The notes below the pieces were generated by a model. The model made no database searches, was not told the origin of the DNA, and saw nothing but the letters and a program-made list of their open reading frames with translations. The position numbers and the translations under genes were made by a program. Below are positions 1 through 58,038 of a DNA stretch of 58,038 nt, piece after piece; position 1 is the first letter of the stretch; every line of letters begins with the position of its first letter. This stretch comes from Microbacteriaceae bacterium PS02333 (GTDB lineage Bacteria; Actinomycetota; Actinomycetes; Actinomycetales; Microbacteriaceae): assembly GCA_029959665.1 (NCBI GenBank), contig JASCOI010000009.1:1-58038 (forward strand), in the 5' to 3' direction.

Positions 1-92
<92 letters not shown>

Positions 93-120
93 GTCCACCG
101 TGTGGTCACCTGGGTCTGGC

Positions 121-126
121 TAGGAT
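121..126 (+). promoter_or_regulatory. -10 hexamer TAGGAT for leaderless serS
   Basis: TAGGAT ends 6 nt before the GTG start of serS and no Shine-Dalgarno sequence is present. The spacing matches a transcript starting at or next to the start codon. The -35 area is unclear because it abuts the homopolymer block. Confidence 0.5.
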
Positions 127-132
127 GCATGG

Positions 133-1404
133 GTGATTGACCCCCAGCTGCTGCGCGACGATCCCGATGTCATCAAGGCCTCACAGGCTGCGCGCGGCGC
201 CTCCGTCGACGTCGTCGACGAGGCGGTCGCCGCGGACGCCGCCAGGCGGAGCGCGATCTCGTCGTTCGAGGCACTGCGTGCCGAGCAGAACGCCTTCGGC
301 AAGACCGTCGCGAAGGCGCCGAAGGACGAGAAGGCCGCGCTCGTGCAGCAGGCCCAGGCGCTCGCCGCCGGTGTGAAGGAAGCACAGGCCGCCGTCACGG
401 CAGCCGAGGACACCTTCAACCGCGTCGTCCGCTCGATCCCGAACGTCGTGCTGCCCGGCGTCCCTGCCGGTGGTGAGGACGACTTCGTCACGATCAAGAC
501 GGTCGGCACCAAGCCGGAGTTCGACTTCGAGCCGAAGGACCACGCGGACCTCGGTGAGATCCTCGACATCATCGACATCCCCCGCGGTGTGAAGGTGTCC
601 GGCTCGCGCTTCTACTTCCTCAAGGGCCTCGGCGCCCGGCTCGAGATCGCGCTCATGTCGCTCGGGCTCGACCGTGCGATCCAGCACGGCTTCACGCCGC
701 TGATCACCCCGACGCTCGTCCGCCCCGAGACGATGGCCGGCACCGGCTTCCTCGGCGAGCACGCCGCAGAGGTGTACCGGCTCGAGGCCGACGACCTCTA
801 CCTGACCGGCACCAGCGAGGTCGCCCTCGCCGGCTACCACGCCGACGAGATCCTGGCGTTCCCGTCCGACGACGACGCCGCGCTGCGGTACGCCGGATGG
901 TCGACCTGCTACCGGCGCGAGGCCGGCTCGGCGGGCAAGGACAACCGCGGCATCCTCCGCGTGCACCAGTTCAACAAGCTCGAGATGTTCTCGTACGTCC
1001 ACCCGGACCAGGCGGACGCCGAGCACGCGAAGCTGATGGCGTACCAGGAGTCGATGCTGCAGGACCTCGGGCTGCACTACCGCGTCATCGAGACCGCAGC
1101 CGGTGACCTCGGCACGTCGGCCGCGCGGAAGTACGACCTCGAAGCGTGGGTCCCGACGCAGGGCACCTTCCGCGAGCTCACCTCGACGTCGAACTGCACG
1201 ACGTTCCAGGCCCGTCGCCTCGACATCCGCTACCGCACGGAGAGCGGCAAGACCGCGCCGGTCGCCACGCTCAACGGCACGCTCGCGACCACCCGCTGGC
1301 TCGTCGCGATCCTCGAGACCCACCAGCAGCCCGACGGGTCGGTCGTCGTCCCGGAGGTGCTCCGCCCGTACCTCGGCGGCGTCGAGGTGATCGAACCCCG
1401 ATGA
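133..1404 (+). CDS. serS: Seryl-tRNA synthetase
   Basis: Charges tRNA-Ser with serine in the cytoplasm via a seryl-adenylate. The 423-residue length is normal. Residues about 1-110 form the charged coiled-coil arm that binds the long variable arm of tRNA-Ser. The rest is the class II core: motif 2 is seen as [20 protein letters not shown] and motif 3 as [14 protein letters not shown] near the C-terminus. The GTG start follows a TAGGAT hexamer by 6 nt, so the message is probably leaderless. The stop overlaps the next gene's ATG by 4 nt, suggesting translational coupling. A tRNA-Ser gene lies 0.9 kb downstream. Confidence 0.97.
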
Positions 1405-2264
1405 GCGGTCGTTCCGAGGGCGCGCCCACGCACGGTTCCGCCGCGTCCACCCGCGTGAAGCGCTGGCTCGTCGCCCTCGACATCGACGGCACCGTGATGC
1501 GCGAGGACGGTGTCGTCACGGACACCACCGTCGAGGCGATCAAGGCCGCTGCTGCCGCCGGACACGAGGTCATGCTCTCCACCGGACGCAGCGAGAACAT
1601 GACGGTGCCCGTGCTGCAGAAGCTCGGCATCGAGCCCGAGTACCTCGTGTGCGCCAACGGCGCCGTCACCCTGCGGCGCTCGACGTCCCCGCACGCGAAC
1701 AACGGCTACGTGCGGGTCCACGTCGAGACCTTCGACCCGACCGACGTGCTGCAGACGATCCGCGGAGCGCTGTCGAACGCGGCGTACGGGGTGGAGTCGC
1801 CCGACGGGCACTTCCTGCTCTCGGGGGAGTTCCCCGACGACGCGATGACGGCGTCGGGCGACCACGTGGCGTTCGAGTCGCTGTTGGGCGTCCCGGCCAC
1901 GCGTGTCGTGGTGATCTCTCCGGAGCACGGGCTCGAGGAGTTCCTGGCGATCGTCGACCGGATGGGGCTGCACAAGGTCTCGTACAACGTCGGGTGGACC
2001 GCCTGGCTCGACATCGCACCAGAGGGTGTGACGAAGGCGACGGCGATGGAGCGCGTGCGGGAGTGGTTCGACATCCCGCGCTCCCGGGTGTTCGCAGCGG
2101 GGGACGGGCGCAACGACATCGACATGCTGCGATGGGCCTCCACGTCCGGGCGCGGGGTCGCGATGGGGCAGGCGCCGTCCGACGTCGTCGATGCCGCCAG
2201 CGAGACCACGGGCGGCGTGACCGACGACGGGCTGGCCGCGGCGCTGGACACCCTGCCGCGCTAG
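1401..2264 (+). CDS. HAD-superfamily hydrolase (Cof-type phosphatase)
   Basis: A 287-residue haloacid-dehalogenase phosphatase, probably cytosolic and acting on small phosphorylated metabolites; the substrate cannot be read from sequence. Motif I is DIDGTV with the nucleophilic and acid/base aspartates at about residues 27 and 29. Motif II is the STGRS segment, and motif III/IV is [12 protein letters not shown]. The large C2-type cap between motifs II and III is typical of Cof proteins. The ATG overlaps the serS stop as ATGA, so the two are probably co-translated. This pairing behind serS is common in related actinobacteria. Confidence 0.9.
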
Positions 2265-2281
2265 GCGTCCTCACCGCCCGG

Positions 2282-2287
2282 TACACT
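2282..2287 (+). promoter_or_regulatory. Candidate -10 hexamer (TACACT) for tRNA-Ser
   Basis: TACACT lies 40 nt upstream of the mature tRNA 5' end, between the HAD stop and the tRNA. No good -35 is seen at 17 nt, so this is a weak call. Confidence 0.35.
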
Positions 2288-2327
2288 GCTCGGGACACGG
2301 TCACGTCTCGCCACGTGGCCGTGTCAT

Positions 2328-2412
2328 GGAGGGTTGTCCGAGTGGCCGATGGAGCCTGTCTTGAAAACAGGTGGGCAGAGATGTCTCGTGGGTTCGAATC
2401 CCACACCCTCCG
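2328..2412 (+). tRNA. tRNA-Ser(UGA)
   Basis: An 85-nt class II tRNA. The acceptor stem GGAGGGT (2328-2334) pairs with ACCCTCC (2405-2411), followed by discriminator G and no encoded CCA. The anticodon stem CCTGT/ACAGG (2355-2359/2367-2371) closes a 7-nt loop with anticodon TGA at 2362-2364. A long variable arm is followed by the T loop GGTTCGAATCC. The accessory island starts immediately after this gene, as expected for a tRNA integration hot spot. I found no second copy of the 3' end further right. Confidence 0.97.
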
Positions 2413-2734
2413 CACCCGACCGTTTGGTTATTTCCATCGACGCCATTGGGGAATTTCTCCTCCGATCCGCGCGCTGGTGCGGATCTGCGGGCGAGTTTCT
2501 GGCTCTGAGGGCGCCGTGCCGATGTGCACTTTCTGCGGCGGCGCACCGGGTGTGCGCTCTGATCGCCTTTCGAAAACAATCCCTGACCTGGGCTTTCGTG
2601 TTCAGCTGGCGCCCGTGGGCCCTCATATGCAAAGCGGAGAGGCGTCTTCGGGTTCGCGCTGTCTCGCATCGCTCCCTGAGTTGCCCGGGTGGGGGTGTTC
2701 TTCGCTCGAGTCGCGGCGCTGGCTGGGCCTGCTG

Positions 2735-3715
2735 ATGACTCCGATTCAGGCTGGTCGTGCCGGGTTGCGCGCAGTCTTCGTGTCGGCTGCCGCCGCGAAT
2801 CTTCGGCCTGCGCGGTCTGATTCGCGGCGGGTGCTGCGGGCGCAGCTGGAGGGCTTGCTTCTCGCCGAGGGCGTCGTGTTGACCGATCGAGGTGCCATGC
2901 CGCTTGGGGGTGACGTGGGCGCCTTGTTTGCTTCTCGGCGTGAGACTGCGAATGGCTGCGACGACAGCCATGCGGCTCGGTCGGTGCCCTCGACGCTGGG
3001 GTGGGTGGTGGTCGACGGGCCCCGATCGGCGGCGGCGGTCGCGTGGAAGCGGTTGGCTGGCGTTGGTTCCGCCGTGCGGCGCGGTCATGGGCGCCGCTTG
3101 CGGTTGTTGTTGGTAGATGAGTCTGCGGGTGGTGCGCCGATCGCGGCGGTTGAGTTGTGCGATGCGCGTGGCGTGTTCGCGGACTGGGCGGGCTGGTCAG
3201 AGTGGCCGGAGTTGCAGCGGCGGGCGAAGCTGTCTCGTGTGTTCGGCGTGAACGTCTTGCGGGTCGGGGCGGGTTATGCGAGGGCGCTCGATGAGGGGGC
3301 GGTGATGTCGCGGCTTCGTGATGCCACGGTGCGGGCGGTCTTGCTGGAGCGTTACGGGGTGGATGTCGTGGCGCTTGAGGTGCAGCGTGATGCGTTGTCG
3401 TTGTCGCTGGTCAGTGGTGGGGGGTCGGCTTCGGCTACTGCGGTGCTCGTGCCGGTGGGGCGGGGGCGAGACCGGTCAGTGCTGCTGTGCGGTGCTGCCG
3501 CCGATGTGGTGGTGGAGGCTGCGGTGAGGGCCGGTTGTCATGCGCCTCGGCGCGCGCTGGGAGATCCGATAGCAGGTGATGCGGCGGTGGCGCGGCGCGG
3601 GTTGGTTGCGGTGGGGTTGCCAGCGGCCGCTCTGCGGGTGCCGGGGTCGGGAGATGAGTACTTCCTCCTGCCGTTGGTGCGCGGCTTCGAGACGGTGTTG
3701 CGTGGTTCGCCCTGA
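2735..3715 (+). CDS. Divergent DUF4338 / DruA-like protein
   Basis: The first protein of the island, about 326 residues from ATG 2735; earlier in-frame ATGs at 2522 and 2627 are possible because no Shine-Dalgarno sequence decides the start. The central part, GHGRRLRLLLVDES, then AAVELCDARGVF, then WAGWSEWPELQRRAKLSRVF, follows the order of blocks I recall for DUF4338 (a GYGRRLRFLV-like block, a LGDPVF-like block, an IGW-like block, then a region ending before a YG). That family includes DruA of the Druantia anti-phage system. The match is by eye and divergent, and no DruE helicase or other Druantia gene is nearby, so it is an orphan relative at most. It is GTG/TTG-rich and less GC-biased than serS, consistent with transfer. 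Confidence 0.5.
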   Translation: MTPIQAGRAGLRAVFVSAAAANLRPARSDSRRVLRAQLEGLLLAEGVVLTDRGAMPLGGDVGALFASRRETANGCDDSHAARSVPSTLGWVVVDGPRSAAAVAWKRLAGVGSAVRRGHGRRLRLLLVDESAGGAPIAAVELCDARGVFADWAGWSEWPELQRRAKLSRVFGVNVLRVGAGYARALDEGAVMSRLRDATVRAVLLERYGVDVVALEVQRDALSLSLVSGGGSASATAVLVPVGRGRDRSVLLCGAAADVVVEAAVRAGCHAPRRALGDPIAGDAAVARRGLVAVGLPAAALRVPGSGDEYFLLPLVRGFETVLRGSP

Positions 3716-3797
3716 TCTTGCGGTGACGCTGGTGGGGGAGTGTCTACGTCGCGAACGAATCAAACGCAGAATCAGACACTGAATTGTTTTACCGTGC

Positions 3798-3803
3798 TAT
3801 AGT
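3798..3803 (+). promoter_or_regulatory. -10 hexamer TATAGT, leaderless promoter
   Basis: TATAGT, preceded by TGC, ends 7 nt before GTG 3811. There is no Shine-Dalgarno sequence. This fixes the start of the XRE-ImmA gene at 3811 rather than at upstream in-frame codons. Confidence 0.6.
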
Positions 3804-3810
3804 CGAATCT

Positions 3811-4836
3811 GTGGATAACATTCTGGCGCAGGGAGACACGGTTTCGATGCTCCGTGCTGCACGCGGGCTCTCCCAGGCTGCGCTGGCATCGTCCGCCGGG
3901 CTGACACAGAGTCGGCTGTCGCGGCTGGAGCAAGGCGCCGAGCTTCTACCGGCCGATGAAGCCGCTCGCCTGGCGGCTGCACTTGACGTGCTGCCGGCGA
4001 CTCTCGGCGAACGAGCAGAGGAATTCACCTCCGCACGGGTGTTCCACCGCAAGCGCGCCAGCCTCCCCGTGAAGGTAGATCGGCAAGTGCGCGCGGACGC
4101 CGCGGTCCGCCGCTTCCAGCTGCGGCGTGCGCTCGGGGACGCGATACCCGCGGTGCGCATCGAGCACGATCCGCTTCCGGAGGACGGCACATACTCCCCG
4201 GAGGACCGGGCGAGCGAGTTACGTCGCCGGCTCGGGTTGGGCGTGGAGCCGATCCCGTCGATGACAGCCGTTCTGGAAGCAGCTGGCGTCATCGTTGTTC
4301 CCGTCGACCTCGACTCAGTCAAGCTCGATGCGATCGGTGGCTGGCCGGAGCACGGGGCGCCAATCATCCTTGTCGCGACGCACGCTCCAGGCGACCGGCA
4401 GCGTTTCACTCTTGCCCACGAACTCGGGCACGCGGTCCTGCACGACGGGTCGGGCGACGATCAAGAGGCCGAGGCAGATCGCTTCGCGTCGGCATTTCTC
4501 TTGCCACCGGCGATGGCCCGCACGGAGCTGCGCAATCCGACATTGAGTTCGCTCGTCGCGTTGAAAGCCCGGTGGGGTATGTCGATCGCCGCGCTCGGTC
4601 GTCGCGCGCGCGACTTGGGCTTCATGTCTGAGCGTGCGTACCGCGAGTTCAACATCCGGCTCAGCAGCACGGGCATGCACCGCAAAGAACCGGTGGAGAT
4701 TCCCACGGAGCAGCCCCGACTGATCCGCGACACCCTTGACCAGATCACCCGCACCAGCACCACCCTCGACGACGTCGCCGCTCGAGCAGGTATGAGCACC
4801 GACGCATTCATCCGCACCTACGTGGAGACAGCATGA
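3811..4836 (+). CDS. XRE HTH + ImmA/IrrE metallopeptidase (M78 family)
   Basis: A cytosolic regulator with two domains in 341 residues. An XRE-type helix-turn-helix (about 12-62; LRAARGLSQAALASSAGLTQ) is followed, after a linker, by a zinc peptidase domain with HELGHAVLH at about 203-211 and the downstream acidic stretch DDQEAEADRFASAFLLP that supplies the third ligand. ImmA/IrrE proteins cleave partner repressors or antitoxins, and the fused HTH suggests self-contained control. Its stop overlaps the next ATG by 4 nt, so the partner at 4833-5981 is co-translated. Transcription looks leaderless. Architecture resembles antitoxin-type XRE-ImmA proteins (HigA2-like). What it cleaves is unknown. 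Confidence 0.85.
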   Translation: MDNILAQGDTVSMLRAARGLSQAALASSAGLTQSRLSRLEQGAELLPADEAARLAAALDVLPATLGERAEEFTSARVFHRKRASLPVKVDRQVRADAAVRRFQLRRALGDAIPAVRIEHDPLPEDGTYSPEDRASELRRRLGLGVEPIPSMTAVLEAAGVIVVPVDLDSVKLDAIGGWPEHGAPIILVATHAPGDRQRFTLAHELGHAVLHDGSGDDQEAEADRFASAFLLPPAMARTELRNPTLSSLVALKARWGMSIAALGRRARDLGFMSERAYREFNIRLSSTGMHRKEPVEIPTEQPRLIRDTLDQITRTSTTLDDVAARAGMSTDAFIRTYVETA

Positions 4837-5981
4837 GCAACCCGAGCGCCCCGATCCTCACGACACCGTCTCAGCTGGGGGCCCATGGCGCGGACCCGGC
4901 ATCCGGTGAACGGCTCTCACGGTTCGACGGCATCCGCCACCGACTCTTCATCGGCGCCGGAGCCGATAGTGCGCGCATCGCCGAGCACCTCGACACCGGC
5001 CGGAACGGCATCGTGCTGCTTGGCGCGTCCGAGAGCAGGATGGCGCGTACGCTCCGCCGAACCCATCCCGACCTGCCGATCCTGATCGACCGGGTCGCCT
5101 ACTATCGCTACGAGGCGACCGCGGACGCCCCATTCCCGCTTCAGGAGAGCCCGAACCAGCTGCTGTCACCGCCGACGCTCACCGACGTAGCCGCGGCGCA
5201 ACTCGCGGAGGGCGCGACGCTGCCCGTGCTCGCGATGGGCTTCCTCGCCCCTGGCGACCCAGAACCGCTGCGTGCGGCCATCGCGCACCTGCGAGCTGCC
5301 GGCATCCGGGAAGGCATCCTGCTCGTCCCGGCCGACTTCAGCTGGCTGAAGAAGACCTATCGGGCGCAGTTCATCGCGATCCTGAAGACCTCACCGGTCC
5401 CCGTGGCGATCGCGTTGAACAACCGAGGCAACGCGCTCGAAGACTCCGATTGCCTGCACGGCTTTCGGCTGCTGTTCGAGCAGGTCCCGGACGCGATCGC
5501 CTGGCGAATCGACCACAACGGGCTCGGTGCGATGGCGCACGGCGCTGCCGCCGCGGTCATTGGCATGCTCGCATCACACCGGCACATCTCCGTCGAAGGA
5601 GAGATCTCCCGGACCCCCAATGACAAGCATCCCAATGTGTGGGTGGCGCAGTTGATGCGATGGGGAAAGGCGAGCGTGCTGCGCCGCAACTTCTTCACGA
5701 CCGTCGATGCGCCGGGATGCGCGTCGGCGCCGTGTCACGGTCAGAGCCCCGTCCGGTTCACCGCCACGGAGAGCGGCATCGCTGACGGCAACATGCACAA
5801 CGTATGCGCGTTCCTCGACGAGCACCGTCAGATGCCGACGAACCCGGACGAGGCTAAGGCGTGGTGGCGGACTCGCGTCCGTACAGCAGTGGACGCGACA
5901 GCGGCGTTCGGTGTGCGCATTCAGAAGCCGAAGCTGAAGCCGCCGGCTGACGTGGACAACTGGTTCAACGAACTGCGGTGA
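4833..5981 (+). CDS. Unknown protein, possible TIM-barrel-like fold
   Basis: A 382-residue protein I cannot assign. It is translationally coupled (ATGA) to the XRE-ImmA gene, which suggests a functional pair. No signal peptide or membrane segment is seen. Alternating short strands and helices (FIGAGADSARIAEHL, IVLLGASESRMARTL, ILLVPADFSWLKK, PVAIALNN) suggest an alpha/beta barrel. A segment WRIDHNGLGAMAHGAAAAVI and a later cysteine pair (CASAPC, about 300-305) with HNVCAF could be ligand or metal sites. If XRE-ImmA is an antitoxin or sensor, this would be the candidate toxin or effector. Its 3' end overlaps the convergent gene 5921-6607 by 61 bp. Confidence 0.65.
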   Translation: MSNPSAPILTTPSQLGAHGADPASGERLSRFDGIRHRLFIGAGADSARIAEHLDTGRNGIVLLGASESRMARTLRRTHPDLPILIDRVAYYRYEATADAPFPLQESPNQLLSPPTLTDVAAAQLAEGATLPVLAMGFLAPGDPEPLRAAIAHLRAAGIREGILLVPADFSWLKKTYRAQFIAILKTSPVPVAIALNNRGNALEDSDCLHGFRLLFEQVPDAIAWRIDHNGLGAMAHGAAAAVIGMLASHRHISVEGEISRTPNDKHPNVWVAQLMRWGKASVLRRNFFTTVDAPGCASAPCHGQSPVRFTATESGIADGNMHNVCAFLDEHRQMPTNPDEAKAWWRTRVRTAVDATAAFGVRIQKPKLKPPADVDNWFNELR

Positions 5982-6607
5982 GCCCGCGCTGAGCCGCGCA
6001 ACGCCAGGTGCGTGCCGTACATCGCTTCGCAGAACTCCCACCACTCCGGTGTGACCCGGTCGACTCGTAACGCGCCGCACTCGACAACGACCTCATTGTC
6101 GCCAACAGATTCACCACGACGAACACCGATCCCGTACAGCTCCGCCTCCGCGACCAGCTCAGCAGGCATCTGCGCCGACCGTGGCACCAACACTGACCTC
6201 GGCACATACCCGCCGAGCGCGTCGGCGCTTCCGAGGCCGGCTCGCAACGACCGTGCAGTGACGACGGCCTCGAGCGGAGCCAGCGGCGTGTGACCCACCT
6301 GATTACCCCATAGCGACCCATCGACATCCCGGACCGCCTGAACGAGCGTGGACCCCAACAATGCCGGAAGCGTTGTCGACGTCGCCACGTCCAGTGGTCC
6401 GATCATGGACTCCGGAAGCGAGAGCACCGTCGACAGCAGTCCCACGTCAACGACGGCGCCGACACCGGCCGTACGACGACGCGCATCCTCTGCCAGCTCA
6501 AGGGTGTAGCGCAGCGTGAACCGGACTCGCCGCCACGACGCCGGCATCATCATCGAGCTGACGTCAGTCACCGATCGCCCCTGCACCGGATCGATCCGCA
6601 TCGCCAT
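5921..6607 (-). CDS. Unknown protein downstream of wHTH regulator
   Basis: A 228-residue protein without recognised motifs. It is soluble-looking, with an N-terminal basic segment (ASWRRVRFTLRYTLELAEDA), an alpha/beta middle and a C-terminal region containing EWWEFCEAMY. It overlaps the upstream wHTH gene (6564-6893) by 44 bp, so the pair is an operon. The arrangement of a small wHTH protein first and an unknown protein second is that of many toxin-antitoxin or regulator-effector pairs, but nothing in the sequence shows toxicity. Its 3' end overlaps the convergent gene 4833-5981, so both reading frames are used there. Confidence 0.65.
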   Translation of the reverse strand: MAMRIDPVQGRSVTDVSSMMMPASWRRVRFTLRYTLELAEDARRRTAGVGAVVDVGLLSTVLSLPESMIGPLDVATSTTLPALLGSTLVQAVRDVDGSLWGNQVGHTPLAPLEAVVTARSLRAGLGSADALGGYVPRSVLVPRSAQMPAELVAEAELYGIGVRRGESVGDNEVVVECGALRVDRVTPEWWEFCEAMYGTHLALRGSARAHRSSLNQLSTSAGGFSFGF

Positions 6608-6893
6608 TATCTCCTTCGGTCACTCCCGCGAACACGTCGACCGCCGCCCAGAACGGATGCGGTCGACGCTCGTACCGTTGTACCCGGTCTTTGCTGCTCG
6701 TCCCAATCCGCGCGATCAGCTGAGCGCGTTCGAACTTCTGCAAAGTTCGATGCACCGTCGATGGCGGCAGACCGGTGATTCCCTGCACCGCCGGACTGTC
6801 GAAGGTCTGATCACCCGACCGGACCGCACCCGCCACCGTTAGCAGGTGCTGATTCCCGAACAGCGTCTTCGACACCCTCGACATTGTGCTCAC
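6564..6893 (-). CDS. Small winged-helix DNA-binding protein
   Basis: A 109-residue protein. Residues about 10-62 read as a winged helix-turn-helix: FGNQHLLTVAGAV, then FDSPAVQGITGLPPSTVHRT as the turn and recognition helix, then LQKFERAQLIARI before the wing. It is probably the transcription factor of the pair with 5921-6607, which it overlaps. The GTG at 6893 is chosen because TAATCT on the minus strand ends 6 nt upstream and no Shine-Dalgarno sequence exists; an in-frame ATG lies 9 nt further on. Two tandem GATTACA copies cover this promoter and could be its own binding site. Confidence 0.75.
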   Translation of the reverse strand: MSTMSRVSKTLFGNQHLLTVAGAVRSGDQTFDSPAVQGITGLPPSTVHRTLQKFERAQLIARIGTSSKDRVQRYERRPHPFWAAVDVFAGVTEGDNGDADRSGAGAIGD

Positions 6894-6907
6894 GATTACA
6901 GATTACA
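6894..6907 (-). promoter_or_regulatory. Leaderless promoter with tandem GATTACA repeat
   Basis: Two direct copies of GATTACA (6894-6900, 6901-6907 on the plus strand) contain the minus-strand hexamer TAATCT (6905-6900), which lies 6 nt from GTG 6893. A direct repeat over a -10 box next to a wHTH gene is a natural autoregulatory site. Confidence 0.45.
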
Positions 6908-7156
6908 GGTTCCGCTTTCCGGGATCCATAGTGTTGCGCGCCTGGAGATGCGCGTCGGAGGGAGGTGATCGGTGCGGCAGTCGCATGCGCCGAGATCCGC
7001 CGGAAGAGATGACGCGGGTGTTGCGGCGAACGTCATCGAGTCGGGTGATGGATGTCGTTGCCACACCTCTTCGGGGTGTGGAAGCTGAGGTTCTCTCTCC
7101 GGTATCGTCGGTGTGCCCAGCGGGTCATGGGGGTCCGCGGCAGGGAGGAGCCCACC

Positions 7157-8602
7157 TTGGCTGGAGAGATCACGCGACGCGATGACACCGATGACACCCT
7201 CGACCTGATGACTTTCGAGGTCGGGTTGTTGAGTGCGGTCGAACGGCTGGGTTTGCCGGTGGATCAGATCTTGGTGCCGGTCGGGCATCGGCAGCGCGTG
7301 TTCCAGCAGGTGCCAGGTGTGCTGGAAGAACTGGACGAAGTTAAGCGTGCCGACGCGGCGTACCTGTCGAAGTTCATGGCGGCTGTCGCGGCGGGCCTGT
7401 TCGACGCGGCACTGAACTACCTATGGGATGAGACGATTCGCGCTGTTCGACGCCGCGCTGCCGACTACGACCTGAATTACTTCTTCGACCAGGCTGCCGA
7501 GCCCGGATCTGATTTGCGCGGCAAGTTGCACACCGCTGACGACATGAAGCTCATTGATGACCAGAAGCTTCTCGTGGCGGCGAACCGGATCGGACTGATC
7601 ACCGATCTTGGCCATCGTCAGCTGGACCTGGTGCGATTCATGCGCAACCACGCTAGCGCGGCGCATCCGAACCAGTCGGAGCTGCGCGCGACGCAGCTGA
7701 TCAGTTACCTCGACACGTGCATCACCGAGGTCATCAATCCGGACGACAGCGAGTCCGTGATCCACGTGCGTCGTCTGCTGGCGAACATCAAGTCTTCCGC
7801 GATCGATCCGGCCCATGCGGCGGAGATGGCTGTCCCGTTCGACAACCTCATCCAGGACCAGGCTGACAACCTGGGGATGGGATTCTTCGGCATCTACACC
7901 AGGCCGGGTGCGGAAACGTTCGTGCTCGCCAACATCCGGCTGCTGCTTCCTGCGCTGTGGGTGCAGATCAGCGAGGAGGTCCGCAAACAGTTCGGGGTGA
8001 AGGCGTATCGGTTCCGCATCAACCATCAAGCCGCAGAAGCGGATCTCGCACGTGAATTCCTGGAAACCGTAGACGGCCTCTCTTACCTGCCGGATGACGC
8101 ACGAGTGCCACTGATCGACGGTGCGTTGGATGCGGTGCTGTCCGCGCATCGCGGATGGAGCAACTTCGCTGCGGAGGGGTTACCTGCTCAGGATCTCGTC
8201 CGGCTCCTCGGTGACGGCTACAGCGTCCCTCGCAGCATTCAGGAGAAGTACGTCACCGTCATCGTGTACGTGTTCCTCACCAACGGGTACGGGGTGTCTT
8301 GGGCGGCGAACCCCGTCTACGAAGAGCTGATCAGCAATTTCAACACCCGCGAAGCGACATTCGCCTTGAATACCATCACGAACACGACGGTAGCCAACCG
8401 CCTCCACCAACCCCTGTCGCAGGCGAAGTTCGGCGAACTGCTACAACTGATCGACGGGAAGATCGTCTCCGGCGCCCGACGGGCACTCTTCGAGGCACTG
8501 CGTCGAATGGACCCCGACGCATGGCAGGGTGCCGGTCGCAAAACGAGCGTCCAGCGGCTGCTGAGCGAAGCCAAGCGCGTGAAGAACGCGACGCGTCTGT
8601 AA
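7157..8602 (+). CDS. Large protein with HEPN-like R-x6-H motif
   Basis: A 481-residue, mostly helical cytosolic protein with no clear family. The segment FMRNHASAAHPN (R163 to H170) fits the R-X4-6-H signature of HEPN ribonucleases and sits in a helical context typical of them. The C-terminal half (SNFNTREATFALNTITNT and following) is a long helical array. The start is TTG 7157, because GGGAGGAG lies 6 nt upstream; the reading frame is open further 5' to an ATG at 7052. A NYN-domain nuclease gene follows 66 bp downstream on the same strand, suggesting two RNA-cleaving proteins in one cassette. HEPN assignment rests on the short motif only. Confidence 0.65.
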   Translation: MAGEITRRDDTDDTLDLMTFEVGLLSAVERLGLPVDQILVPVGHRQRVFQQVPGVLEELDEVKRADAAYLSKFMAAVAAGLFDAALNYLWDETIRAVRRRAADYDLNYFFDQAAEPGSDLRGKLHTADDMKLIDDQKLLVAANRIGLITDLGHRQLDLVRFMRNHASAAHPNQSELRATQLISYLDTCITEVINPDDSESVIHVRRLLANIKSSAIDPAHAAEMAVPFDNLIQDQADNLGMGFFGIYTRPGAETFVLANIRLLLPALWVQISEEVRKQFGVKAYRFRINHQAAEADLAREFLETVDGLSYLPDDARVPLIDGALDAVLSAHRGWSNFAAEGLPAQDLVRLLGDGYSVPRSIQEKYVTVIVYVFLTNGYGVSWAANPVYEELISNFNTREATFALNTITNTTVANRLHQPLSQAKFGELLQLIDGKIVSGARRALFEALRRMDPDAWQGAGRKTSVQRLLSEAKRVKNATRL

Positions 8603-8668
8603 CACCCACCACGTTGCGACGTCACTCGTCGCGGAGACCCACCCACTGGATCAGATCGGACCAGATCG

Positions 8669-9625
8669 ATGCGTTCCCAGACCGCCCTGTGTATCGACGC
8701 CGGCTACCTCATCGCCGCCGCCGCCACACGAGTCACCGGATCCTCGCTCCGCCGTGCCGTCTCCGTCGACTACCCGACCCTGCTGGGCGGGCTGCTGGAC
8801 CTCGTGCGCAGCGCCTCCGGCCTTCCGTTGCTGCGCGCGTATTGGTACGACGCGGCGCGCGACGGAGCTGCGCTGCCGGAACACGACGAGGTCGCTCTAA
8901 CGCCTCATGTGAAGCTCCGCCTCGGGCGGATCGGTGTGAACGGGGAACAGAAAGGCGTCGACATCCGGATCGGCCTGGACATGGTCGGTCATGCCCGCGG
9001 CAGCTCCGTCGATGTGATCTACCTGCTCTCCGGTGACGACGACCTCACCGAAGCGGTTGAGGAAGCGCAAGCCGAGGGTGTCGAAGTAGTCGTGCTTGCC
9101 GTTCCGGATCGACACGGACAACCTCATGGTGTTAGTCGGCACCTGTTGCGCGCCGCAGACGAACTGCTGCTCGTCCCCGACGCTCTCCTCGACCGCGCCG
9201 TGAACGCTGCCGGCCAACCACGCTCCGACCTGCCTTCGAGATCAGCGGTGCCGCCAGCATTGAGCAGCCCTGCTGCGGCACCGGCCAGCGCCACACCCAC
9301 CCCGGCTGACGCCGCTCGCGCGGCGACGGCGCGGCCACAGGTCGCGGAGTCGGCCGCACCGCGTCCAGCCGACGTGAACGCAGCGGTGATCCGCGACGTG
9401 GTCCGCCGAACCTTCGAGGCGTGGTCGGCGACCGCGTCGGAGGAGCAGCAGACGTGGCTGCGCCAGGACCGCCCCACCATCCCGCGCGAACTCGATCGTG
9501 CGCTTCTGGTGGATCTCTCCAGCGCCCTCGCGCAGTTCGACTTGAACGACAACACGCGTGTCAGACTCCGCGATGAGTTCTGGCTGCAGTTCGACGGCCG
9601 GACCGGCTCGAATACGACTTCCTGA
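8669..9625 (+). CDS. NYN-domain (LabA/DUF88-like) ribonuclease
   Basis: A 318-residue protein with a PIN-like NYN fold in residues about 5-170. Acidic metal-binding positions are visible at D10 (LCIDAGYL), D98 and D104 (KGVDIRIGLDM) and D123-125 (LLSGDDDL), in the order and spacing usual for NYN nucleases, followed by AQAEGVEVVVLAVP. An Ala/Pro-rich linker (about 180-225) leads to a C-terminal domain (VIRDVVRRTFEAW ... LRDEFWLQF) that may bind RNA or a partner. The likely role is metal-dependent RNA cleavage. It follows the HEPN-motif gene with the same orientation and probably forms one transcript. The ATG has no strong Shine-Dalgarno sequence. Confidence 0.85.
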   Translation: MRSQTALCIDAGYLIAAAATRVTGSSLRRAVSVDYPTLLGGLLDLVRSASGLPLLRAYWYDAARDGAALPEHDEVALTPHVKLRLGRIGVNGEQKGVDIRIGLDMVGHARGSSVDVIYLLSGDDDLTEAVEEAQAEGVEVVVLAVPDRHGQPHGVSRHLLRAADELLLVPDALLDRAVNAAGQPRSDLPSRSAVPPALSSPAAAPASATPTPADAARAATARPQVAESAAPRPADVNAAVIRDVVRRTFEAWSATASEEQQTWLRQDRPTIPRELDRALLVDLSSALAQFDLNDNTRVRLRDEFWLQFDGRTGSNTTS

Positions 9626-10487
9626 CCGCAGCTATCCGCGCCCTCCTCGCCAACCCGGCGGAGACGTCACCAACGGATCAATGCGGCTTCCCATGGTGCT
9701 GGTGGCGACGAGACATCGCCACGACGCCCGTCAATGTGACAATTTCCGACAAATAGGTACTGTTTTGCGGCGCGGGCAAAGTACGCATTCGCCGACCCCC
9801 AGGTCGGGGGGTATCGGTCCCCATTTCAGGAGGTGTGTTATCTCCTCGGATCGGCGCAACGCCGCGGATCGGCGGCTCTTGTCTGTCGTCGACTTTGCGT
9901 GGAGCCGGGTGGGGGACAAACGCGGGGATCCCAAATCGATGACGATTTTCGCCACCATGGAGTGAGCGCCGCAACGGCGCATCGTCATGGAGGTCCTGTG
10001 TTCACTGCAAGGTCGATACCCGCATTACCGGTGCGGCGTGCATCGCGGCTATGTCGGGACCATCCGTGCGAACGACCGCCGCCGTCGGCGCGGTACCCGC
10101 ATCCATCTCGATAGAAAGAGCAGCATCTATGTCCGCGCGTTTCGCGCGGAACGTGCTGAAGGCCGCCAGCATCGCTCCTGCCAGAGCATTGATGGGCGGC
10201 CCTCGAGGCGTCCGAGTAGACATCTCGAAGCATACGGTGCCGACCCACGAGGGTCAATACGCCCGTACGCCACGGCCCGTTCCGCCTGCCCAACACCACA
10301 CATCCACCCGACCAGCTGCTCCCCCCAGTGGACGCCGACGGCCCCCGACCCGTCGCCACCGTCCCTCGCCCTGGCGCCGACCACCCGGATCAACGGGACG
10401 CGCGGCCTCCGCGCCCTCCGCACCGATACACCCGCCATCCGGCAGCTCGTCGATCGCAGCCTTGGCGCGCCGCCCTGCGGGGCGATC
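9626..10487. other. Long gap before the recombinase gene
   Basis: About 860 bp without a convincing gene. It holds a short reading frame with a good ribosome site (GGAGGT at 9989, GTG 9998 to stop 10114, 38 codons) and an ATG at 10132 opening a low-complexity Pro/Arg frame; neither looks like a known protein. The recombinase frame is open through 9987-10487, but that part reads as Pro/Ser/Arg-rich filler. A 5' regulatory region or left end of a mobile element is possible. Confidence 0.5.
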
Positions 10488-11561
10488 GTGACGGGCGCGT
10501 CGGAGCCGTGGCTGCTGCCGAAGAACATCGGCGGACCGCCGGAGATCGACGCGGACGCCGTCGTCGCCCGTTACGAGCCGGTGCGCACCGACCAACGATG
10601 GCGTGACGTGGAACACGAGCTGATGCATCGGTATCTGCGCGCGATGGAACCGCAGTCGATCGAGCAGCTCCGGCACTTCGCCACGATCATCGCCCGCGCG
10701 ATCTTCCACGCCCGGGACCGGGGGATGACGCCGGACCCGGAGACGCTGTTCAGCGAGCGGTTCATCAACGACTTCGTGGGGTTTGGGCTGCCCGGATCCA
10801 CGGACCGCACTCGCACGAACTACCGCAGCGCAATGCGTAAGGCCGGACAGATGCTGCTCCGGAAGCCGCCGAGACGACGGTCAATCCCGGAATGGGAACG
10901 GTCAAGGATCGCGCCGCCGTACACGGAAGCGGACCTCATCGCGCTGTGGGCGTCGGTGTCGTCGCAGACGACCGAGCTGCGTCGTCGATTCCTGGAGTGT
11001 TGGCTCGTGCTCGCCGTCGGCGCCGGCCTGCGCACACAGGAGATGCGCTTCGTGGAAGCCGCTGACATCACCGACCTCGGCGACGTGATGCTGATCACCA
11101 TCCGGCCGCCTCGCGCCAGAACGGTGCCGCTGCGGCACGAGTTCAACAATCGGCTCCGCAGCATCCTCAACCGGTACCCGTCCGGGGTCCTGATCGGACC
11201 GTTTCGAGCATCGCAACGCGACCCGATGATCTCCGTCCGCTCCCGGCTCACCATGCCGGCATGGGCGCCGACACCCACCACGGAACGCATGCGAAGCACG
11301 TGGATCCTGGCACTACTGGAAGAGCAGATCCCCCTGATCCGGTTCCTTGAATACTCCGGACTGGAACGCTACCGATTCGAAGACGCCATCCCCTACATGC
11401 GTGATCGACGAAGCGACGCCGACGCTGACCTACGGCGAGCCGCCGGCATACACCCCTCCGACTTCCCCGCCCCGCCAGCGAACGGCGCAGCAGCACCACC
11501 ACCCCCTGGAACACACCACAGAGCACCTCTCCGGACAACAGAAGGTCAGACGAACCCATGA
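10488..11561 (+). CDS. Tyrosine-recombinase-like protein, degenerate active site
   Basis: About 357 residues from GTG 10488 (GCGGGG 5 nt upstream); the frame is open further 5', so the start is uncertain. An N-terminal helical SAM-like region (about 50-120) precedes a catalytic-like domain. Box I reads LAVGAGLRTQEM with arginine at about 182. Box II reads TTERMRSTWILALLEEQI, keeping the arginine (269) but having Glu in place of the first His and Ser in place of the second His/Lys. A tyrosine occurs at about 303 (IPYM). The nucleophile and one arginine may remain, but two of the usual catalytic residues are changed, so activity is doubtful. It overlaps the transposase-like gene by 4 nt (ATGA). 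Confidence 0.65.
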   Translation: MTGASEPWLLPKNIGGPPEIDADAVVARYEPVRTDQRWRDVEHELMHRYLRAMEPQSIEQLRHFATIIARAIFHARDRGMTPDPETLFSERFINDFVGFGLPGSTDRTRTNYRSAMRKAGQMLLRKPPRRRSIPEWERSRIAPPYTEADLIALWASVSSQTTELRRRFLECWLVLAVGAGLRTQEMRFVEAADITDLGDVMLITIRPPRARTVPLRHEFNNRLRSILNRYPSGVLIGPFRASQRDPMISVRSRLTMPAWAPTPTTERMRSTWILALLEEQIPLIRFLEYSGLERYRFEDAIPYMRDRRSDADADLRRAAGIHPSDFPAPPANGAAAPPPPGTHHRAPLRTTEGQTNP

Positions 11562-13417
11562 CGCGCCCGTCACCGCCGCCCCCCGACGACCTCGACCACT
11601 CGGCTGTCGACTCCACGCTGCAACTGCTCGCCGACCTCGGCGACCCCGATGCGGACCCCGCCCGCCGACCCAAGCACATCGCCAACGTCCCGCCGCTGTC
11701 CGACCGAGCCGCGATCACCGAGGCCCGCACCATCATCGCCCGCTCCGGCGTCAACCGCAGCGTGCTGTGGGCAGACGCGCGTCGACGTGGCCCGAAGCGA
11801 AAGATCCCGATCTTGACCATGCTGCACATCTGCGCCGCATTCCAGATCCAGGACCCCCGACGCGACCTGATCTTCCTCGACATCATCGGCTGGCTGGAGC
11901 ATCAGCTCTCACGGCAGAATCGGGAACGCATCGGGCTGATCGATGACCGCTGGAACTACGACCTCCTCCTCGACACGTTTCACGGGTTCATCACATCGAT
12001 CGACGACGTCGACTCCGTCCATCGCTTCGACAACGCCGGCACCTTGGTGCGTCCGCGAGTCGACGGGCTCCCCAGTCGCGATGTCATCCTCAACAGCCTC
12101 ATCGGCGCCGCTATCCCGGACGGATGCCCAAGCACACCGTTCAGCGCCATCGACTCAACGGACGCCGAGACGTTCGCGCGGCTGCGGACCAGCGAACGTC
12201 GCGTCGACGGTGACGACGAGTACGTCCCGGACAACCTGAAGAAGGAGAAACCCGAAAAGTGGGGGCTCCCGATCGATCAAATCCCGAAAGGACCCGATGA
12301 ACGCTTCATCCTCAGCGCCGACGTCGAGGCTCGCTGCGGGTACCGCACCGTCGTCAACGGCACCAGGAGCAACACCTTCATCGGCTGGGACGCCCACGTG
12401 CTCGTCGACGCCGGCTGGATCGGCGCAGAGTTCTACGTGCAGTTCATCCGCGGCATGGTGTTCCGGCCCGCTGGATCCCACAAGGGCGACGCCGGCATCG
12501 CACTGATCGACTCACTCGTCGAACGGTTCGTCGTCGACACGCTCTGCGCGGACCGCGGATACAGCTACGCCACCGCCGACCGATGGGTCCGGCCGCTCGC
12601 TGCACGTGGAATCCGTTGGGTCCACGAACTGCACAAGAGCCAACGTGGAGAACGCACCCTGCTCTGCCACGACACATTCACCGGCCACGTCCTCATCGAT
12701 GGCACGATCTTCACCAAAGCGCTGCCGGAGAACCTCCGTTCGCTACCAGCTCCGGCATGGGGAATGCCCACCGACGAACGAGACGCCCTGATCGCCCAGT
12801 ACGACGCTCGCGCTCGCTACGCATTCACCCCGAACGGTTCGGCCCGGCCAGACGGATCGTGGCAGTACCGCGGACCGGCGCGCGTAGGCCGCGTCGACTG
12901 CATCAACACGGATCCCAGCCGTCGCATCAACGCCGACGCTCCGATCACACGCTGCGCAAAAGGTGACCACTGCTGGTGCGACAGAAACCCCCTCATTCCC
13001 GGCGATGACTACCTCGGACTCCGGCAGCATCTGATCTACGGCACCACCGCCTGGGCGGAGGCATACGGGCTGCGCAACGCCAGCGAATCCACCATGGCCG
13101 AACACAAGAACAACCGGGGCACCATGCGCCGCGGCAGCACCGCAATCTTCGGCACCACAGCGAACGCGTTCGTCTTCGCGATGCGCTGCGTCGCAATCAA
13201 CGTCGCCCTCCGACGCCGCGCCTACGGAGATCGGGTCAACCTGCGCACCGCCGACCCCAACGACGTTCCGACGGTGCAGCGTCTGCGACCACGAAAGCAC
13301 ACCCCGCGGCACTTGCGTCGCGGCCCTAAGCAACGCCCGCCGATCCGCCGGCAGGCCACGACTCAGCTCCGCAGCCGCATCCGGGCCACGCCGGAACGAC
13401 GACGCGGTTCTTCGTGA
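11558..13417 (+). CDS. DDE transposase-like protein with Cys motif
   Basis: A 619-residue protein with an RNase-H-type DDE layout: D199 in FSAIDSTDAETFARL, D332 in DTLCADRGYSYATADRW, and E510 in AYGLRNASESTMAEHKNNRG, the C-terminal R-N-x-x-E pattern of actinobacterial IS4/IS1182-like transposases. A cysteine cluster (C466, C472, C474; CAKGDHCWC) just before the last block could bind zinc. The C-terminus is very basic. It is translationally coupled to the recombinase-like gene. No terminal inverted repeats were found by eye, so this may be a domesticated pair or an unusual mobile element rather than a standard insertion sequence. Confidence 0.7.
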   Translation: MTRPSPPPPDDLDHSAVDSTLQLLADLGDPDADPARRPKHIANVPPLSDRAAITEARTIIARSGVNRSVLWADARRRGPKRKIPILTMLHICAAFQIQDPRRDLIFLDIIGWLEHQLSRQNRERIGLIDDRWNYDLLLDTFHGFITSIDDVDSVHRFDNAGTLVRPRVDGLPSRDVILNSLIGAAIPDGCPSTPFSAIDSTDAETFARLRTSERRVDGDDEYVPDNLKKEKPEKWGLPIDQIPKGPDERFILSADVEARCGYRTVVNGTRSNTFIGWDAHVLVDAGWIGAEFYVQFIRGMVFRPAGSHKGDAGIALIDSLVERFVVDTLCADRGYSYATADRWVRPLAARGIRWVHELHKSQRGERTLLCHDTFTGHVLIDGTIFTKALPENLRSLPAPAWGMPTDERDALIAQYDARARYAFTPNGSARPDGSWQYRGPARVGRVDCINTDPSRRINADAPITRCAKGDHCWCDRNPLIPGDDYLGLRQHLIYGTTAWAEAYGLRNASESTMAEHKNNRGTMRRGSTAIFGTTANAFVFAMRCVAINVALRRRAYGDRVNLRTADPNDVPTVQRLRPRKHTPRHLRRGPKQRPPIRRQATTQLRSRIRATPERRRGSS

Positions 13418-13516
13418 GCGCTGTCGCAGCCGTCGCCGAGCAGAACCGTCGCCCCAGGCGAGTTTGGCGGAACGGTGCGTCCGGTCGGTACTGATTATAG
13501 AAATTATAGAAAATCC

Positions 13517-13572
13517 GGTCGACGGTCGACGGTCGACGGTCGACGGTCGACGGTCGACGGTCGACGATCGAC
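13517..13572. repeat. 7-bp tandem repeat GGTCGAC x7 plus one variant
   Basis: Seven exact copies of GGTCGAC (13517-13565) followed by GATCGAC. GTCGAC within each unit is self-complementary. It directly follows the AT-rich patch at the end of the recombinase/transposase block and may mark an element end, a protein-binding array or a slippage-prone spacer. Confidence 0.95.
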
Positions 13573-13845
13573 GTGGAGCAGTCGCGTGGTTCCGCCAACA
13601 GCGTCCCCGACCTATGGTTGGGGCGCTCGGGCGAAAGCGCATCTGGCGGGATCTGTTCGAGGTGCGGCAGCCGATCGGCTCACGGTGTGCCGGGCGGCGA
13701 TGACGACACCTCAGCCGGGCGTCGACCGCACAGCATGCGCCGATTGATGCAGCGCCGAGTTCGCACGGTGGCGTTGCGCACATTCGACCGCGGAGCGCCG
13801 AGGCAGCTTGAACCGTGGCCTCCGAGCGGCGTCATAGGTGCCCGC

Positions 13846-13851
13846 TACCCT
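13846..13851 (+). promoter_or_regulatory. -10 hexamer TACCCT, leaderless methyltransferase promoter
   Basis: TACCCT ends 6 nt before ATG 13858 and no Shine-Dalgarno sequence is present. Confidence 0.5.
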
Positions 13852-13857
13852 CTTGCT

Positions 13858-15567
13858 ATGGCATCTGCTGAGGCGGTGGCGGGACTCGCCCTTGAGGGTC
13901 CGACGGATATCGCCGCGATCGTGGCGGAGAACCGCGATGAGGCAGCACAGCACCTCCTGAGTGCACTAGGCACCTGGTGGCGCCGCTCCGTCCGGTCGGC
14001 AGGCGTTGACGAAGGCTGGGAGGATCTCGCGACCGCAATCGCCGCTCGGCCGCCGCTGGAACCACTGCCGATCGATATCACGACGATGCCGCTGCGGGTG
14101 GACGGAGACGGCTATGACCTCGGAGAGGCCTACGTCGCGTTGCTCGATCCGCGGCAGCGCAGTGAACACGGACGCCATTACACGCCTCGCCGACTGGCGG
14201 AGCGGCTGTGGGTAATGGCTCGCGAAGAGCGCGGGGCAGCGGTCGACGGGCTCGTCCGTGATCCAGCCTGCGGTGCGGGCGCGCTGCTGATCATGCCGGT
14301 TCGGGACTATCTCGAGCGACACGCGGCTGCCGACGCGGCGATGACGTTAGCGTCGATCCCGCAGGCGATTGAGGGCATCGACACCGACCCCTGGGCGGTG
14401 TACGTGGCAAATGTCGTCCTCGCCGCAGAGATGCTCCCCACGTTGGCGCGGACCAGCACGTGGGCCCGGCCCCTTCCGGCGCTCGCACGTGTCGGCGACG
14501 GCCTGACAGCGGATCTGGGACCAGCAGCTGTGTGGATCATGAACCCTCCATACGGACGCCGACAAATGACAGAAGCGGAGCGGGACCATCTCGGCCACAC
14601 CGTGCACGGCCACGCGAACATGTACGGACTGTTCCTGGCCGCAGCGACCGAGCGTCTCACCGACGACGGCGTGATCGCGGCGCTCGTACCAACGAGTTTC
14701 ACCGCCGGACTGTATTTCTCCAAGCTCCGCCGGCACCTCACCGACGCGGCACCGATGCGCCGAATCGCGTTCGTCCGGAACCGCAGCAACGTGTTCCGCG
14801 ACGTGCAACAAGAAACCTGCCTTGCGGTGTTCGCCGCGGCGCGCCCCGCCGGCGTCGCGGTCGAGTCCATCGGCGCCGAGGCAGACGCGATCGGTTCGTT
14901 CAGCGCGCCGACCTCGGACGGGCCGTGGATCCTTCCACGCCGTCATCTCGACGCGGACCTCGCCGCGCGAGCCGCGGCACTGCCCTTGACGTTGCGCGCG
15001 GCCGGATGGCACGCATCCACCGGTCCACTGGTGTGGAACCGTCGCCGCAGCGATCTGCGCTCTCGTGCGGGAAAGAACCGGGTGCGCGTGGTGTGGGCGG
15101 CGGATATCGACGGCGGGGCCCTGCACCGGGACCCGGCGCGGAACAGCTTCCGATACCTCATCCTCCACGACGAACGCGATCGCATCACTAACACCCTCAC
15201 GGAACCGGCCGTCCTCGTGCAACGCACCACGGCGCCGGAACAACACCGACGGCTTGTCGTGTCGCCGGTGACCCAGGCTGAACTCGACGCCCACGGCGGT
15301 TCGGTCATCGTCGAAAATCACGTCAATGTGCTGCGGAACGCCTCGGGACCGTCGCTGATGTCCCACGATCTCCTCGCCCGGCTGCTGAGCACGAACACCG
15401 TCGACCGGGTCATGCGATGCATCTCCGGGTCGACGGCGGTGAGTTCATATGAACTCGGTGCGCTGCCCCTGCCCGATCCCGACATGTTGACGTATCTCGG
15501 GTCGGTCGGTCCGAACGATTTCGAAGCGGCAGTCGCCAAGGCCTACGGAGTGCCGCTAGCGTTCTAG
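13858..15567 (+). CDS. Type II DNA adenine-N6 methyltransferase (PstI/BsuBI-type system)
   Basis: Transfers a methyl group from S-adenosylmethionine to adenine in the recognition site, protecting host DNA from the nuclease encoded next to it. 569 residues. GRHYTP (105-110) precedes motif I DPACGAGALL (135-144, cofactor binding), and motif IV is NPPY (229-232, target adenine). The C-terminal half is the target-recognition region. It ends 1 nt before the restriction gene, so they form an operon with the methyltransferase first. By analogy with PstI and BsuBI the site may be CTGCAG, but the recognition domain cannot be read for specificity. An ATG start with a TACCCT hexamer 6 nt upstream suggests a leaderless message. 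Confidence 0.88.
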   Translation: MASAEAVAGLALEGPTDIAAIVAENRDEAAQHLLSALGTWWRRSVRSAGVDEGWEDLATAIAARPPLEPLPIDITTMPLRVDGDGYDLGEAYVALLDPRQRSEHGRHYTPRRLAERLWVMAREERGAAVDGLVRDPACGAGALLIMPVRDYLERHAAADAAMTLASIPQAIEGIDTDPWAVYVANVVLAAEMLPTLARTSTWARPLPALARVGDGLTADLGPAAVWIMNPPYGRRQMTEAERDHLGHTVHGHANMYGLFLAAATERLTDDGVIAALVPTSFTAGLYFSKLRRHLTDAAPMRRIAFVRNRSNVFRDVQQETCLAVFAAARPAGVAVESIGAEADAIGSFSAPTSDGPWILPRRHLDADLAARAAALPLTLRAAGWHASTGPLVWNRRRSDLRSRAGKNRVRVVWAADIDGGALHRDPARNSFRYLILHDERDRITNTLTEPAVLVQRTTAPEQHRRLVVSPVTQAELDAHGGSVIVENHVNVLRNASGPSLMSHDLLARLLSTNTVDRVMRCISGSTAVSSYELGALPLPDPDMLTYLGSVGPNDFEAAVAKAYGVPLAF

Positions 15568-15568
15568 C

Positions 15569-16675
15569 GTGCACCTTCCGATCATCAGCGTCGCCGAGAG
15601 CCAACGCCGACTTGAGATGATCTTCCCGCGCTCCACCTTCGACCCCGCAGCTAGCAGCGTTCTCGCCGCGTCGGCCGTTGCAACGTTCGTGTATCTAGGC
15701 GCGGTGCATTCCTCGGAGCGTTCGACCGCCGAGAACCGTTGGACGCGTCCCTCGGCGGTGATGTGGCTGAACGATGACGTGCTCGCCCACGACACGCCTG
15801 CGAATCGCGATGCGTGGTACGCGGCCGCGTCTGGTCCGAAGGCCCGTGAGGCGGTGGAGACTCTGCAACGTGATTGGGGCGTCTCAACTCAGCGACGCTA
15901 TGCCGACAACACCCGCGAGACTCTCCGTGACGAAACCCTGCCGCTCTGGCACACATATGGCGCGGCGGTGCGCCGCGCCGATCTGCCCACCACCAGCCCG
16001 CTGCCGCGGTGGGCCGTGACGCGAGCATTCGCGGGTCTGTTCGCCCCTGACGTTACCGGAGACGAACTGCAGCGGCGGATGGCGTACTGGCGAGACCATC
16101 ACGCAAGTCAGGCAGGGCGCGTGCGCGCGCTTGCCGCGCAGACAACGGCCCGAGCGGCCGCTGCGACGGACGTCGAGGTGCGGTTGCCAACCGGTCAACG
16201 ACGTTCCCTGGAACCAGGTCTCGCATCGCAGATCCTCAAGGGCGTGGTCGAGCAATGGGCGGCGAGGAAACTGCGCACCCCACTGGTCCTGACCATCTCT
16301 GAACCTGGCGACAAGGTCTACCTCGCCGACGATCGGCTTCTACGGGAGATAGGTGTCCGCCTCGACGTCAGCAACCTGCTACCGGACGCGCTCATCGCCG
16401 ACGCACCGAGCGACTCCGACGCGGTTCACTACTGGATGATCGAAGCTGTCGCGACCGACGGTCCAGTCGATGAGCGCCGCAAGGCGCGGCTCATCGAGTG
16501 GGCAGGGCAGCAAGGGATCGAGGCGGAAGACTGCCGCTTCTTGACCGCGTTCGCTTCCAGAAACGCCGGACCCGCGCGGCGCCGTCTGAAAGATCTCGCC
16601 AGCGGAACCGCTGCTTGGTTCCTGGACGAGCCCGACAGCGAACTCCGATGGGCACCGATCACCACGGAAGGCTGA
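15569..16675 (+). CDS. BsuBI/PstI-family type II restriction endonuclease
   Basis: Cleaves DNA not protected by the adjacent methyltransferase. 368 residues, close to the usual family size. The family's C-terminal catalytic part is seen as NLLPDALIADAP (aspartate about 273) followed by WMIEAVATDGPVDERRKARL (E292) and FLTAFASR, matching the BsuBI/PstI domain pattern in which an acidic residue and E-x-V/A segment precede a GPV-R block. The N-terminal half (1-230) would carry recognition. GTG 15569 begins 1 nt after the methyltransferase stop. Confidence 0.85.
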   Translation: MHLPIISVAESQRRLEMIFPRSTFDPAASSVLAASAVATFVYLGAVHSSERSTAENRWTRPSAVMWLNDDVLAHDTPANRDAWYAAASGPKAREAVETLQRDWGVSTQRRYADNTRETLRDETLPLWHTYGAAVRRADLPTTSPLPRWAVTRAFAGLFAPDVTGDELQRRMAYWRDHHASQAGRVRALAAQTTARAAAATDVEVRLPTGQRRSLEPGLASQILKGVVEQWAARKLRTPLVLTISEPGDKVYLADDRLLREIGVRLDVSNLLPDALIADAPSDSDAVHYWMIEAVATDGPVDERRKARLIEWAGQQGIEAEDCRFLTAFASRNAGPARRRLKDLASGTAAWFLDEPDSELRWAPITTEG

Positions 16676-17118
16676 CGAGACCCGGTGCTTCCGCGGCTAC
16701 CGAAGACGGAACGCTCACCCCGCACCGACACACTCCACCTGGCGGGGCTGCTGCCTCTTGGCGAGGCACTGCGGGCCTAACGGCGACGAAGATTGCGGCG
16801 GTGGGCGCGTGGGCGTCGGCTGTACATCGCTTGATCGGTGGTCCGCTGGATCGGATGGCCGGAGACGTGTCGCTGGTCGGCCAGAGCATCGGCCACGACA
16901 GGGTGTGCCTCAATCGCGTCCTGCGAGGAGTCCCCGACTCGCACGCTTGGTTGCGCCACGCCTCCTGTCCGGAATCGCAACGTCAGCACAGGCCGCTACT
17001 CTGGTAGCACGGGCGTCGAGCGTGACCCATTTGGGGAAGCGACTTCGACCAGCCGCGACACTAGGCTGGAACCGCTTCGTCGTCCTCGACGGCGAGCCAA
17101 CGGAAGGTGGAAACCACT
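16676..17118. other. Gap without a supported gene
   Basis: About 440 bp between the restriction gene and the small protein at 17119. Reading frames on both strands are short and Arg/Pro-rich. I see no RNA structure or repeat here. Confidence 0.4.
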
Positions 17119-17373
17119 TTGACCACGACCATCACTCGCAGCCTCCGATCCATGAACGTCTCCGACAAAGCGGACCAGCTGAAAGTGCTCGCGGAAGCAC
17201 TGCGCGCCGTCGTCGCCGAGGCAGACACGGACCTTGAAGTGCGTGAGGCGCTGGTGCGCACCGTTCGTCGCGAAAAAGTCCCGCTGTCCGACGCGCGCTA
17301 CGCGCTCACTTACGCGCGCTCGCACAACCTGGTCAGTGTCAACTCGCACACGAACGTGATTACCGCGGACTGA
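17119..17373 (+). CDS. Small protein preceding dGTPase
   Basis: About 84 residues from TTG 17119, chosen because AAGGTGG lies 8 nt upstream; GTG 17107 is an alternative. The protein is helical and charged (KADQLKVLAEALRAVVAEAD, then DLEVREALVRTVRREKVPL), with no membrane segment. It ends 1 nt before the dGTPase start, so the two are co-transcribed and probably coupled. I do not recognise a family. It could regulate or sense for the dGTPase, or simply share the operon. Confidence 0.6.
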   Translation: MTTTITRSLRSMNVSDKADQLKVLAEALRAVVAEADTDLEVREALVRTVRREKVPLSDARYALTYARSHNLVSVNSHTNVITAD

Positions 17374-17374
17374 A

Positions 17375-18904
17375 GTGGCGCCCTTCTCGTTCCTCTCCGC
17401 CGGACCCGCTAACTTGGAGCGGTTGCCAGACGGCTCGCTTGTTGACCCGGACCGTTTCGACGAGAGGTACGGCCGTCGCTCCGGTGCGGTGCCGCGGAGG
17501 TCATCATCGAACGACCTCCGCACCGAGACCGAACGAGACCGAGGGCGGCTCCAGTACTCGCCCTACCTGCGTCGACTAGCGGGAGTGACGCAGGTGGTTT
17601 CGCCTGAGCTGACGTCATCGCAACTGCACAGCCGCGCCTCGCACACGTACAAGGTGGCGATGGTCGCTCGGGAGATCGCGGAACACGTGATCCGCCGGGC
17701 GACCGCGGGCACAGGGCCCGCGTCAGCTATAGCGAAAGTCATTTACACGCAGGGTGGTCTCGACATCGCGGCCTGTGAAGCCGCGGGGCTTGCGCATGAT
17801 CTTGGGCACCCACCATTTGGGCACGCCGGTGAGGACGCTTTGGATGCGCGTTACCGCAACGACCCGCTCGACGGGTTTGAGGGCAACGCGCAGTCGTTCC
17901 GGATCGTCACCCGGCTCGACTTGCACAAGAAGGGTGGGAAGCATGGGCTAGACCTGACCTATGTCACCCTCGCGGCGATTCTAAAGTATCCGTGGACTCG
18001 GCAAGATCCCTACGAAGCAGACGAGAACCGCAAGTTCGGCGCGTACGAGACCGAGAATGAGATTCTGAACGAAGTTCGGAAGAAAGTGGCGCGGTCCGAG
18101 TCAACGAAGGCGCAGACGTTAGAAGCGTCCATCATGGATCTCGCCGACGATATGGCGTATGCAATCCACGACCTTGAGGACTTTTTCGCCGCTGGGCTAA
18201 TCCGGCAGCGTGCGGTGCTGGAAGAAATGGACTCAGCGATCGCCGCAGTGGAGCCTGGCAAACGAAGCTTCGCGGAAGCACTGGCCGACAACGCCGACGA
18301 TGCGGACGCCTTTACCCGCGAAGCTGGAAAGCTCGGAAAGAGGTACGCGGGCTACTTTAGCGATCAAATCTTCTACAAGACGCTTGAGGACGTTCGGCTT
18401 GACATTGATGAGTTATATGACGCTGAATCGATCGAGTCATACGAGCAGCTGAAGCTGAAACTCAGCGGATATGTCGACACATTCTTCGCGCAAATCAAGG
18501 TGACAGCGAAGCCGGCGTGGCCGGACGGGCCACTCATCTACCTCGAAAAGCGCGCCTGGCATCTGATGCAGTGCCTGAAGATCATCACCCGACAGTTCGT
18601 CGTATCGACAAGCGCGGTCGGGATGCTGCAGCGCGCACAGCGCGGCGCGATTGTCACGGTGGTCGACGAGATGGAGGCGTGGCTGCGAGATCGACCTCGC
18701 GACGTGGAGCTTCCGTTGTCGTTGCGGCGAATGATGGCTGCCGCGGGCACGGAGTACGCACGGTCACAGATGCGGCAGAGTGACCATCGGGCGATCTGCG
18801 ATTACATCTGCGGCATGTCTGACAGTGAAGCGTTGATGCGAGCCCGATGGCTCGGTGGGATGGACTCCCCGGGAATGGCGACACTTGGAGCCCAACTGAA
18901 CTGA
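17375..18904 (+). CDS. HD-domain dGTP triphosphohydrolase
   Basis: Hydrolyses dGTP (possibly other dNTPs) to nucleoside and triphosphate. 509 residues. Metal ligands are visible: H90 (SRASHTYK), the HD pair H141-D142 in GLAHDLGHPPFGH, and the distal aspartate about 258 in DLADDMAYAIHDLED. The N-terminus has the expected ERDRGRLQYSPYLRRL stretch. dGTPases of this family are documented anti-phage factors that deplete dNTPs, and this copy lies among restriction and abortive-infection-like genes, so a defence role is likely; a housekeeping role cannot be excluded. GTG start 1 nt after the small gene. Confidence 0.9.
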   Translation: MAPFSFLSAGPANLERLPDGSLVDPDRFDERYGRRSGAVPRRSSSNDLRTETERDRGRLQYSPYLRRLAGVTQVVSPELTSSQLHSRASHTYKVAMVAREIAEHVIRRATAGTGPASAIAKVIYTQGGLDIAACEAAGLAHDLGHPPFGHAGEDALDARYRNDPLDGFEGNAQSFRIVTRLDLHKKGGKHGLDLTYVTLAAILKYPWTRQDPYEADENRKFGAYETENEILNEVRKKVARSESTKAQTLEASIMDLADDMAYAIHDLEDFFAAGLIRQRAVLEEMDSAIAAVEPGKRSFAEALADNADDADAFTREAGKLGKRYAGYFSDQIFYKTLEDVRLDIDELYDAESIESYEQLKLKLSGYVDTFFAQIKVTAKPAWPDGPLIYLEKRAWHLMQCLKIITRQFVVSTSAVGMLQRAQRGAIVTVVDEMEAWLRDRPRDVELPLSLRRMMAAAGTEYARSQMRQSDHRAICDYICGMSDSEALMRARWLGGMDSPGMATLGAQLN

Positions 18905-18996
18905 CGAGGCGTCGAAGGCGTTGCTGCCGGGCGGTCGAGAGCAGGTCGTGGCGACGCGCTCGTCGGCACCGACTGCCAAGCATCCGTTCCGTAAGG

Positions 18997-19018
18997 GACG
19001 AAGCTTCTGCGCTTCGTC
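18997..19018. terminator. Hairpin between convergent genes
   Basis: GACGAAGC (18997-19004) and GCTTCGTC (19011-19018) form an 8-bp stem with a 6-nt loop between the dGTPase and the convergent HTH gene. No U-run follows. A weak bidirectional terminator candidate. Confidence 0.4.
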
Positions 19019-19101
19019 GTCGGAAGTCAAAACGTCAAGGTGCGGCCGGAGCCCTCACGTTGTGCGCGCACCGGCAACTCTGACGGCGGAGCGAGCCAGA
19101 G

Positions 19102-19818
19102 TCACCGGAGTCGACGGGCCGTGAGCAACGCCAGAACCGGCCCGGGCGGTAGCCCGTCTACCAGCCACTCCCGCGGCGACGTCGGGAATCCGTCAACGGT
19201 GAGGAGAGCTTGCCGACGAGTCATGAGGCCGGTGATCGTCATAGCCCGTTCGTGCGGTCGGGCCGCTTCCAGAACGTCCCGCAGGTACGGGATCGTCCCG
19301 CCGCTGACGAATTGCCATTTCGGGTATCGCCACACCCGTCGATCTCGCCAGCTGAACAGTCGCCCCCGCTGCCGTCGACGCTGCACCGTCCGAACGGTCA
19401 CACCGAGCAGTGCAGCCACCTGCTTCTCATCCGCGCACTGCGACCGGAACCACCCAAGACTCTCCTCAATTAACTCGGCTCGCGTCCTGGTCGGGGCGAG
19501 GTCATCGCGCCACACGCGTTCGATCATCAGCACTGCTGACGTTCGTTGCCGGTAGACTGACGCGAACGGGTCGCCGACGTTCAGCTCGAACGCCGCGAGA
19601 TCGCCGATCGAGCACTCCACAACGCGGAGCCCGCCGCCTCGGATCGCGCGCGGATCGGAGCGGACCCCAGCTCCGGGGAACCGGCGGATCGTCCGCGCCG
19701 TGAGGTCGAGGTCGTAGCGGCTGTGCAACGTCCACACCCGCCACCGCCCGGTGTCGCTGTCCAAGAGCTGTTCCACACGGTTTGGAACCGCGGGGTCATT
19801 CTCAGAGGTCATCGTCAT
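19102..19818 (-). CDS. Excisionase/antitoxin-like HTH protein
   Basis: About 238 residues from ATG 19818 (ATG 19812 is equally possible). A helix-turn-helix reads QVAALLGVTVRTVQRRRQRG (about 138-157) followed by an aromatic basic stretch and a C-terminal segment (FPTSPREWLVDGLPPGPVLAL) of the kind seen in MerR/excisionase-like and Xre-antitoxin-like proteins. It is the last gene of a four-gene minus-strand operon and overlaps the AbiEi-like gene by about 17 bp. A DNA-binding regulatory role is likely; its target is unknown. The N-terminal 100 residues are an unassigned alpha/beta region. Confidence 0.7.
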   Translation of the reverse strand: MTMTSENDPAVPNRVEQLLDSDTGRWRVWTLHSRYDLDLTARTIRRFPGAGVRSDPRAIRGGGLRVVECSIGDLAAFELNVGDPFASVYRQRTSAVLMIERVWRDDLAPTRTRAELIEESLGWFRSQCADEKQVAALLGVTVRTVQRRRQRGRLFSWRDRRVWRYPKWQFVSGGTIPYLRDVLEAARPHERAMTITGLMTRRQALLTVDGFPTSPREWLVDGLPPGPVLALLTARRLR

Positions 19819-20731
19819 CGTCGTCGCGAGATCCATCAGTATCGTCGATGACGTCACGCCACAATGCCCGAAGCGCTTCCCTATCGGAGTCGTCCCGGTA
19901 CCGGGCGTAGAGAGCGTCAACGGCTGCCCGGTTGTGCACCCATCCACCGCCGGCCGGCGGAACAAACCGGACCCGCCACCGTCCTGCCTGCCGCAGCAAC
20001 TCGGTGAACACCGCGCTAGCGTTCCCGGGAAATGATTCCGCTTCCAAAGCCGTTCGCATGTGCTGTCGGAGACGGTCAAGGTCGATCGGACCGAGCCGAT
20101 GCAGCGCGTCGGCCAGGTCAGCCGCCACTTCGTCGACGTCGTCATCGAACGCGATGCGACCCGCCAAAGCCGTCTCCACGCTGACGTACGGGAAGGAACC
20201 GAACCAGACGATGTCACTGTGCTTGACCGTGGCGTGTCGATAGTCGACGTCCGACGTCCGGGTAACCGGGTCGTGTCCCGCCGGGAGCAGAATCTCGCTC
20301 GGCCAGACCGTTCCGGCGAACCCCCACCGGCGGTATGCGGCGCCGCCTCCGATGACCGCGACGGACTCTCCAGTGTCGCGAGCCCGCGCAGCTCGTCGCC
20401 ACGCCGGCGTTTCGGGTTCGAGCATCAACCAGTCCGCCTTGGCCTGCACGTCGGGATGCCCGTCGGCGGCGTCGGTCGCCGCGTGCCCCCAGACGCCGGG
20501 AACGATGCGTACCAGTTCCCCGAGCCCCACCATCGCGCCCAGCCCGCGCCTTGCCGTCCGTTCGCCGCAAACTGACGCGAGCTGCGGCAGCGTGACCAGA
20601 CCCTCCTGCGCTGCGACGATCCCGATGACGTCGGGCCGTACCCTGTCGGCTGCCGTCCTCCGTCCACTCGCCGCAGGACGGCGGCGGAGGTCGCTGCCTC
20701 GGCGACGAAGGGACCGATCGGGCGCCCTCAC
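19802..20731 (-). CDS. AbiEi-like protein (type IV antitoxin-like N-terminal wHTH)
   Basis: A 309-residue protein. After a basic leader the segment VIGIVAAQEGLVTLPQLASV (about 35-54) followed by GLGELVRIVPGVWG looks like the winged-helix N-terminal domain of AbiEi antitoxins, and AVIGGGAAYRRWGFAG and WPSEILLP follow the usual second block. The C-terminus ends in an Asp run. Its GTG overlaps the stop of the metallophosphoesterase as GTGA, giving translational coupling. An AbiEii nucleotidyltransferase toxin is not adjacent, so if this is an antitoxin its partner must be another protein of the operon, or it acts only as a regulator. Confidence 0.6.
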   Translation of the reverse strand: MRAPDRSLRRRGSDLRRRPAASGRRTAADRVRPDVIGIVAAQEGLVTLPQLASVCGERTARRGLGAMVGLGELVRIVPGVWGHAATDAADGHPDVQAKADWLMLEPETPAWRRAARARDTGESVAVIGGGAAYRRWGFAGTVWPSEILLPAGHDPVTRTSDVDYRHATVKHSDIVWFGSFPYVSVETALAGRIAFDDDVDEVAADLADALHRLGPIDLDRLRQHMRTALEAESFPGNASAVFTELLRQAGRWRVRFVPPAGGGWVHNRAAVDALYARYRDDSDREALRALWRDVIDDTDGSRDDDDDDL

Positions 20732-21609
20732 GGCCGGGACCCGTTCGTAGTCAGATCGGGCAGGTGTTCGACGTTCAGGGACGGCAGTCGAAGGAGCATA
20801 GTGTTGTGCGGACGTCCGATGACCGCGAGCGCAACCGCATCGAGATCGGAACGGCGGCGGCCGCTGACGTGCATGTGCCCGTGAACGACCAGGCGCGGAT
20901 GCACGGCTCGCAGCAGCCGGTCGATGCGCCGCCGGTTCTGTGCGGAGAGGTCAAGACGAAGCGCATCCCATCGGCTCCGATCGCGCAGCAGCGCCTCGAC
21001 CTCGGCGATCCCCACGTTCGGCGGTTCGTGGGTCAGCACCACATCCGCCGCGCCAGCCGCAGCCGCCGCGGCGACGTCACCATCAGATGGGGCCTCCGCC
21101 AGACCCCGATCGCGGTCGACCGACACGGCCCCGCCGAACGAGAGGAACCGGATGCCGCTGATGCTGAAGCGGCAGCCGCGCGGCAGCGCCCACATACTCG
21201 GCGAGAGACGGCGGGGCACACCGGGTCGCGCGGCGAACGCGCCGGACAGGCTCGTCCAATCGTCGTGATTGCCCGGCGTGAGCAGCAGTCGCAGGCCCAG
21301 GGCACGCAACGTCGCCTCCAAGCGGGGGAGATAGCTGTCATGGCGGTAGATTCGGTCGTTGCCGAGCCGCACGGGCGGCTCCCATCTCAGATCGCCCACG
21401 TGCAGAATCGTGCGGACTTCCGGCGCCACAGCGCGAAGACGGCGCAGCATCGGCAGCACTCTGGTGCCGTCGGACTCCCAGTCACCGGAGAGCGCGACCG
21501 TGTGCTCGTCGTCGATGGTGAAGTCCGTCGAGGGGGTGCCGTCCTCGGTTGGCCAAAGGCGCCGCTGGTCCGGAGCGAGCGTGAGAGCGCCTGCCCAATC
21601 CCGCGCCAC
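20728..21609 (-). CDS. Calcineurin-like metallophosphoesterase
   Basis: A 293-residue phosphoesterase. All five core blocks are visible: LSGDWESD (about 40-47; the first block is normally GDxHG), HVGDLRW (about 71-77), TPGNHDDW (about 111-118), LTHEPP (about 192-197), and HGHMH (about 242-246). Such enzymes hydrolyse phosphodiesters in nucleotides or nucleic acids with two metals. The substrate is unknown. It starts at GTG 21609, 1 nt after the upstream stop, and ends overlapping the AbiEi-like gene, so the operon is tightly packed. Its place among defence genes suggests nucleic-acid or signalling-nucleotide cleavage, but that is inference. Confidence 0.85.
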   Translation of the reverse strand: MARDWAGALTLAPDQRRLWPTEDGTPSTDFTIDDEHTVALSGDWESDGTRVLPMLRRLRAVAPEVRTILHVGDLRWEPPVRLGNDRIYRHDSYLPRLEATLRALGLRLLLTPGNHDDWTSLSGAFAARPGVPRRLSPSMWALPRGCRFSISGIRFLSFGGAVSVDRDRGLAEAPSDGDVAAAAAAGAADVVLTHEPPNVGIAEVEALLRDRSRWDALRLDLSAQNRRRIDRLLRAVHPRLVVHGHMHVSGRRRSDLDAVALAVIGRPHNTMLLRLPSLNVEHLPDLTTNGSRP

Positions 21610-21610
21610 C

Positions 21611-22039
21611 TCACCGGGTCCGATCGGTGGAGCCCGTCATCGACGACGCGGCGGGCGCGTCGGACGAGCCAACGCGGGCGGTGGGGTCATGTGCTGTTTC
21701 GTCGCGAGGACCGCTGACCGGGACGACCATCGCGAACGGCTGGCCGTGGAAGGTCAGGATCAGCCGCCAACCATCGCGGAGCCGTCGCACGACATGTGGA
21801 TCCCGACGGAGCCGGGTCGCGGTCATCGCTTCCACCAGCCAAGGGGTCGGCCAGCGATCCACCGGGTCACCGGCACGACGGGATCGCTCGACCATCCAGG
21901 CGACGAAGGTCAACGCGTCCATCCGCAGCGCACGTGCCGCGTCCTGCACCCGGCGCGACTGCGCGGCGCGGCTGCCGTCGAGGACGCTGCCGCCCAGCTG
22001 CGGAGCATCGTCGCGTTCGTAGAGTTTTGTCCGGATCAC
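21611..22039 (-). CDS. Small protein at head of phosphoesterase operon
   Basis: 142 residues from GTG 22039; the frame is open to 22117, but the region upstream looks regulatory. The middle is basic and helical (VQDAARALRMDALTFVAWMVERSRRAGD), and RLILTFHGQPFAMVVPVSG resembles the short strand pair of Phd/YefM antitoxins, a weak likeness. The C-terminal 30 residues are low-complexity. It is the first gene of the four-gene operon. A DNA-binding antitoxin or regulator is possible; I am not sure. Confidence 0.5.
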   Translation of the reverse strand: MIRTKLYERDDAPQLGGSVLDGSRAAQSRRVQDAARALRMDALTFVAWMVERSRRAGDPVDRWPTPWLVEAMTATRLRRDPHVVRRLRDGWRLILTFHGQPFAMVVPVSGPRDETAHDPTARVGSSDAPAASSMTGSTDRTR

Positions 22040-22077
22040 GGACGAAGAATGACATCTGTCATCACCGTGCGCAATGG

Positions 22078-22101
22078 GGAATTTCCGTTTGCAGAAATTC
22101 C
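22078..22101. promoter_or_regulatory. 8-bp inverted repeat, candidate operator
   Basis: GGAATTTC (22078-22085) and GAAATTCC (22094-22101) are perfect complements separated by 8 nt, about 40 bp upstream of the minus-strand operon. Size and symmetry fit a dimeric regulator. Confidence 0.55.
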
Positions 22102-22351
22102 TACAGTACGCCCACAAGTGTCACGTTCCTGCGACGTTCCAGCAATCATCGGGGTACTTGACTGTAGCTGTTTGTGGTTATCAACACGGAAGCGGCTTGT
22201 CGGCGGTCAAAAAGATCCAACGAGCGCATCCTCTGCATTCGCGATATCATGGGACACGCCACAAGCCGGCACGCCATCGGCGTCCGGCTGAATGGGTATC
22301 GGTAGCCGTGGAAAGTGACCGATGTGCCCAGCGTGGTGTTGAGGAATGGTT

Positions 22352-22366
22352 GTCCGAAATTCGGAC
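22352..22366. promoter_or_regulatory. 15-bp palindrome, candidate operator
   Basis: GTCCGAA (22352-22358), one A, TTCGGAC (22360-22366). It lies about 70 bp upstream of the small HTH gene at 22434. Confidence 0.5.
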
Positions 22367-22393
22367 GGGTTCGCCCATGTTCGCATGAATGAG

Positions 22394-22426
22394 TTCGTGT
22401 GGACAAGCGAAGCGTGCCCACACGAA
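22394..22426 (+). promoter_or_regulatory. Inverted repeat in leader of small HTH gene
   Basis: TTCGTGTGG (22394-22402) and CCACACGAA (22418-22426) pair perfectly around a 15-nt loop, ending 7 nt before ATG 22434. As RNA it would mask the ribosome site; as DNA it could be an operator. Confidence 0.5.
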
Positions 22427-22433
22427 TGGATGG

Positions 22434-22706
22434 ATGATGAACCAGAGCCCCAACGAACCGCGCGCGATCAGCGACGCCTTCTACGCGACACGCGCTGACG
22501 TGATCGAGCGCCTCCGCGAGGCGAGCGAACTGTATCGGCGCTCCCGCGCGGAACGGCTCGCGCTGATGAAGACAGCTTCGGACCTCGGAGTGCCGGTTCG
22601 GCAGATCGCAGAGATCACCGGAGACGGGCACTCGGCGGTAGCGAAGTGGATCAGCCGCAGTCGCGCGGCAGCACAGACGGAAGACGTCGCCCCGACCAGT
22701 CGGTGA
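22434..22706 (+). CDS. Small HTH-like protein
   Basis: About 90 residues from ATG 22434 (a second ATG follows at once). The C-terminal half reads as a helix-turn-helix: ALMKTASDLGVPVRQIAEIT then GDGHSAVAKWISRSR as recognition helix. The N-terminal part is a helix rich in charged residues (RADVIERLREASELYRRSRAERL). It is divergent from the phosphoesterase operon and is preceded by two palindromes, so autoregulation or control of the neighbouring operon is likely. No clear Shine-Dalgarno sequence. Confidence 0.6.
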   Translation: MMNQSPNEPRAISDAFYATRADVIERLREASELYRRSRAERLALMKTASDLGVPVRQIAEITGDGHSAVAKWISRSRAAAQTEDVAPTSR

Positions 22707-23128
22707 CGGCGATCACGCCCCGGCTTGCGCCCTCGCGCGACGACACGCTCTGCTCGATACAATCGCCGCAGCCGGCGCGAATCTCAGACTTCCCACGCCC
22801 GGTTAGGAGACCGGGTACCATTCGAGTCTGATTCCCACACGGAAGGCTCCGGTCCTCGAACATCGCAGATCGCCGGTCTTGTGCTCCTTGCACTTCGCCC
22901 GCTCCCGCGGCTTTCACCCGACCGCGTACTCGGCCGAGGGCCTCGCAGCGTCGGTCCCGCGCCGACGAACCGCAGTCTCGCACGGGGAAGCATGAGCGCC
23001 GTCCGGGTACTTCGTCCAGGGCAGCGACGACGGAGCGACTTCACCGCGGGCCGACCGGAAGCGCTCGGACCGTGTTCTGGTCACGACTCTGGCCATTCCG
23101 GCGGGCGATCTTGGGATCGTCCCGACCG
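22707..23128. other. Gap without a supported gene
   Basis: About 420 bp. Frames on both strands are Arg/Ser/Pro-rich and overlap each other. Nothing further recognised. Confidence 0.4.
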
Positions 23129-23668
23129 CTACAGCGCAGGAGCCTCGAATAGGGGTGGCGTGGGCGATGCGTGCGTCGCGACCACGAGGTCTGAAGCTCG
23201 TGGAGTGCGCCACAGCCAACGCGTTGCGCGCCGTTCGGTTGCGGCCTCGTTTCGGAGCGCTTGGAGGATCTCATCGCGGTGTGCTGTGACCAAGCGTGTC
23301 TTTGGTCGCGGATCATCCCACGGAGAGCTGTCCGGCTTCGCTTCGTGCATGGGGTACCGGGGGATGAGGTGCGCGTGAACGTGGTTGTCGCGATTGCCGA
23401 GAATGGCAACGTTCACCCGCTCAACGCCGGTGGTGCGCTTGATCACCCGGACGCTGAGCTTGACGTCGGTCATGAACCGATTGAGGACCGCAGGAGCGAG
23501 CATGTCGAGGTGCTCGGCGTGCTCCGATAGCGCGAGGATGCTCCGTCCTGGAAAACGCCCGTCGTCGTACAGTCCGAGCGTGGAACTGCGCAGGTCCGCG
23601 ATTGGCAGGTACAGGTCGAACCCGCACTGCTGACAGATCCTCCGACCCTGGTCCACCATGTCCGTCAT
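23129..23668 (-). CDS. HIT-family nucleotide hydrolase/transferase
   Basis: 179 residues from ATG 23668, fixed by GGAGG 8 nt upstream. The histidine triad H96-V-H98-A-H100 in NRDNHVHAHLIPRYP is complete, and SILALSEHAEHL is the family's usual N-terminal strand-helix. A CQQC pair near the N-terminus (12-15) could bind zinc. HIT proteins cleave nucleotide monophosphates from adducts. The nucleotidyltransferase gene lies 47 bp upstream on the same strand, so one enzyme may add and the other remove a nucleotidyl group. That pairing is inferred from position and chemistry. Confidence 0.85.
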   Translation of the reverse strand: MTDMVDQGRRICQQCGFDLYLPIADLRSSTLGLYDDGRFPGRSILALSEHAEHLDMLAPAVLNRFMTDVKLSVRVIKRTTGVERVNVAILGNRDNHVHAHLIPRYPMHEAKPDSSPWDDPRPKTRLVTAHRDEILQALRNEAATERRATRWLWRTPRASDLVVATHASPTPPLFEAPAL

Positions 23669-23715
23669 AGACTCATCCTCCCATGGCCCGCTGACAGCTG
23701 CACGGTCCATGTTGG

Positions 23716-24804
23716 TCAGAAAACCAGGTACCGCTGGGCTGCTTTGGCGTAGGTCTTGGAGAAGAAGATCGTCTCCAGATGCTCTTGGAGTTGACGTCCC
23801 ATCTCACGGGTGCGGCCGAACGAGGTTCCGTCCCGCGGATCGGCCTGCTTGCAGTCCTCTTCGATCTGAGATCGCCAGTCGTGAGACGCGACCTGACCGT
23901 TGAACTCGTCGACGATCTGCAATGCGGCGCGGCCAGCCTCCTGGACCTGATCGTCGCCGACGGCAGCGTTGACGAACGCAGCGAACCTGACCATCGGCGG
24001 CACGGTGTATGCCTCGACGAGGCGCTTTCGTAGCGCCTCTGGGTCATCTGCGACGGGGCTGAGCTGGAACAGCGGTGCGATCGACGCCGCGTAGGTGAAC
24101 TTCCGCGAGATCGTGAGCTTGAGGTAGCGCAGTGAGTACGGATTGCCGGTCGGTGTCTTAGCCTGGTAGTCGACGGAGATGGTCCGCCAGTAGCGAGCGA
24201 GGTCGTTCAACAGGAACCGGGGCACCCCGCTGGTGCCTGCGACACGAGCGGCAAGATAGCGTTCCGCGATCGCGCCGATCAGGTTTTCATGCTGATGCGG
24301 ATGATGCAGCGACACAGACTCTTCCAAGAGCAGTACGCGGCGGCTCGTGGAGCGGTTCGTGTCGGCTTCCAACCCGATGCTATTGGTGAATGAGTCCGCG
24401 GGCTGCGCAGTTCCGAACATGCCCGAGCTGCCTGGACCGTTGAGCACGACGCCGGACTGCAGCTGCGCGCGCAACTCGTCGGCGGCGTCGAGTCCGAGGT
24501 CGGTGCGGGCCGTATCGGCTGGATCGCCGTAATCGACCACGAGGTAGTCAAGGTCGCTCGCTTCGGTCGCCTCGAACCGTGCCAGCGAGCCGTACGCGAC
24601 GATATCGATGTCCGCCGGAAGGTCTGTCGCGCCGCTGGTGATTGCGCGGGCCCGATCGATCCATGTCGCGCTGCGGATGGCGGAGTGCCGCAGGTTCGGC
24701 AGCTCGGTCGGAGCAAATCCCAACTCGGCGAACCCCGTGTCGATTGCCTCGAGTGCTGCTTTGGTGGTCGTCATCTTCCCGACCATATCTACAGAGCCGC
24801 TCAT
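23716..24804 (-). CDS. Minimal nucleotidyltransferase-fold protein
   Basis: 362 residues from ATG 24804, chosen because GGGGGAT lies 8 nt upstream; the frame continues 5' only through the 9-bp repeat as a meaningless SPL repeat. The pol-beta-type motif is clear: VAYGSLARFEATEASDLDYLVV, with G72-S73 and metal-binding D84 and D86. The C-terminal 250 residues are helical (LIGAIAERYLAAR, RFLLNDLARYWRTISVDYQ) and unassigned. It transfers a nucleotide to an unknown acceptor (protein, RNA or small molecule). The HIT gene is 47 bp downstream in the same operon. It is not one of the standard CD-NTase layouts I recognise. Confidence 0.8.
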   Translation of the reverse strand: MSGSVDMVGKMTTTKAALEAIDTGFAELGFAPTELPNLRHSAIRSATWIDRARAITSGATDLPADIDIVAYGSLARFEATEASDLDYLVVDYGDPADTARTDLGLDAADELRAQLQSGVVLNGPGSSGMFGTAQPADSFTNSIGLEADTNRSTSRRVLLLEESVSLHHPHQHENLIGAIAERYLAARVAGTSGVPRFLLNDLARYWRTISVDYQAKTPTGNPYSLRYLKLTISRKFTYAASIAPLFQLSPVADDPEALRKRLVEAYTVPPMVRFAAFVNAAVGDDQVQEAGRAALQIVDEFNGQVASHDWRSQIEEDCKQADPRDGTSFGRTREMGRQLQEHLETIFFSKTYAKAAQRYLVF

Positions 24805-25161
24805 GTTTCGATCCCCCGATATGGCGGCAGCGGCCAGCCTGTACGGAGACAACGGAGACAACGGAGACAACGGAGACAACGGAGATAACGGAGACAACGG
24901 AGACGACGGAGACGACGGAGGAGCCGAAGCGGTGGCCTCGCCTGAAGGGGCTCAACGACCCAATGAGGCGAGCAGGGTGGCGCCACGTGTTCCATGTCAT
25001 GACGGTGATCAGATCTGGCGGCGCTGCGGTACTCTTCGCGTCGACCCACATGACATCCGCCTCGCAAGCCACCGTGGGCTCGATGAGCAACGGCCCGACC
25101 TCCGCGCTACGAGCCAATGATCGCAGTGGCACCGAGACGCCGCTCGGGTTGACCAGGATCC
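24805..25161. other. Divergent intergenic region with tandem repeat
   Basis: About 360 bp between the minus-strand nucleotidyltransferase and the plus-strand gene at 25162. It holds the 9-bp array at 24843-24914 and should contain both promoters; no clear hexamers were assigned. Confidence 0.45.
24843..24914. repeat. 9-bp tandem repeat ACGGAGACA x8
   Basis: Eight head-to-tail units of ACGGAGACA with single-base variants (the fifth ends ATA, the last two end ACG), then a partial unit. It lies about 40 bp upstream of the nucleotidyltransferase start, where copy-number change could alter promoter spacing. Confidence 0.95.
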
Positions 25162-25818
25162 GTGGATCTCGCGTGTGACCAGCTCCGACCGCGCTTGGTC
25201 GAACTGGTTGCCGCCCACGCAGACCGACAAGATAGGAGCGTGCTTGAGACACTTCTGGAAGCAGCGCAGACGATCGTGCTCCCGATCGCTGTGGCGATCA
25301 TTACCGCCCAAGTCACGCTCCGCGCCAGCCGTATACAGATCGCTTCAAGTGCGCGCCAAGATGCGGAGCGGCGGGAACATGAGGGCGAACTTCGGCTGCG
25401 TGACGTCGAAGCAGGTGCTCTACGGGTTCGCGGTGAGGTCCTGGAACAGATCAGCGACGCCATTGATGAGTACAAGCGTCACCCGGATCACGGCACTGAC
25501 GCGGTCCTGCGGGCGTTCTTCCGGCTCTCCAGCCGATGCGCAGCTCAGCACCTCGCGGATAACTGCCGGCGGTACATCACCGTCGCGGCAGCCGAATCGG
25601 ATCCGAGCTGGGTGGGTGCAGCGATGGATGATGCGCTGCGGCGACTCGTGGGGTGGCACTTGGGGCATCTTGACTTGTGGCAGGTCGACGATTTTGTCGT
25701 GGCGGCCACGCGCGAAATTGAACACCACATCAAGAGGACGCACCCCGAACGATGGCGTTCGCTCTTTGACGCATACGCAGCCGCACCCGACTCGGGCTCC
25801 GCATCGGCAACATCATGA
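25162..25818 (+). CDS. Membrane-anchored protein with helical cytosolic domain
   Basis: 218 residues from GTG 25162. A single hydrophobic segment (about 34-52; AQTIVLPIAVAIITAQVTL) is followed by a charged coiled-coil-like stretch (SSARQDAERREHEGELRLRDVEA) and a helical domain. No family recognised. The gene at 25975 is also a small membrane protein in the same orientation, so the two may work together. Confidence 0.65.
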   Translation: MDLACDQLRPRLVELVAAHADRQDRSVLETLLEAAQTIVLPIAVAIITAQVTLRASRIQIASSARQDAERREHEGELRLRDVEAGALRVRGEVLEQISDAIDEYKRHPDHGTDAVLRAFFRLSSRCAAQHLADNCRRYITVAAAESDPSWVGAAMDDALRRLVGWHLGHLDLWQVDDFVVAATREIEHHIKRTHPERWRSLFDAYAAAPDSGSASATS

Positions 25819-25821
25819 GTG

Positions 25822-25867
25822 ACAGCCAGACAGCCAGACAGCCAGACAGCGACGGCGACGGCGACGG
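25822..25867. repeat. Short tandem repeats: ACAGCCAG x3, then GACGGC x3
   Basis: Three exact 8-bp units (25822-25845) plus a partial unit run directly into a 6-bp GACGGC array (25851-25867). They start 3 nt after the upstream stop codon. This is the third short tandem array between genes of the island. Confidence 0.9.
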
Positions 25868-25961
25868 GCAATATTCGAACGAGGTCCCCGCATCGGAGGT
25901 CGCGAGACTGATTCCCGCCGACGTGTATCCATCACAAGCATCTCCCGTTCGGGATTCGTCC

Positions 25962-25967
25962 TATCCT
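25962..25967 (+). promoter_or_regulatory. -10 hexamer TATCCT, leaderless promoter
   Basis: TATCCT ends 7 nt before GTG 25975, with no Shine-Dalgarno sequence. Confidence 0.45.
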
Positions 25968-25974
25968 GAAGAAC

Positions 25975-26844
25975 GTGGGACGCCTCCGACTGATTCTGTT
26001 GCTTGCCGTCGTCGTCGCTACGGCGGTGGGTGCATTTCGTGTCAGCATCGCTGTGTGGGGTTCGTGGTGGCGGTTCGACGGGGCGCCCACCGCCGAGGAA
26101 TGGTCCGCGTTCTTCGGCGGTTTCGTGGTCATCGGTCTCGTCTTCGCCTGGTACCAGATTCGCCAAGTAGACCGATCAAACCGGGCTTTGGCGGCCTCAA
26201 ACGAAGAGACCCGACGGGTGAATATCGAGACGATCCGGCCGAGACTCCTCGTCGACCTCGGACTCCACCGGTCCGTGTTCAAGGATCGTCGCGCGGCAAT
26301 GCAGGGCACTGTGGTCGTCGAGGTCGCGAACCTAAGCGCATCGACGGCGCGCAACGTCTGCCTGAGCGTCGAGCCGCCGTTTCAGTCGCTCGCTCACTTC
26401 TTCCTCCCGGACAAGATGCCGGCAGCGATGGCGCGAGTGAACAGCGTCTTCGACGGTTCGGTAAGCTTCGAGCATCTCGCTTCCGGTCGCCGCCACGGAT
26501 ATATCCTGGGGCGATTCCCCAAAATCTTCGAAGCGACGCCCGAGATGCCGCGCCGGTACGTCGTAATTGCCCGCTACACCGACATGAGCGGCCAACACCA
26601 CTTCGAGGACACATTCACACTCGACCTCGATGTAGCGGGCAGCGTTGAAGTGGCAACCGACCCCGTCACTCGGCTCGGCAAGGATGTCGAAGTGATTGGC
26701 GATGAACTGTCGCTCATACGACGCGCCATGAAGGATCGGACTGCGGTCCTCGAGGATGACGCAGACGCGATCGGACAGGCGCGGCGTAGGAGCCTTCGTC
26801 CGTCGCGCGTTAGATCATGGCGGTCTGGGCTTCGGAAGGGCTAG
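25975..26844 (+). CDS. Two-TM membrane protein with soluble C-terminal domain
   Basis: 289 residues. Two membrane segments (about 5-27, LILLLAVVVATAVGAFRVSIAV, and about 45-63, AFFGGFVVIGLVFAWYQI) lead to a C-terminal domain of about 220 residues, beta-rich in appearance (GTVVVEVANLSASTARNVCLSV; RYVVIARYTDMSGQHHFEDTF). That layout resembles accessory membrane proteins found beside defence and toxin genes, but no function is visible. GTG start behind a TATCCT hexamer. Confidence 0.65.
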   Translation: MGRLRLILLLAVVVATAVGAFRVSIAVWGSWWRFDGAPTAEEWSAFFGGFVVIGLVFAWYQIRQVDRSNRALAASNEETRRVNIETIRPRLLVDLGLHRSVFKDRRAAMQGTVVVEVANLSASTARNVCLSVEPPFQSLAHFFLPDKMPAAMARVNSVFDGSVSFEHLASGRRHGYILGRFPKIFEATPEMPRRYVVIARYTDMSGQHHFEDTFTLDLDVAGSVEVATDPVTRLGKDVEVIGDELSLIRRAMKDRTAVLEDDADAIGQARRRSLRPSRVRSWRSGLRKG

Positions 26845-26879
26845 CGTCGGCCAGACCTGACGGCGAGGGGCCCGAGCAA

Positions 26880-27137
26880 ATGCGCTCGTCGCATATCGGC
26901 ACGTCGTCCCGCGAAGGCATCGAGGTTGAGGGTTACCTTTGTATAATCCAAGGTGTGCGATGCTCCACGGGCAGGGCTGCGATCACATCCGAGGGTCAGG
27001 CGACGCGGGTATCGCGTGGTGTGCAAAAGCCGACGCATGTGCTTCGATGTCCGGTTTGTGGCTGGTGGCATGTGGTCGGCGTCGGGTCGCCCCTCGACCA
27101 GCCCACGTCAAAGCGTCGACGCAATGGGCGTCGCTAG
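26880..27137 (+). CDS. Small zinc-ribbon-like protein
   Basis: 85 residues from ATG 26880 (frame open to 26817). The C-terminal part HVLRCPVCGWWHVV has the C-x2-C-x3-H pattern of very small phage- and island-associated zinc-ribbon proteins, followed by a basic tail (TSKRRRNGRR). A nucleic-acid-binding role is plausible. Start uncertain. Confidence 0.45.
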   Translation: MRSSHIGTSSREGIEVEGYLCIIQGVRCSTGRAAITSEGQATRVSRGVQKPTHVLRCPVCGWWHVVGVGSPLDQPTSKRRRNGRR

Positions 27138-27857
27138 CCGACCCGCGCACAGATCAGCTGAACAGTCGTCCCGCCTGATGTCAGGCGCGCGCATAGTTCG
27201 AGACGTCCACGAGTGGCTGCCTCAACCTCGACTCGCGACCTGAGTATTTTACTGGAAGCGTCCCTATAAACGCACCTGCGCGTGGCATCACAGAAAAATC
27301 TCAGGGGCGCGCACTGGGAGACAGTGGGGGAATCGAGGTCGCTTTCCATTGGAAACCCCCGCTAGAGGAAGCGGGCCCTGTAAAGCGTTACTGGTTGGCG
27401 CAGGCGGAATTCGCGCGCACCGGGGCAGCGAAGCTTTCCCACGCGTGCGTTGGAGGGGCAATCAAATCGGGGCAGAAGCGGAGATCGCCGCGCAACGTTG
27501 GGGTGCCGATGCCGTCTGCTACGTCTACTCTGAATCCGCTTTTCTGTCAACACCCTTGCCGGCTACGGCGCAGGTTGGGACCGTTGCGTCGAGTACATGC
27601 AGCGGCAGTATTGCGCCGACCTCTGCTGGGAGGGCGAGCTAGATCACCCAGCATTGCGGTCGACCCCACCGGCTAACTGGGGCGATCACCTATCTCATGC
27701 AGGGCTTCCCGCTCCCGAGCCGGCGTGTATCCGTGAAACGATCGCCCCGGTAGGCGTGGATGGTCCTTGTCGTCCGTCGCTATCCGTGCGACTTCGAGCG
27801 AGGGGCTCCGGCGACGAGACAGCGGCTCGAACGAGAGCCTTTGTGTCGTTTCGGCTT
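27138..27857. other. Gap with possible gene remnant
   Basis: About 720 bp. Around 27460-27700 pieces in different frames (AEIAAQRWGADAVCYVY; then AGWDRCVEYMQRQYCADLCW) look more protein-like than their surroundings and could be a frameshifted remnant. Upstream and downstream parts hold nothing recognised. Confidence 0.3.
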
Positions 27858-28934
27858 TCACGCTGACGGAGCCGTCGCGGGTGATGCTTCCGCCAGCTCT
27901 TGTGGCTCAACTGCCAGCCACTCGTTCAGGATGCGCGCCGTCGTCGTGCAGAGGTCGTCAAGCTCGTCGAGACGGTGCGGTGTCGATTTCACGCCGAGCG
28001 CCCAGCCCTCCTTGTCCGTGTAGCCCTTGACGAGCCAGCGCTCGTCCCCGAGATGCTTTTCAGCGACATCGAGTTTGTTGTCGCGCGGCGGGTTCGGCTT
28101 CGCCTTACGGTCGTCATCGGAGCGGCGGGGCGCGGGGTGGAGGCTGACAGTCAGTTCCGTGAGACGGTCATCCGTCAGCACCTCCCTGCGCAGGGTCGCG
28201 AGGTGCTGAGCCCAGATTGGGGCCGTAGTTCCACCGTCGCCGGGGAAGTCGACGTCTACCGGGTTGGTACGAATCTCGATCCCGAGGCTGTACTCGAGGC
28301 GCAGCTTGCCGGGGTCGGTCGGCAAGCCCTGACCGGTGACTTGAATCTGACCGCGGATCGTCCGTCCGGACGCGAGCTTTGGCGAGTGGAACTCGATCGA
28401 CGGGTTTCCGTTGCCGTTCCGACGCACGTGCACCTTCCATCCGGGATCGGTGAGGAGGCGACCGAAGTTGGTGTCTCTCAGCACTCGTTCGACTCGCCGC
28501 TTCGTCAGTGGCATAGCGTCGACGTCGGCTTTGGTGAGCCGCGAGTCCTTGAACGACCCGAGGACGTCAGCCCATGCCAGGACACAGAGGTCAGGGAACT
28601 CTGGGGCGTCAGTCGCCTCAGGAAGCACCACGACCAAGTGGCCACCGCCGTGTTCCTCGAGCGCCTGCAGTTCCTTGTCGACCTGCTCCTCGGTCAGCTC
28701 GTGGTCGAACTTCGACTCGATGCCCACAATCGTGGAACGGTCTCCGTCGGTGAAGGTCAAGAGGAGGTCGATGTCCCCGATGCCTTCGCACCGCACCGAC
28801 ACGAACTCGCCGAGGCCCGGCTCGCTCAGATCGAGTGTCTCCCCCAGGAGCTTAGTAAATGCCACCGGATCGTGTCGGATCTCCGCTGCGAACGCCCGGT
28901 TCGCCATCGTCTCAGTTGTGTACACGACACTCAT
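27858..28934 (-). CDS. PD-(D/E)XK nuclease-like protein
   Basis: 358 residues. GDIDLLLTFTDGDRSTIVGIESKFDHEL gives the motif order D54/D56 ... E73-x-K75, a classical PD-(D/E)XK site, with the strand pattern expected around it. The C-terminal 200 residues are an unassigned beta-rich region. It stands alone, with no methyltransferase or helicase on its strand, so its trigger or target is unknown; a stand-alone defence nuclease is likely. The ATG has GAGGGG upstream. Confidence 0.7.
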   Translation of the reverse strand: MSVVYTTETMANRAFAAEIRHDPVAFTKLLGETLDLSEPGLGEFVSVRCEGIGDIDLLLTFTDGDRSTIVGIESKFDHELTEEQVDKELQALEEHGGGHLVVVLPEATDAPEFPDLCVLAWADVLGSFKDSRLTKADVDAMPLTKRRVERVLRDTNFGRLLTDPGWKVHVRRNGNGNPSIEFHSPKLASGRTIRGQIQVTGQGLPTDPGKLRLEYSLGIEIRTNPVDVDFPGDGGTTAPIWAQHLATLRREVLTDDRLTELTVSLHPAPRRSDDDRKAKPNPPRDNKLDVAEKHLGDERWLVKGYTDKEGWALGVKSTPHRLDELDDLCTTTARILNEWLAVEPQELAEASPATAPSA

Positions 28935-30083
28935 CGCCGTTTCCCCTCGTTGTCGACAGGAGCGACATCCCCCGCCCCCGCTGCCACAGCTCTGCGGCGA
29001 CGACAGTCAAGCAGATCGAGCGGTCTCCAGCGATCCAGCAGGCGACTTCACTTCTTGGCACAGTTACCGAACCGCTGACGTGTTGTCTCGGAACTTGCGA
29101 TCCACGCGCGGAACCACATGACTCCCGGACCGCTCAGGTGATGACCGGACCAAATGATCGACCAGCGCTACACATCGCATCCAGCAGCGATGCGACGCGC
29201 TCATGGCCGCACTCAGTCGACGAAGCCCCGCGGATGCTCCGGCAAACTCCTGGGCGCCGGAGACTCTCGGAACGCCGAGTCATCTATCCCGCCAGCCGAG
29301 GTTGTAGCCGCCCTTCCGACCGCGACGGAAACCGTTCCGCCACGAGTCGGATCGTCTCCACTTGGTAATACTCAGCTTGACGGACGCAAGGCCGCACCGC
29401 GCCTCATGTGCAAGTCTGACCGTTAGGTGTTCCGGATGCTAATGGCGACAGACACGTGAACGATGCGCCGCACGTGACCCCTGGTGGGCTGCGATGTAGT
29501 GCTGTGGGTTGACGGGTAAGAATCGGCGAGGAATCGGCCGATCGTTCCACTCATCCCTTTGCGATGCGGCGCTGTCGTCCAGACGCGCGAGCCAATGAGT
29601 CACGCCGAGCAGAGCCACCACCCACGGGTCCAAGCGGAGATTGACACGACCGCGCGACGCCAATGGCTCCTCGAGGACGTCAATCGAGCGGCGCGTCTGC
29701 TCCTGAGCAGCGGGGCCCAGCGCGCTCCAATAACGTCGTCGCGCTCCGCGGGGCCACCAAGCCAGCGGCTGCCGACCCTGACCGCGTGCGGCGAACCGTC
29801 CAATCGTGACTCACCGAATGCGGCAACGCCCGCCACACTGACCGCGCCCCTAGACGCTTCGGCTCGCCGCTACACAGGTCACCGCTCGCTGCTGGCTCTT
29901 TCCGCGACCCGGCCGAGGGGAGCGCGGAGAGTGTTGGTGTAGTGCAGCGGGCCACCGCGTCCTTGGCAACGGCTGCGACGCGCCCGACCCGTCAGCTCTG
30001 AGCTGGGTCCCCTTGCCGTCCCGCACGGATGGCTCATAGGGTCGTCGTGGGGGAAGCAGATCGCTGCCCTCAGGGAGGGAACA
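28935..30083. other. 1.15 kb gap without a supported gene
   Basis: Overlapping open frames on both strands are short and rich in Arg, Pro and Ser. A minus-strand piece near 29600-29663 (VNLRLDPWVVALLGVTHWLARLDD) is somewhat protein-like and may be a remnant. No repeat or RNA gene seen. Confidence 0.4.
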
Positions 30084-30665
30084 ATGCGTTTCAAGCGTGC
30101 TGCAATTGCAACTGGTGTCTTGGTGGCGACCGTAGGGGCGGCCGTCTCGTTCGGACCGGCCGCCGCGAACGCCGAGGACTTCAGCGTCTCGACGCCGGCA
30201 TCCCCGACGAGTTCATTGGTCATCAGGACCACACCGCAGCCAGGGACGGTCTCAACGCAGGCATCGAGTTCGATGGCTGACGGCAATCACGCCGTGTCCA
30301 GCTCTAGCTCGGGTAACCACATCAAGAACTCGTTCCGATCGACGGTGAAGATCGCGAACGCAGGCACCTTCGCGAAGGTGCTCTCGGGCAAGACCACCAC
30401 GTCATGGACGGGCTCGGGGTCCGGGACTGTTTCGTTGACGGATCACTTCTGGGCGACTGGCGTCGGCATCAGTATCTCTGTTCCGGCCGGTGCGTCGGGC
30501 AGCATCTTCAACCAGGGCGTCGACTACAAGGCGACCGGGAAGGGCACCTCGACGACGAACAACTATCAGGGTGTCGAGTGGGCTGGTCCGCTGCTCAGCG
30601 TGAACCAGAATACGACGTCCACCTGGAAGGTCGGGAACAACACCTACAGCCTGACCACGAACTGA
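30084..30665 (+). CDS. Secreted protein of unknown function
   Basis: 193 residues with a Sec signal peptide: basic start MRFKR, hydrophobic core AAIATGVLVATVGAAVSF, and AANA before the predicted cut near residue 30. The mature part is Ser/Thr/Gly-rich and beta-like (TVKIANAGTFAKVLSGKTTT, SWTGSGSGTVSLTDHFW), without cysteines. GGGAGGG 4-5 nt before the ATG is a strong ribosome site. No secretion system or immunity partner is adjacent. Surface or matrix protein, or a secreted toxin-like protein, cannot be told apart. Confidence 0.75.
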   Translation: MRFKRAAIATGVLVATVGAAVSFGPAAANAEDFSVSTPASPTSSLVIRTTPQPGTVSTQASSSMADGNHAVSSSSSGNHIKNSFRSTVKIANAGTFAKVLSGKTTTSWTGSGSGTVSLTDHFWATGVGISISVPAGASGSIFNQGVDYKATGKGTSTTNNYQGVEWAGPLLSVNQNTTSTWKVGNNTYSLTTN

Positions 30666-30672
30666 TATCGGG

Positions 30673-30703
30673 CTGCGCGGCCGCTCATCGAGCGGCCGCG
30701 CAG
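30673..30703. terminator. Bidirectional terminator hairpin
   Basis: CTGCGCGGCCGCT (30673-30685) and AGCGGCCGCGCAG (30691-30703) form a perfect 13-bp stem with a 5-nt loop between convergent genes. Confidence 0.75.
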
Positions 30704-30708
30704 TGCCG

Positions 30709-31116
30709 TCATCGGCGAAGCGCGCGAATGGACCAGATGGCAGCGAGCACCGCGACGACAATGGCTAGGCCGGCAAAGACCGTCAACCATGCCGGCATCG
30801 ACTGCGTAGCTGCTGCGAACACGAGGACGAGCGCTGATCCAACTCCCCAAAGGCCGGCGAGCACGAGAAGCACCACTGCCAGAACTCGGCGGCCCGAACT
30901 CGCCTGGCTACCGTTCGTCATCTCAGCGGCAACCAAGTCTTCCGGATCGCCAAGGCGTGCGCGCTCGGCGGCCATATCTCCGCCTTCCTCTGACACCGAC
31001 TGAAAATGTTCGGCCACCTGCTGCCGCAAGGCCTTCCGGCGATCTTTCGGGAGGTTGCGAGCTGCTCGGTCCAACCGATGCAGATACTCGATTGCCGGGT
31101 CGTCTGTGTTATTCAT
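30709..31116 (-). CDS. Small two-TM membrane protein (DUF1700-like)
   Basis: 135 residues. A charged N-terminal helical part (AIEYLHRLDRAARNLPKDRRKALRQQVAEHFQ) of the kind seen in HAAS/DUF1700 signalling proteins precedes two membrane segments (about 79-101 and 108-128). It overlaps the PadR gene by 8 bp. PadR plus DUF1700-type membrane protein is a common regulator/target pair in Gram-positive bacteria, in which the membrane protein is part of an envelope or transport response. Confidence 0.75.
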   Translation of the reverse strand: MNNTDDPAIEYLHRLDRAARNLPKDRRKALRQQVAEHFQSVSEEGGDMAAERARLGDPEDLVAAEMTNGSQASSGRRVLAVVLLVLAGLWGVGSALVLVFAAATQSMPAWLTVFAGLAIVVAVLAAIWSIRALRR

Positions 31117-31453
31117 GGTTCCCCTCCGAGGTGATGATGTCGGAAAAAGCTGGCGCGAAACGTGACCAGTCTGCCCGGTCCGCAGTCAGAGTCTGCGACC
31201 CGAGGGCAGTGAGGCGGTAGTACCGCCGCGGTTTCGGCTTCGTTGCGAGCGACCAAAAACTTTCAACAAGCCCTTCTCGCTCCAGACGGTGCAGCAGTGG
31301 ATAAATCGATCCTTCAGTAGTCGCCATCGTTGCTGACCGCCGCAATGTTCGGAGCACGTCTAATCCGAACATCGCGTCCGCACTGTCCAGCGCAGCAAGT
31401 ACTGCCGTCCGAAGTGACGCTCGTCTGAGCTGTTCACCGAAACTGCTGACCAT
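31109..31453 (-). CDS. PadR-family transcriptional regulator
   Basis: 114 residues from ATG 31453. The PadR winged helix is clear: LRTAVLAALDSADAMFGLDVLRTL, then TTEGSIYPLLHRLEREGLVESFW as recognition helix and first wing strand, then PRRYYRLTALG. The C-terminal helix for dimerisation follows. The minus-strand hexamer TACCTT (31466-31461) lies 7 nt before the ATG, so the message is probably leaderless. That hexamer is inside the palindrome at 31463-31485, so the protein most likely represses its own promoter. The alternative start at 31504 would place the operator inside the coding region. Confidence 0.88.
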   Translation of the reverse strand: MVSSFGEQLRRASLRTAVLAALDSADAMFGLDVLRTLRRSATMATTEGSIYPLLHRLEREGLVESFWSLATKPKPRRYYRLTALGSQTLTADRADWSRFAPAFSDIITSEGNHE

Positions 31454-31462
31454 GTCCAACAA

Positions 31463-31485
31463 GGTACCTTGCACGGCAAGGTACC
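31463..31485. promoter_or_regulatory. PadR operator: 10-bp perfect inverted repeat
   Basis: GGTACCTTGC (31463-31472), ACG, GCAAGGTACC (31476-31485). It overlaps the padR -10 hexamer and lies just upstream of the Shine-Dalgarno sequence of the divergent gene at 31503, so it can control both. Confidence 0.75.
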
Positions 31486-31502
31486 GCAAGGAGGAGATCC
31501 TC

Positions 31503-33140
31503 ATTCGTTCCTCTCGTCAGAAGAAGCTGCTCGCCGCGTCGCTGAGTCTCGTACTGGTCGTCGTGGGCGCGGTGGCGACTGTCGTGGTGGTCAGAGGTGC
31601 CCACGAGCAATCCGAACGCGCCGACATCTGCGCTCCAGCGCTGCGGCTGGTCACCGCTGCGGACGACTCTGCCTGGCGCGGCGCTGATCGACTCGATCGG
31701 TATGGCGCAGTCGAGGACTTCGCTGCTCAGTCGTCCCCTTACGCCACTTTGTGGTCAGCGCATATGGTCGGGCGGGGCATCGCAGATCGTCCGAGCGCTG
31801 TGTCCGAGTCCGCCATGCTGCGCACTGTTGAGCGTCAAGTTCGGGACGGGGACGCCGCAGTCGGCGGCTCAGCCGCGGCGCTGTCGGTCGCTGCACCGTT
31901 CTTGACAGCGTCTACCGCGGGTCGGTCGTTCGTGCAGCGAGAGGCAGCCGTGCTCTTCGACGGCGACGGGTATGCCGAGTCCGAGGGTGGCGAAGTGTCG
32001 GCGGTCGCGACAGCTCGAGTCGCGCAGGCACTCGTCGCCTCTCGCGGCAATGTGCCGGGGCCGGTGATGGACCGTCTGCAAGCCGCCTTGTCGGAGGGCA
32101 GGAGGCCGGAAGCAACCGTCGATCAGATTGACACTGCCGCCATCGCTTCGAGCGCGCTGTCCGCCGCGAGGAAGTCCACGCCCACGCAGGCTGAGCTGCA
32201 GACTTGGCTCGCTCGCCTCACCGCGTCGCCTATCGATTCCACGACGCTCCCCGCTGTGGCCCATGTGCTTGATCTCGCGAACGGGTCGAGCATGACGGTG
32301 ACGGCGCCCGATGCTCGGTTCGAGGGCTTTACTGAGTATGCCGGGGGTTGGTGGGGTATCGAAGGTGCGACTACACCGGATCCTCAGGTGACCGCGCTGC
32401 TCGCCACGGTTAGCGGCAGAACGGAGAAACTCGATGTTCGCGCCGGCGCTGTGCCGACGGGCTGGCTGCCCATCCCGGTTCCATCTGTCGACGCGTCAGC
32501 GCGGTGGGATTCGATACTCCAGCAGTGTGATAGCAATCGCGATCCTGCCGGAGAACACACTCTCAAACAGATACGTGACCTGGTCTCGAAGGGGAACGTC
32601 GACCTCGCGGCTCTTGTCGATTCGTCGTATTTTCTCGCCAGAGACGAACGGTTTGGTGCGGCGACCGCTGGGTTGCGCTCAAGAGTTTCGGCGGCCGCAA
32701 CCAAGCAAGCTGCGGCGCTGGATGGCGCTGACGTGGTCGATCGAACTCGGCTTGCCGCGGTCGTCGACCGAGTAGGCGGAGAGGCGCTTTTGGCTTCCTC
32801 CGGGCCGGAATCTGCGCCGGCGGAGGACGCGTTGACAATCGCCGCCCGAGCGCTGCTCGGTGATGATGCAGCCGCGAAGCGAGACATGCAGCGACTCGCG
32901 ATGAGTGGAGGCGGATACCGGTATTCGACAGCAGCGAAAGGCGCCGACGATGCGTCCACGGCGATGGGGGCAATGATTGTTGAAGACGCCGACGGGACGA
33001 TGCGGACGGCGCGCGATCTGTCAGGAGCCCAGCTCGCGGACGTTCAGCGACCGACGAGAACTACGTCCGTGACGCTTCTCGACCTTCAGTCCGCTGTCGT
33101 GCTGAGCGGTGGTTCGGGTATTCAACGGTTCGTTTGGTAG
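31503..33140 (+). CDS. Membrane-anchored extracytoplasmic protein, apparent ATT start
   Basis: About 545 residues. AAGGAGG (31488-31494) lies 8 nt before an in-frame ATT at 31503, and the protein then reads RSSRQKKLLAASLSLVLVVV, an ideal signal anchor. The only in-frame ATG (31452) sits upstream of the PadR palindrome, would translate through it, and has no ribosome site. The 520-residue exported part is Ala-rich and helical, with repeated helix-hairpin-like segments and few cysteines (CAPALRL, QQCDSN). No family recognised. Divergent from padR, so probably part of the same regulated envelope function. Confidence 0.7.
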   Translation: MRSSRQKKLLAASLSLVLVVVGAVATVVVVRGAHEQSERADICAPALRLVTAADDSAWRGADRLDRYGAVEDFAAQSSPYATLWSAHMVGRGIADRPSAVSESAMLRTVERQVRDGDAAVGGSAAALSVAAPFLTASTAGRSFVQREAAVLFDGDGYAESEGGEVSAVATARVAQALVASRGNVPGPVMDRLQAALSEGRRPEATVDQIDTAAIASSALSAARKSTPTQAELQTWLARLTASPIDSTTLPAVAHVLDLANGSSMTVTAPDARFEGFTEYAGGWWGIEGATTPDPQVTALLATVSGRTEKLDVRAGAVPTGWLPIPVPSVDASARWDSILQQCDSNRDPAGEHTLKQIRDLVSKGNVDLAALVDSSYFLARDERFGAATAGLRSRVSAAATKQAAALDGADVVDRTRLAAVVDRVGGEALLASSGPESAPAEDALTIAARALLGDDAAAKRDMQRLAMSGGGYRYSTAAKGADDASTAMGAMIVEDADGTMRTARDLSGAQLADVQRPTRTTSVTLLDLQSAVVLSGGSGIQRFVW

Positions 33141-33502
33141 CTGTCGGAGAGAGCGATTGGTTGAGGCGGACGCCGTCTGCCCCCTCGCCGCTACAGTCTC
33201 AGCCAGTGACAGTGGCGGATCAACCTAGAGCCAAGTCGTCAAGGTTGGTCCGGGCCGAGCCATCCCCGTTGGTCTGGTGAAAGTTGCGCCCCTCGCCACT
33301 TGCCCTCCACCGGTGATGGACCTAGGAACTCATGCGGTGACCGGTGTGCCGCTGACTTGGTACGGGGCGCATGCGTGCCTGCTGCAGCTGACTATGAGGC
33401 GCGAGGCGGTGGAGTGCGGGCACCTCACCTCGGACGAGACTGCACCCGCGGCCGCCCCGTCCTTCAACGCGTCGACGGACGAAGCTGCGGCTCAGCAACC
33501 AC
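33141..33502. other. Gap without a supported gene
   Basis: About 360 bp downstream of the anchored protein. One frame continues from 33277, but it is the antisense of the restriction-modification gene further on. No other structure seen. Confidence 0.4.
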
Positions 33503-33543
33503 AGCGAAGCGCCCGCTGCCTGATAAGCGGCGGGCGCTTCGCT
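33503..33543 (-). terminator. Terminator of the type IIL enzyme gene
   Basis: AGCGAAGCGCCCGC (33503-33516) and GCGGGCGCTTCGCT (33530-33543) form a perfect 14-bp stem with a 13-nt loop, about 20 nt beyond the stop codon. Confidence 0.75.
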
Positions 33544-33561
33544 GTTCCGGATTCGCGGGGG

Positions 33562-36366
33562 CTACGCGGGAAGCTGCCCCTGCTGAGTCATCTGCACGTA
33601 CCGCTCGAAGAGACGCTGCGACCGCGCCTGGGCGGAAGGCACCTTCGCGAAGCCGAACAAGCGATCGATGACCTTGTCCAGATGCATGTGCGCCTTCTGC
33701 AGTCCGGCGTCCATCGCGATTGGGTTGTACATCTGCGCCAGCGATTGGCCGATGAGTGCGGCCCGTGCGTCGAGCACCGCTCGTCCCGCCGTGATGATCC
33801 GTTCGCGCTCGGCAGCCGAGATGTTCGGGAACGGGAACGTGTTCCATGTGGACGTGTTGCCGAAGCGGAGGTCGGACTTGATGCGGCCCCCGACGAGGCG
33901 CTGCCACGCGAGAAACATCTTCGACGAGATGACGGCGAACAGCAGTCCGTCAGGGTCGACAGCGGTGAAGTTAGCGTTGCTGGCGACGACGTTCGGCTCG
34001 AAGCGAGCCACGGTCGCGTAGTCGCGCGCGGCGGTGAAGTGTGCGGGGATGCAGATGTACGGGACGCTCGGCTGCTGGTCGTTCCAGAACAGGTGAGGGG
34101 TCTGCGCCATCGCGAGGGTCGAGGGGTAGGTGCTGGCCTCGCGCATCTCGCGCACCTTCGCGAGCCGGTCTGCGATGAACGGGCTGCGCAGCGCCTTCGT
34201 GAGGTCAGCGTCACGGAGCCACAAGCACCACCGCCCCTTGTTGGAGATCAGCTCGTCGGCGCCGACGTAGCGCTGGACGTAGGGTGCCGCGATCGGGTCG
34301 CGGAGTGCCTCGTCGCGAGCTTCGGCGTCGAGCAGGAGATTCCCTCCGTCGCTCGGCTGCGACCCGACCATCGCGGGGCTCAGTGCCGGGCTCAGCGGGG
34401 TCATCCGCTTCGTCACCGGGATTTGAGCGCCCTCGGTGAGGTAGGGGCTGATCTCCTGTACCCACTCCTCGCGGTCGCCGGACGCCGTGGCGGTGAAGAT
34501 GCGGCGGGGGTCGTTCGGGTTGCGGTCGCAGCCGATGATGACGCAGTGGACGGCGGCGGCTCCCGCGGCTTCTGATGTCCAGGCGAAGTTCCGGTAGGCG
34601 AAGCGGATGTGCCAGCCGAGTCTGCGCATGGTTCCGAAGAGGGACTCGACGGGTTCGCCTTGCGTGATCGAGTTCGTTGCCACGAATGCGAAGTGGCCGC
34701 CTCCTTGAGCGCGAGCGTCATGGAAGTAGGTCATCGCGGCCGCGAACCAGGAGGTGACGAAGTCCATCTGCTTGCTGTACTTGCCGTGCTTGGACCAGAC
34801 GCGGTCCATTGTGTCGCGCTGCGTCGCGGTGCGGACCTTCTTGCCGAGGAAGGGCGGGTTGCCGAACACGTAAACGTGCGGCGAGGGAGTGAACAGGTCG
34901 GCCCAGTCGACGGTCAGGGCGTCAGCGTGGACGATCTTCGGCGCGAGCTTGATCGGTAGACGTTCCGGCGCGGCGCCGAGAGATTCTGCCATGCGCTGGT
35001 TCGCCTGGTGGTCGACGAGGAACATGGCGGTCTCGGCGATCTTCGCGGGCCACCAGTTGATCTCGATGCCGCCGAACTGGTCGGGGCTGACCTTCAGGTC
35101 CCAGGTGCCGTCGAGCGTGTAGGCGGTGGTCTCGCCGCGGAGTTCACGGAGCCGTTCGAGGAGCCGCAGCTCGATGTCGCGCATCTCGCGGTAGGTGATG
35201 ATGATGAAGTTCCCGCAGCCCATCGCCGGGTCCATGTAGCGCATTGCCTCGAAGGAGTCGTGCAGCTTCAGGAGGGCTGCTTCCGATGGCCAGGCAGCCT
35301 TCAGCTGCTCTTCGATGGCGTCGAGGAACAGGGGCCGCAGGGTCTTCAGGATGTTCGTCTCGGTCGTGTAGTGCTCGCCCTGCTTCCGGCGCGCCTCGCG
35401 GCTCGACATGCCCTGGAACAGAGAGCCGAAGATGGCGGGCGAGACGCCGCTCCACTCCTCCCGGCATGCGACCAGGAGGGCGGTGCGCATGTCGCGGTTG
35501 AAGGTGGGGATGTCAACTCGATCCTGGAACAGGCCGCCGTTCACGTACGGGAAAGCGAGGTAGATGTCATCGAGGTGCGGGGAGCGACGCTGCTTCGGTG
35601 TGTCGAGCACTTGGAAGAGCTGCGTGATGAGTGCGCCGCAGTCGGAGCCGTCTTCGGCGGTGTGGTCGAGGACGAAGCGCTCGAACAGGCCCTGGTCCCA
35701 GAGTCCTCCCGCGTCGTCACCGTAGAGCAGGAAGAGCAGGCGGGTCATGAAGACTGCTGCCTGCTCGGAGTCGTGCCCCTCGGCCATCGCGTCCACGTCA
35801 CCGAGAAGCGTGTCGTAGAGGGCACCCATGGTGCGCGCCGCCTGCACGGTGACGGCTTCCTGCTTCTCGATCGCGCGCTTCGGGGCCCGGTAGCCGGAGA
35901 GGAACGCGAAGTGGCGGATGTTCTTCGTCAGGTCCTGCACCCGGAACTGGATCGGGTCGTCGGAGGGTGATTCGAGGTCGCGGATGCGGATGACGTCGAA
36001 GTCCGAGGCGACGACGTAGCGGGGCATCTCAGCCGGGGTGATGTCGCCGGTGGCGAGGTAGTCGAGCGCCTGGTCCTCGGCAGCCTGGAGGTCCTTCCCG
36101 AGGCTCTTGGACTCGCCGATCATCACGCCGGGCATGAAGATGTCGATGCGGCCGCGTTCGCCGGTCGATGCCCGCTTGGCGCGCTGCTCGAAGACGGCGA
36201 CCGTGCGGCGGTCGAGCCCGAACGTCTCAAAGAGGTCGTTCCACCAGGTCTGGGAATCGGCCTGCTCGCTACTCGCGCCCTTCCAGGTCGCGACGAACTT
36301 CTGAGCACGGCGGGTCATCTCCGTGGTGGAGAGCACCTTCGGCTTGGCGCTGGGCTTCGATGCCAT
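33562..36366 (-). CDS. MmeI-like type IIL restriction-modification enzyme
   Basis: A 934-residue single-chain enzyme that both methylates adenine and cuts DNA at a distance from its site. Order of domains: N-terminal nuclease with D75-x9-E85-x-K87 (RIDIFMPGVMIGESKSLGKD), the exact MmeI spacing; a helical linker (about 150-330); a gamma-class adenine methyltransferase with motif I DPAMGCGNF (379-387) and motif IV NPPF (503-506); then a C-terminal target-recognition domain (about 620-850). These enzymes modify one strand only. Start ATG 36366 is chosen over GTG 36387; neither has a good ribosome site. It is the last gene of the island. Confidence 0.93.
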   Translation of the reverse strand: MASKPSAKPKVLSTTEMTRRAQKFVATWKGASSEQADSQTWWNDLFETFGLDRRTVAVFEQRAKRASTGERGRIDIFMPGVMIGESKSLGKDLQAAEDQALDYLATGDITPAEMPRYVVASDFDVIRIRDLESPSDDPIQFRVQDLTKNIRHFAFLSGYRAPKRAIEKQEAVTVQAARTMGALYDTLLGDVDAMAEGHDSEQAAVFMTRLLFLLYGDDAGGLWDQGLFERFVLDHTAEDGSDCGALITQLFQVLDTPKQRRSPHLDDIYLAFPYVNGGLFQDRVDIPTFNRDMRTALLVACREEWSGVSPAIFGSLFQGMSSREARRKQGEHYTTETNILKTLRPLFLDAIEEQLKAAWPSEAALLKLHDSFEAMRYMDPAMGCGNFIIITYREMRDIELRLLERLRELRGETTAYTLDGTWDLKVSPDQFGGIEINWWPAKIAETAMFLVDHQANQRMAESLGAAPERLPIKLAPKIVHADALTVDWADLFTPSPHVYVFGNPPFLGKKVRTATQRDTMDRVWSKHGKYSKQMDFVTSWFAAAMTYFHDARAQGGGHFAFVATNSITQGEPVESLFGTMRRLGWHIRFAYRNFAWTSEAAGAAAVHCVIIGCDRNPNDPRRIFTATASGDREEWVQEISPYLTEGAQIPVTKRMTPLSPALSPAMVGSQPSDGGNLLLDAEARDEALRDPIAAPYVQRYVGADELISNKGRWCLWLRDADLTKALRSPFIADRLAKVREMREASTYPSTLAMAQTPHLFWNDQQPSVPYICIPAHFTAARDYATVARFEPNVVASNANFTAVDPDGLLFAVISSKMFLAWQRLVGGRIKSDLRFGNTSTWNTFPFPNISAAERERIITAGRAVLDARAALIGQSLAQMYNPIAMDAGLQKAHMHLDKVIDRLFGFAKVPSAQARSQRLFERYVQMTQQGQLPA

Positions 36367-37250
36367 GGGGTCCGTTCTCGGTCGCACGGGGCCGATGCCG
36401 GGAAACCCCCGCTCGGCAGTGGTCTTACGGTACCTGCAGCGCTGACTCGTACAGCGCCCGATGCACCGTCATGGCCGCAGTTGGCTTCACCAACTATTCG
36501 ACCGCTCGGCTCCGCGTTCCTTCGCAGTTGTTGTGCCGATGCTTGCCTGGCTCCAACCTGCGTCGAAGAGCTATCAGCGGCGCCTGCGGGGAGCTGTCAT
36601 GAATATCGCCTACCGCCGTGCAGGTGCCAAGGCGATGCAAACGGTGCGAGATGGCGGGAAGCTAGACAACGTGCAGCCGAACACCAGGGAACGGCGCGAG
36701 GAAGATTCGATGCCGCTACGCAAACTCGCACCGTCTATCGTTGACGGCGGGACGGTGAGCACCGCGGGAGTCCTCGTTGTAGCGAAGAGTGGACCTGGCG
36801 ATCGAGTTTCTGAGGAACACGCTCGTGGACCAACACGGTCGCGACCGCTCTCGGCCTCTGCTCTACCCGCCTGCGTTTGAGTGGCCCTAACTCCTCGGAG
36901 GCTGATACTCATGCTACGGGCGCACTTCCGAGCCTCGCAGTGACATGCCGCGCGCCGCTCGATTCCATCCATGATCTAGCACACGGCTCGGCCGTCCACC
37001 GGTTCCTCTATGTCAACGCGCCCACGATGCGCCTGCCACAACACCCAGCCGAGCGCTGCCCTTTACCTCCAGACGAGGCACTTCGAAGGTTTGGAATGCC
37101 CGGTCGCTACCGTGTCCATATGCAAACGACCCCGGACCGCGTATGCAACATCGGCCCTGAACGATCGCAGATGCCAGTAAAGACAGGGAGAAACGAAATA
37201 ACCCAAACCCCGGCACCTGCCGCTGAGGCGCGACGCGTACCGTCGACGGC
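36367..37250. other. Island right flank, no supported gene
   Basis: About 880 bp between the type IIL gene and the first core gene. Frames on both strands are short and unconvincing. I looked for a copy of the tRNA-Ser 3' end as an attachment site and did not see one. The core gene promoter lies at 37238. Confidence 0.45.
37238..37243 (+). promoter_or_regulatory. -10 hexamer TACCGT, leaderless promoter
   Basis: TACCGT ends 7 nt before ATG 37251; no Shine-Dalgarno sequence. Confidence 0.5.
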
Positions 37251-37901
37251 ATGAGCGACATCATCATCTTCGGCGGCCACGGCAAGGTCGCACTCCTCGC
37301 GACGCGCATCCTCAGCAACCGCGGCCACCACGTCACGTCCGTCATCCGGAACCCCGACCAGGCCGACGAGATCCGTGCCCACGGCGGCGACCCGAAGGTG
37401 GCCGACATCCAGACGCAGACGCTCGCCGACATCGAGGAACTCGTCCGCGGACAGGACGCGATCGTGTGGTCCGCCGGCGCCGGCGGGGGGTCGGGGGGCC
37501 CGCCCCGGGGGCTCGCCCCGGCGGCCGCCCGGGGGCGGGTCCAAGCGGCGAAGCGCGCCGGCGTCGAGCGGTACGTGATGGTCTCGTGGTCCGGCTCGGT
37601 CCTCGACCACGGGGTCCCGCAGGACAACGACTTCTTCGCGTACGCGCAGTCGAAGATGATCGCCGACGCCGTGGTCCGCGACTCCGGGCTCGAGTGGACG
37701 ATCGTCGCCCCGAGCACCCTCACGGACGACGGGCCGACCGGTCGTGTCGACTGGGACGGCGAGTCGTCGAGCGTCGCGCGTGCAGACGTCGCCCAGGTCA
37801 TCGCGGACGTCCTCGACAACGGCGGCACGGCCGGCAGCACCTATCGCTTCAACAGCGGCGCGACCGCCATCACCGAGTTCCTGCACGCCGACCAGGCCTG
37901 A
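37251..37901 (+). CDS. NAD(P)H-binding SDR-family protein, sequence locally corrupted
   Basis: 216 residues of an atypical short-chain dehydrogenase (NmrA/YwnB-like). The dinucleotide-binding glycine motif is IIIFGGHGKVALLATRIL and later SKMIADAVV and the catalytic-area VMVSWSG are seen. Between about residues 79 and 100 the protein reads GGGSGGPPRGLAPAAARGRV, encoded by a G/C-only stretch, where relatives have a normal helix. The frame is kept but the sequence there is probably wrong, so the true protein differs in that segment. Start ATG 37251, with a leaderless promoter. Confidence 0.8.
   Translation: MSDIIIFGGHGKVALLATRILSNRGHHVTSVIRNPDQADEIRAHGGDPKVADIQTQTLADIEELVRGQDAIVWSAGAGGGSGGPPRGLAPAAARGRVQAAKRAGVERYVMVSWSGSVLDHGVPQDNDFFAYAQSKMIADAVVRDSGLEWTIVAPSTLTDDGPTGRVDWDGESSSVARADVAQVIADVLDNGGTAGSTYRFNSGATAITEFLHADQA
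37486..37548. other. G/C-only stretch inside coding region, probable artefact
   Basis: Runs of G and C with almost no A or T over about 60 bp, of the same character as the blocks at 1-92 and 41551-41602. It replaces what should be an ordinary part of the SDR gene. Confidence 0.6.
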
Positions 37902-37927
37902 CCGACGGGAGCGCTCCCGCCGGTCGG

Positions 37928-37933
37928 TACGGT
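37928..37933 (+). promoter_or_regulatory. -10 hexamer TACGGT, leaderless promoter of tetR
   Basis: TACGGT ends 6 nt before GTG 37940; no Shine-Dalgarno sequence. Confidence 0.5.
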
Positions 37934-37939
37934 GGACCG

Positions 37940-38560
37940 GTGGGAGACGCGGTGGGGCAGGGGCGACGTGCGCTGATCGTCGAGGCCGCCGCCGGCGAGT
38001 TCGACCGCGACGGCTACGCGACGGCGAGCATCGCCGGGATCGCCCGTGCGGCCGGCATCGGCCAGGGTGCGCTCCACCGCCACTTCCCGACGAAGCTGTC
38101 GATCGCGCACGCCGTCATCGACGAGCAGAACGCCCGGACGTTCGCGGCGATGGACTTCACCGACGCGTCGCCGATCGGATCGCTCGTCCGGGCCTCCCGA
38201 GCGATCGCCGACCTGCTCATGCACGACCTGGTCGTCCGCGCGGGGATCCGGCTGTCGTTGGAGCACGGCGTGCTGGCCGGCGCGACCTCGAGCTTCTACG
38301 AGCAGTGGATCGCGGGCGTCGTGGACGTCTTCCGCCTCGGGGTCGCGGCAGGTGAGATCGGGCAGGAGCTCTCGCCGGAACAGCTCGGCGCGACCGTGGT
38401 GCCGTACTTCACCGGCGTGCAGCTCGTCGCGAACGTCCGCTCCGGTCGGCGGGATCTGCTGCCCGCGGTTGCGACGATGTGGCGGGTCCTGGTGCTCGCA
38501 TCAGTGGAGCGGGCGCACCGGGAGCGGCTGCTGGCCCTCGTCGACGAGTCGTTCGCCTGA
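37940..38560 (+). CDS. TetR-family regulator (gamma-butyrolactone-receptor type)
   Basis: 206 residues. The N-terminal HTH is ALIVEAAAGEFDRDGYATASIAGIARAAGIGQGALHRHFPTK, with the spacing and RHFPTK end typical of ArpA/ScbR-like TetR proteins. The C-terminal ligand-binding domain is helical. It follows the SDR gene by 38 bp and could regulate it, though it appears to have its own leaderless promoter. Ligand unknown; no butyrolactone synthase is nearby. Confidence 0.85.
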   Translation: MGDAVGQGRRALIVEAAAGEFDRDGYATASIAGIARAAGIGQGALHRHFPTKLSIAHAVIDEQNARTFAAMDFTDASPIGSLVRASRAIADLLMHDLVVRAGIRLSLEHGVLAGATSSFYEQWIAGVVDVFRLGVAAGEIGQELSPEQLGATVVPYFTGVQLVANVRSGRRDLLPAVATMWRVLVLASVERAHRERLLALVDESFA

Positions 38561-38598
38561 CGGACAACACCGCCCGACGGACCACACCGCCTGACCGC

Positions 38599-39027
38599 TC
38601 AGACGTCGTGGAGCTCGCGATCCCGGAACCACTTCAGGAGCCACGCCGCACTCGTCCGGTCGAACGACCGCGGGAAGTCCGTCGTCCCCCTGAGGAACGG
38701 GCTGAACCCCGCTTCCGCCGCCAGGTCGTCGTCATCGAGCCCGCGGTAGGCCATCGACCACCCGTCGAACCGACGGCTCTCGATGTCCTCGCGGATCAGC
38801 GAGGTCACCTCGTGGTGTCGCGGGTCCTTCGATATGACCGAGAACCGGTCGTCGACGCTCCACGCCGGCCCTTCGAGCAGCTGCATGAAGCGACCACCCT
38901 TCGCCACAAGCAGACCGGAGACGCCCAGGGCCTCGTTGTGGAGCCGAGCCTCGCGGAGCAGCGCGGTCATCGCCGCGTCGTCGAACTCCTCGACGGCGCG
39001 ACTCATGTAGACGATCGAGACGAGCAC
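38599..39027 (-). CDS. BLUF-domain blue-light photoreceptor
   Basis: 142 residues consisting of one BLUF domain. The flavin-contacting tyrosine is Y7 (LVSIVYMSRA), followed by EARLHNEALGVSGLLVAKGGRFMQLLEG with the conserved Asn and Gln. Blue light rearranges the Tyr-Gln-flavin hydrogen bonds. No output domain is attached, so it must act on a partner. GTG 39027 is chosen because a purine-rich GGGATGATGG precedes it and it starts the fold correctly. It is 17 bp downstream of the VOC gene in the same operon. Confidence 0.9.
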   Translation of the reverse strand: MLVSIVYMSRAVEEFDDAAMTALLREARLHNEALGVSGLLVAKGGRFMQLLEGPAWSVDDRFSVISKDPRHHEVTSLIREDIESRRFDGWSMAYRGLDDDDLAAEAGFSPFLRGTTDFPRSFDRTSAAWLLKWFRDRELHDV

Positions 39028-39044
39028 CCGACCATCATCCCGGT

Positions 39045-39476
39045 TCAGGCGGGGCGTCGTCCGACGGATGACTGAAACCGGATGAGGTAGCCGTCCGGAT
39101 CGGTGACCAGGAACTGCCGGACGCCGGCCTCCTCGGCCCCGTCGACCCGGTACCACTTGGTCTCCGGTTCCATGAAGAGTGGAACGCCGGCCGCCCGCAA
39201 CCCCGAGACGATCGCGTCGCTGTCGGGGACGCCGATCTGGAAGTTGATCCCGCGACCGAACGGCGGTTTGAGCGGCCCGGTCACCCAGTTCCGTCCGACG
39301 CCGGCCTGCTCGAGCATCAGGTGCGCCGAACCGAGGACGATGTACGCGAACCGCTCATCGGGTCGGTCGTACGACACGGTGAAGCCGCAGCGGTCGACCC
39401 AGAACGCCAGGCTCGCGTCGAGGTCGGAGACGAGCAGTTCGGGAACCAGTGCGGGCGCGAAGTCGGGAACGGACAC
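39045..39476 (-). CDS. VOC/glyoxalase-superfamily protein
   Basis: 143 residues with two beta-alpha-beta-beta-beta modules: PELLVSDLDASLAFWVDRCGF and later INFQIGVPDSDAIVSGLRAAG and FLVTDPDGYLIRFQ. The terminal E/D-G-x-L-I-R-F pattern is that of bleomycin-resistance-like proteins. Substrate unknown. The GTG at 39476 has the minus-strand hexamer TAGGCT 6 nt upstream. Its promoter overlaps that of the divergent phosphatase gene. Confidence 0.85.
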   Translation of the reverse strand: MSVPDFAPALVPELLVSDLDASLAFWVDRCGFTVSYDRPDERFAYIVLGSAHLMLEQAGVGRNWVTGPLKPPFGRGINFQIGVPDSDAIVSGLRAAGVPLFMEPETKWYRVDGAEEAGVRQFLVTDPDGYLIRFQSSVGRRPA

Positions 39477-39482
39477 GGGCCC

Positions 39483-39492
39483 AGCCTAGGAT
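39483..39492. promoter_or_regulatory. Overlapping divergent leaderless -10 hexamers
   Basis: Plus-strand TAGGAT (39487-39492) lies 7 nt before ATG 39500; minus-strand TAGGCT (39488-39483) lies 6 nt before GTG 39476. The two hexamers share two base pairs, so polymerase cannot occupy both. Confidence 0.55.
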
Positions 39493-39499
39493 CGTCCCC

Positions 39500-40207
39500 A
39501 TGGCGACCGTCCTCCTCGTCCGGCACGGACGCACCACCGCGAACGCGACGGGCCTCCTCGCCGGCCGCACCGCCGGAATCGCACTCGACAGCGTCGGCAA
39601 GCGCCAGGCAGCGACGACCGCCGAACGCATCGCCGCCGTCCCGCTCGCGGCGGTGGTGTCCAGCCCGCTGGAGCGGTGCCGACAGACGGCGCGGGCGATC
39701 ACGGCGTTCCAGGACGGCGACCCCGAGCAGCGCATCGAACGCGGCATCACGGAGTGCGACTACGGCGAGTGGCAGAACCGGAAGCTCGCCGACCTCGCGA
39801 AGGAGCCGCTCTGGCGCACGGTGCAGGCGAACCCGAGCGCCGTGGTGTTCCCCGGCGGCGAGTCGATGCAGACGATGCAGTCGCGGGCGGTGTCCGCGAT
39901 CCGCCGACTCGACGCCGAGATCGAGGCGGCGCACGGCCCGAACGCGGTCTGGGTCGCGGTGAGCCACGGCGACATCATCAAGTCGATCCTGGCCGATGCG
40001 CTGGGCATGCACCTCGACCTCTTCCAGCGGATCACGGTCGGCCCGGCGTCGGTGTCGGTGGTGCGCTACGGCGAGCACCGGCCGGAGGTCGCGGCGACGA
40101 ACACCGAGTCGGGCGACCTGTCCTGGCTCGCGAAGGCGCAGGCGCCGACGGGCGACGCCCCCGTGGGTGGAGGAGCCGGCAACGAGACGAGTACTGACAG
40201 ACCCTGA
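39500..40207 (+). CDS. Histidine phosphatase, MSMEG_4193 family
   Basis: 235 residues of the phosphoglycerate-mutase-like superfamily. The catalytic motif is LLVRHGRTTAN (phospho-accepting His at about residue 9), with a second histidine in VAVSHGDIIKS (about 155) and arginines in SSPLERCRQTA. It is conserved upstream of DUF3090 and SCO1664-type genes in actinobacteria; the cluster is normally next to mycothiol synthesis. Cytosolic; substrate unknown. Confidence 0.92.
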   Translation: MATVLLVRHGRTTANATGLLAGRTAGIALDSVGKRQAATTAERIAAVPLAAVVSSPLERCRQTARAITAFQDGDPEQRIERGITECDYGEWQNRKLADLAKEPLWRTVQANPSAVVFPGGESMQTMQSRAVSAIRRLDAEIEAAHGPNAVWVAVSHGDIIKSILADALGMHLDLFQRITVGPASVSVVRYGEHRPEVAATNTESGDLSWLAKAQAPTGDAPVGGGAGNETSTDRP

Positions 40208-40228
40208 ACGGACGCAGCCGGTCGCTCC

Positions 40229-40234
40229 TACAAT
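40229..40234 (+). promoter_or_regulatory. -10 hexamer TACAAT, leaderless promoter
   Basis: TACAAT ends 6 nt before ATG 40241; no Shine-Dalgarno sequence. Confidence 0.55.
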
Positions 40235-40240
40235 GCGGGT

Positions 40241-40768
40241 ATGCCCCCCATCGTCCACGGATTCGACTGGCCGGACCGTCTCGTCGTCGGCACCATCGGG
40301 CGCCCCGGTGAACGGACCTTCTACCTGCAGGCCCGCGACGGCCGCAGGGTGGTGAGCGTCGCACTCGAGAAGGAGCAGTCCGCGGTCCTCGCAGAAAAGC
40401 TCGACGAACTCCTCGACGAGGTCGCCACGGTGGAGGAGAACCGCTTCAGCGTCCCGCCGACGGTCCCTCGTGAGCTGTACGACGTCGACCCGCTCGACCA
40501 GCCGGTGGAGCCCGAGTTCCGTGCGGGTGCCCTGAGCCTGGGCTTCGACCCGGCGACGGCCCAGGTGGTCATCGAGGCGTACCCGATCGAGGACGAGCTG
40601 GAGATCCTCTCCGAGGAGTCCGACGAGGACGGTGAGATCGAGGCCGTCGTGGAGATGCCCGAGCCGACCGAGCTGCTCCAGGTCAAGATCCCTGTCGGCA
40701 CCGCGCGCGCGTTCGTGGAGCGCACGCGCGAGGTCGTGGCCGCCGGACGGCCGCCCGGCGCCGCATGA
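40241..40768 (+). CDS. DUF3090-family protein
   Basis: 175 residues, the usual size. VVGTIGRPGERTFYLQARDG near the N-terminus and the acidic middle, followed by LQVKIPVGTARAFVERTREVVAAGRP at the C-terminus, are diagnostic. Function unproven; the family travels with the SCO1664-type gene, to which it is coupled by a 4-nt overlap. Confidence 0.92.
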   Translation: MPPIVHGFDWPDRLVVGTIGRPGERTFYLQARDGRRVVSVALEKEQSAVLAEKLDELLDEVATVEENRFSVPPTVPRELYDVDPLDQPVEPEFRAGALSLGFDPATAQVVIEAYPIEDELEILSEESDEDGEIEAVVEMPEPTELLQVKIPVGTARAFVERTREVVAAGRPPGAA

Positions 40769-41532
40769 GCGAAGCCGAACCGAGCGGGTTGCAGCTCACC
40801 GCACGCATCCGCGAGGCGTCGAACGCCACCTTCCTGGCGGACCTCGACGGCGAGCAGGTCGTGTACAAGCCCATCGCGGGCGAGAAGCCGCTGTGGGACT
40901 TCCCCGACGGCACCCTCGCCGGCCGCGAGTACTCGGCGTTCCTGGTGTCCGAGGCGTTCGGCTGGCGCGTCGTCCCGCCGACCTGGCTCGGCGAGGGCCC
41001 GCTGGGCCGTGGCATGATCCAGCGCTGGCAGGAGATCGACCCGGAGCAGGACGCGGTGGACGTCATCCCCACGGACGAGGCCGAGCAGCCCGACCAGCCG
41101 ATGCTGACCGTGCTCGAGGCGATCGACGAGCACGACGCTCCGGTGACGCTCGTGCACGAGGACTCTGCGGCGCTCCGCCGGATGGCCGTCTTCGACGTCG
41201 TGGTGAACAACGCAGACCGCAAGGGCGGTCACGTGCTCGCGATGCCCGACGGGCACCGGCACGGCGTCGACCACGGCCTGACCTTCCACGTCGAGCACAA
41301 GCTCCGGACGGTGCTGTGGGGCTGGATCGACGAGCCGCTCACCGACGACGAGCTCGCCGGGATCGACCGCGTGGTCACGGCGCTGCACGGCGACCTGGGC
41401 GCGCAGCTCGAGGAACACCTGACGGTCGACGAGATCGACAACCTCGAGGCGCGGTGCGCCGCCCTGGCGGCCGTCGGCCGCTTCCCGCCACCGGCCGGGT
41501 ACGGTCCGGCGGTTCCCTGGCCGTTGTTCTAG
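40765..41532 (+). CDS. SCO1664-family (PI3/4-kinase-like fold) protein
   Basis: 255 residues. ATFLADLDGEQVVYKPIAGEKPLWDFPDGTL is the lysine-containing N-lobe, and FDVVVNNADRKGGHVL with GVDHGLTFH forms the catalytic-like loop and metal site of the atypical kinase fold. Conserved behind DUF3090 in actinobacteria. In many genomes the mycothiol ligase gene mshC follows; here the next gene is a convergent VWA gene instead. Confidence 0.9.
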   Translation: MSEAEPSGLQLTARIREASNATFLADLDGEQVVYKPIAGEKPLWDFPDGTLAGREYSAFLVSEAFGWRVVPPTWLGEGPLGRGMIQRWQEIDPEQDAVDVIPTDEAEQPDQPMLTVLEAIDEHDAPVTLVHEDSAALRRMAVFDVVVNNADRKGGHVLAMPDGHRHGVDHGLTFHVEHKLRTVLWGWIDEPLTDDELAGIDRVVTALHGDLGAQLEEHLTVDEIDNLEARCAALAAVGRFPPPAGYGPAVPWPLF

Positions 41533-41550
41533 ACGCACCGCGAGACGGAC

Positions 41551-41602
41551 GGGGGGGGGGGGGGGGGGGGGGGGCCCGCCCCCCCCCCCCCCCCCCCCCC
41601 CC
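41551..41602. other. G-run/C-run replacing a terminator hairpin
   Basis: About 24 G followed by a C-rich run of similar length, flanked by the inverted pair ACGGAC and GTCCGT, between convergent genes. A hairpin terminator is expected here and related hairpins occur at 45065 and 51743. The homopolymers look like base-calling artefacts meeting from both sides. Confidence 0.65.
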
Positions 41603-41620
41603 GTCCGTGCTGTGGTCCGG

Positions 41621-43654
41621 TCAGCCGAACCGGCCGAACCCACCCCAGTCGTCGTCACGGAAGAGCGCGCCGCCGCGCCGCGAACCGAGGTACGAGCCGA
41701 CCACGGCGACCCCGAGGTCCTCGTTCTCCGGCGCGGTGACGGTGCCGTCCACGCGCCGGGCCATGCCATCGATGAAGCGGGCGAGCCCCGGGTCGTCGCC
41801 GAGCCGGAAGAACGTCGTCTGCGCACCGAGCCGGTGAGCGTTCTCGAGCTCGCGGACGCTCAGCGCGATCGTCATCGGGTCCGGCGGGTAGCTGAAGTAC
41901 ACCTGCCCGTTCGGCTCGAGGTGCGAGGTCGGCTCGCCGTCGGTGACGATGAGGAGCACCGGCTGGGCGGTCGGGTGCTTCCGGAAGTGCCGGTTCGCGA
42001 GCAGCAGGGCGTGGTGCAGGTTCGTGCCCTTGTCCCACATCGCGTCGAGGCCGACGAGCTGTTCGACGTCCATCACCTCGGCCTCCCGACCGAACGCGAT
42101 GAGCTGCAGGTCGTCGCCGCGGAACCGGGTCGAGATGAGCGTGTGCAGCGCCAGGGCGGTGCGTTTCATCGGGACCCAGCGGTCCTCCATCGCCATCGAG
42201 AACGAGGTGTCGACGAGGAGCGCGACGCAGGCCTGCGTCCTGGCCTCGGTCTCCTGCACCTCCACGTCGTCGATCGTCAGGCGGACGCCGGCGCCGGTCC
42301 GACCGGTGGCTGCCGTCCGGGTGACGGCGTTCGTGATGGTGCGGGGGATGTCCCACGGTTCGGTGTCGCCGAAGGCCCACTGACGGCTCGCGCCGGACGG
42401 TTCGCCCGATGCACCCGATCGCCGCAGGTCCCGTGCGCCCTGCCGGCCGGACATCTTCTGCGCGACGTCCTTCAGCAGGCTCTTGCCGAGCTGCCGCATG
42501 GCCTTCGGGGTGAGCTTCAGCTGCCCGTCGGCCCCGCGGCGCATCGACCCGGAGTTCCGGAGCGCCTTCTCGAGCCGCTGCAGGGTCCGGGCGTCGACGG
42601 CGGCATCGGCTCCGAGTTGCTTCGCGAGTGCGTCGAGGTCGAGGTCGTCGAGGTCGGACCCGGGGCTCGACTGCGCCAGTTGCTCGGCGAGGGCGTCGAG
42701 GTCGGCGATGTCCTGGAACACGCCGGTGCCGTCGCCGAGCCCGAGGCCCTGCTCGCCCTCCATCCGCTCGGAGCCGCCCCAGTCCTCGCCGGGGCGGAGC
42801 GCGCGGAGGTTCCCGTCGAGTTGGGACAACGCGCCCATCAGGTCGGGGGAGCCGAACGCCTGTTGCGCCAGGGCATCGAGTTCGTCCCGCTGCTCCTGCG
42901 TCATCGAGTTCCGCATCCGCTGGGCCGCGGCGGAGCGGGCGGCGAGGTCGTCGAGCAGTTCGTCGACGTTCTCCGGGTTCGACGGGAAGTACTCCCCGTG
43001 TTCCGCCATGAACGCGTCGAACTGCTCCTGCGTGTCCGTGCCCGCGCGGTGGTCCTCGAGCAGCTGGTTGAGGTCCTGCATCATCGCCTGGACGTCGGCG
43101 CGGTCCTCGTCGCTGGCGTTCTCGAGCGCCTGCTTCATCCCCGCGAAGCGCTGGTCGAGCATCTCGCGTCCGAGGAGGTCCTTGATCTCCTCGTACTTCT
43201 GCCGGGCCGTCGGGCTCTTCCAGTCGTAGCCGCCGAGCTCGCTCACGGCGGCGGCCGGCGACGGGGGCAGGCTGTCGAGCTGCATCTCGGCCAGGGCCCG
43301 GTCGCCGTCGTCCATGTCGGTGTCCCGCGCGAGCTGGCCCCGTTCGGCGAGGACGGCCTCGTCGAGCAGCTGCTTGATCTGCTGCAGCGTGCCGTCGAGG
43401 TTGTTCTTCGCCGTGAGCTCGCGGCGCTTCTCGGCGACCCGGCGTGCCAGGTCGTCGAGCCCGCGCTGGTCCCGCCCGCCACGGCGCAGGAACTCCCGCA
43501 TCGCCCGCTCGGGGGAGTACCCGGCCATCACGTCCTGGCCGATGGCGTCGAGCGCCTCGGACAGGTCCGCCGGCGGCGCGAGCGGATCGGGGCCGCCCTC
43601 GTACCGGCCGTAGCGGGCGTCGCGGGTCAGCCGGCGGTTCTGCCGACTAGCCAT
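41621..43654 (-). CDS. VWA-domain protein partnering an AAA+ ATPase
   Basis: 677 residues from ATG 43654, which overlaps the end of the upstream ATPase gene by 8 bp. The N-terminal 430 residues are a long charged helical region. The C-terminal von Willebrand A domain starts at ACVALLVDTSFSMAMEDRW, an intact D-x-S-x-S MIDAS motif, followed by WDKGTNLHHALLLA and LLIVTDGEPTSH. VWA/MoxR-type ATPase pairs act as metal-insertion or protein-remodelling machines. Target unknown. Cytosolic, no signal peptide. Confidence 0.9.
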   Translation of the reverse strand: MASRQNRRLTRDARYGRYEGGPDPLAPPADLSEALDAIGQDVMAGYSPERAMREFLRRGGRDQRGLDDLARRVAEKRRELTAKNNLDGTLQQIKQLLDEAVLAERGQLARDTDMDDGDRALAEMQLDSLPPSPAAAVSELGGYDWKSPTARQKYEEIKDLLGREMLDQRFAGMKQALENASDEDRADVQAMMQDLNQLLEDHRAGTDTQEQFDAFMAEHGEYFPSNPENVDELLDDLAARSAAAQRMRNSMTQEQRDELDALAQQAFGSPDLMGALSQLDGNLRALRPGEDWGGSERMEGEQGLGLGDGTGVFQDIADLDALAEQLAQSSPGSDLDDLDLDALAKQLGADAAVDARTLQRLEKALRNSGSMRRGADGQLKLTPKAMRQLGKSLLKDVAQKMSGRQGARDLRRSGASGEPSGASRQWAFGDTEPWDIPRTITNAVTRTAATGRTGAGVRLTIDDVEVQETEARTQACVALLVDTSFSMAMEDRWVPMKRTALALHTLISTRFRGDDLQLIAFGREAEVMDVEQLVGLDAMWDKGTNLHHALLLANRHFRKHPTAQPVLLIVTDGEPTSHLEPNGQVYFSYPPDPMTIALSVRELENAHRLGAQTTFFRLGDDPGLARFIDGMARRVDGTVTAPENEDLGVAVVGSYLGSRRGGALFRDDDWGGFGRFG

Positions 43655-45032
43655 AGACGGCCTCGCCCCCGCCCGACTCCTTGCTGATCTTCCGTGCGAG
43701 GAACAGGCCCTCCAGCGCGAGCTCGATCGCGCCGGCACGCTCGCCGTCGTTCGTCGCGCCGAGTCGTTCGCAGATCTGTTCGTACAGGTCCGATTCGCCG
43801 AGCGACGGCAGGCCCTCGAGGAAGGTCCGTGCAGAGACCTGCTCGCCGGTGGTCACCATCGTGCCGCCGTCGAGCGCCTCGACGAGCTGCCCGAGGTCGA
43901 GCCCGCGGAGCCGGGAGCGCACCGTCTCGGCGGTCGCGGTCCTGAGCAGGTGCTCGAGGACCTCGTCGGCTCGGTCCTCTTCCCCCGACTCGAACTCGAT
44001 CTTGCCGCCGAGGACGTCCACGGCGGTCTCGAGGTCGATCGGCCGGGCGACGGGCTCGGTCTCGCCCTGCCGCGCGGCGCGGTGCACGGCCGCGGCGGAG
44101 ACGGTCTCGGCGCCGGCGATGGAGAACCGGGCGCTGACACCGCTCCGCTGGTCGACGGCGCTCGACTCGCGGAGGGCGCGGGTGAACCGGGCGAGGATCT
44201 CGATCAGGGCGTCGGGGACGTCGGCCGTGAGCTCGGCCTCCTGCCGGATGACGGCGATCTCGTCCTCGAGCTCGATCGGGTAGTGCGTGCGGATCTCGGC
44301 GCCGAAGCGGTCCTTCAGCGGGGTGATGATCCGGCCGCGGTTCGTGTAGTCCTCCGGGTTCGCGCTCGCCATCACGAGGACGTCGAGCGGCAGCCGCAGC
44401 ACGTAGCCGCGGATCTGCACGTCGCGTTCCTCCATGACGTTGAGCATCGCGACCTGGATGCGCTCGGCGAGATCGGGGAGCTCGTTGATCGCGACGATGC
44501 CGCGGTGCGCGCGCGGGATGAGGCCGAAGTGGATCGTCTCGGGATCCCCGAGGCTGCGTCCCTCGGCGACCTTCATCGGGTCGACGTCGCCGATGAGGTC
44601 CGCGACGGAGGTGTCCGGCGTCGCGAGCTTCTCGACGTAGCGGCCGTCGCGGTGCCACCAGTCGATGGGCATCGCGTCACCGAGGTCGTCGGCGCGCCGC
44701 TTGCTGGCGGCCGTGATCGGTTCGAAGGGGTGCTCGCCGAGTTCGGACCCGGCGATCACCGGGGTCCACTCGTCGAGCAGGCCCTGCATGGTGCGGAGGA
44801 GCCGGGTCTTGCCCTGGCCGCGCTCACCGAGCAGGACCACGTCGTGGCCGGCGATGAGCGCTCGTTCGAGCTGGGGGATGACGGTGGTCTCGAAGCCGTG
44901 CAGGCCGGGCCACGGGTCGCGGCCCTCGCGGAGGGCACTGAGTAGGTTGTCGCGGATCTCGGCGCGGACCGTCTTCTGGACGTGACCAGAGGTGCGGAGC
45001 TCGCCGACCGTTCGGATGTCGGGTCGGGTCAC
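43647..45032 (-). CDS. AAA+ ATPase (magnesium-chelatase ChlI/MoxR-like)
   Basis: 461 residues from GTG 45032. Walker A is LLGERGQGKTR (about 70-80); a Walker-B-equivalent IVAINELPDL follows, then the sensor-1 stretch LVMASANPEDYTNRGR. Partners the VWA protein, whose start overlaps its stop. The minus-strand hexamer TAACGT (45045-45040) lies 7 nt before the GTG, indicating a leaderless message and settling the start; the frame is open further 5' but that region is intergenic. Confidence 0.9.
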   Translation of the reverse strand: MTRPDIRTVGELRTSGHVQKTVRAEIRDNLLSALREGRDPWPGLHGFETTVIPQLERALIAGHDVVLLGERGQGKTRLLRTMQGLLDEWTPVIAGSELGEHPFEPITAASKRRADDLGDAMPIDWWHRDGRYVEKLATPDTSVADLIGDVDPMKVAEGRSLGDPETIHFGLIPRAHRGIVAINELPDLAERIQVAMLNVMEERDVQIRGYVLRLPLDVLVMASANPEDYTNRGRIITPLKDRFGAEIRTHYPIELEDEIAVIRQEAELTADVPDALIEILARFTRALRESSAVDQRSGVSARFSIAGAETVSAAAVHRAARQGETEPVARPIDLETAVDVLGGKIEFESGEEDRADEVLEHLLRTATAETVRSRLRGLDLGQLVEALDGGTMVTTGEQVSARTFLEGLPSLGESDLYEQICERLGATNDGERAGAIELALEGLFLARKISKESGGGEAVYG

Positions 45033-45039
45033 CTCTTCG

Positions 45040-45045
45040 ACGTTA
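45040..45045 (-). promoter_or_regulatory. -10 hexamer TAACGT, leaderless promoter
   Basis: On the minus strand TAACGT ends 7 nt before GTG 45032. Confidence 0.5.
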
Positions 45046-45064
45046 CGCCTGCTGCTGACGCATC

Positions 45065-45106
45065 GGACTGGAGGCTCGGTGCCAGCCCGCCACGAGCCTC
45101 CCGTCC
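45065..45106. repeat. Hairpin repeat, GGACTGGAGGC family
   Basis: GGAC-T-GGAGGCTCG (45065-45078) pairs with CGAGCCTCC-C-GTCC (45093-45106) with one mismatch and a 14-nt loop. The same stem sequence occurs at 51743-51780 and begins again at 57998. Here it lies between divergent starts, where a terminator is not expected. Confidence 0.75.
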
Positions 45107-45258
45107 GGTGGTCCGCTTGTGAGTATTCATAGCAGTTGCAATGATTGTTCTTTCGGCGACGGAGCCGGATTCGAATAGGGGGATCCGGCTCCGCGCCGAG
45201 ATCGCCGTTCGTTTCGGGTTCGAACAACCGGCGCGTTCTCGGCGTACGGTTCCCCTTC

Positions 45259-46719
45259 GTGAGCAGCGCGAACCCCTCCGGAACGATCACGAGCCTGGTA
45301 CCGGCCAGGATGGACAGACTCCCGTGGACGCGGTTCCACTGGAGCGTCGTCGTGGGCCTCGGGGTCTCCTGGGTCCTCGACGGCCTCGAGATCCAGATCG
45401 TCTCGAACGCCGGGTTCCAGGCTGACCTGAACCTCTCCACGCAGCAGGTGACCTCGCTCGGCACGATCTACCTGGTCGGTCAGGTGGTCGGCGCGCTGGT
45501 GTTCGGGCGGATGTCCGACCGGCTCGGGCGGCGGAAGCTCTTCATCCTGACGCTCGCGATCTACCTCATCGGTTCCGGCATCGCCGGCTTCGCGCAGGAC
45601 TTCTGGTTCCTCGCGGCGTTCCGGTTCGTGGCGGGACTCGGGATCGGCGGCGAGTACGCCGCGATCAACTCGGCGATCGACGAGCTCATCCCGTCGAAGT
45701 ACCGCGGCCACGTCGACATCGCCATCAACGGCACCTACTGGGGCGGGGCGGCCCTCGGTGCCTTCGCGAACATCTACCTGCTCGACCCGTCGCTCTTCGC
45801 CGAGAACATCGGCTGGCGCATCGGGTTCTTCCTCGGCCCGGTGCTCGGCATCGCGATCATCTTCCTGCGACGGCACATCCCGGAGAGTCCGCGGTGGTTG
45901 ATGACCCACGGGCGAGAAGAGGAGGCGGACGCCACGCTGACGCGGATCGAGGAGTCGGTCGAGCGCAGCACGGGGCAGAAGCTGCCGGAGGTCGACCGGT
46001 CCAAAGCCATGTCGGTCACGCCGATGGACCGCGTCCGGTTCACGACGATCGTGAAGGTGCTCTTCCGGCAGTACCCGACGCGCACGCTCGTCGGCGCGAC
46101 GATGATGATCACGCAGGCGTTCCTCTACAACGCGATCTTCTTCACCTACGCGCTGGTGCTCACGAACTTCTTCGGCCTGAAGACCTCGCAGACGGCGGTC
46201 TACTTCTTCCCCTTCGCGATCGGCAACCTGCTCGGACCGCTGATCCTCGGGCGACTGTTCGACACGTGGGGTCGTCGGCAGATGATCTTCAGCACCTACC
46301 TGGTCTCCGGACTCGTGCTCGCGGTGTCGGCGTTCCTCTTCCGCGCCGACGCGATCTCGGCGACCGTGCAGGTGGTCTTCTGGTGCATCTCGTTCTTCTT
46401 CGCCTCGGCCGGGGCGTCGAGTGCGTACCTCACCGTGAGCGAGATCTTCCCGCTCGAGCTGCGGTCGCAGGCGATCTCGTACTTCTTCGCGCTCGCGCAG
46501 ATCTTCGGTGCCATCGCTCCGGCGATCTACGGCGCCTTCATCGGGGACGGCTCGTCGCGTGAGCCGCTGTTCTGGGGGTACCTGCTCGGCGCCGGGGTGA
46601 TGATCGCCGGTGGGGTGGTCGCGCTCATCTTCGGTGTGGACGCCGCGCGGAAGGGCCTCGAGGACGTGACCCAGCCGCTGTCGGTGATCGCTGCGGAGGA
46701 AGAGAAGAGCCGGAAGTGA
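45259..46719 (+). CDS. MFS transporter, sugar-porter-like
   Basis: 486 residues from GTG 45259, chosen because TACGGT lies 8 nt upstream; ATG 45310 is the alternative. Twelve membrane segments are evident. The family signature after TM2 is GRMSDRLGRRKLFIL, repeated after TM8 as GRLFDTWGRRQMIF, and RHIPESPRWLM closes the first half, as in sugar/metabolite-proton symporters. The central cytosolic loop (about 225-285) is charged. Substrate unknown. Confidence 0.9.
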   Translation: MSSANPSGTITSLVPARMDRLPWTRFHWSVVVGLGVSWVLDGLEIQIVSNAGFQADLNLSTQQVTSLGTIYLVGQVVGALVFGRMSDRLGRRKLFILTLAIYLIGSGIAGFAQDFWFLAAFRFVAGLGIGGEYAAINSAIDELIPSKYRGHVDIAINGTYWGGAALGAFANIYLLDPSLFAENIGWRIGFFLGPVLGIAIIFLRRHIPESPRWLMTHGREEEADATLTRIEESVERSTGQKLPEVDRSKAMSVTPMDRVRFTTIVKVLFRQYPTRTLVGATMMITQAFLYNAIFFTYALVLTNFFGLKTSQTAVYFFPFAIGNLLGPLILGRLFDTWGRRQMIFSTYLVSGLVLAVSAFLFRADAISATVQVVFWCISFFFASAGASSAYLTVSEIFPLELRSQAISYFFALAQIFGAIAPAIYGAFIGDGSSREPLFWGYLLGAGVMIAGGVVALIFGVDAARKGLEDVTQPLSVIAAEEEKSRK

Positions 46720-46816
46720 TACACGGAATCCGGAATGTTTAGCGCCTGACCCGCGGCCCTGCCATCGTCATCCCACCGACCCCCGCCGGGGGTCTCGGAG
46801 ACATGGGAGTGCTGTG

Positions 46817-46921
46817 ATGCAAGACGAGGTGACCGGGCGCCGTGCCCTCCACAGCCAGGTGGCCGGTGGGTCGCTCCACCGATCGGGCCGGCTGATCGCT
46901 GGTGGTGTCGTCCGTGCGTGA
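46817..46921 (+). CDS. Possible 34-codon leader ORF
   Basis: ATG 46817 opens a frame of 34 codons ending 10 nt before the GntR-type gene, with GGGAG upstream. The peptide is basic (MQDEVTGRRALHSQVAGG...). It could be a leader peptide or chance. Confidence 0.25.
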   Translation: MQDEVTGRRALHSQVAGGSLHRSGRLIAGGVVRA

Positions 46922-46931
46922 AGGTCGTCGC

Positions 46932-47621
46932 ATGGGCTACGACGAACATCCGGTGGCGCGAGTGCAGAGCGGTCAGCTCGACCCGCTCGGCGTCCCGCGC
47001 AGCCTGCTCCGCGACGCCGTGTTCCTGCGGCTGATGGACCGGATCCTGCGTGGTGAGTACCGGCGTGGGCAGCGCCTGCGGCTCGACAACCTGGCCGACG
47101 ACATGCACGTCTCCCGGACGCCGGTGCGCGAAGCACTGGTCCCGCTCGAAGCGCTGCGGCTCGTGTCCGTCCAGCGGTACGTGGGTGTCGTCATCGCGCA
47201 GTGGTCGCTCGACCAGATGAAGGAACGCATCCGCGTCACGTGCACGATGCTGGCCGAGCCACCGTCGGGGGCCGATGCCACCACCGAGCGGTTCGACCCC
47301 TTCTGGATCCGCGACTGCATGACCGAAGCAGGGTCGTTCGTCGAGCTCGCCGCGTGGTTGCTCCGCCGTGCCGGGTCGTCGGTGAGTGCTGACTGGGTGG
47401 CGGCGCAACGCCCGGTGCTCGACATGTTCTACACGGACGACGTCGCCATGGCGAACGGCATCGACGCCGTGGTGGACCGACGACATCGGCAGGGGCTCGT
47501 CGATGCCGCTCGGGCAGCCGCGGGGCGGGAGGACCTCGACGAGTGCACCCGGCTCGTCTGCGAGCTCGGGGGGTGTCTCATCACGCTGCCGGACCGGTTC
47601 CGCGCGGCGGTTCCCGCGTGA
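46932..47621 (+). CDS. GntR-family transcriptional regulator
   Basis: 229 residues from ATG 46932 (AAGG 8 nt upstream). The winged helix is VFLRLMDRILRGEYRRGQRLRLDNLADDMHVSRTPVREAL, the exact GntR pattern. The C-terminal domain is helical and FCD-like but lacks an obvious set of metal histidines, so the ligand mode is unclear. Possible target: the MFS transporter just upstream. Confidence 0.85.
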   Translation: MGYDEHPVARVQSGQLDPLGVPRSLLRDAVFLRLMDRILRGEYRRGQRLRLDNLADDMHVSRTPVREALVPLEALRLVSVQRYVGVVIAQWSLDQMKERIRVTCTMLAEPPSGADATTERFDPFWIRDCMTEAGSFVELAAWLLRRAGSSVSADWVAAQRPVLDMFYTDDVAMANGIDAVVDRRHRQGLVDAARAAAGREDLDECTRLVCELGGCLITLPDRFRAAVPA

Positions 47622-47778
47622 TCGTGCTCGGTGTGGTCGGGTTCGGGGGGGTCCGGCGCTCTGTGGCCCCCGAACGAGGCACGCCGAGCCGATCCGCCTC
47701 CCCGGCGGGGTGGCCCGGCTCGGGTATCGTCCCCCGGCGAGCGGCCTGGACCCGAGGCTGCTCGGAGGGAGTCCGCCC

Positions 47779-49155
47779 GTGACCGATCCCGATGGTCCCG
47801 ACGCCGCTCGAACGCAGCCCGACGCCGCCCGCACGCGCCTCGACGCTGGCCGCACGCAGCCCGACGCCGGTCGTGCGCGGTTCGACGACGTGCTCGACGC
47901 GCGCCGGCGCCCCAAGGTCCTGTCCGGCCCCGGGTACCGCGTGAGTGGTGCCCGACACGGCCGCCGTCCACGTGACCTCGGCGTCGCACGGCTCCTCTCC
48001 GGTGTCGGCATCGCGGTGGCCGTCGCCCTGGTGAGCGCGACCTCGCTCTCGGCGTACGCCGCGTACGACGTCGGCCACGGGTTCCTGCAGCGCGCGGTCG
48101 ACGTCGGCAGTGGTGGCGGGTCGACCGACGGTGCGTTCAACGTGCTGGCGATCGGCGCCGACAACGACCCGGCGCAGGGGACGGCGTACGGCGAGCGGGG
48201 TGCGACGCTCAACGACTCGAACGTCCTGCTCCACGTCTCGGCCGACCACACCCAGGCGGTCGCCGTGAGCTTCCCCCGTGACCTCGTCGTCGACCAGCCC
48301 GCGTGCGGCGGGTCTCCGGCGGTCACGGACACCCCGATCAACCAGGCGTACGGGCGAGGCGGGATGCAGTGTGTCGTGCAGACGGTCGAGCAGATCACCG
48401 GCATGGAGATCCCGTACGCGGCCCAGGTGAGCTTCGCCGGCGTGATCCGGATGTCCGACGCCGTCGGCGGGGTGCCGGTGTGCGTGACGGACGCGGTCGA
48501 CGATCCCTACACCGGGCTGCGGCTCTCGGCGGGGGAGCACACGGTGTCGGGCACGACGGCACTCGCGTTCCTGCGCGACCGGCACGGGGTCGGTGACGGC
48601 AGCGACCTCTCGCGGATCTCGAGTCTGCAGCAGTTCCTGTCGTCCCTGATGCGCAAGGTGAAGAGCGAGGGCACGCTCGGGGACCCGTCGAAGCTCTACG
48701 GCCTCGCGAAGACCGCGTCCAAGAACATCACCCTCTCCACCTCGCTCGCGAAGCCCTCGACGATGGTCGACATGGCCGGGGCGTTCGAGGGCATCGGCCT
48801 CGACCGGATCACGTTCGTGCAGTACCCCGGCAGCGTCGACGATCCGTCGTTCCCCGGCAAGGTCGTGCCCGAGCAGGCCACGGCCGACCGCCTGATGCGA
48901 GCCGTCCGCGCTGACCGTCCGTTCAGGCTGGACGCCGGGTCCACGGGGCGCGGTGCGACGGACCGCGATGCATCGGCGACGGCAGCCGCCCCAGCCGCCC
49001 CCGCCGCCCCGGCTGGCTCCGCCGCCGAGTCGTCGGGGAAGCGGTCTTCGGAGAAGCAGTCCTCCGCGAAGCAGTCCGCGGCGCCGCAGGACATGCCGGG
49101 CGTCACCGGGCAAACGGCCGAGCAGAAGACCTGCGCAGTGGCGGCTGGCGGCTGA
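47779..49155 (+). CDS. LytR-CpsA-Psr (LCP) family cell-wall ligase
   Basis: 458 residues from GTG 47779 (GGAGGGA 9 nt upstream). A cytosolic basic N-terminus with a degenerate repeat (DAARTQP, DAGRTQP) precedes one membrane anchor (about 78-100; VGIAVAVALVSATSLSAYAA). The extracellular LCP domain has FNVLAIGADN, SADHTQAVAVSFPRDL with the key arginine, and FLRDRHGVGDGSDLSRISSLQQF. The C-terminus is an Ala/Pro/Ser-rich tail ending near a lone Cys. LCP enzymes attach teichoic acids or polysaccharides to peptidoglycan. Paralogue of the next gene. Confidence 0.93.
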   Translation: MTDPDGPDAARTQPDAARTRLDAGRTQPDAGRARFDDVLDARRRPKVLSGPGYRVSGARHGRRPRDLGVARLLSGVGIAVAVALVSATSLSAYAAYDVGHGFLQRAVDVGSGGGSTDGAFNVLAIGADNDPAQGTAYGERGATLNDSNVLLHVSADHTQAVAVSFPRDLVVDQPACGGSPAVTDTPINQAYGRGGMQCVVQTVEQITGMEIPYAAQVSFAGVIRMSDAVGGVPVCVTDAVDDPYTGLRLSAGEHTVSGTTALAFLRDRHGVGDGSDLSRISSLQQFLSSLMRKVKSEGTLGDPSKLYGLAKTASKNITLSTSLAKPSTMVDMAGAFEGIGLDRITFVQYPGSVDDPSFPGKVVPEQATADRLMRAVRADRPFRLDAGSTGRGATDRDASATAAAPAAPAAPAGSAAESSGKRSSEKQSSAKQSAAPQDMPGVTGQTAEQKTCAVAAGG

Positions 49156-49342
49156 CCCACGAAGACGGGCTTCACCGCGGATTCGCGCTGGTTGCACACT
49201 GAAACGTCAGGCGGTCCTGTGGCAGCCTTGACCGGTTGCCGTCCCCGCGGCCCCGACCGCACCCGGTCTGGCGCTGCGCGGGGCCACCGCGGCGTCGATC
49301 AGGACGGCGCCGCCATCGTGTCCGCCGACGACAGGAGTGCCC

Positions 49343-50662
49343 GTGAACGACGTTCGTGATCGATCCCACCGACTCAACCGAGCCAGCGGGATCGCCCGTC
49401 ACGGACGTCTGCGTCGCCGTTCCCCGTTCGGCACCGTCGCCAAGGTCCTCTCCGGAGTCGTCGCGGTCGCCCTCGTGAGTTCGGTGTCGGTCGCGGCGAT
49501 CGCGGCGAAGCAGGTCACCGACGACTTCGGCGAGGGCGTGCAGATCCAGGGGCAGCCCGTTGCCGAGGCGAACAGCGGCGGCGACGCGCTCAGCGCCTAC
49601 GAGGGCGGCTTCAACATGCTGGTGGTCGGCACCGACAACGACCCGGCGCAGGGCACCCAGTACGGCGAGCGGGACGCGACCCTCAACGACGTCAACATCC
49701 TGCTGCACGTCTCGGCGGACCACACGAACGCGACGGCGGTGAGCATCCCACGCGACCTCATCACGCCGATCCCGGCCTGCCAGAAGCCCGACGGGTCCGG
49801 TTCGACGCCGGCGATGTCCGCGCAGCCGATCAACAGCGCGTGGGGTGCGGGCGGCCTGAACTGTGTCGTGCAGACGGTGCAGGGCCTGACCGGGCTCGAC
49901 GTGCAGTACTCCGCGGCGGTGTCGTTCAACGGCGTCATCGAGATGTCGAACGCCATCGGCGGTGTGCCGGTGTGCGTGGCGTCGCCGATCCACGACCGCT
50001 ACACCGGGCTCGACCTGCCCGCTGGGACCACCACCCTGCAGGGCTCCCAGGCGCTCGAGTTCCTCCGCACGCGGCACGGTGTCGGCGACGGCTCGGACCT
50101 CGGTCGCATCAGCTCGCAGCAGGTGTTCCTGTCGTCGCTGCTGCGCACGGTGAAGTCGAACCAGACCCTGACCTCGCCGGCGACGCTGTACAAGCTGGCG
50201 CGGGCGGCGGCGTCCAACATGCAGCTCTCGCAGAGCCTCAACGATGCCGGGACGATGGTGCAGATGGGTCGGGCGCTGCAGGACCTGCCCCTCGACCAGG
50301 TGAACTTCGTGCAGTACCCGGGGACGACCGGCGGCACGGGCGTCTACGCGGGGAAGGTGCAACCGACGACGTACCTCGCCGACCAGCTGTTCGAGAAGAT
50401 CAAGGCCGACCAGTCGTTCTCGCTCGGAGCCGGCAGCACGGGCATCGGCTCCGAGGCGGACCCGAGTGCCGCCGCGACCCCCTCGACCCCCGCGGCGGAC
50501 CCGTCGGCTCCCGCTGCCGATCCCACGAAGCCCGCGACCGACCCCGGTTCGGGCTCCGCTTCGCCCTCGACCCCGTCCGCCCCCGCGACGTCCGACACGA
50601 TCGACGGGTTGCAGGGCCAGTCCGCCGACCAGCAGACCTGCTCGAAGGCCTTCGGCTCGTAG
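49343..50662 (+). CDS. LytR-CpsA-Psr (LCP) family cell-wall ligase
   Basis: 439 residues from GTG 49343 (CAGGAG upstream; GTG 49337 overlaps that site). Basic N-terminus, membrane anchor about 33-56 (VLSGVVAVALVSSVSVAAIAA), then the LCP domain: FNMLVVGTDN, SADHTNATAVSIPRDL, EFLRTRHGVGDGSDLGRIS. A Pro/Ala/Ser tail ends in QTCSKAFGS, matching the end of the upstream paralogue (QKTCAVAAGG). The close similarity in order and motifs shows a tandem duplication; the two copies differ mostly in the N-terminal repeats and tails. Confidence 0.93.
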   Translation: MNDVRDRSHRLNRASGIARHGRLRRRSPFGTVAKVLSGVVAVALVSSVSVAAIAAKQVTDDFGEGVQIQGQPVAEANSGGDALSAYEGGFNMLVVGTDNDPAQGTQYGERDATLNDVNILLHVSADHTNATAVSIPRDLITPIPACQKPDGSGSTPAMSAQPINSAWGAGGLNCVVQTVQGLTGLDVQYSAAVSFNGVIEMSNAIGGVPVCVASPIHDRYTGLDLPAGTTTLQGSQALEFLRTRHGVGDGSDLGRISSQQVFLSSLLRTVKSNQTLTSPATLYKLARAAASNMQLSQSLNDAGTMVQMGRALQDLPLDQVNFVQYPGTTGGTGVYAGKVQPTTYLADQLFEKIKADQSFSLGAGSTGIGSEADPSAAATPSTPAADPSAPAADPTKPATDPGSGSASPSTPSAPATSDTIDGLQGQSADQQTCSKAFGS

Positions 50663-51147
50663 CCGGCGCGGCCGGCCGAGCGAGCCCGCCCGCTCCGCCC
50701 GCTCCGCGAAAGCGACAGTCCTCCGCCGACATCCCGCGCGAATCTGTCGCTTTCGCGGGGGTGTGGCCGGGCTGACCCGCGAATCTGTCGCTTTCGCGGG
50801 GGTGTGGCGGGGCTGACCCGCGGGACTGTCGCCTTCGCGGGGGTGGGGCCGCGCTGGCCCGCGGGACTGTCGCTTTCGCGCGACAGAGGCCGCACGAAGA
50901 AGCGGGGACGTGACCGTGGTCACGCCCCCGCGGAGTCGCTCCTCGGCGGACGCCGATCATCGGGCGAGCCGGGCCCAGGCCAGGGAGCGACGCTGGGTGC
51001 TGTGTCGCGACAACGGGGACGAGCCCCGGAACGTGATCGCCGCGTCCCGATGAGACTAGTGAGCGGGGTACACGGTGACAACCCCCACGCGTCCCCACTT
51101 CGGGGGACCACCGGCGAACCTGCCGACGCCCCCCGGGAAACCCCGGG
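50663..51147. other. Intergenic region with repeat array
   Basis: About 485 bp before the tRNA promoter. It contains the 41-bp array (50737-50882) with the inverted motif at 50705. The remainder (50890-51140) has small GC palindromes such as CCCCGGGAAACCCCGGG but no gene. Confidence 0.5.
50737..50882. repeat. 41-bp tandem repeat, 3.5 copies, each with CTGTCGCTTTCGCG
   Basis: Units start at 50737, 50778, 50819 and 50860 (last one partial). Each carries CTGTCGC(T/C)TTCGCG near its start and GGGCTGACC-like ends. The complement CGCGAAAGCGACAG at 50705-50718 precedes the array, and the last unit is followed by CGACAG, so the ends can pair with the repeats. Degree of divergence is low between units 1-2 and 3-4. 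Confidence 0.93.
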
Positions 51148-51176
51148 TCGAGACCGCCCTCGTCCTCCTGTATGGT
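51148..51176 (+). promoter_or_regulatory. Promoter of tRNA-Ser(GCU)
   Basis: -35 TCGAGA (51148-51153), 17-bp spacer, -10 TATGGT (51171-51176), 25 bp upstream of the tRNA. Confidence 0.6.
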
Positions 51177-51201
51177 GGTGCGTGCGTCCGTTACGGCGCA
51201 T

Positions 51202-51291
51202 GGAGACGTCGCATAGTCCGGCCGAGTGCACCACCCTGCTAAGGTGGAGTCCCCTTTGAGGGGACCGAGGGTTCAAATCCCTCCGTCTCCG
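51202..51291 (+). tRNA. tRNA-Ser(GCU)
   Basis: A 90-nt class II tRNA. Acceptor GGAGACG (51202-51208) pairs with CGTCTCC (51284-51290), discriminator G, no encoded CCA. Anticodon stem CCACC/GGTGG with anticodon GCT at 51238-51240. Long variable arm and T loop GGTTCAAATCC are present. Confidence 0.96.
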
Positions 51292-51300
51292 CACACGGAC

Positions 51301-51328
51301 AGAAGCCCCGCCGATCGGCGGGGCTTCT
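51301..51328 (+). terminator. Terminator hairpin after tRNA-Ser
   Basis: AGAAGCCCCGCC (51301-51312) pairs with GGCGGGGCTTCT (51317-51328) around GATC, followed by TCGTT. Also serves the convergent small gene. Confidence 0.8.
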
Positions 51329-51345
51329 TCGTTGTCCGGGTGCGT

Positions 51346-51561
51346 TCAGGCCGCGTCGGTCGAGTCGAGCCAGCGCATCCAGCCCTCGAGCTGCGCCTTC
51401 GCGCTGTCGAGCGTGCTGTGCTGCCCGTGGACCTCGCCGCCGGACGACCGGACCGCGTACCCGTCGTGCCACGAGACGACACCCATGAGCGTCGGCCCGG
51501 AGCACCCCTCCCAGTGGCCCGCCTCCGTCTCGGTCCAGAGGATGCCCTCTCGCGCCGTCAT
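51346..51561 (-). CDS. Small hypothetical protein
   Basis: 71 residues from ATG 51561; the frame is open further 5' but unlikely to be used. The protein (WTETEAGHWEGCSGPTLMGV, then YAVRSSGGEVHGQHSTLDSAKAQLEGWMRWLD) reads as a compact beta-beta-beta-alpha domain without membrane segment. Not recognised. Convergent with the tRNA. Confidence 0.6.
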   Translation of the reverse strand: MTAREGILWTETEAGHWEGCSGPTLMGVVSWHDGYAVRSSGGEVHGQHSTLDSAKAQLEGWMRWLDSTDAA

Positions 51562-51742
51562 CGACTCGGCCCGTCCGCAAGTGTCGTCGGAGCTGCGCTG
51601 TCGAGGAGGGTGGTTCTGGTGAGCGGTGGATGCATGGCTGTTTCCGGTCGGCTGTGGATCGATCCGGCGGCCGGGGTCCTGGGTCACCTGACGGTGACGG
51701 TAGTCGCGTCGGCTGGGCGCCCGTCCGGTGACCGGTAGACGG

Positions 51743-51780
51743 ACTGGAGGCTCGGTGCGGGCGTGCACCGAGCCTCCAGT
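51743..51780. terminator. 16-bp perfect hairpin, GGACTGGAGGC family
   Basis: ACTGGAGGCTCGGTGC (51743-51758) and GCACCGAGCCTCCAGT (51765-51780), 6-nt loop, 18 bp beyond the MFS stop. Shares its stem with the hairpin at 45065. Confidence 0.8.
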
Positions 51781-51798
51781 TCGTCACCTGGTCGCGGT

Positions 51799-52989
51799 TC
51801 AGCCGGCGGTGCGGATGCTCCCGGTCCGCACGGGGCGTGCGGCGCGGCCGCGGCGCGCTGCGCCGGCGGCGACGGCCACGAGCGCGAGTCCGGCCAGGGT
51901 GATGGCGGCGCCGGCCCAGATGGGCGAGGTGTAGCCGAGCCCGGCGGCGATCGTCAGTCCGCCGATCCAGGCGCCGAAGGCGTTGCCGAGGTTGAAGGCG
52001 GCGATGTTCGCGCCGCTCGCCAGGGTCGGGGCGTGGTCCGCGTAGTGCATCACGCGGGTCTGCAGCGCGGGCACGGTGGCGAAGCCGAACGCCCCCATGA
52101 GCACGAGGGCCACGACGGTGAGCACGGGGTTCGTGGCGACGACGGCGAAGAGGCCGAGGACGACCGTCAGGCTCGCGAGCACGACGAGGAGCGTCCGGTC
52201 GATCGCTTTCGCGGCGAGGCGGCCGCCTGCCCAGTTGCCGACGAACAGACCGATCCCGAAGACGACGAGCAGCCACGGGACCGCGGCCGACGCAAAGCCC
52301 GAGACGGCGGTGAGCGTGTACGCGATGTAGGTGAAGGCGCCGAACATGCCGCCGTACCCGAGCACGGTGATGCCGAGCGACAGCCAGACCTGGCCGGAGC
52401 GGAACGCGCCGAGCTCCCGGACGAGCGACGGTGCCGCGTCCTGCTTCGTGGCGGGGACGAGCAGGGCGACTCCGAGGAGGGCGACGACGCCGATCGCGGC
52501 GATCGCCCAGAACGTGGCGCGCCAGCCCATCGCCTGCCCGAGGAACGTGCCGAACGGGACACCGAGCACGTTCGACGCGGTGAGCCCGGTGAACATGAGG
52601 GCGACGGCGGAGGCCCGCTTCTCGCGCGCGACCATGTTCGACGCGACGACGGAGCCGATGCCGAAGAACGCGCCGTGGCAGAGCGCGGCGACGACGCGGC
52701 CGGTCATCATCACGCCGTAGGTCGGTGCGAGTGCCGACAGGGTGTTGCCGATGACGAACAGCACGAGGAGTCCGATGAGCACGGGCTTCCGGGGGAGTCT
52801 GGTGGTGGCGGCGGTCAGGCCGAGCGCGCCGACGATGACCGCGAGCGCGTAGCCCGTGACGAGCCAGCCGGCCGTCGTCTCGGTGACGCCGAAGTCCGCC
52901 GCGACCTCCGGCAGCAGTCCGGTGATGACGAACTCGGTCAGTCCGATGCCGAACCCGCCGAGTGCGAGTGCGATGAGTCCCGCAGGCAT
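51799..52989 (-). CDS. MFS drug/arabinose efflux transporter
   Basis: 396 residues from ATG 52989 (GGAGAGG 7 nt upstream). Twelve membrane segments. PAGLIALALGGFGIGLTEFVITGLLPEVAADFGVTETTAGW is the N-terminal signature of the AraJ/YdhP/Cmr-type DHA1 family, and GALGLTAATTRLPRKPVLIGLL is the loop 2-3 motif. It probably exports small drugs or sugars by proton antiport. Divergent from a MarR gene, which most likely represses it. Confidence 0.92.
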   Translation of the reverse strand: MPAGLIALALGGFGIGLTEFVITGLLPEVAADFGVTETTAGWLVTGYALAVIVGALGLTAATTRLPRKPVLIGLLVLFVIGNTLSALAPTYGVMMTGRVVAALCHGAFFGIGSVVASNMVAREKRASAVALMFTGLTASNVLGVPFGTFLGQAMGWRATFWAIAAIGVVALLGVALLVPATKQDAAPSLVRELGAFRSGQVWLSLGITVLGYGGMFGAFTYIAYTLTAVSGFASAAVPWLLVVFGIGLFVGNWAGGRLAAKAIDRTLLVVLASLTVVLGLFAVVATNPVLTVVALVLMGAFGFATVPALQTRVMHYADHAPTLASGANIAAFNLGNAFGAWIGGLTIAAGLGYTSPIWAGAAITLAGLALVAVAAGAARRGRAARPVRTGSIRTAG

Positions 52990-53036
52990 GCGTGGTCCTC
53001 TCCTGTTGTCCACCGCGGGCATGCCGCGTACGCTGG

Positions 53037-53108
53037 TAGTTGCAAGCGCGGGGTAAATAGTTGCACACGCTAGGTGTGTGCGCAAGCAACTACCTGCGCG
53101 TGCAACTA
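53037..53108. promoter_or_regulatory. MarR operator region: four TAGTTGC half-sites
   Basis: TAGTTGC at 53037-53043 and 53058-53064, and its complement GCAACTA at 53086-53092 and 53102-53108, between the divergent MFS and marR starts. The outer pair extends (TAGTTGCAAGCGCG against TGCGCGTGCAACTA), so two nested dyads are possible. Confidence 0.7.
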
Positions 53109-53123
53109 CTTCGGGAGGTCCAC

Positions 53124-53573
53124 ATGAGCATCGACGACACGGCGATCGCGGTCCGCGCGCACGGCTGGCGCACCCTCGGCGCGCTGCACAGCCTCATCGA
53201 GTCGCACCTCGAGCAGGCACTGCGCGAGGTCGACCTGTCGGTCGTGGAGTTCACGGTGCTCGATGCACTTCGGCGCCAGGACGGCTTCCACATGCGGATG
53301 CAGCAGCTCGCGCGGGCCGCGGCGCTCAGTCCGAGTGCGACGACGCGGCTGGTGAATCGGCTCGAGGAGCGTGCTCTGCTGACCCGGGTGCTCTGTGCGG
53401 ACGACCGTCGGGGGCTCTACACCGAGCTGACCTCCGCGGGATCGGCGCTCTTCGACCGTGCGGCACCGATCCATGCCGCCGCGCTCGAGGCGGCGCTGGC
53501 CGAGGCGCACGACGTGCCGGAACTCGACGAGCTCGCGGCCGCGGTCGAGCGCTTGGAGTACGAGCGCGTCTGA
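53124..53573 (+). CDS. MarR-family transcriptional regulator
   Basis: 149 residues from ATG 53124 (GGGAGG 6 nt upstream). Winged helix: VEFTVLDALRRQDGFHMRMQQLARAAALSPSATTRLVNRLEERALLTR, then the wing CADDRRGLYTELT. Helices at both ends form the dimer. Divergent from the MFS efflux gene with a shared operator, the standard arrangement for ligand-relieved repression. Confidence 0.93.
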   Translation: MSIDDTAIAVRAHGWRTLGALHSLIESHLEQALREVDLSVVEFTVLDALRRQDGFHMRMQQLARAAALSPSATTRLVNRLEERALLTRVLCADDRRGLYTELTSAGSALFDRAAPIHAAALEAALAEAHDVPELDELAAAVERLEYERV

Positions 53574-53578
53574 CCCGC

Positions 53579-53584
53579 TACCGT
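53579..53584 (+). promoter_or_regulatory. -10 hexamer TACCGT, leaderless promoter
   Basis: TACCGT ends 6 nt before ATG 53591 and overlaps the end region of the marR gene. Confidence 0.45.
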
Positions 53585-53590
53585 GACCGG

Positions 53591-54571
53591 ATGGTTCGTC
53601 GTGCGGGTGTCGTGGTGGCCGTCCTCGTGTCGGGGCTGGTGCTCGCCGGTTGCGCGTCCGGTTCGGGGCTCGAGGTCGAGGCGTACGTCGAACCCGGCGG
53701 GACCGCGGTGGACCGTGTCACCGCCGCCGTTCCACTCGCGACGACGATCGGGATCGACGGCGTCACCGTGGCGGATGACGGTTCCCGTCTGAACGAGGCT
53801 CCCGGAGGGCTGGCCGGACTGGCGTCGGCTGCGGGTGGTTCGGCCGAGCTCCTCGTGAGCAACTACTCGTCGACGATCGGTGACTTCTCACCCGAGGCCG
53901 GGACGGCGCTGCTGTCCTCCGCGGAGAACCGGGATCGTGTCGCACGCCAGGTCGCCCGCGCCGCCGACGACGCCGGGATGCGGGGCGTGCAGATCGACCT
54001 CGAGTCGCTGCGGGTCCGGGATCGAGCGGGGCTCGTCGCGTTCGCCGCCGCGGTACGGGGCGCCGTGCACGATCGGCTCGGCGACGACGCCGGGGTCTCG
54101 ATGGCGGTGATGGCGTCGACGTCGGCCGCCGGGTTCCGCGCGACCGGGTACGACCTCCGTGGGCTCTCGGAGCACGTGGACCGGTTCGTGCTCATGACGT
54201 ACGACCAGCACGGTCCGTGGAGCGGACCCGGGTCTGTGGGGGCGCTCCCCTGGGCGACCCGGGTGGTGCACGCTGCCGAGGCGCAGGGGCTCCGTGCGGA
54301 CCGGATCGACCTGGGGATCGCGTCGTACGGATACGCGTGGGGGCCAGGTGCGGGTGACGCGCCGCTCGGGCCCGGAGCTGCTCGGCGTCTGGCGGGGGAC
54401 GCTGCCGAGTGGTCGGACCGCGACGGGGAGTGGTCGGCGGAGCTCGACGACGGGCGGGAGCTGCACTGGTCGGACGCCCGGTCGTACCGCGCGCGGACGG
54501 CGCTCGCGCGGGAGCTCGGGCTGCATGGGGTCGCGATGTGGTCCCTGAACTCGATGCCCCTGCCGCGCTGA
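53591..54571 (+). CDS. Lipoprotein with glycoside hydrolase 18-like domain
   Basis: 326 residues. Lipoprotein signal: basic MVRR, hydrophobic GVVVAVLVSGLV and lipobox LAGC (cysteine about 21), so it is anchored outside the membrane. The barrel includes AELLVSNYSS, GMRGVQIDLESLR (the D-x-E end of the GH18 signature, with the usual first aspartate replaced by Gln), VDRFVLMTYDQHGPWSGPG (the tyrosine strand) and GVAMWSLNSMPL. It resembles SleL/YaaH-type GH18 proteins acting on peptidoglycan or chitin-like glycans. The catalytic glutamate seems present. Confidence 0.85.
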   Translation: MVRRAGVVVAVLVSGLVLAGCASGSGLEVEAYVEPGGTAVDRVTAAVPLATTIGIDGVTVADDGSRLNEAPGGLAGLASAAGGSAELLVSNYSSTIGDFSPEAGTALLSSAENRDRVARQVARAADDAGMRGVQIDLESLRVRDRAGLVAFAAAVRGAVHDRLGDDAGVSMAVMASTSAAGFRATGYDLRGLSEHVDRFVLMTYDQHGPWSGPGSVGALPWATRVVHAAEAQGLRADRIDLGIASYGYAWGPGAGDAPLGPGAARRLAGDAAEWSDRDGEWSAELDDGRELHWSDARSYRARTALARELGLHGVAMWSLNSMPLPR

Positions 54572-54588
54572 CGGGGGGACGGCTCGGT

Positions 54589-54658
54589 CCGCCGCACAAC
54601 CGAGATCAGTTCGCGCCACGGATCGCCGTGGTTCGGATCGACTCCGGTTGTGCGGCGG
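54589..54658. repeat. Nested palindrome between convergent genes
   Basis: CCGCCGCACAACCG (54589-54602) pairs with CGGTTGTGCGGCGG (54645-54658); inside the 42-nt loop CCACGG/CCGTGG form a second hairpin near 54615-54630. Larger than an ordinary terminator. Confidence 0.75.
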
Positions 54659-54680
54659 CCGTCCGCGCCGCGCCGCGCGG

Positions 54681-55682
54681 CTAGATCCGCGGGGGAGCGG
54701 TGGTGCTGCGGACGACCAGGGTGGGCGTCACGAGGTCACGAGTCGGTGCCGGGCGCGACGAGTCTCCGATGAGCGTGATCAGCCGGGCAGCCGCGAGCCG
54801 TCCGACCTCGTCGTTGTGCGGGTCGACCGTCGTGAGCTGGAGCAGGGGGGACGCCGCGAGCGGGGTCTCGTCGTGGCCGATGACCGACAGGTCCTCCGGG
54901 ACGCGGAGCCCCGCCTGTCGCGCCGCGGCGATCGCGCCCATCGCCATCACGTCGTTCGCCGCGAACAGCGCGGTCAGGGACGGGTTCGCGGCCAGTGCTG
55001 CCCGCGCGGCGTCGAAGCCGGTCTGCTCGGACGTCGGCCCGTCCCCGAGCACCAGGGGCTCGACGCCCGACGACGTCATCCGGGCGACGGTCGACACACG
55101 TCGTGCCGCTGCCGAACCCCCGGCGCCGGTCAGGTGCGCGATGTGCCGGTGCCCGAGTCCGACGAGGTGGTCGACGGCGATGCGTGCGCCGGCCGCCTCG
55201 TCCGACGCCACCACGTCGAGCCCGGGTGGGGCGGACGCGCGCTCGCCGGCGACGACCACGGGGGTGTCGTCGGGCACGTGGAGGTCGACCGAGCTCTCGG
55301 CGCCGAGGATGACCCCGTCGACCCGGAGTGACACGAGGTCGTCGAACGGGGAGCTGCCGAGGTGCGCGTTCGCCTCGGCGTCGGCGAGCGTCAGGCGCAG
55401 CCCATGCGGGGCGAGGGTCGACCGGATGCCGTCGAGCATCGGCACGTACCAGGGGTTCCGGAAGTCGTCGACGACCACGCCGATCGCGCGGGTCCTGGTA
55501 CCGGCGAGGATCGCGGCGGCACGGTTCGGCCGGTACCCGAGCGATGCGGCGGCGTCGAGGACCGCCGCGCGACGGCTGTCGGAGACGCCGGGGTCGTCGC
55601 GCATCACCATCGAGACCAGCGACTTCGAGACCCCCGCGAGTGCGGCGACGTCGATGATCGTCGGCGGACGGCGGTTCGACAC
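54681..55682 (-). CDS. LacI-family transcriptional regulator
   Basis: 333 residues from GTG 55682 (AAGGAGCG 6 nt upstream). HTH and hinge: TIIDVAALAGVSKSLVSMVMRDDPGVSDSRRAAVLDAAASLGYRPN. The effector domain follows with the periplasmic-binding-protein fold (IGVVVDDFRNPWY, LTALFAANDVMAMGA, DLSVIGHDETPLA). Divergent from the dehydrogenase/isomerase operon and probably its repressor through the palindrome at 55734-55751. Ligand likely a sugar or inositol derivative. Confidence 0.93.
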   Translation of the reverse strand: MSNRRPPTIIDVAALAGVSKSLVSMVMRDDPGVSDSRRAAVLDAAASLGYRPNRAAAILAGTRTRAIGVVVDDFRNPWYVPMLDGIRSTLAPHGLRLTLADAEANAHLGSSPFDDLVSLRVDGVILGAESSVDLHVPDDTPVVVAGERASAPPGLDVVASDEAAGARIAVDHLVGLGHRHIAHLTGAGGSAAARRVSTVARMTSSGVEPLVLGDGPTSEQTGFDAARAALAANPSLTALFAANDVMAMGAIAAARQAGLRVPEDLSVIGHDETPLAASPLLQLTTVDPHNDEVGRLAAARLITLIGDSSRPAPTRDLVTPTLVVRSTTAPPRI

Positions 55683-55692
55683 GGTGCGCTCC

Positions 55693-55723
55693 TTGACAGG
55701 ACATGGGGAGGTGGGGCTACAGT
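55693..55723 (+). promoter_or_regulatory. Promoter of sugar operon (TTGACA ... TACAGT)
   Basis: -35 TTGACA (55693-55698) and -10 TACAGT (55718-55723), spacer 19 bp, upstream of the dehydrogenase gene. Confidence 0.55.
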
Positions 55724-55733
55724 CTACCGATCC

Positions 55734-55751
55734 TTCTGGAACGTTCCAGAA
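55734..55751. promoter_or_regulatory. LacI operator, 18-bp perfect palindrome
   Basis: TTCTGGAACGTTCCAGAA, symmetric about a central CG as usual for LacI-family sites, just downstream of the -10 hexamer and 26 bp before the dehydrogenase ATG. A roadblock or initiation-blocking position. Confidence 0.8.
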
Positions 55752-55777
55752 CCGAAGACCAGCTCGAAGGAGAGCAC

Positions 55778-56983
55778 ATGCGCGAGAGCATCGGCGTCGC
55801 CGTCATCGGCGCGGGCATGGCGGGCAAGGCCCACATGGCCGCGTGGCGGAACGCCCCGTCCCTGTTCGCCCCGACCCTGCCGCCCGTGCGGCTCGTCTCG
55901 ATCGGGGACGTGTACGAGCCCCTCGCCGCCGAGGCCGCGCAGCGCTTCGGGTTCGAGCGGCACGACACCGACTGGCGGGCGATCGCGGCCGCCGACGACA
56001 TCGACGTGGTGAGCGTCGTCGTCGCGAACCGCCTCCACCGCGAGATCGTCGAGGGCCTCCTCGCCGCCGGCAAGCACGTGCTCTGCGAGAAGCCGTTGGC
56101 CGACTCGCTCGAGGACGCCCGCGCGATGGCCGACGCAGCTCGCGCCGCCGAGGCGCACGGCACGATCGCCCGCGTCGGCTTCACCTACCGACGCGCACCG
56201 GGTCTCGCGGCGATCCGCGAGCTGATCGAGGACGGCACCCTCGGGAAGGTCCTGCACCTGTCCGGCCGCTACTGGACCGACTACGGTTCCTCGCCGGACG
56301 TCCCGTTCTCGTGGCGCTACGCCGGCGCTCCCGGGTCCGGCGCGCTCGCCGACGTCGGCTCGCACCTGACCTACATCGCAGAGTTCCTCGCCGGCGACGT
56401 CCGGAGCGTCACCGGTGGGCTCTTCACCACGACGATCACCGAGCGACCCGTCGCCGCCGGGCACGCACTCCGTGGTGCCGCAGCCGAACTGACCGGCGAG
56501 ACGCAGACCGTCGAGAACGACGACTACGCCACCTTCAGCGCCCGCTTCGGTGACGGTGCCGCGGTCGGCTCGCTCGAGGTCTCCCGCGTCGCGACGGCCC
56601 ACCCGAACGGCCTGGTGATCGAGGTCTTCTGCGAGAACGGCGCTGCGCGCTGGGACCAGGAGCGGCCGTCCGAGATCGGCCTCGCCCTGCAGTCCGACGG
56701 CTCCCGGCTCGGTGGGTACCGCCAGGTCGTCCTCGGGCCGGACCACCCCTACGTGGCCGGTGGCATGGCGATGGACGCACCCGGCGTCGGATGGGGCCAG
56801 AACCAGATGTTCGAGTACCAGGCACGCGCGTTCCTCGACGAGGTCGCCGGCGTCGCCGATCCGCTCCCGCGCAACGCCACGTTCGACGACGGCGTGCACA
56901 ACATGGAGGTCCTCGACGCGGTGGTCCGATCGGCGCAGGCGGACGGGGCGGCAGTGACGACGAAGCAGGAGCAGCACGCATGA
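55778..56983 (+). CDS. Gfo/Idh/MocA-family dehydrogenase
   Basis: 401 residues from ATG 55778 (GAAGGAGAG upstream). The NAD(P)-binding motif is VAVIGAGMAGKAHM; GKHVLCEKPLADS holds the conserved E-K-P. The C-terminal substrate domain has ADVGSHLTYIAEFL with the usual catalytic-area aspartate/histidine. It oxidises or reduces a sugar or inositol-type substrate. First gene of a two-gene operon with a sugar-phosphate isomerase-like enzyme (4-nt overlap), under the divergent LacI regulator. Confidence 0.93.
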   Translation: MRESIGVAVIGAGMAGKAHMAAWRNAPSLFAPTLPPVRLVSIGDVYEPLAAEAAQRFGFERHDTDWRAIAAADDIDVVSVVVANRLHREIVEGLLAAGKHVLCEKPLADSLEDARAMADAARAAEAHGTIARVGFTYRRAPGLAAIRELIEDGTLGKVLHLSGRYWTDYGSSPDVPFSWRYAGAPGSGALADVGSHLTYIAEFLAGDVRSVTGGLFTTTITERPVAAGHALRGAAAELTGETQTVENDDYATFSARFGDGAAVGSLEVSRVATAHPNGLVIEVFCENGAARWDQERPSEIGLALQSDGSRLGGYRQVVLGPDHPYVAGGMAMDAPGVGWGQNQMFEYQARAFLDEVAGVADPLPRNATFDDGVHNMEVLDAVVRSAQADGAAVTTKQEQHA

Positions 56984-57987
56984 AGCTCGGCCTGTACAAC
57001 GCGATCTTCCACGACCGCCCGCTCGCGGACGCCCTGCGCGTCATCGCGGAGAACGGCCTCACCGGTATCGAGCTGAACACCGGCGGGTTCCTGCCACCGG
57101 TGCACGTGCCGGACATCGACGCCATCCTGGACGACGACCGGGCACGGGACGACTTCCTCGCCGAGTTCGACGGCACCGGGGTGTCCATCGCGGGCTTGAA
57201 CTGCAACGGGAACCCGCTGCACCCGGACCGCACGATCGGGGACGCCCACGCCGAGGACATCCGGCGCAGCATCCGGCTCGCCGCCCGGCTCGGCCAGGAC
57301 CGCGTCGTCACGATGTCCGGGCTGCCGGCGGGCGAGCCCGGTGGCGTCCGCCCGAACTGGATCGTGAACGCCTGGAACTCCGCTGCCCTCGACGTCCTCG
57401 AGTACCAGTGGAGCGTCGCCGTCCCGTTCTGGCAGGAGATCGACGCCCTCGCCCGCGAGCACGGCGTGAAGGTCGCGCTCGAGTTGCACCCGCAGAACGT
57501 CGTGTTCAACCCGGCGACGATCCGCGAGCTCGTCGAGCGTGGCGGGTTGACGAACGTCGGCGTCGAGCTCGATGCGTCGCACCTGTTCTGGCAGCAGATG
57601 GACCCCGTGGCGGTCGTCCGCGACCTCGGCCCGCTCGTCTTCCACGCCGCGGCGAAGGACGTCAGGATCAACCCGCACGCCGCCGTCAACGGCGTCCTCG
57701 ACAACTCGTTCCGTCGGCTGTCCCCGGACGAGCCCCGGACGAACCTCGGTGGCGACGAGTGGGCGAACGAGTGGCCGAAGCCCTCGGCGTGGGACTTCGT
57801 CGCGCTCGGCAAGGGCCACGACGAGGCGTACTGGTCCGCGTTCCTCGAGGCGCTCCACGAGGTGGACCCCGAGATGTGGGTGAACATCGAGCACGAGGAC
57901 ACCGAGCTCGGGCGTGAAGAGGGCGTCGCCGTGGCGGCGCGCGTCCTGCGCGCGGCGGACGAAGCGCTGGCGGCGCGCGCCGGCTGA
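56980..57987 (+). CDS. Sugar phosphate isomerase/epimerase (AP endonuclease 2 fold)
   Basis: 335 residues, TIM barrel. LGLYNAIFHDRPLADALRVIAENGLTGIELN at the start, GVSIAGLNCNGNPLHP, VALELHPQNVVFN (metal-binding glutamate and histidine), VELDASHLFWQQMDP and WVNIEHEDTELGREEGV at the end give the metal and substrate ligands of the xylose-isomerase-like family. Coupled to the dehydrogenase by ATGA. Probably acts on the same catabolic substrate, such as an inositol or keto-sugar. Confidence 0.92.
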   Translation: MKLGLYNAIFHDRPLADALRVIAENGLTGIELNTGGFLPPVHVPDIDAILDDDRARDDFLAEFDGTGVSIAGLNCNGNPLHPDRTIGDAHAEDIRRSIRLAARLGQDRVVTMSGLPAGEPGGVRPNWIVNAWNSAALDVLEYQWSVAVPFWQEIDALAREHGVKVALELHPQNVVFNPATIRELVERGGLTNVGVELDASHLFWQQMDPVAVVRDLGPLVFHAAAKDVRINPHAAVNGVLDNSFRRLSPDEPRTNLGGDEWANEWPKPSAWDFVALGKGHDEAYWSAFLEALHEVDPEMWVNIEHEDTELGREEGVAVAARVLRAADEALAARAG

Positions 57988-57997
57988 GCGGGGCACC

Positions 57998-58038
57998 GGA
58001 CTGGAGGCCCGACCGACGTCCGCCGATCGGCGGACGGT
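57998..58038. terminator. Start of hairpin terminator, cut by window end
   Basis: GGACTGGAGGC-type stem sequence begins about 57998 and the palindrome GTCCGCCGATCGGCGGAC (58018-58035) follows. The other half of the outer stem would lie outside the window. Confidence 0.5.

Follow-up and report, generated by a model that had tools for sequence, protein, structure and literature searches.

A defence-rich island behind tRNA-Ser(UGA) in a Curtobacterium-type genome is probably a transposon inserted at a tRNA end

Long blocks of defence genes behind an intact tRNA gene raise the question of which machinery placed them there. The window analyzed in this report (58,038 nucleotides in total) comes from a Curtobacterium-type genome. 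A block of ~34.8 kb, reaching from 2414 to ~37,212, sits between tRNA-Ser(UGA) (2328–2413, plus strand; ARAGORN, with the Rfam end at 2412) and an SDR/oxidoreductase-like core gene (37251–37901, plus strand). The tRNA gene is intact and is the proposed target. Judged from its sequence, the block is probably a single transposon that a transposase and a recombinase-like partner placed at the tRNA 3' end, with the defence genes as its cargo.

An empty site is present in relative G024, where the SDR gene starts at position 37 past the end of the same tRNA. Homology between the window and G024 picks up again at position 37,223 of the window. The gap between tRNA and SDR gene ranges from ~37 bp to 1.75 kb in all five fetched relatives that keep this order (G024, and G014, G013, G030 and G021 with ~0.34 to 1.75 kb) and is never 35 kb. 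Thus, the island is an insertion and is not common to all close relatives. Its GC content is 0.62–0.70, compared with 0.70–0.74 over most of the right flank, and its composition is patchy (both in 2-kb windows). Comparison of the island DNA (2414–37230) with 15 fetched loci by blastn gave matches only in the transposition pair, p516, the MPE/AbiEi/m168/HTH23 set and the MmeI gene, all of which are described below. A plasmid search with positions 1–25000 matched serS only. The initial annotation had claimed a defence-rich acquired island at this tRNA, and the empty site, the lower GC content and the profile scans of the content bear this out; its right boundary at 37,250 is moved to near 37,212. 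Beyond the island, a short REP-like intergenic repeat is found at 45064–45107 and 51738–51783, and it occurs in both orientations in fetched relatives.

Islands and ICEs integrated at tRNA genes rely on an active integrase and leave a second copy of the tRNA 3' end. The present island shares with them its place behind a tRNA; the duplication and the active integrase are theirs only. The best other match to the terminal 22-mer of the tRNA within the window has 5 mismatches and belongs to a second tRNA-Ser. No direct repeat to the tRNA region of at least 14 bp was found in the window or in the loci (~20 kb) of 10 relatives. This agrees with the initial annotation, in which no attachment-site repeat was seen. 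At the same tRNA-Ser(UGA), G007 (L011, L013) carries a different island of ~40 kb, in which the tRNA 3' end is repeated (29-bp match, 97%). That island shares no DNA with the window island and, by its sequence features, is of the classical integrase kind. The repeat in G007 implies that the classical kind uses tRNA-Ser(UGA) too and is visible when present.

In the first part of the island (2414–3715) the two strands differ strongly in composition (AT skew −0.30 for 2001–4000), and a long open frame there matches DruA below the threshold. It is followed on the plus strand by an XRE HTH protein with an ImmA/IrrE peptidase domain (3784–4836; Pfam, 2.2e-17) and by p382 (4833–5981), which overlaps it. 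No family was assigned to p382: Pfam, PADLOC and NCBIfam gave no match and a PDB sequence search no credible one. Likewise without an assigned family is p516 (7052–8602, plus strand); G015 has a 43% identical homologue, placed between its tRNA and its transposition pair. An NYN-domain protein (8669–9625, plus strand; Pfam 2.6e-10, also found by PADLOC) precedes the transposition pair. Downstream of the pair, a PstI/BsuBI-type restriction-modification system (13573–16675, plus strand) comprises an N6 methyltransferase (13573–15567; N6_Mtase, 2.4e-8) and an endonuclease (15569–16675; 8.9e-26), both by Pfam. A small ORF (17107–17373) lies just ahead of a dGTPase (17375–18904, plus strand), which was matched by Pfam, by PADLOC at 1.3e-75 and by NCBIfam TIGR01353 above cut-off.

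Four genes form the AbiEi-MPE set. The AbiEi-like gene (19802–20731, minus strand; PADLOC, 1e-18) is overlapped by the gene of a metallophosphoesterase (MPE; 20728–21609, minus strand; Pfam). These are accompanied by the small protein m168 (21611–22117, minus strand), homologues of which lie beside the MPE in L042 and L043, and by a small HTH protein (HTH23; 22389–22706, plus strand; Pfam below cut-off), also with homologues in L042 and L043. A HIT-domain protein (23129–23710, minus strand; Pfam) and its nucleotidyltransferase-like neighbour PDC-M70A (23716–24897, minus strand; PADLOC, 1.3e-48) are together a candidate two-gene defence system (23129–24897). The translation of 27858–28934 (minus strand) looks PD-(D/E)XK-like by eye only and has no match in Pfam, PADLOC or a PDB sequence search. 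The last assigned gene encodes an MmeI-type single-chain restriction-modification protein (33562–36387, minus strand; Pfam, 1e-76).

Several known defence families are therefore clustered in a block that is absent from the same site in G024, G014, G013, G030 and G021. The restriction-modification systems, dGTPase, AbiEi-like gene and XRE-ImmA gene named in the initial annotation were all recovered by Pfam, PADLOC and NCBIfam scans. Its proposal that the remaining genes are defence candidates holds in part. Known defence families are indeed nearby; proximity is weak evidence of function. In two relatives the pair is accompanied by the AbiEi-MPE-m168-HTH23 set and in one by p516, so these genes may serve the element itself. 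The genes at 30084–33140 have no defence look in their translations and, by eye, read like secretion and regulation. The recombinase/transposase pair, listed as content, is present and is likely the engine instead.

The pair (9987–13417) is a module conserved in relatives. Its first gene encodes a predicted tyrosine-recombinase-fold protein with a degenerate active site (9987–11561, plus strand; the true start is uncertain and conservation begins at ~10434), and the second a DDE transposase of 619 residues (11558–13417, plus strand). Asp, Asp and Glu of the transposase are each kept in 20 of 20 covering rows of the alignment. The single sequence gave no Pfam model at E 1 and no credible PDB sequence match. 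The structural model is moderate (mean pLDDT 67), and Foldseek returned nothing at 1e-3 or better, with piggyBat on top at 0.05. The transposase is predicted to be Tn5-like. In the recombinase-like protein of the window, the integrase match (0.0018) is below the Pfam cut-off. Two Arg and perhaps the Tyr are kept, while the His of HxxR, the following His and the His/Trp are missing; the catalytic set of a tyrosine integrase is not intact. The position of the catalytic tyrosine is Y in 8 of 27 partners including that of the window (by eye on the alignment). PF00589 reached its cut-off in one of seven recombinase-like proteins scanned, and three of the seven had no match. A word-based homology search with this protein retrieved only itself; a search with a seven-row alignment retrieved five more (two named 'hypothetical protein', one 'integrase' and two without name). 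The top Foldseek match is XerH (5jk0), and the recombinase-fold phage regulators MrpR, YopR and SroF are among the structural matches. The latter are inactive recombinases that serve as repressors. Two recombinase-like genes are often present in relatives.

Throughout the Actinomycetota, relatives of the pair adjoin a tmRNA or genes for tRNAs (Ser, Leu, Gln, Gly, Val, Lys, Ala, Tyr, Met), which makes the block likely to be a tRNA-homing transposon. Across the order, the transposase gene ends 111–269 bp from a tRNA 3' end, and faces it, in 8 of 11 places: Lys, Leu (three), Val, Ala, Gly and Ser. The other three are a fragment overlapping tRNA-Val, a weak match near tRNA-Arg and one place without a tRNA. 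Genome-contig searching gave 12 loci, one of which is G301 (nothing was found with a single transposase as query). Five of the other 11 have the same layout at 198–268 bp and six do not, L151 being at a contig end. Across the phylum, 20 distinct places outside the window were counted after merging fragments, and one of them (G085) is also in the order set. A tRNA, in one case a tmRNA, lies at 112–230 bp in 13 of these; one further place shows a T-loop and the doubled motif described below, and six show no tRNA. Genomes have ~50 tRNA genes, and chance proximity is estimated at less than 1% per place. Within the genus, the transposase is within 300 bp of a tRNA in 4 of 11 cases, and in a fifth the frame runs into the tRNA. 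In G287, G301, G015, G016 and G035 the element end abuts the tRNA, with the transposase deeper inside. Within the genus, G298 departs from this pattern: its pair is 18 kb from tRNA-Ser(UGA), and no end motif is found there. A tmRNA gene takes the place of the tRNA gene at the element end of L184 (G593).

Directly 3' of the tRNA, an end motif (by eye near TTCACGAA or TTGCNNNTCT) is present twice. For its evaluation, 38 left ends were assembled from the phylum (13), the order (8), the genome-contig search (5), the genus (11) and the window; G298, which has no end at its tRNA, was left out. Eight of 10 matching letters are reached by 23 of the 38, compared with a mean of 0.61 and a maximum of 4 after shuffling. 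The period is 22 or 23 bp in all 23 of these, among which L181 matches at another offset. In the window, the two copies TTTGGTTATTTC (2423–2434) and TTGGGGAATTTC (2446–2457) form the left end (2423–2457, plus strand) with a period of 23 and 9 of 12 letters in agreement. This doubled motif is weak: it scores 7 of 10 on the shorter word, where 15 of the 38 left ends score below 8.

The motif was also searched at two other serine tRNAs, each set being the best-scoring 30 of 60 genomes. At tRNA-Ser(CGA), a doubled word of at least 8/12 is present in 17 of 30 loci (random expectation 4.8%), two of which, L056 and L075, have another word. At tRNA-Ser(GCU), the doubled word is present in 5 of 30 loci. 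One of these, L109, looks like chance. G016 has the end but scores below the threshold. Loci without the doubled motif have a terminator-like hairpin right behind the tRNA. The genome of the window itself has a second element end at tRNA-Ser(CGA) on contig C71 (L054/L110). There the doubled motif is identical in 12 of 12 letters, and the contig ends shortly after. Ser(GCU) left ends occur in L087 (G017) and L088/L140 (G300), in genomes without a transposase match in the genus search; these are possibly non-autonomous or decayed copies. L140 also holds a transposase remnant beside a tRNA-Gln.

The right end of the window element, GAAATAACCCAAAC (37195–37208, minus strand), is an inverted copy of the left end with a local-alignment score of 22. 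Of 1500 random 60-bp stretches drawn from the window, two scored at least as high, in a test set up once the junction was known. Blind scans ranked this end second in one case (best at 35,315) and outside the top three in the other, which counts against a single transposon. The reason for accepting it is its location at the junction, which the empty site defines independently. The target duplication would be formed by CACCCG (2413–2418) on the left and CACCTG (37214–37219) on the right, just ahead of the empty-site homology at 37223. Five of the six letters agree and the duplication is exact over CACC only, so its length is 4 to 6 bp.

In the right-end scan of 23 elements including the window, far ends were accepted for G035, G291 and L131 (three of 22 others), because inverted end, duplication and flank agree; inverted ends were not found in the other 19. 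The far end of G035 is CGTTAACTATCC, followed by CACTCC, which repeats the sequence at the tRNA (6 bp). That of G291 is CGTTAACTACCC, followed by CACTGTA, again a repeat of the sequence at the tRNA (7 bp). L131 repeats CACCCGCCG (9 bp) across 9.4 kb, with a strong, terminator-like hairpin beyond. A hairpin of this kind also lies beyond the far ends of G035 and G291, and the flank there matches the DNA directly 3' of the tRNA in empty relatives (79% over 382 bp for G291). The left ends of G035 and G291 are near-identical, so the two are not independent cases. Inverted terminal repeats are thus present in the window, G035, G291 and L131, with target duplications of 6, 7 and 9 bp in the three relatives. 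No secure right end was found in G301, G015 and G016 or in the Ser(CGA) elements, among which G294 has a candidate without secure boundary. Inverted motif copies inside G287, G015 and G301 were dropped, as they are away from any definable junction. With inverted ends, a short target duplication and no duplication of the tRNA 3' end, the insertion looks transpositional and not att-type. Acquisition and position at the tRNA, as proposed initially, stand; the island does not look like a classical att-flanked one.

In a tree of 27 transposases, the tRNA label changes 9 times (minimum 8). Shuffled labels average 17.7 changes, and none of 200 shuffles was as low; near-copies within the genus inflate these statistics. 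Loci lacking a clear tRNA and the places from the later phylum search are outside this tree, and G298 is labelled by its distant tRNA. G301 and G298 group with the window with full support, and the Ser(GCU) group is adjacent. Full support also unites L130 and L131, which are Leu(CAG) elements of two different families. The seven Leu rows need two label changes, compared with 6.3 on average after shuffling. As reconstructed from these sequences, the transposase tree follows the tRNA, an observation that bears only indirectly on target selection by the partner.

The cargo is more variable. The order p516, pair, MPE is kept in G015, and the AbiEi-MPE-m168-HTH23 set lies beside the pair in G301 and G298. 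An MPE search gave 7 of 248 genomes, the genome of the window included. The MPE is also present in G015, G016 and G035, and it occurs without the rest of the set in L039–L041. In the lineage of the window, the AbiEi-MPE set appears to belong with the element; it is possible that it is an addiction or regulation module of the element, and perhaps it is a new pairing for AbiEi. The MmeI DNA is 94% identical over 3.0 kb in G016, and the surroundings do not match. Ten cargo proteins of relatives were scanned against PADLOC and Pfam; five were without match or scanned in one library only. G035 carries a PifA-like ATPase, a weak SAVED-CHAT match and an MPE. The cargo of G291 (an MFS transporter, an AlkZ-like protein and a beta-propeller protein) is not obviously defence. 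L131, with both element ends resolved, carries proteins of 1424 and 408 residues without Pfam or PADLOC match (12744–18380). Overall, the defence genes look like exchanged cargo.

A single transposon would operate as follows. The transposase would bind the doubled motif and its inverted copy at the other end, cut out the element and join it beside the discriminator base of the tRNA. The recombinase-like protein would recognize the tRNA gene and pick tRNA ends as the target, and the defence genes would ride along as cargo. The tRNA sequence is kept, and insertion should therefore cost the host little. Some observations on the window sit poorly with a single transposon: the blind scans, the weak doubled motif, the duplication exact over 4 bp only, and the position of the pair, which lies 7.6 kb inside the element and faces the other way from its relatives across the order and the phylum, with the tRNA behind it. 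Alternatively, several elements could have arrived in turn behind the tRNA, the pair being one passenger. The blind scans, the patchy composition, the MmeI gene with its unmatched surroundings in G016 and the unrelated island of G007 at the same tRNA suit such accretion. It is nevertheless judged unlikely. The inverted end motif stands at the right junction, the pair keeps its neighbours in G015, G301 and G298, and swapping of cargo within one element is equally compatible with these findings. An ICE remnant or a genomic island of the classical, integrase-driven kind would account for the position at the tRNA 3' end and for an integrase-like gene. It is very improbable given a window without tRNA 3' duplication, an integrase-like protein without the catalytic set and target duplications of 6–9 bp in resolved relatives.

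The role of the partner within the transposon can be read in two ways. It could be a repressor or an end-binding helper, with the transposase itself recognizing the tRNA end. MrpR, YopR and SroF among the structural matches, the frequent second recombinase-like gene and the doubled end motif point in this direction. That role is considered doubtful, since targeting is favoured by how often the protein is paired with a site-specific transposase and by the targeting role described for TnsF (PMC10293859, as far as its text was available). By this analogy, the recombinase-like partner is probably the target selector. A wider proposal, for and against which the scales are about level, is a phylum-wide transposon family. 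In it, a dead tyrosine recombinase would guide a Tn5-fold DDE transposase to tRNA or tmRNA 3' ends, with lineages specialized on single tRNAs, and would build tRNA-linked defence islands in Curtobacterium and relatives. The TnsF principle would then have been invented a second time, independently and in a simpler form.

According to the available text of PMC10293859, the Tn7-like Tn6022 encodes TnsF, whose inactivated tyrosine recombinase domain is needed for insertion at comM and has XerH as a named structural neighbour; Tn6022 uses TnsA, TnsB, TnsC and TniQ. The present element resembles it, by predicted fold, in combining a DDE transposon with an inactivated tyrosine-recombinase-fold partner for which XerH (5jk0) is the nearest structure. 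It differs in its single transposase, predicted to be Tn5-like, and in its apparent target, tRNA/tmRNA 3' ends instead of comM. Pfam scans of 30 island ORFs and PADLOC scans of 20 of these found none of TnsA, TnsB, TnsC and TniQ, and by gene content the element is not Tn7-like. The same source describes Tsy, a non-Tn7 element with active tyrosine recombinases and comM as target, and its passages on Tsy name no DDE transposase. A candidate target selector of tyrosine-recombinase type in a non-Tn7 element is common to both; the degenerate active site and the tRNA target set the present element apart. Compared with Tn5/IS4-type transposases, site specificity for tRNA ends, a partner protein, a doubled end motif and a large cargo are distinctive. 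Tn7-like transposons are site-specific and collect defence systems (PMC8649781, in the part available); the transposition genes and the target are different here. A description of such a transposase/recombinase-like pair was not found in searches of the open-licence PMC literature.

Defence islands behind tRNA genes are usually ascribed to integrases. In the present case, a transposon that lacks an active integrase appears to be responsible, and this in many genera of one phylum. Its end sequences allow tRNA-linked islands of Actinomycetota to be delimited, which gives defence candidates in the cargo proper boundaries. With a transposase and one or two small proteins, the system is a compact one for site-specific insertion that spares the target gene. 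Furthermore, lineages seem to be specialized on different tRNAs and would offer a natural series for tracing the path from a recombinase fold to a target selector.
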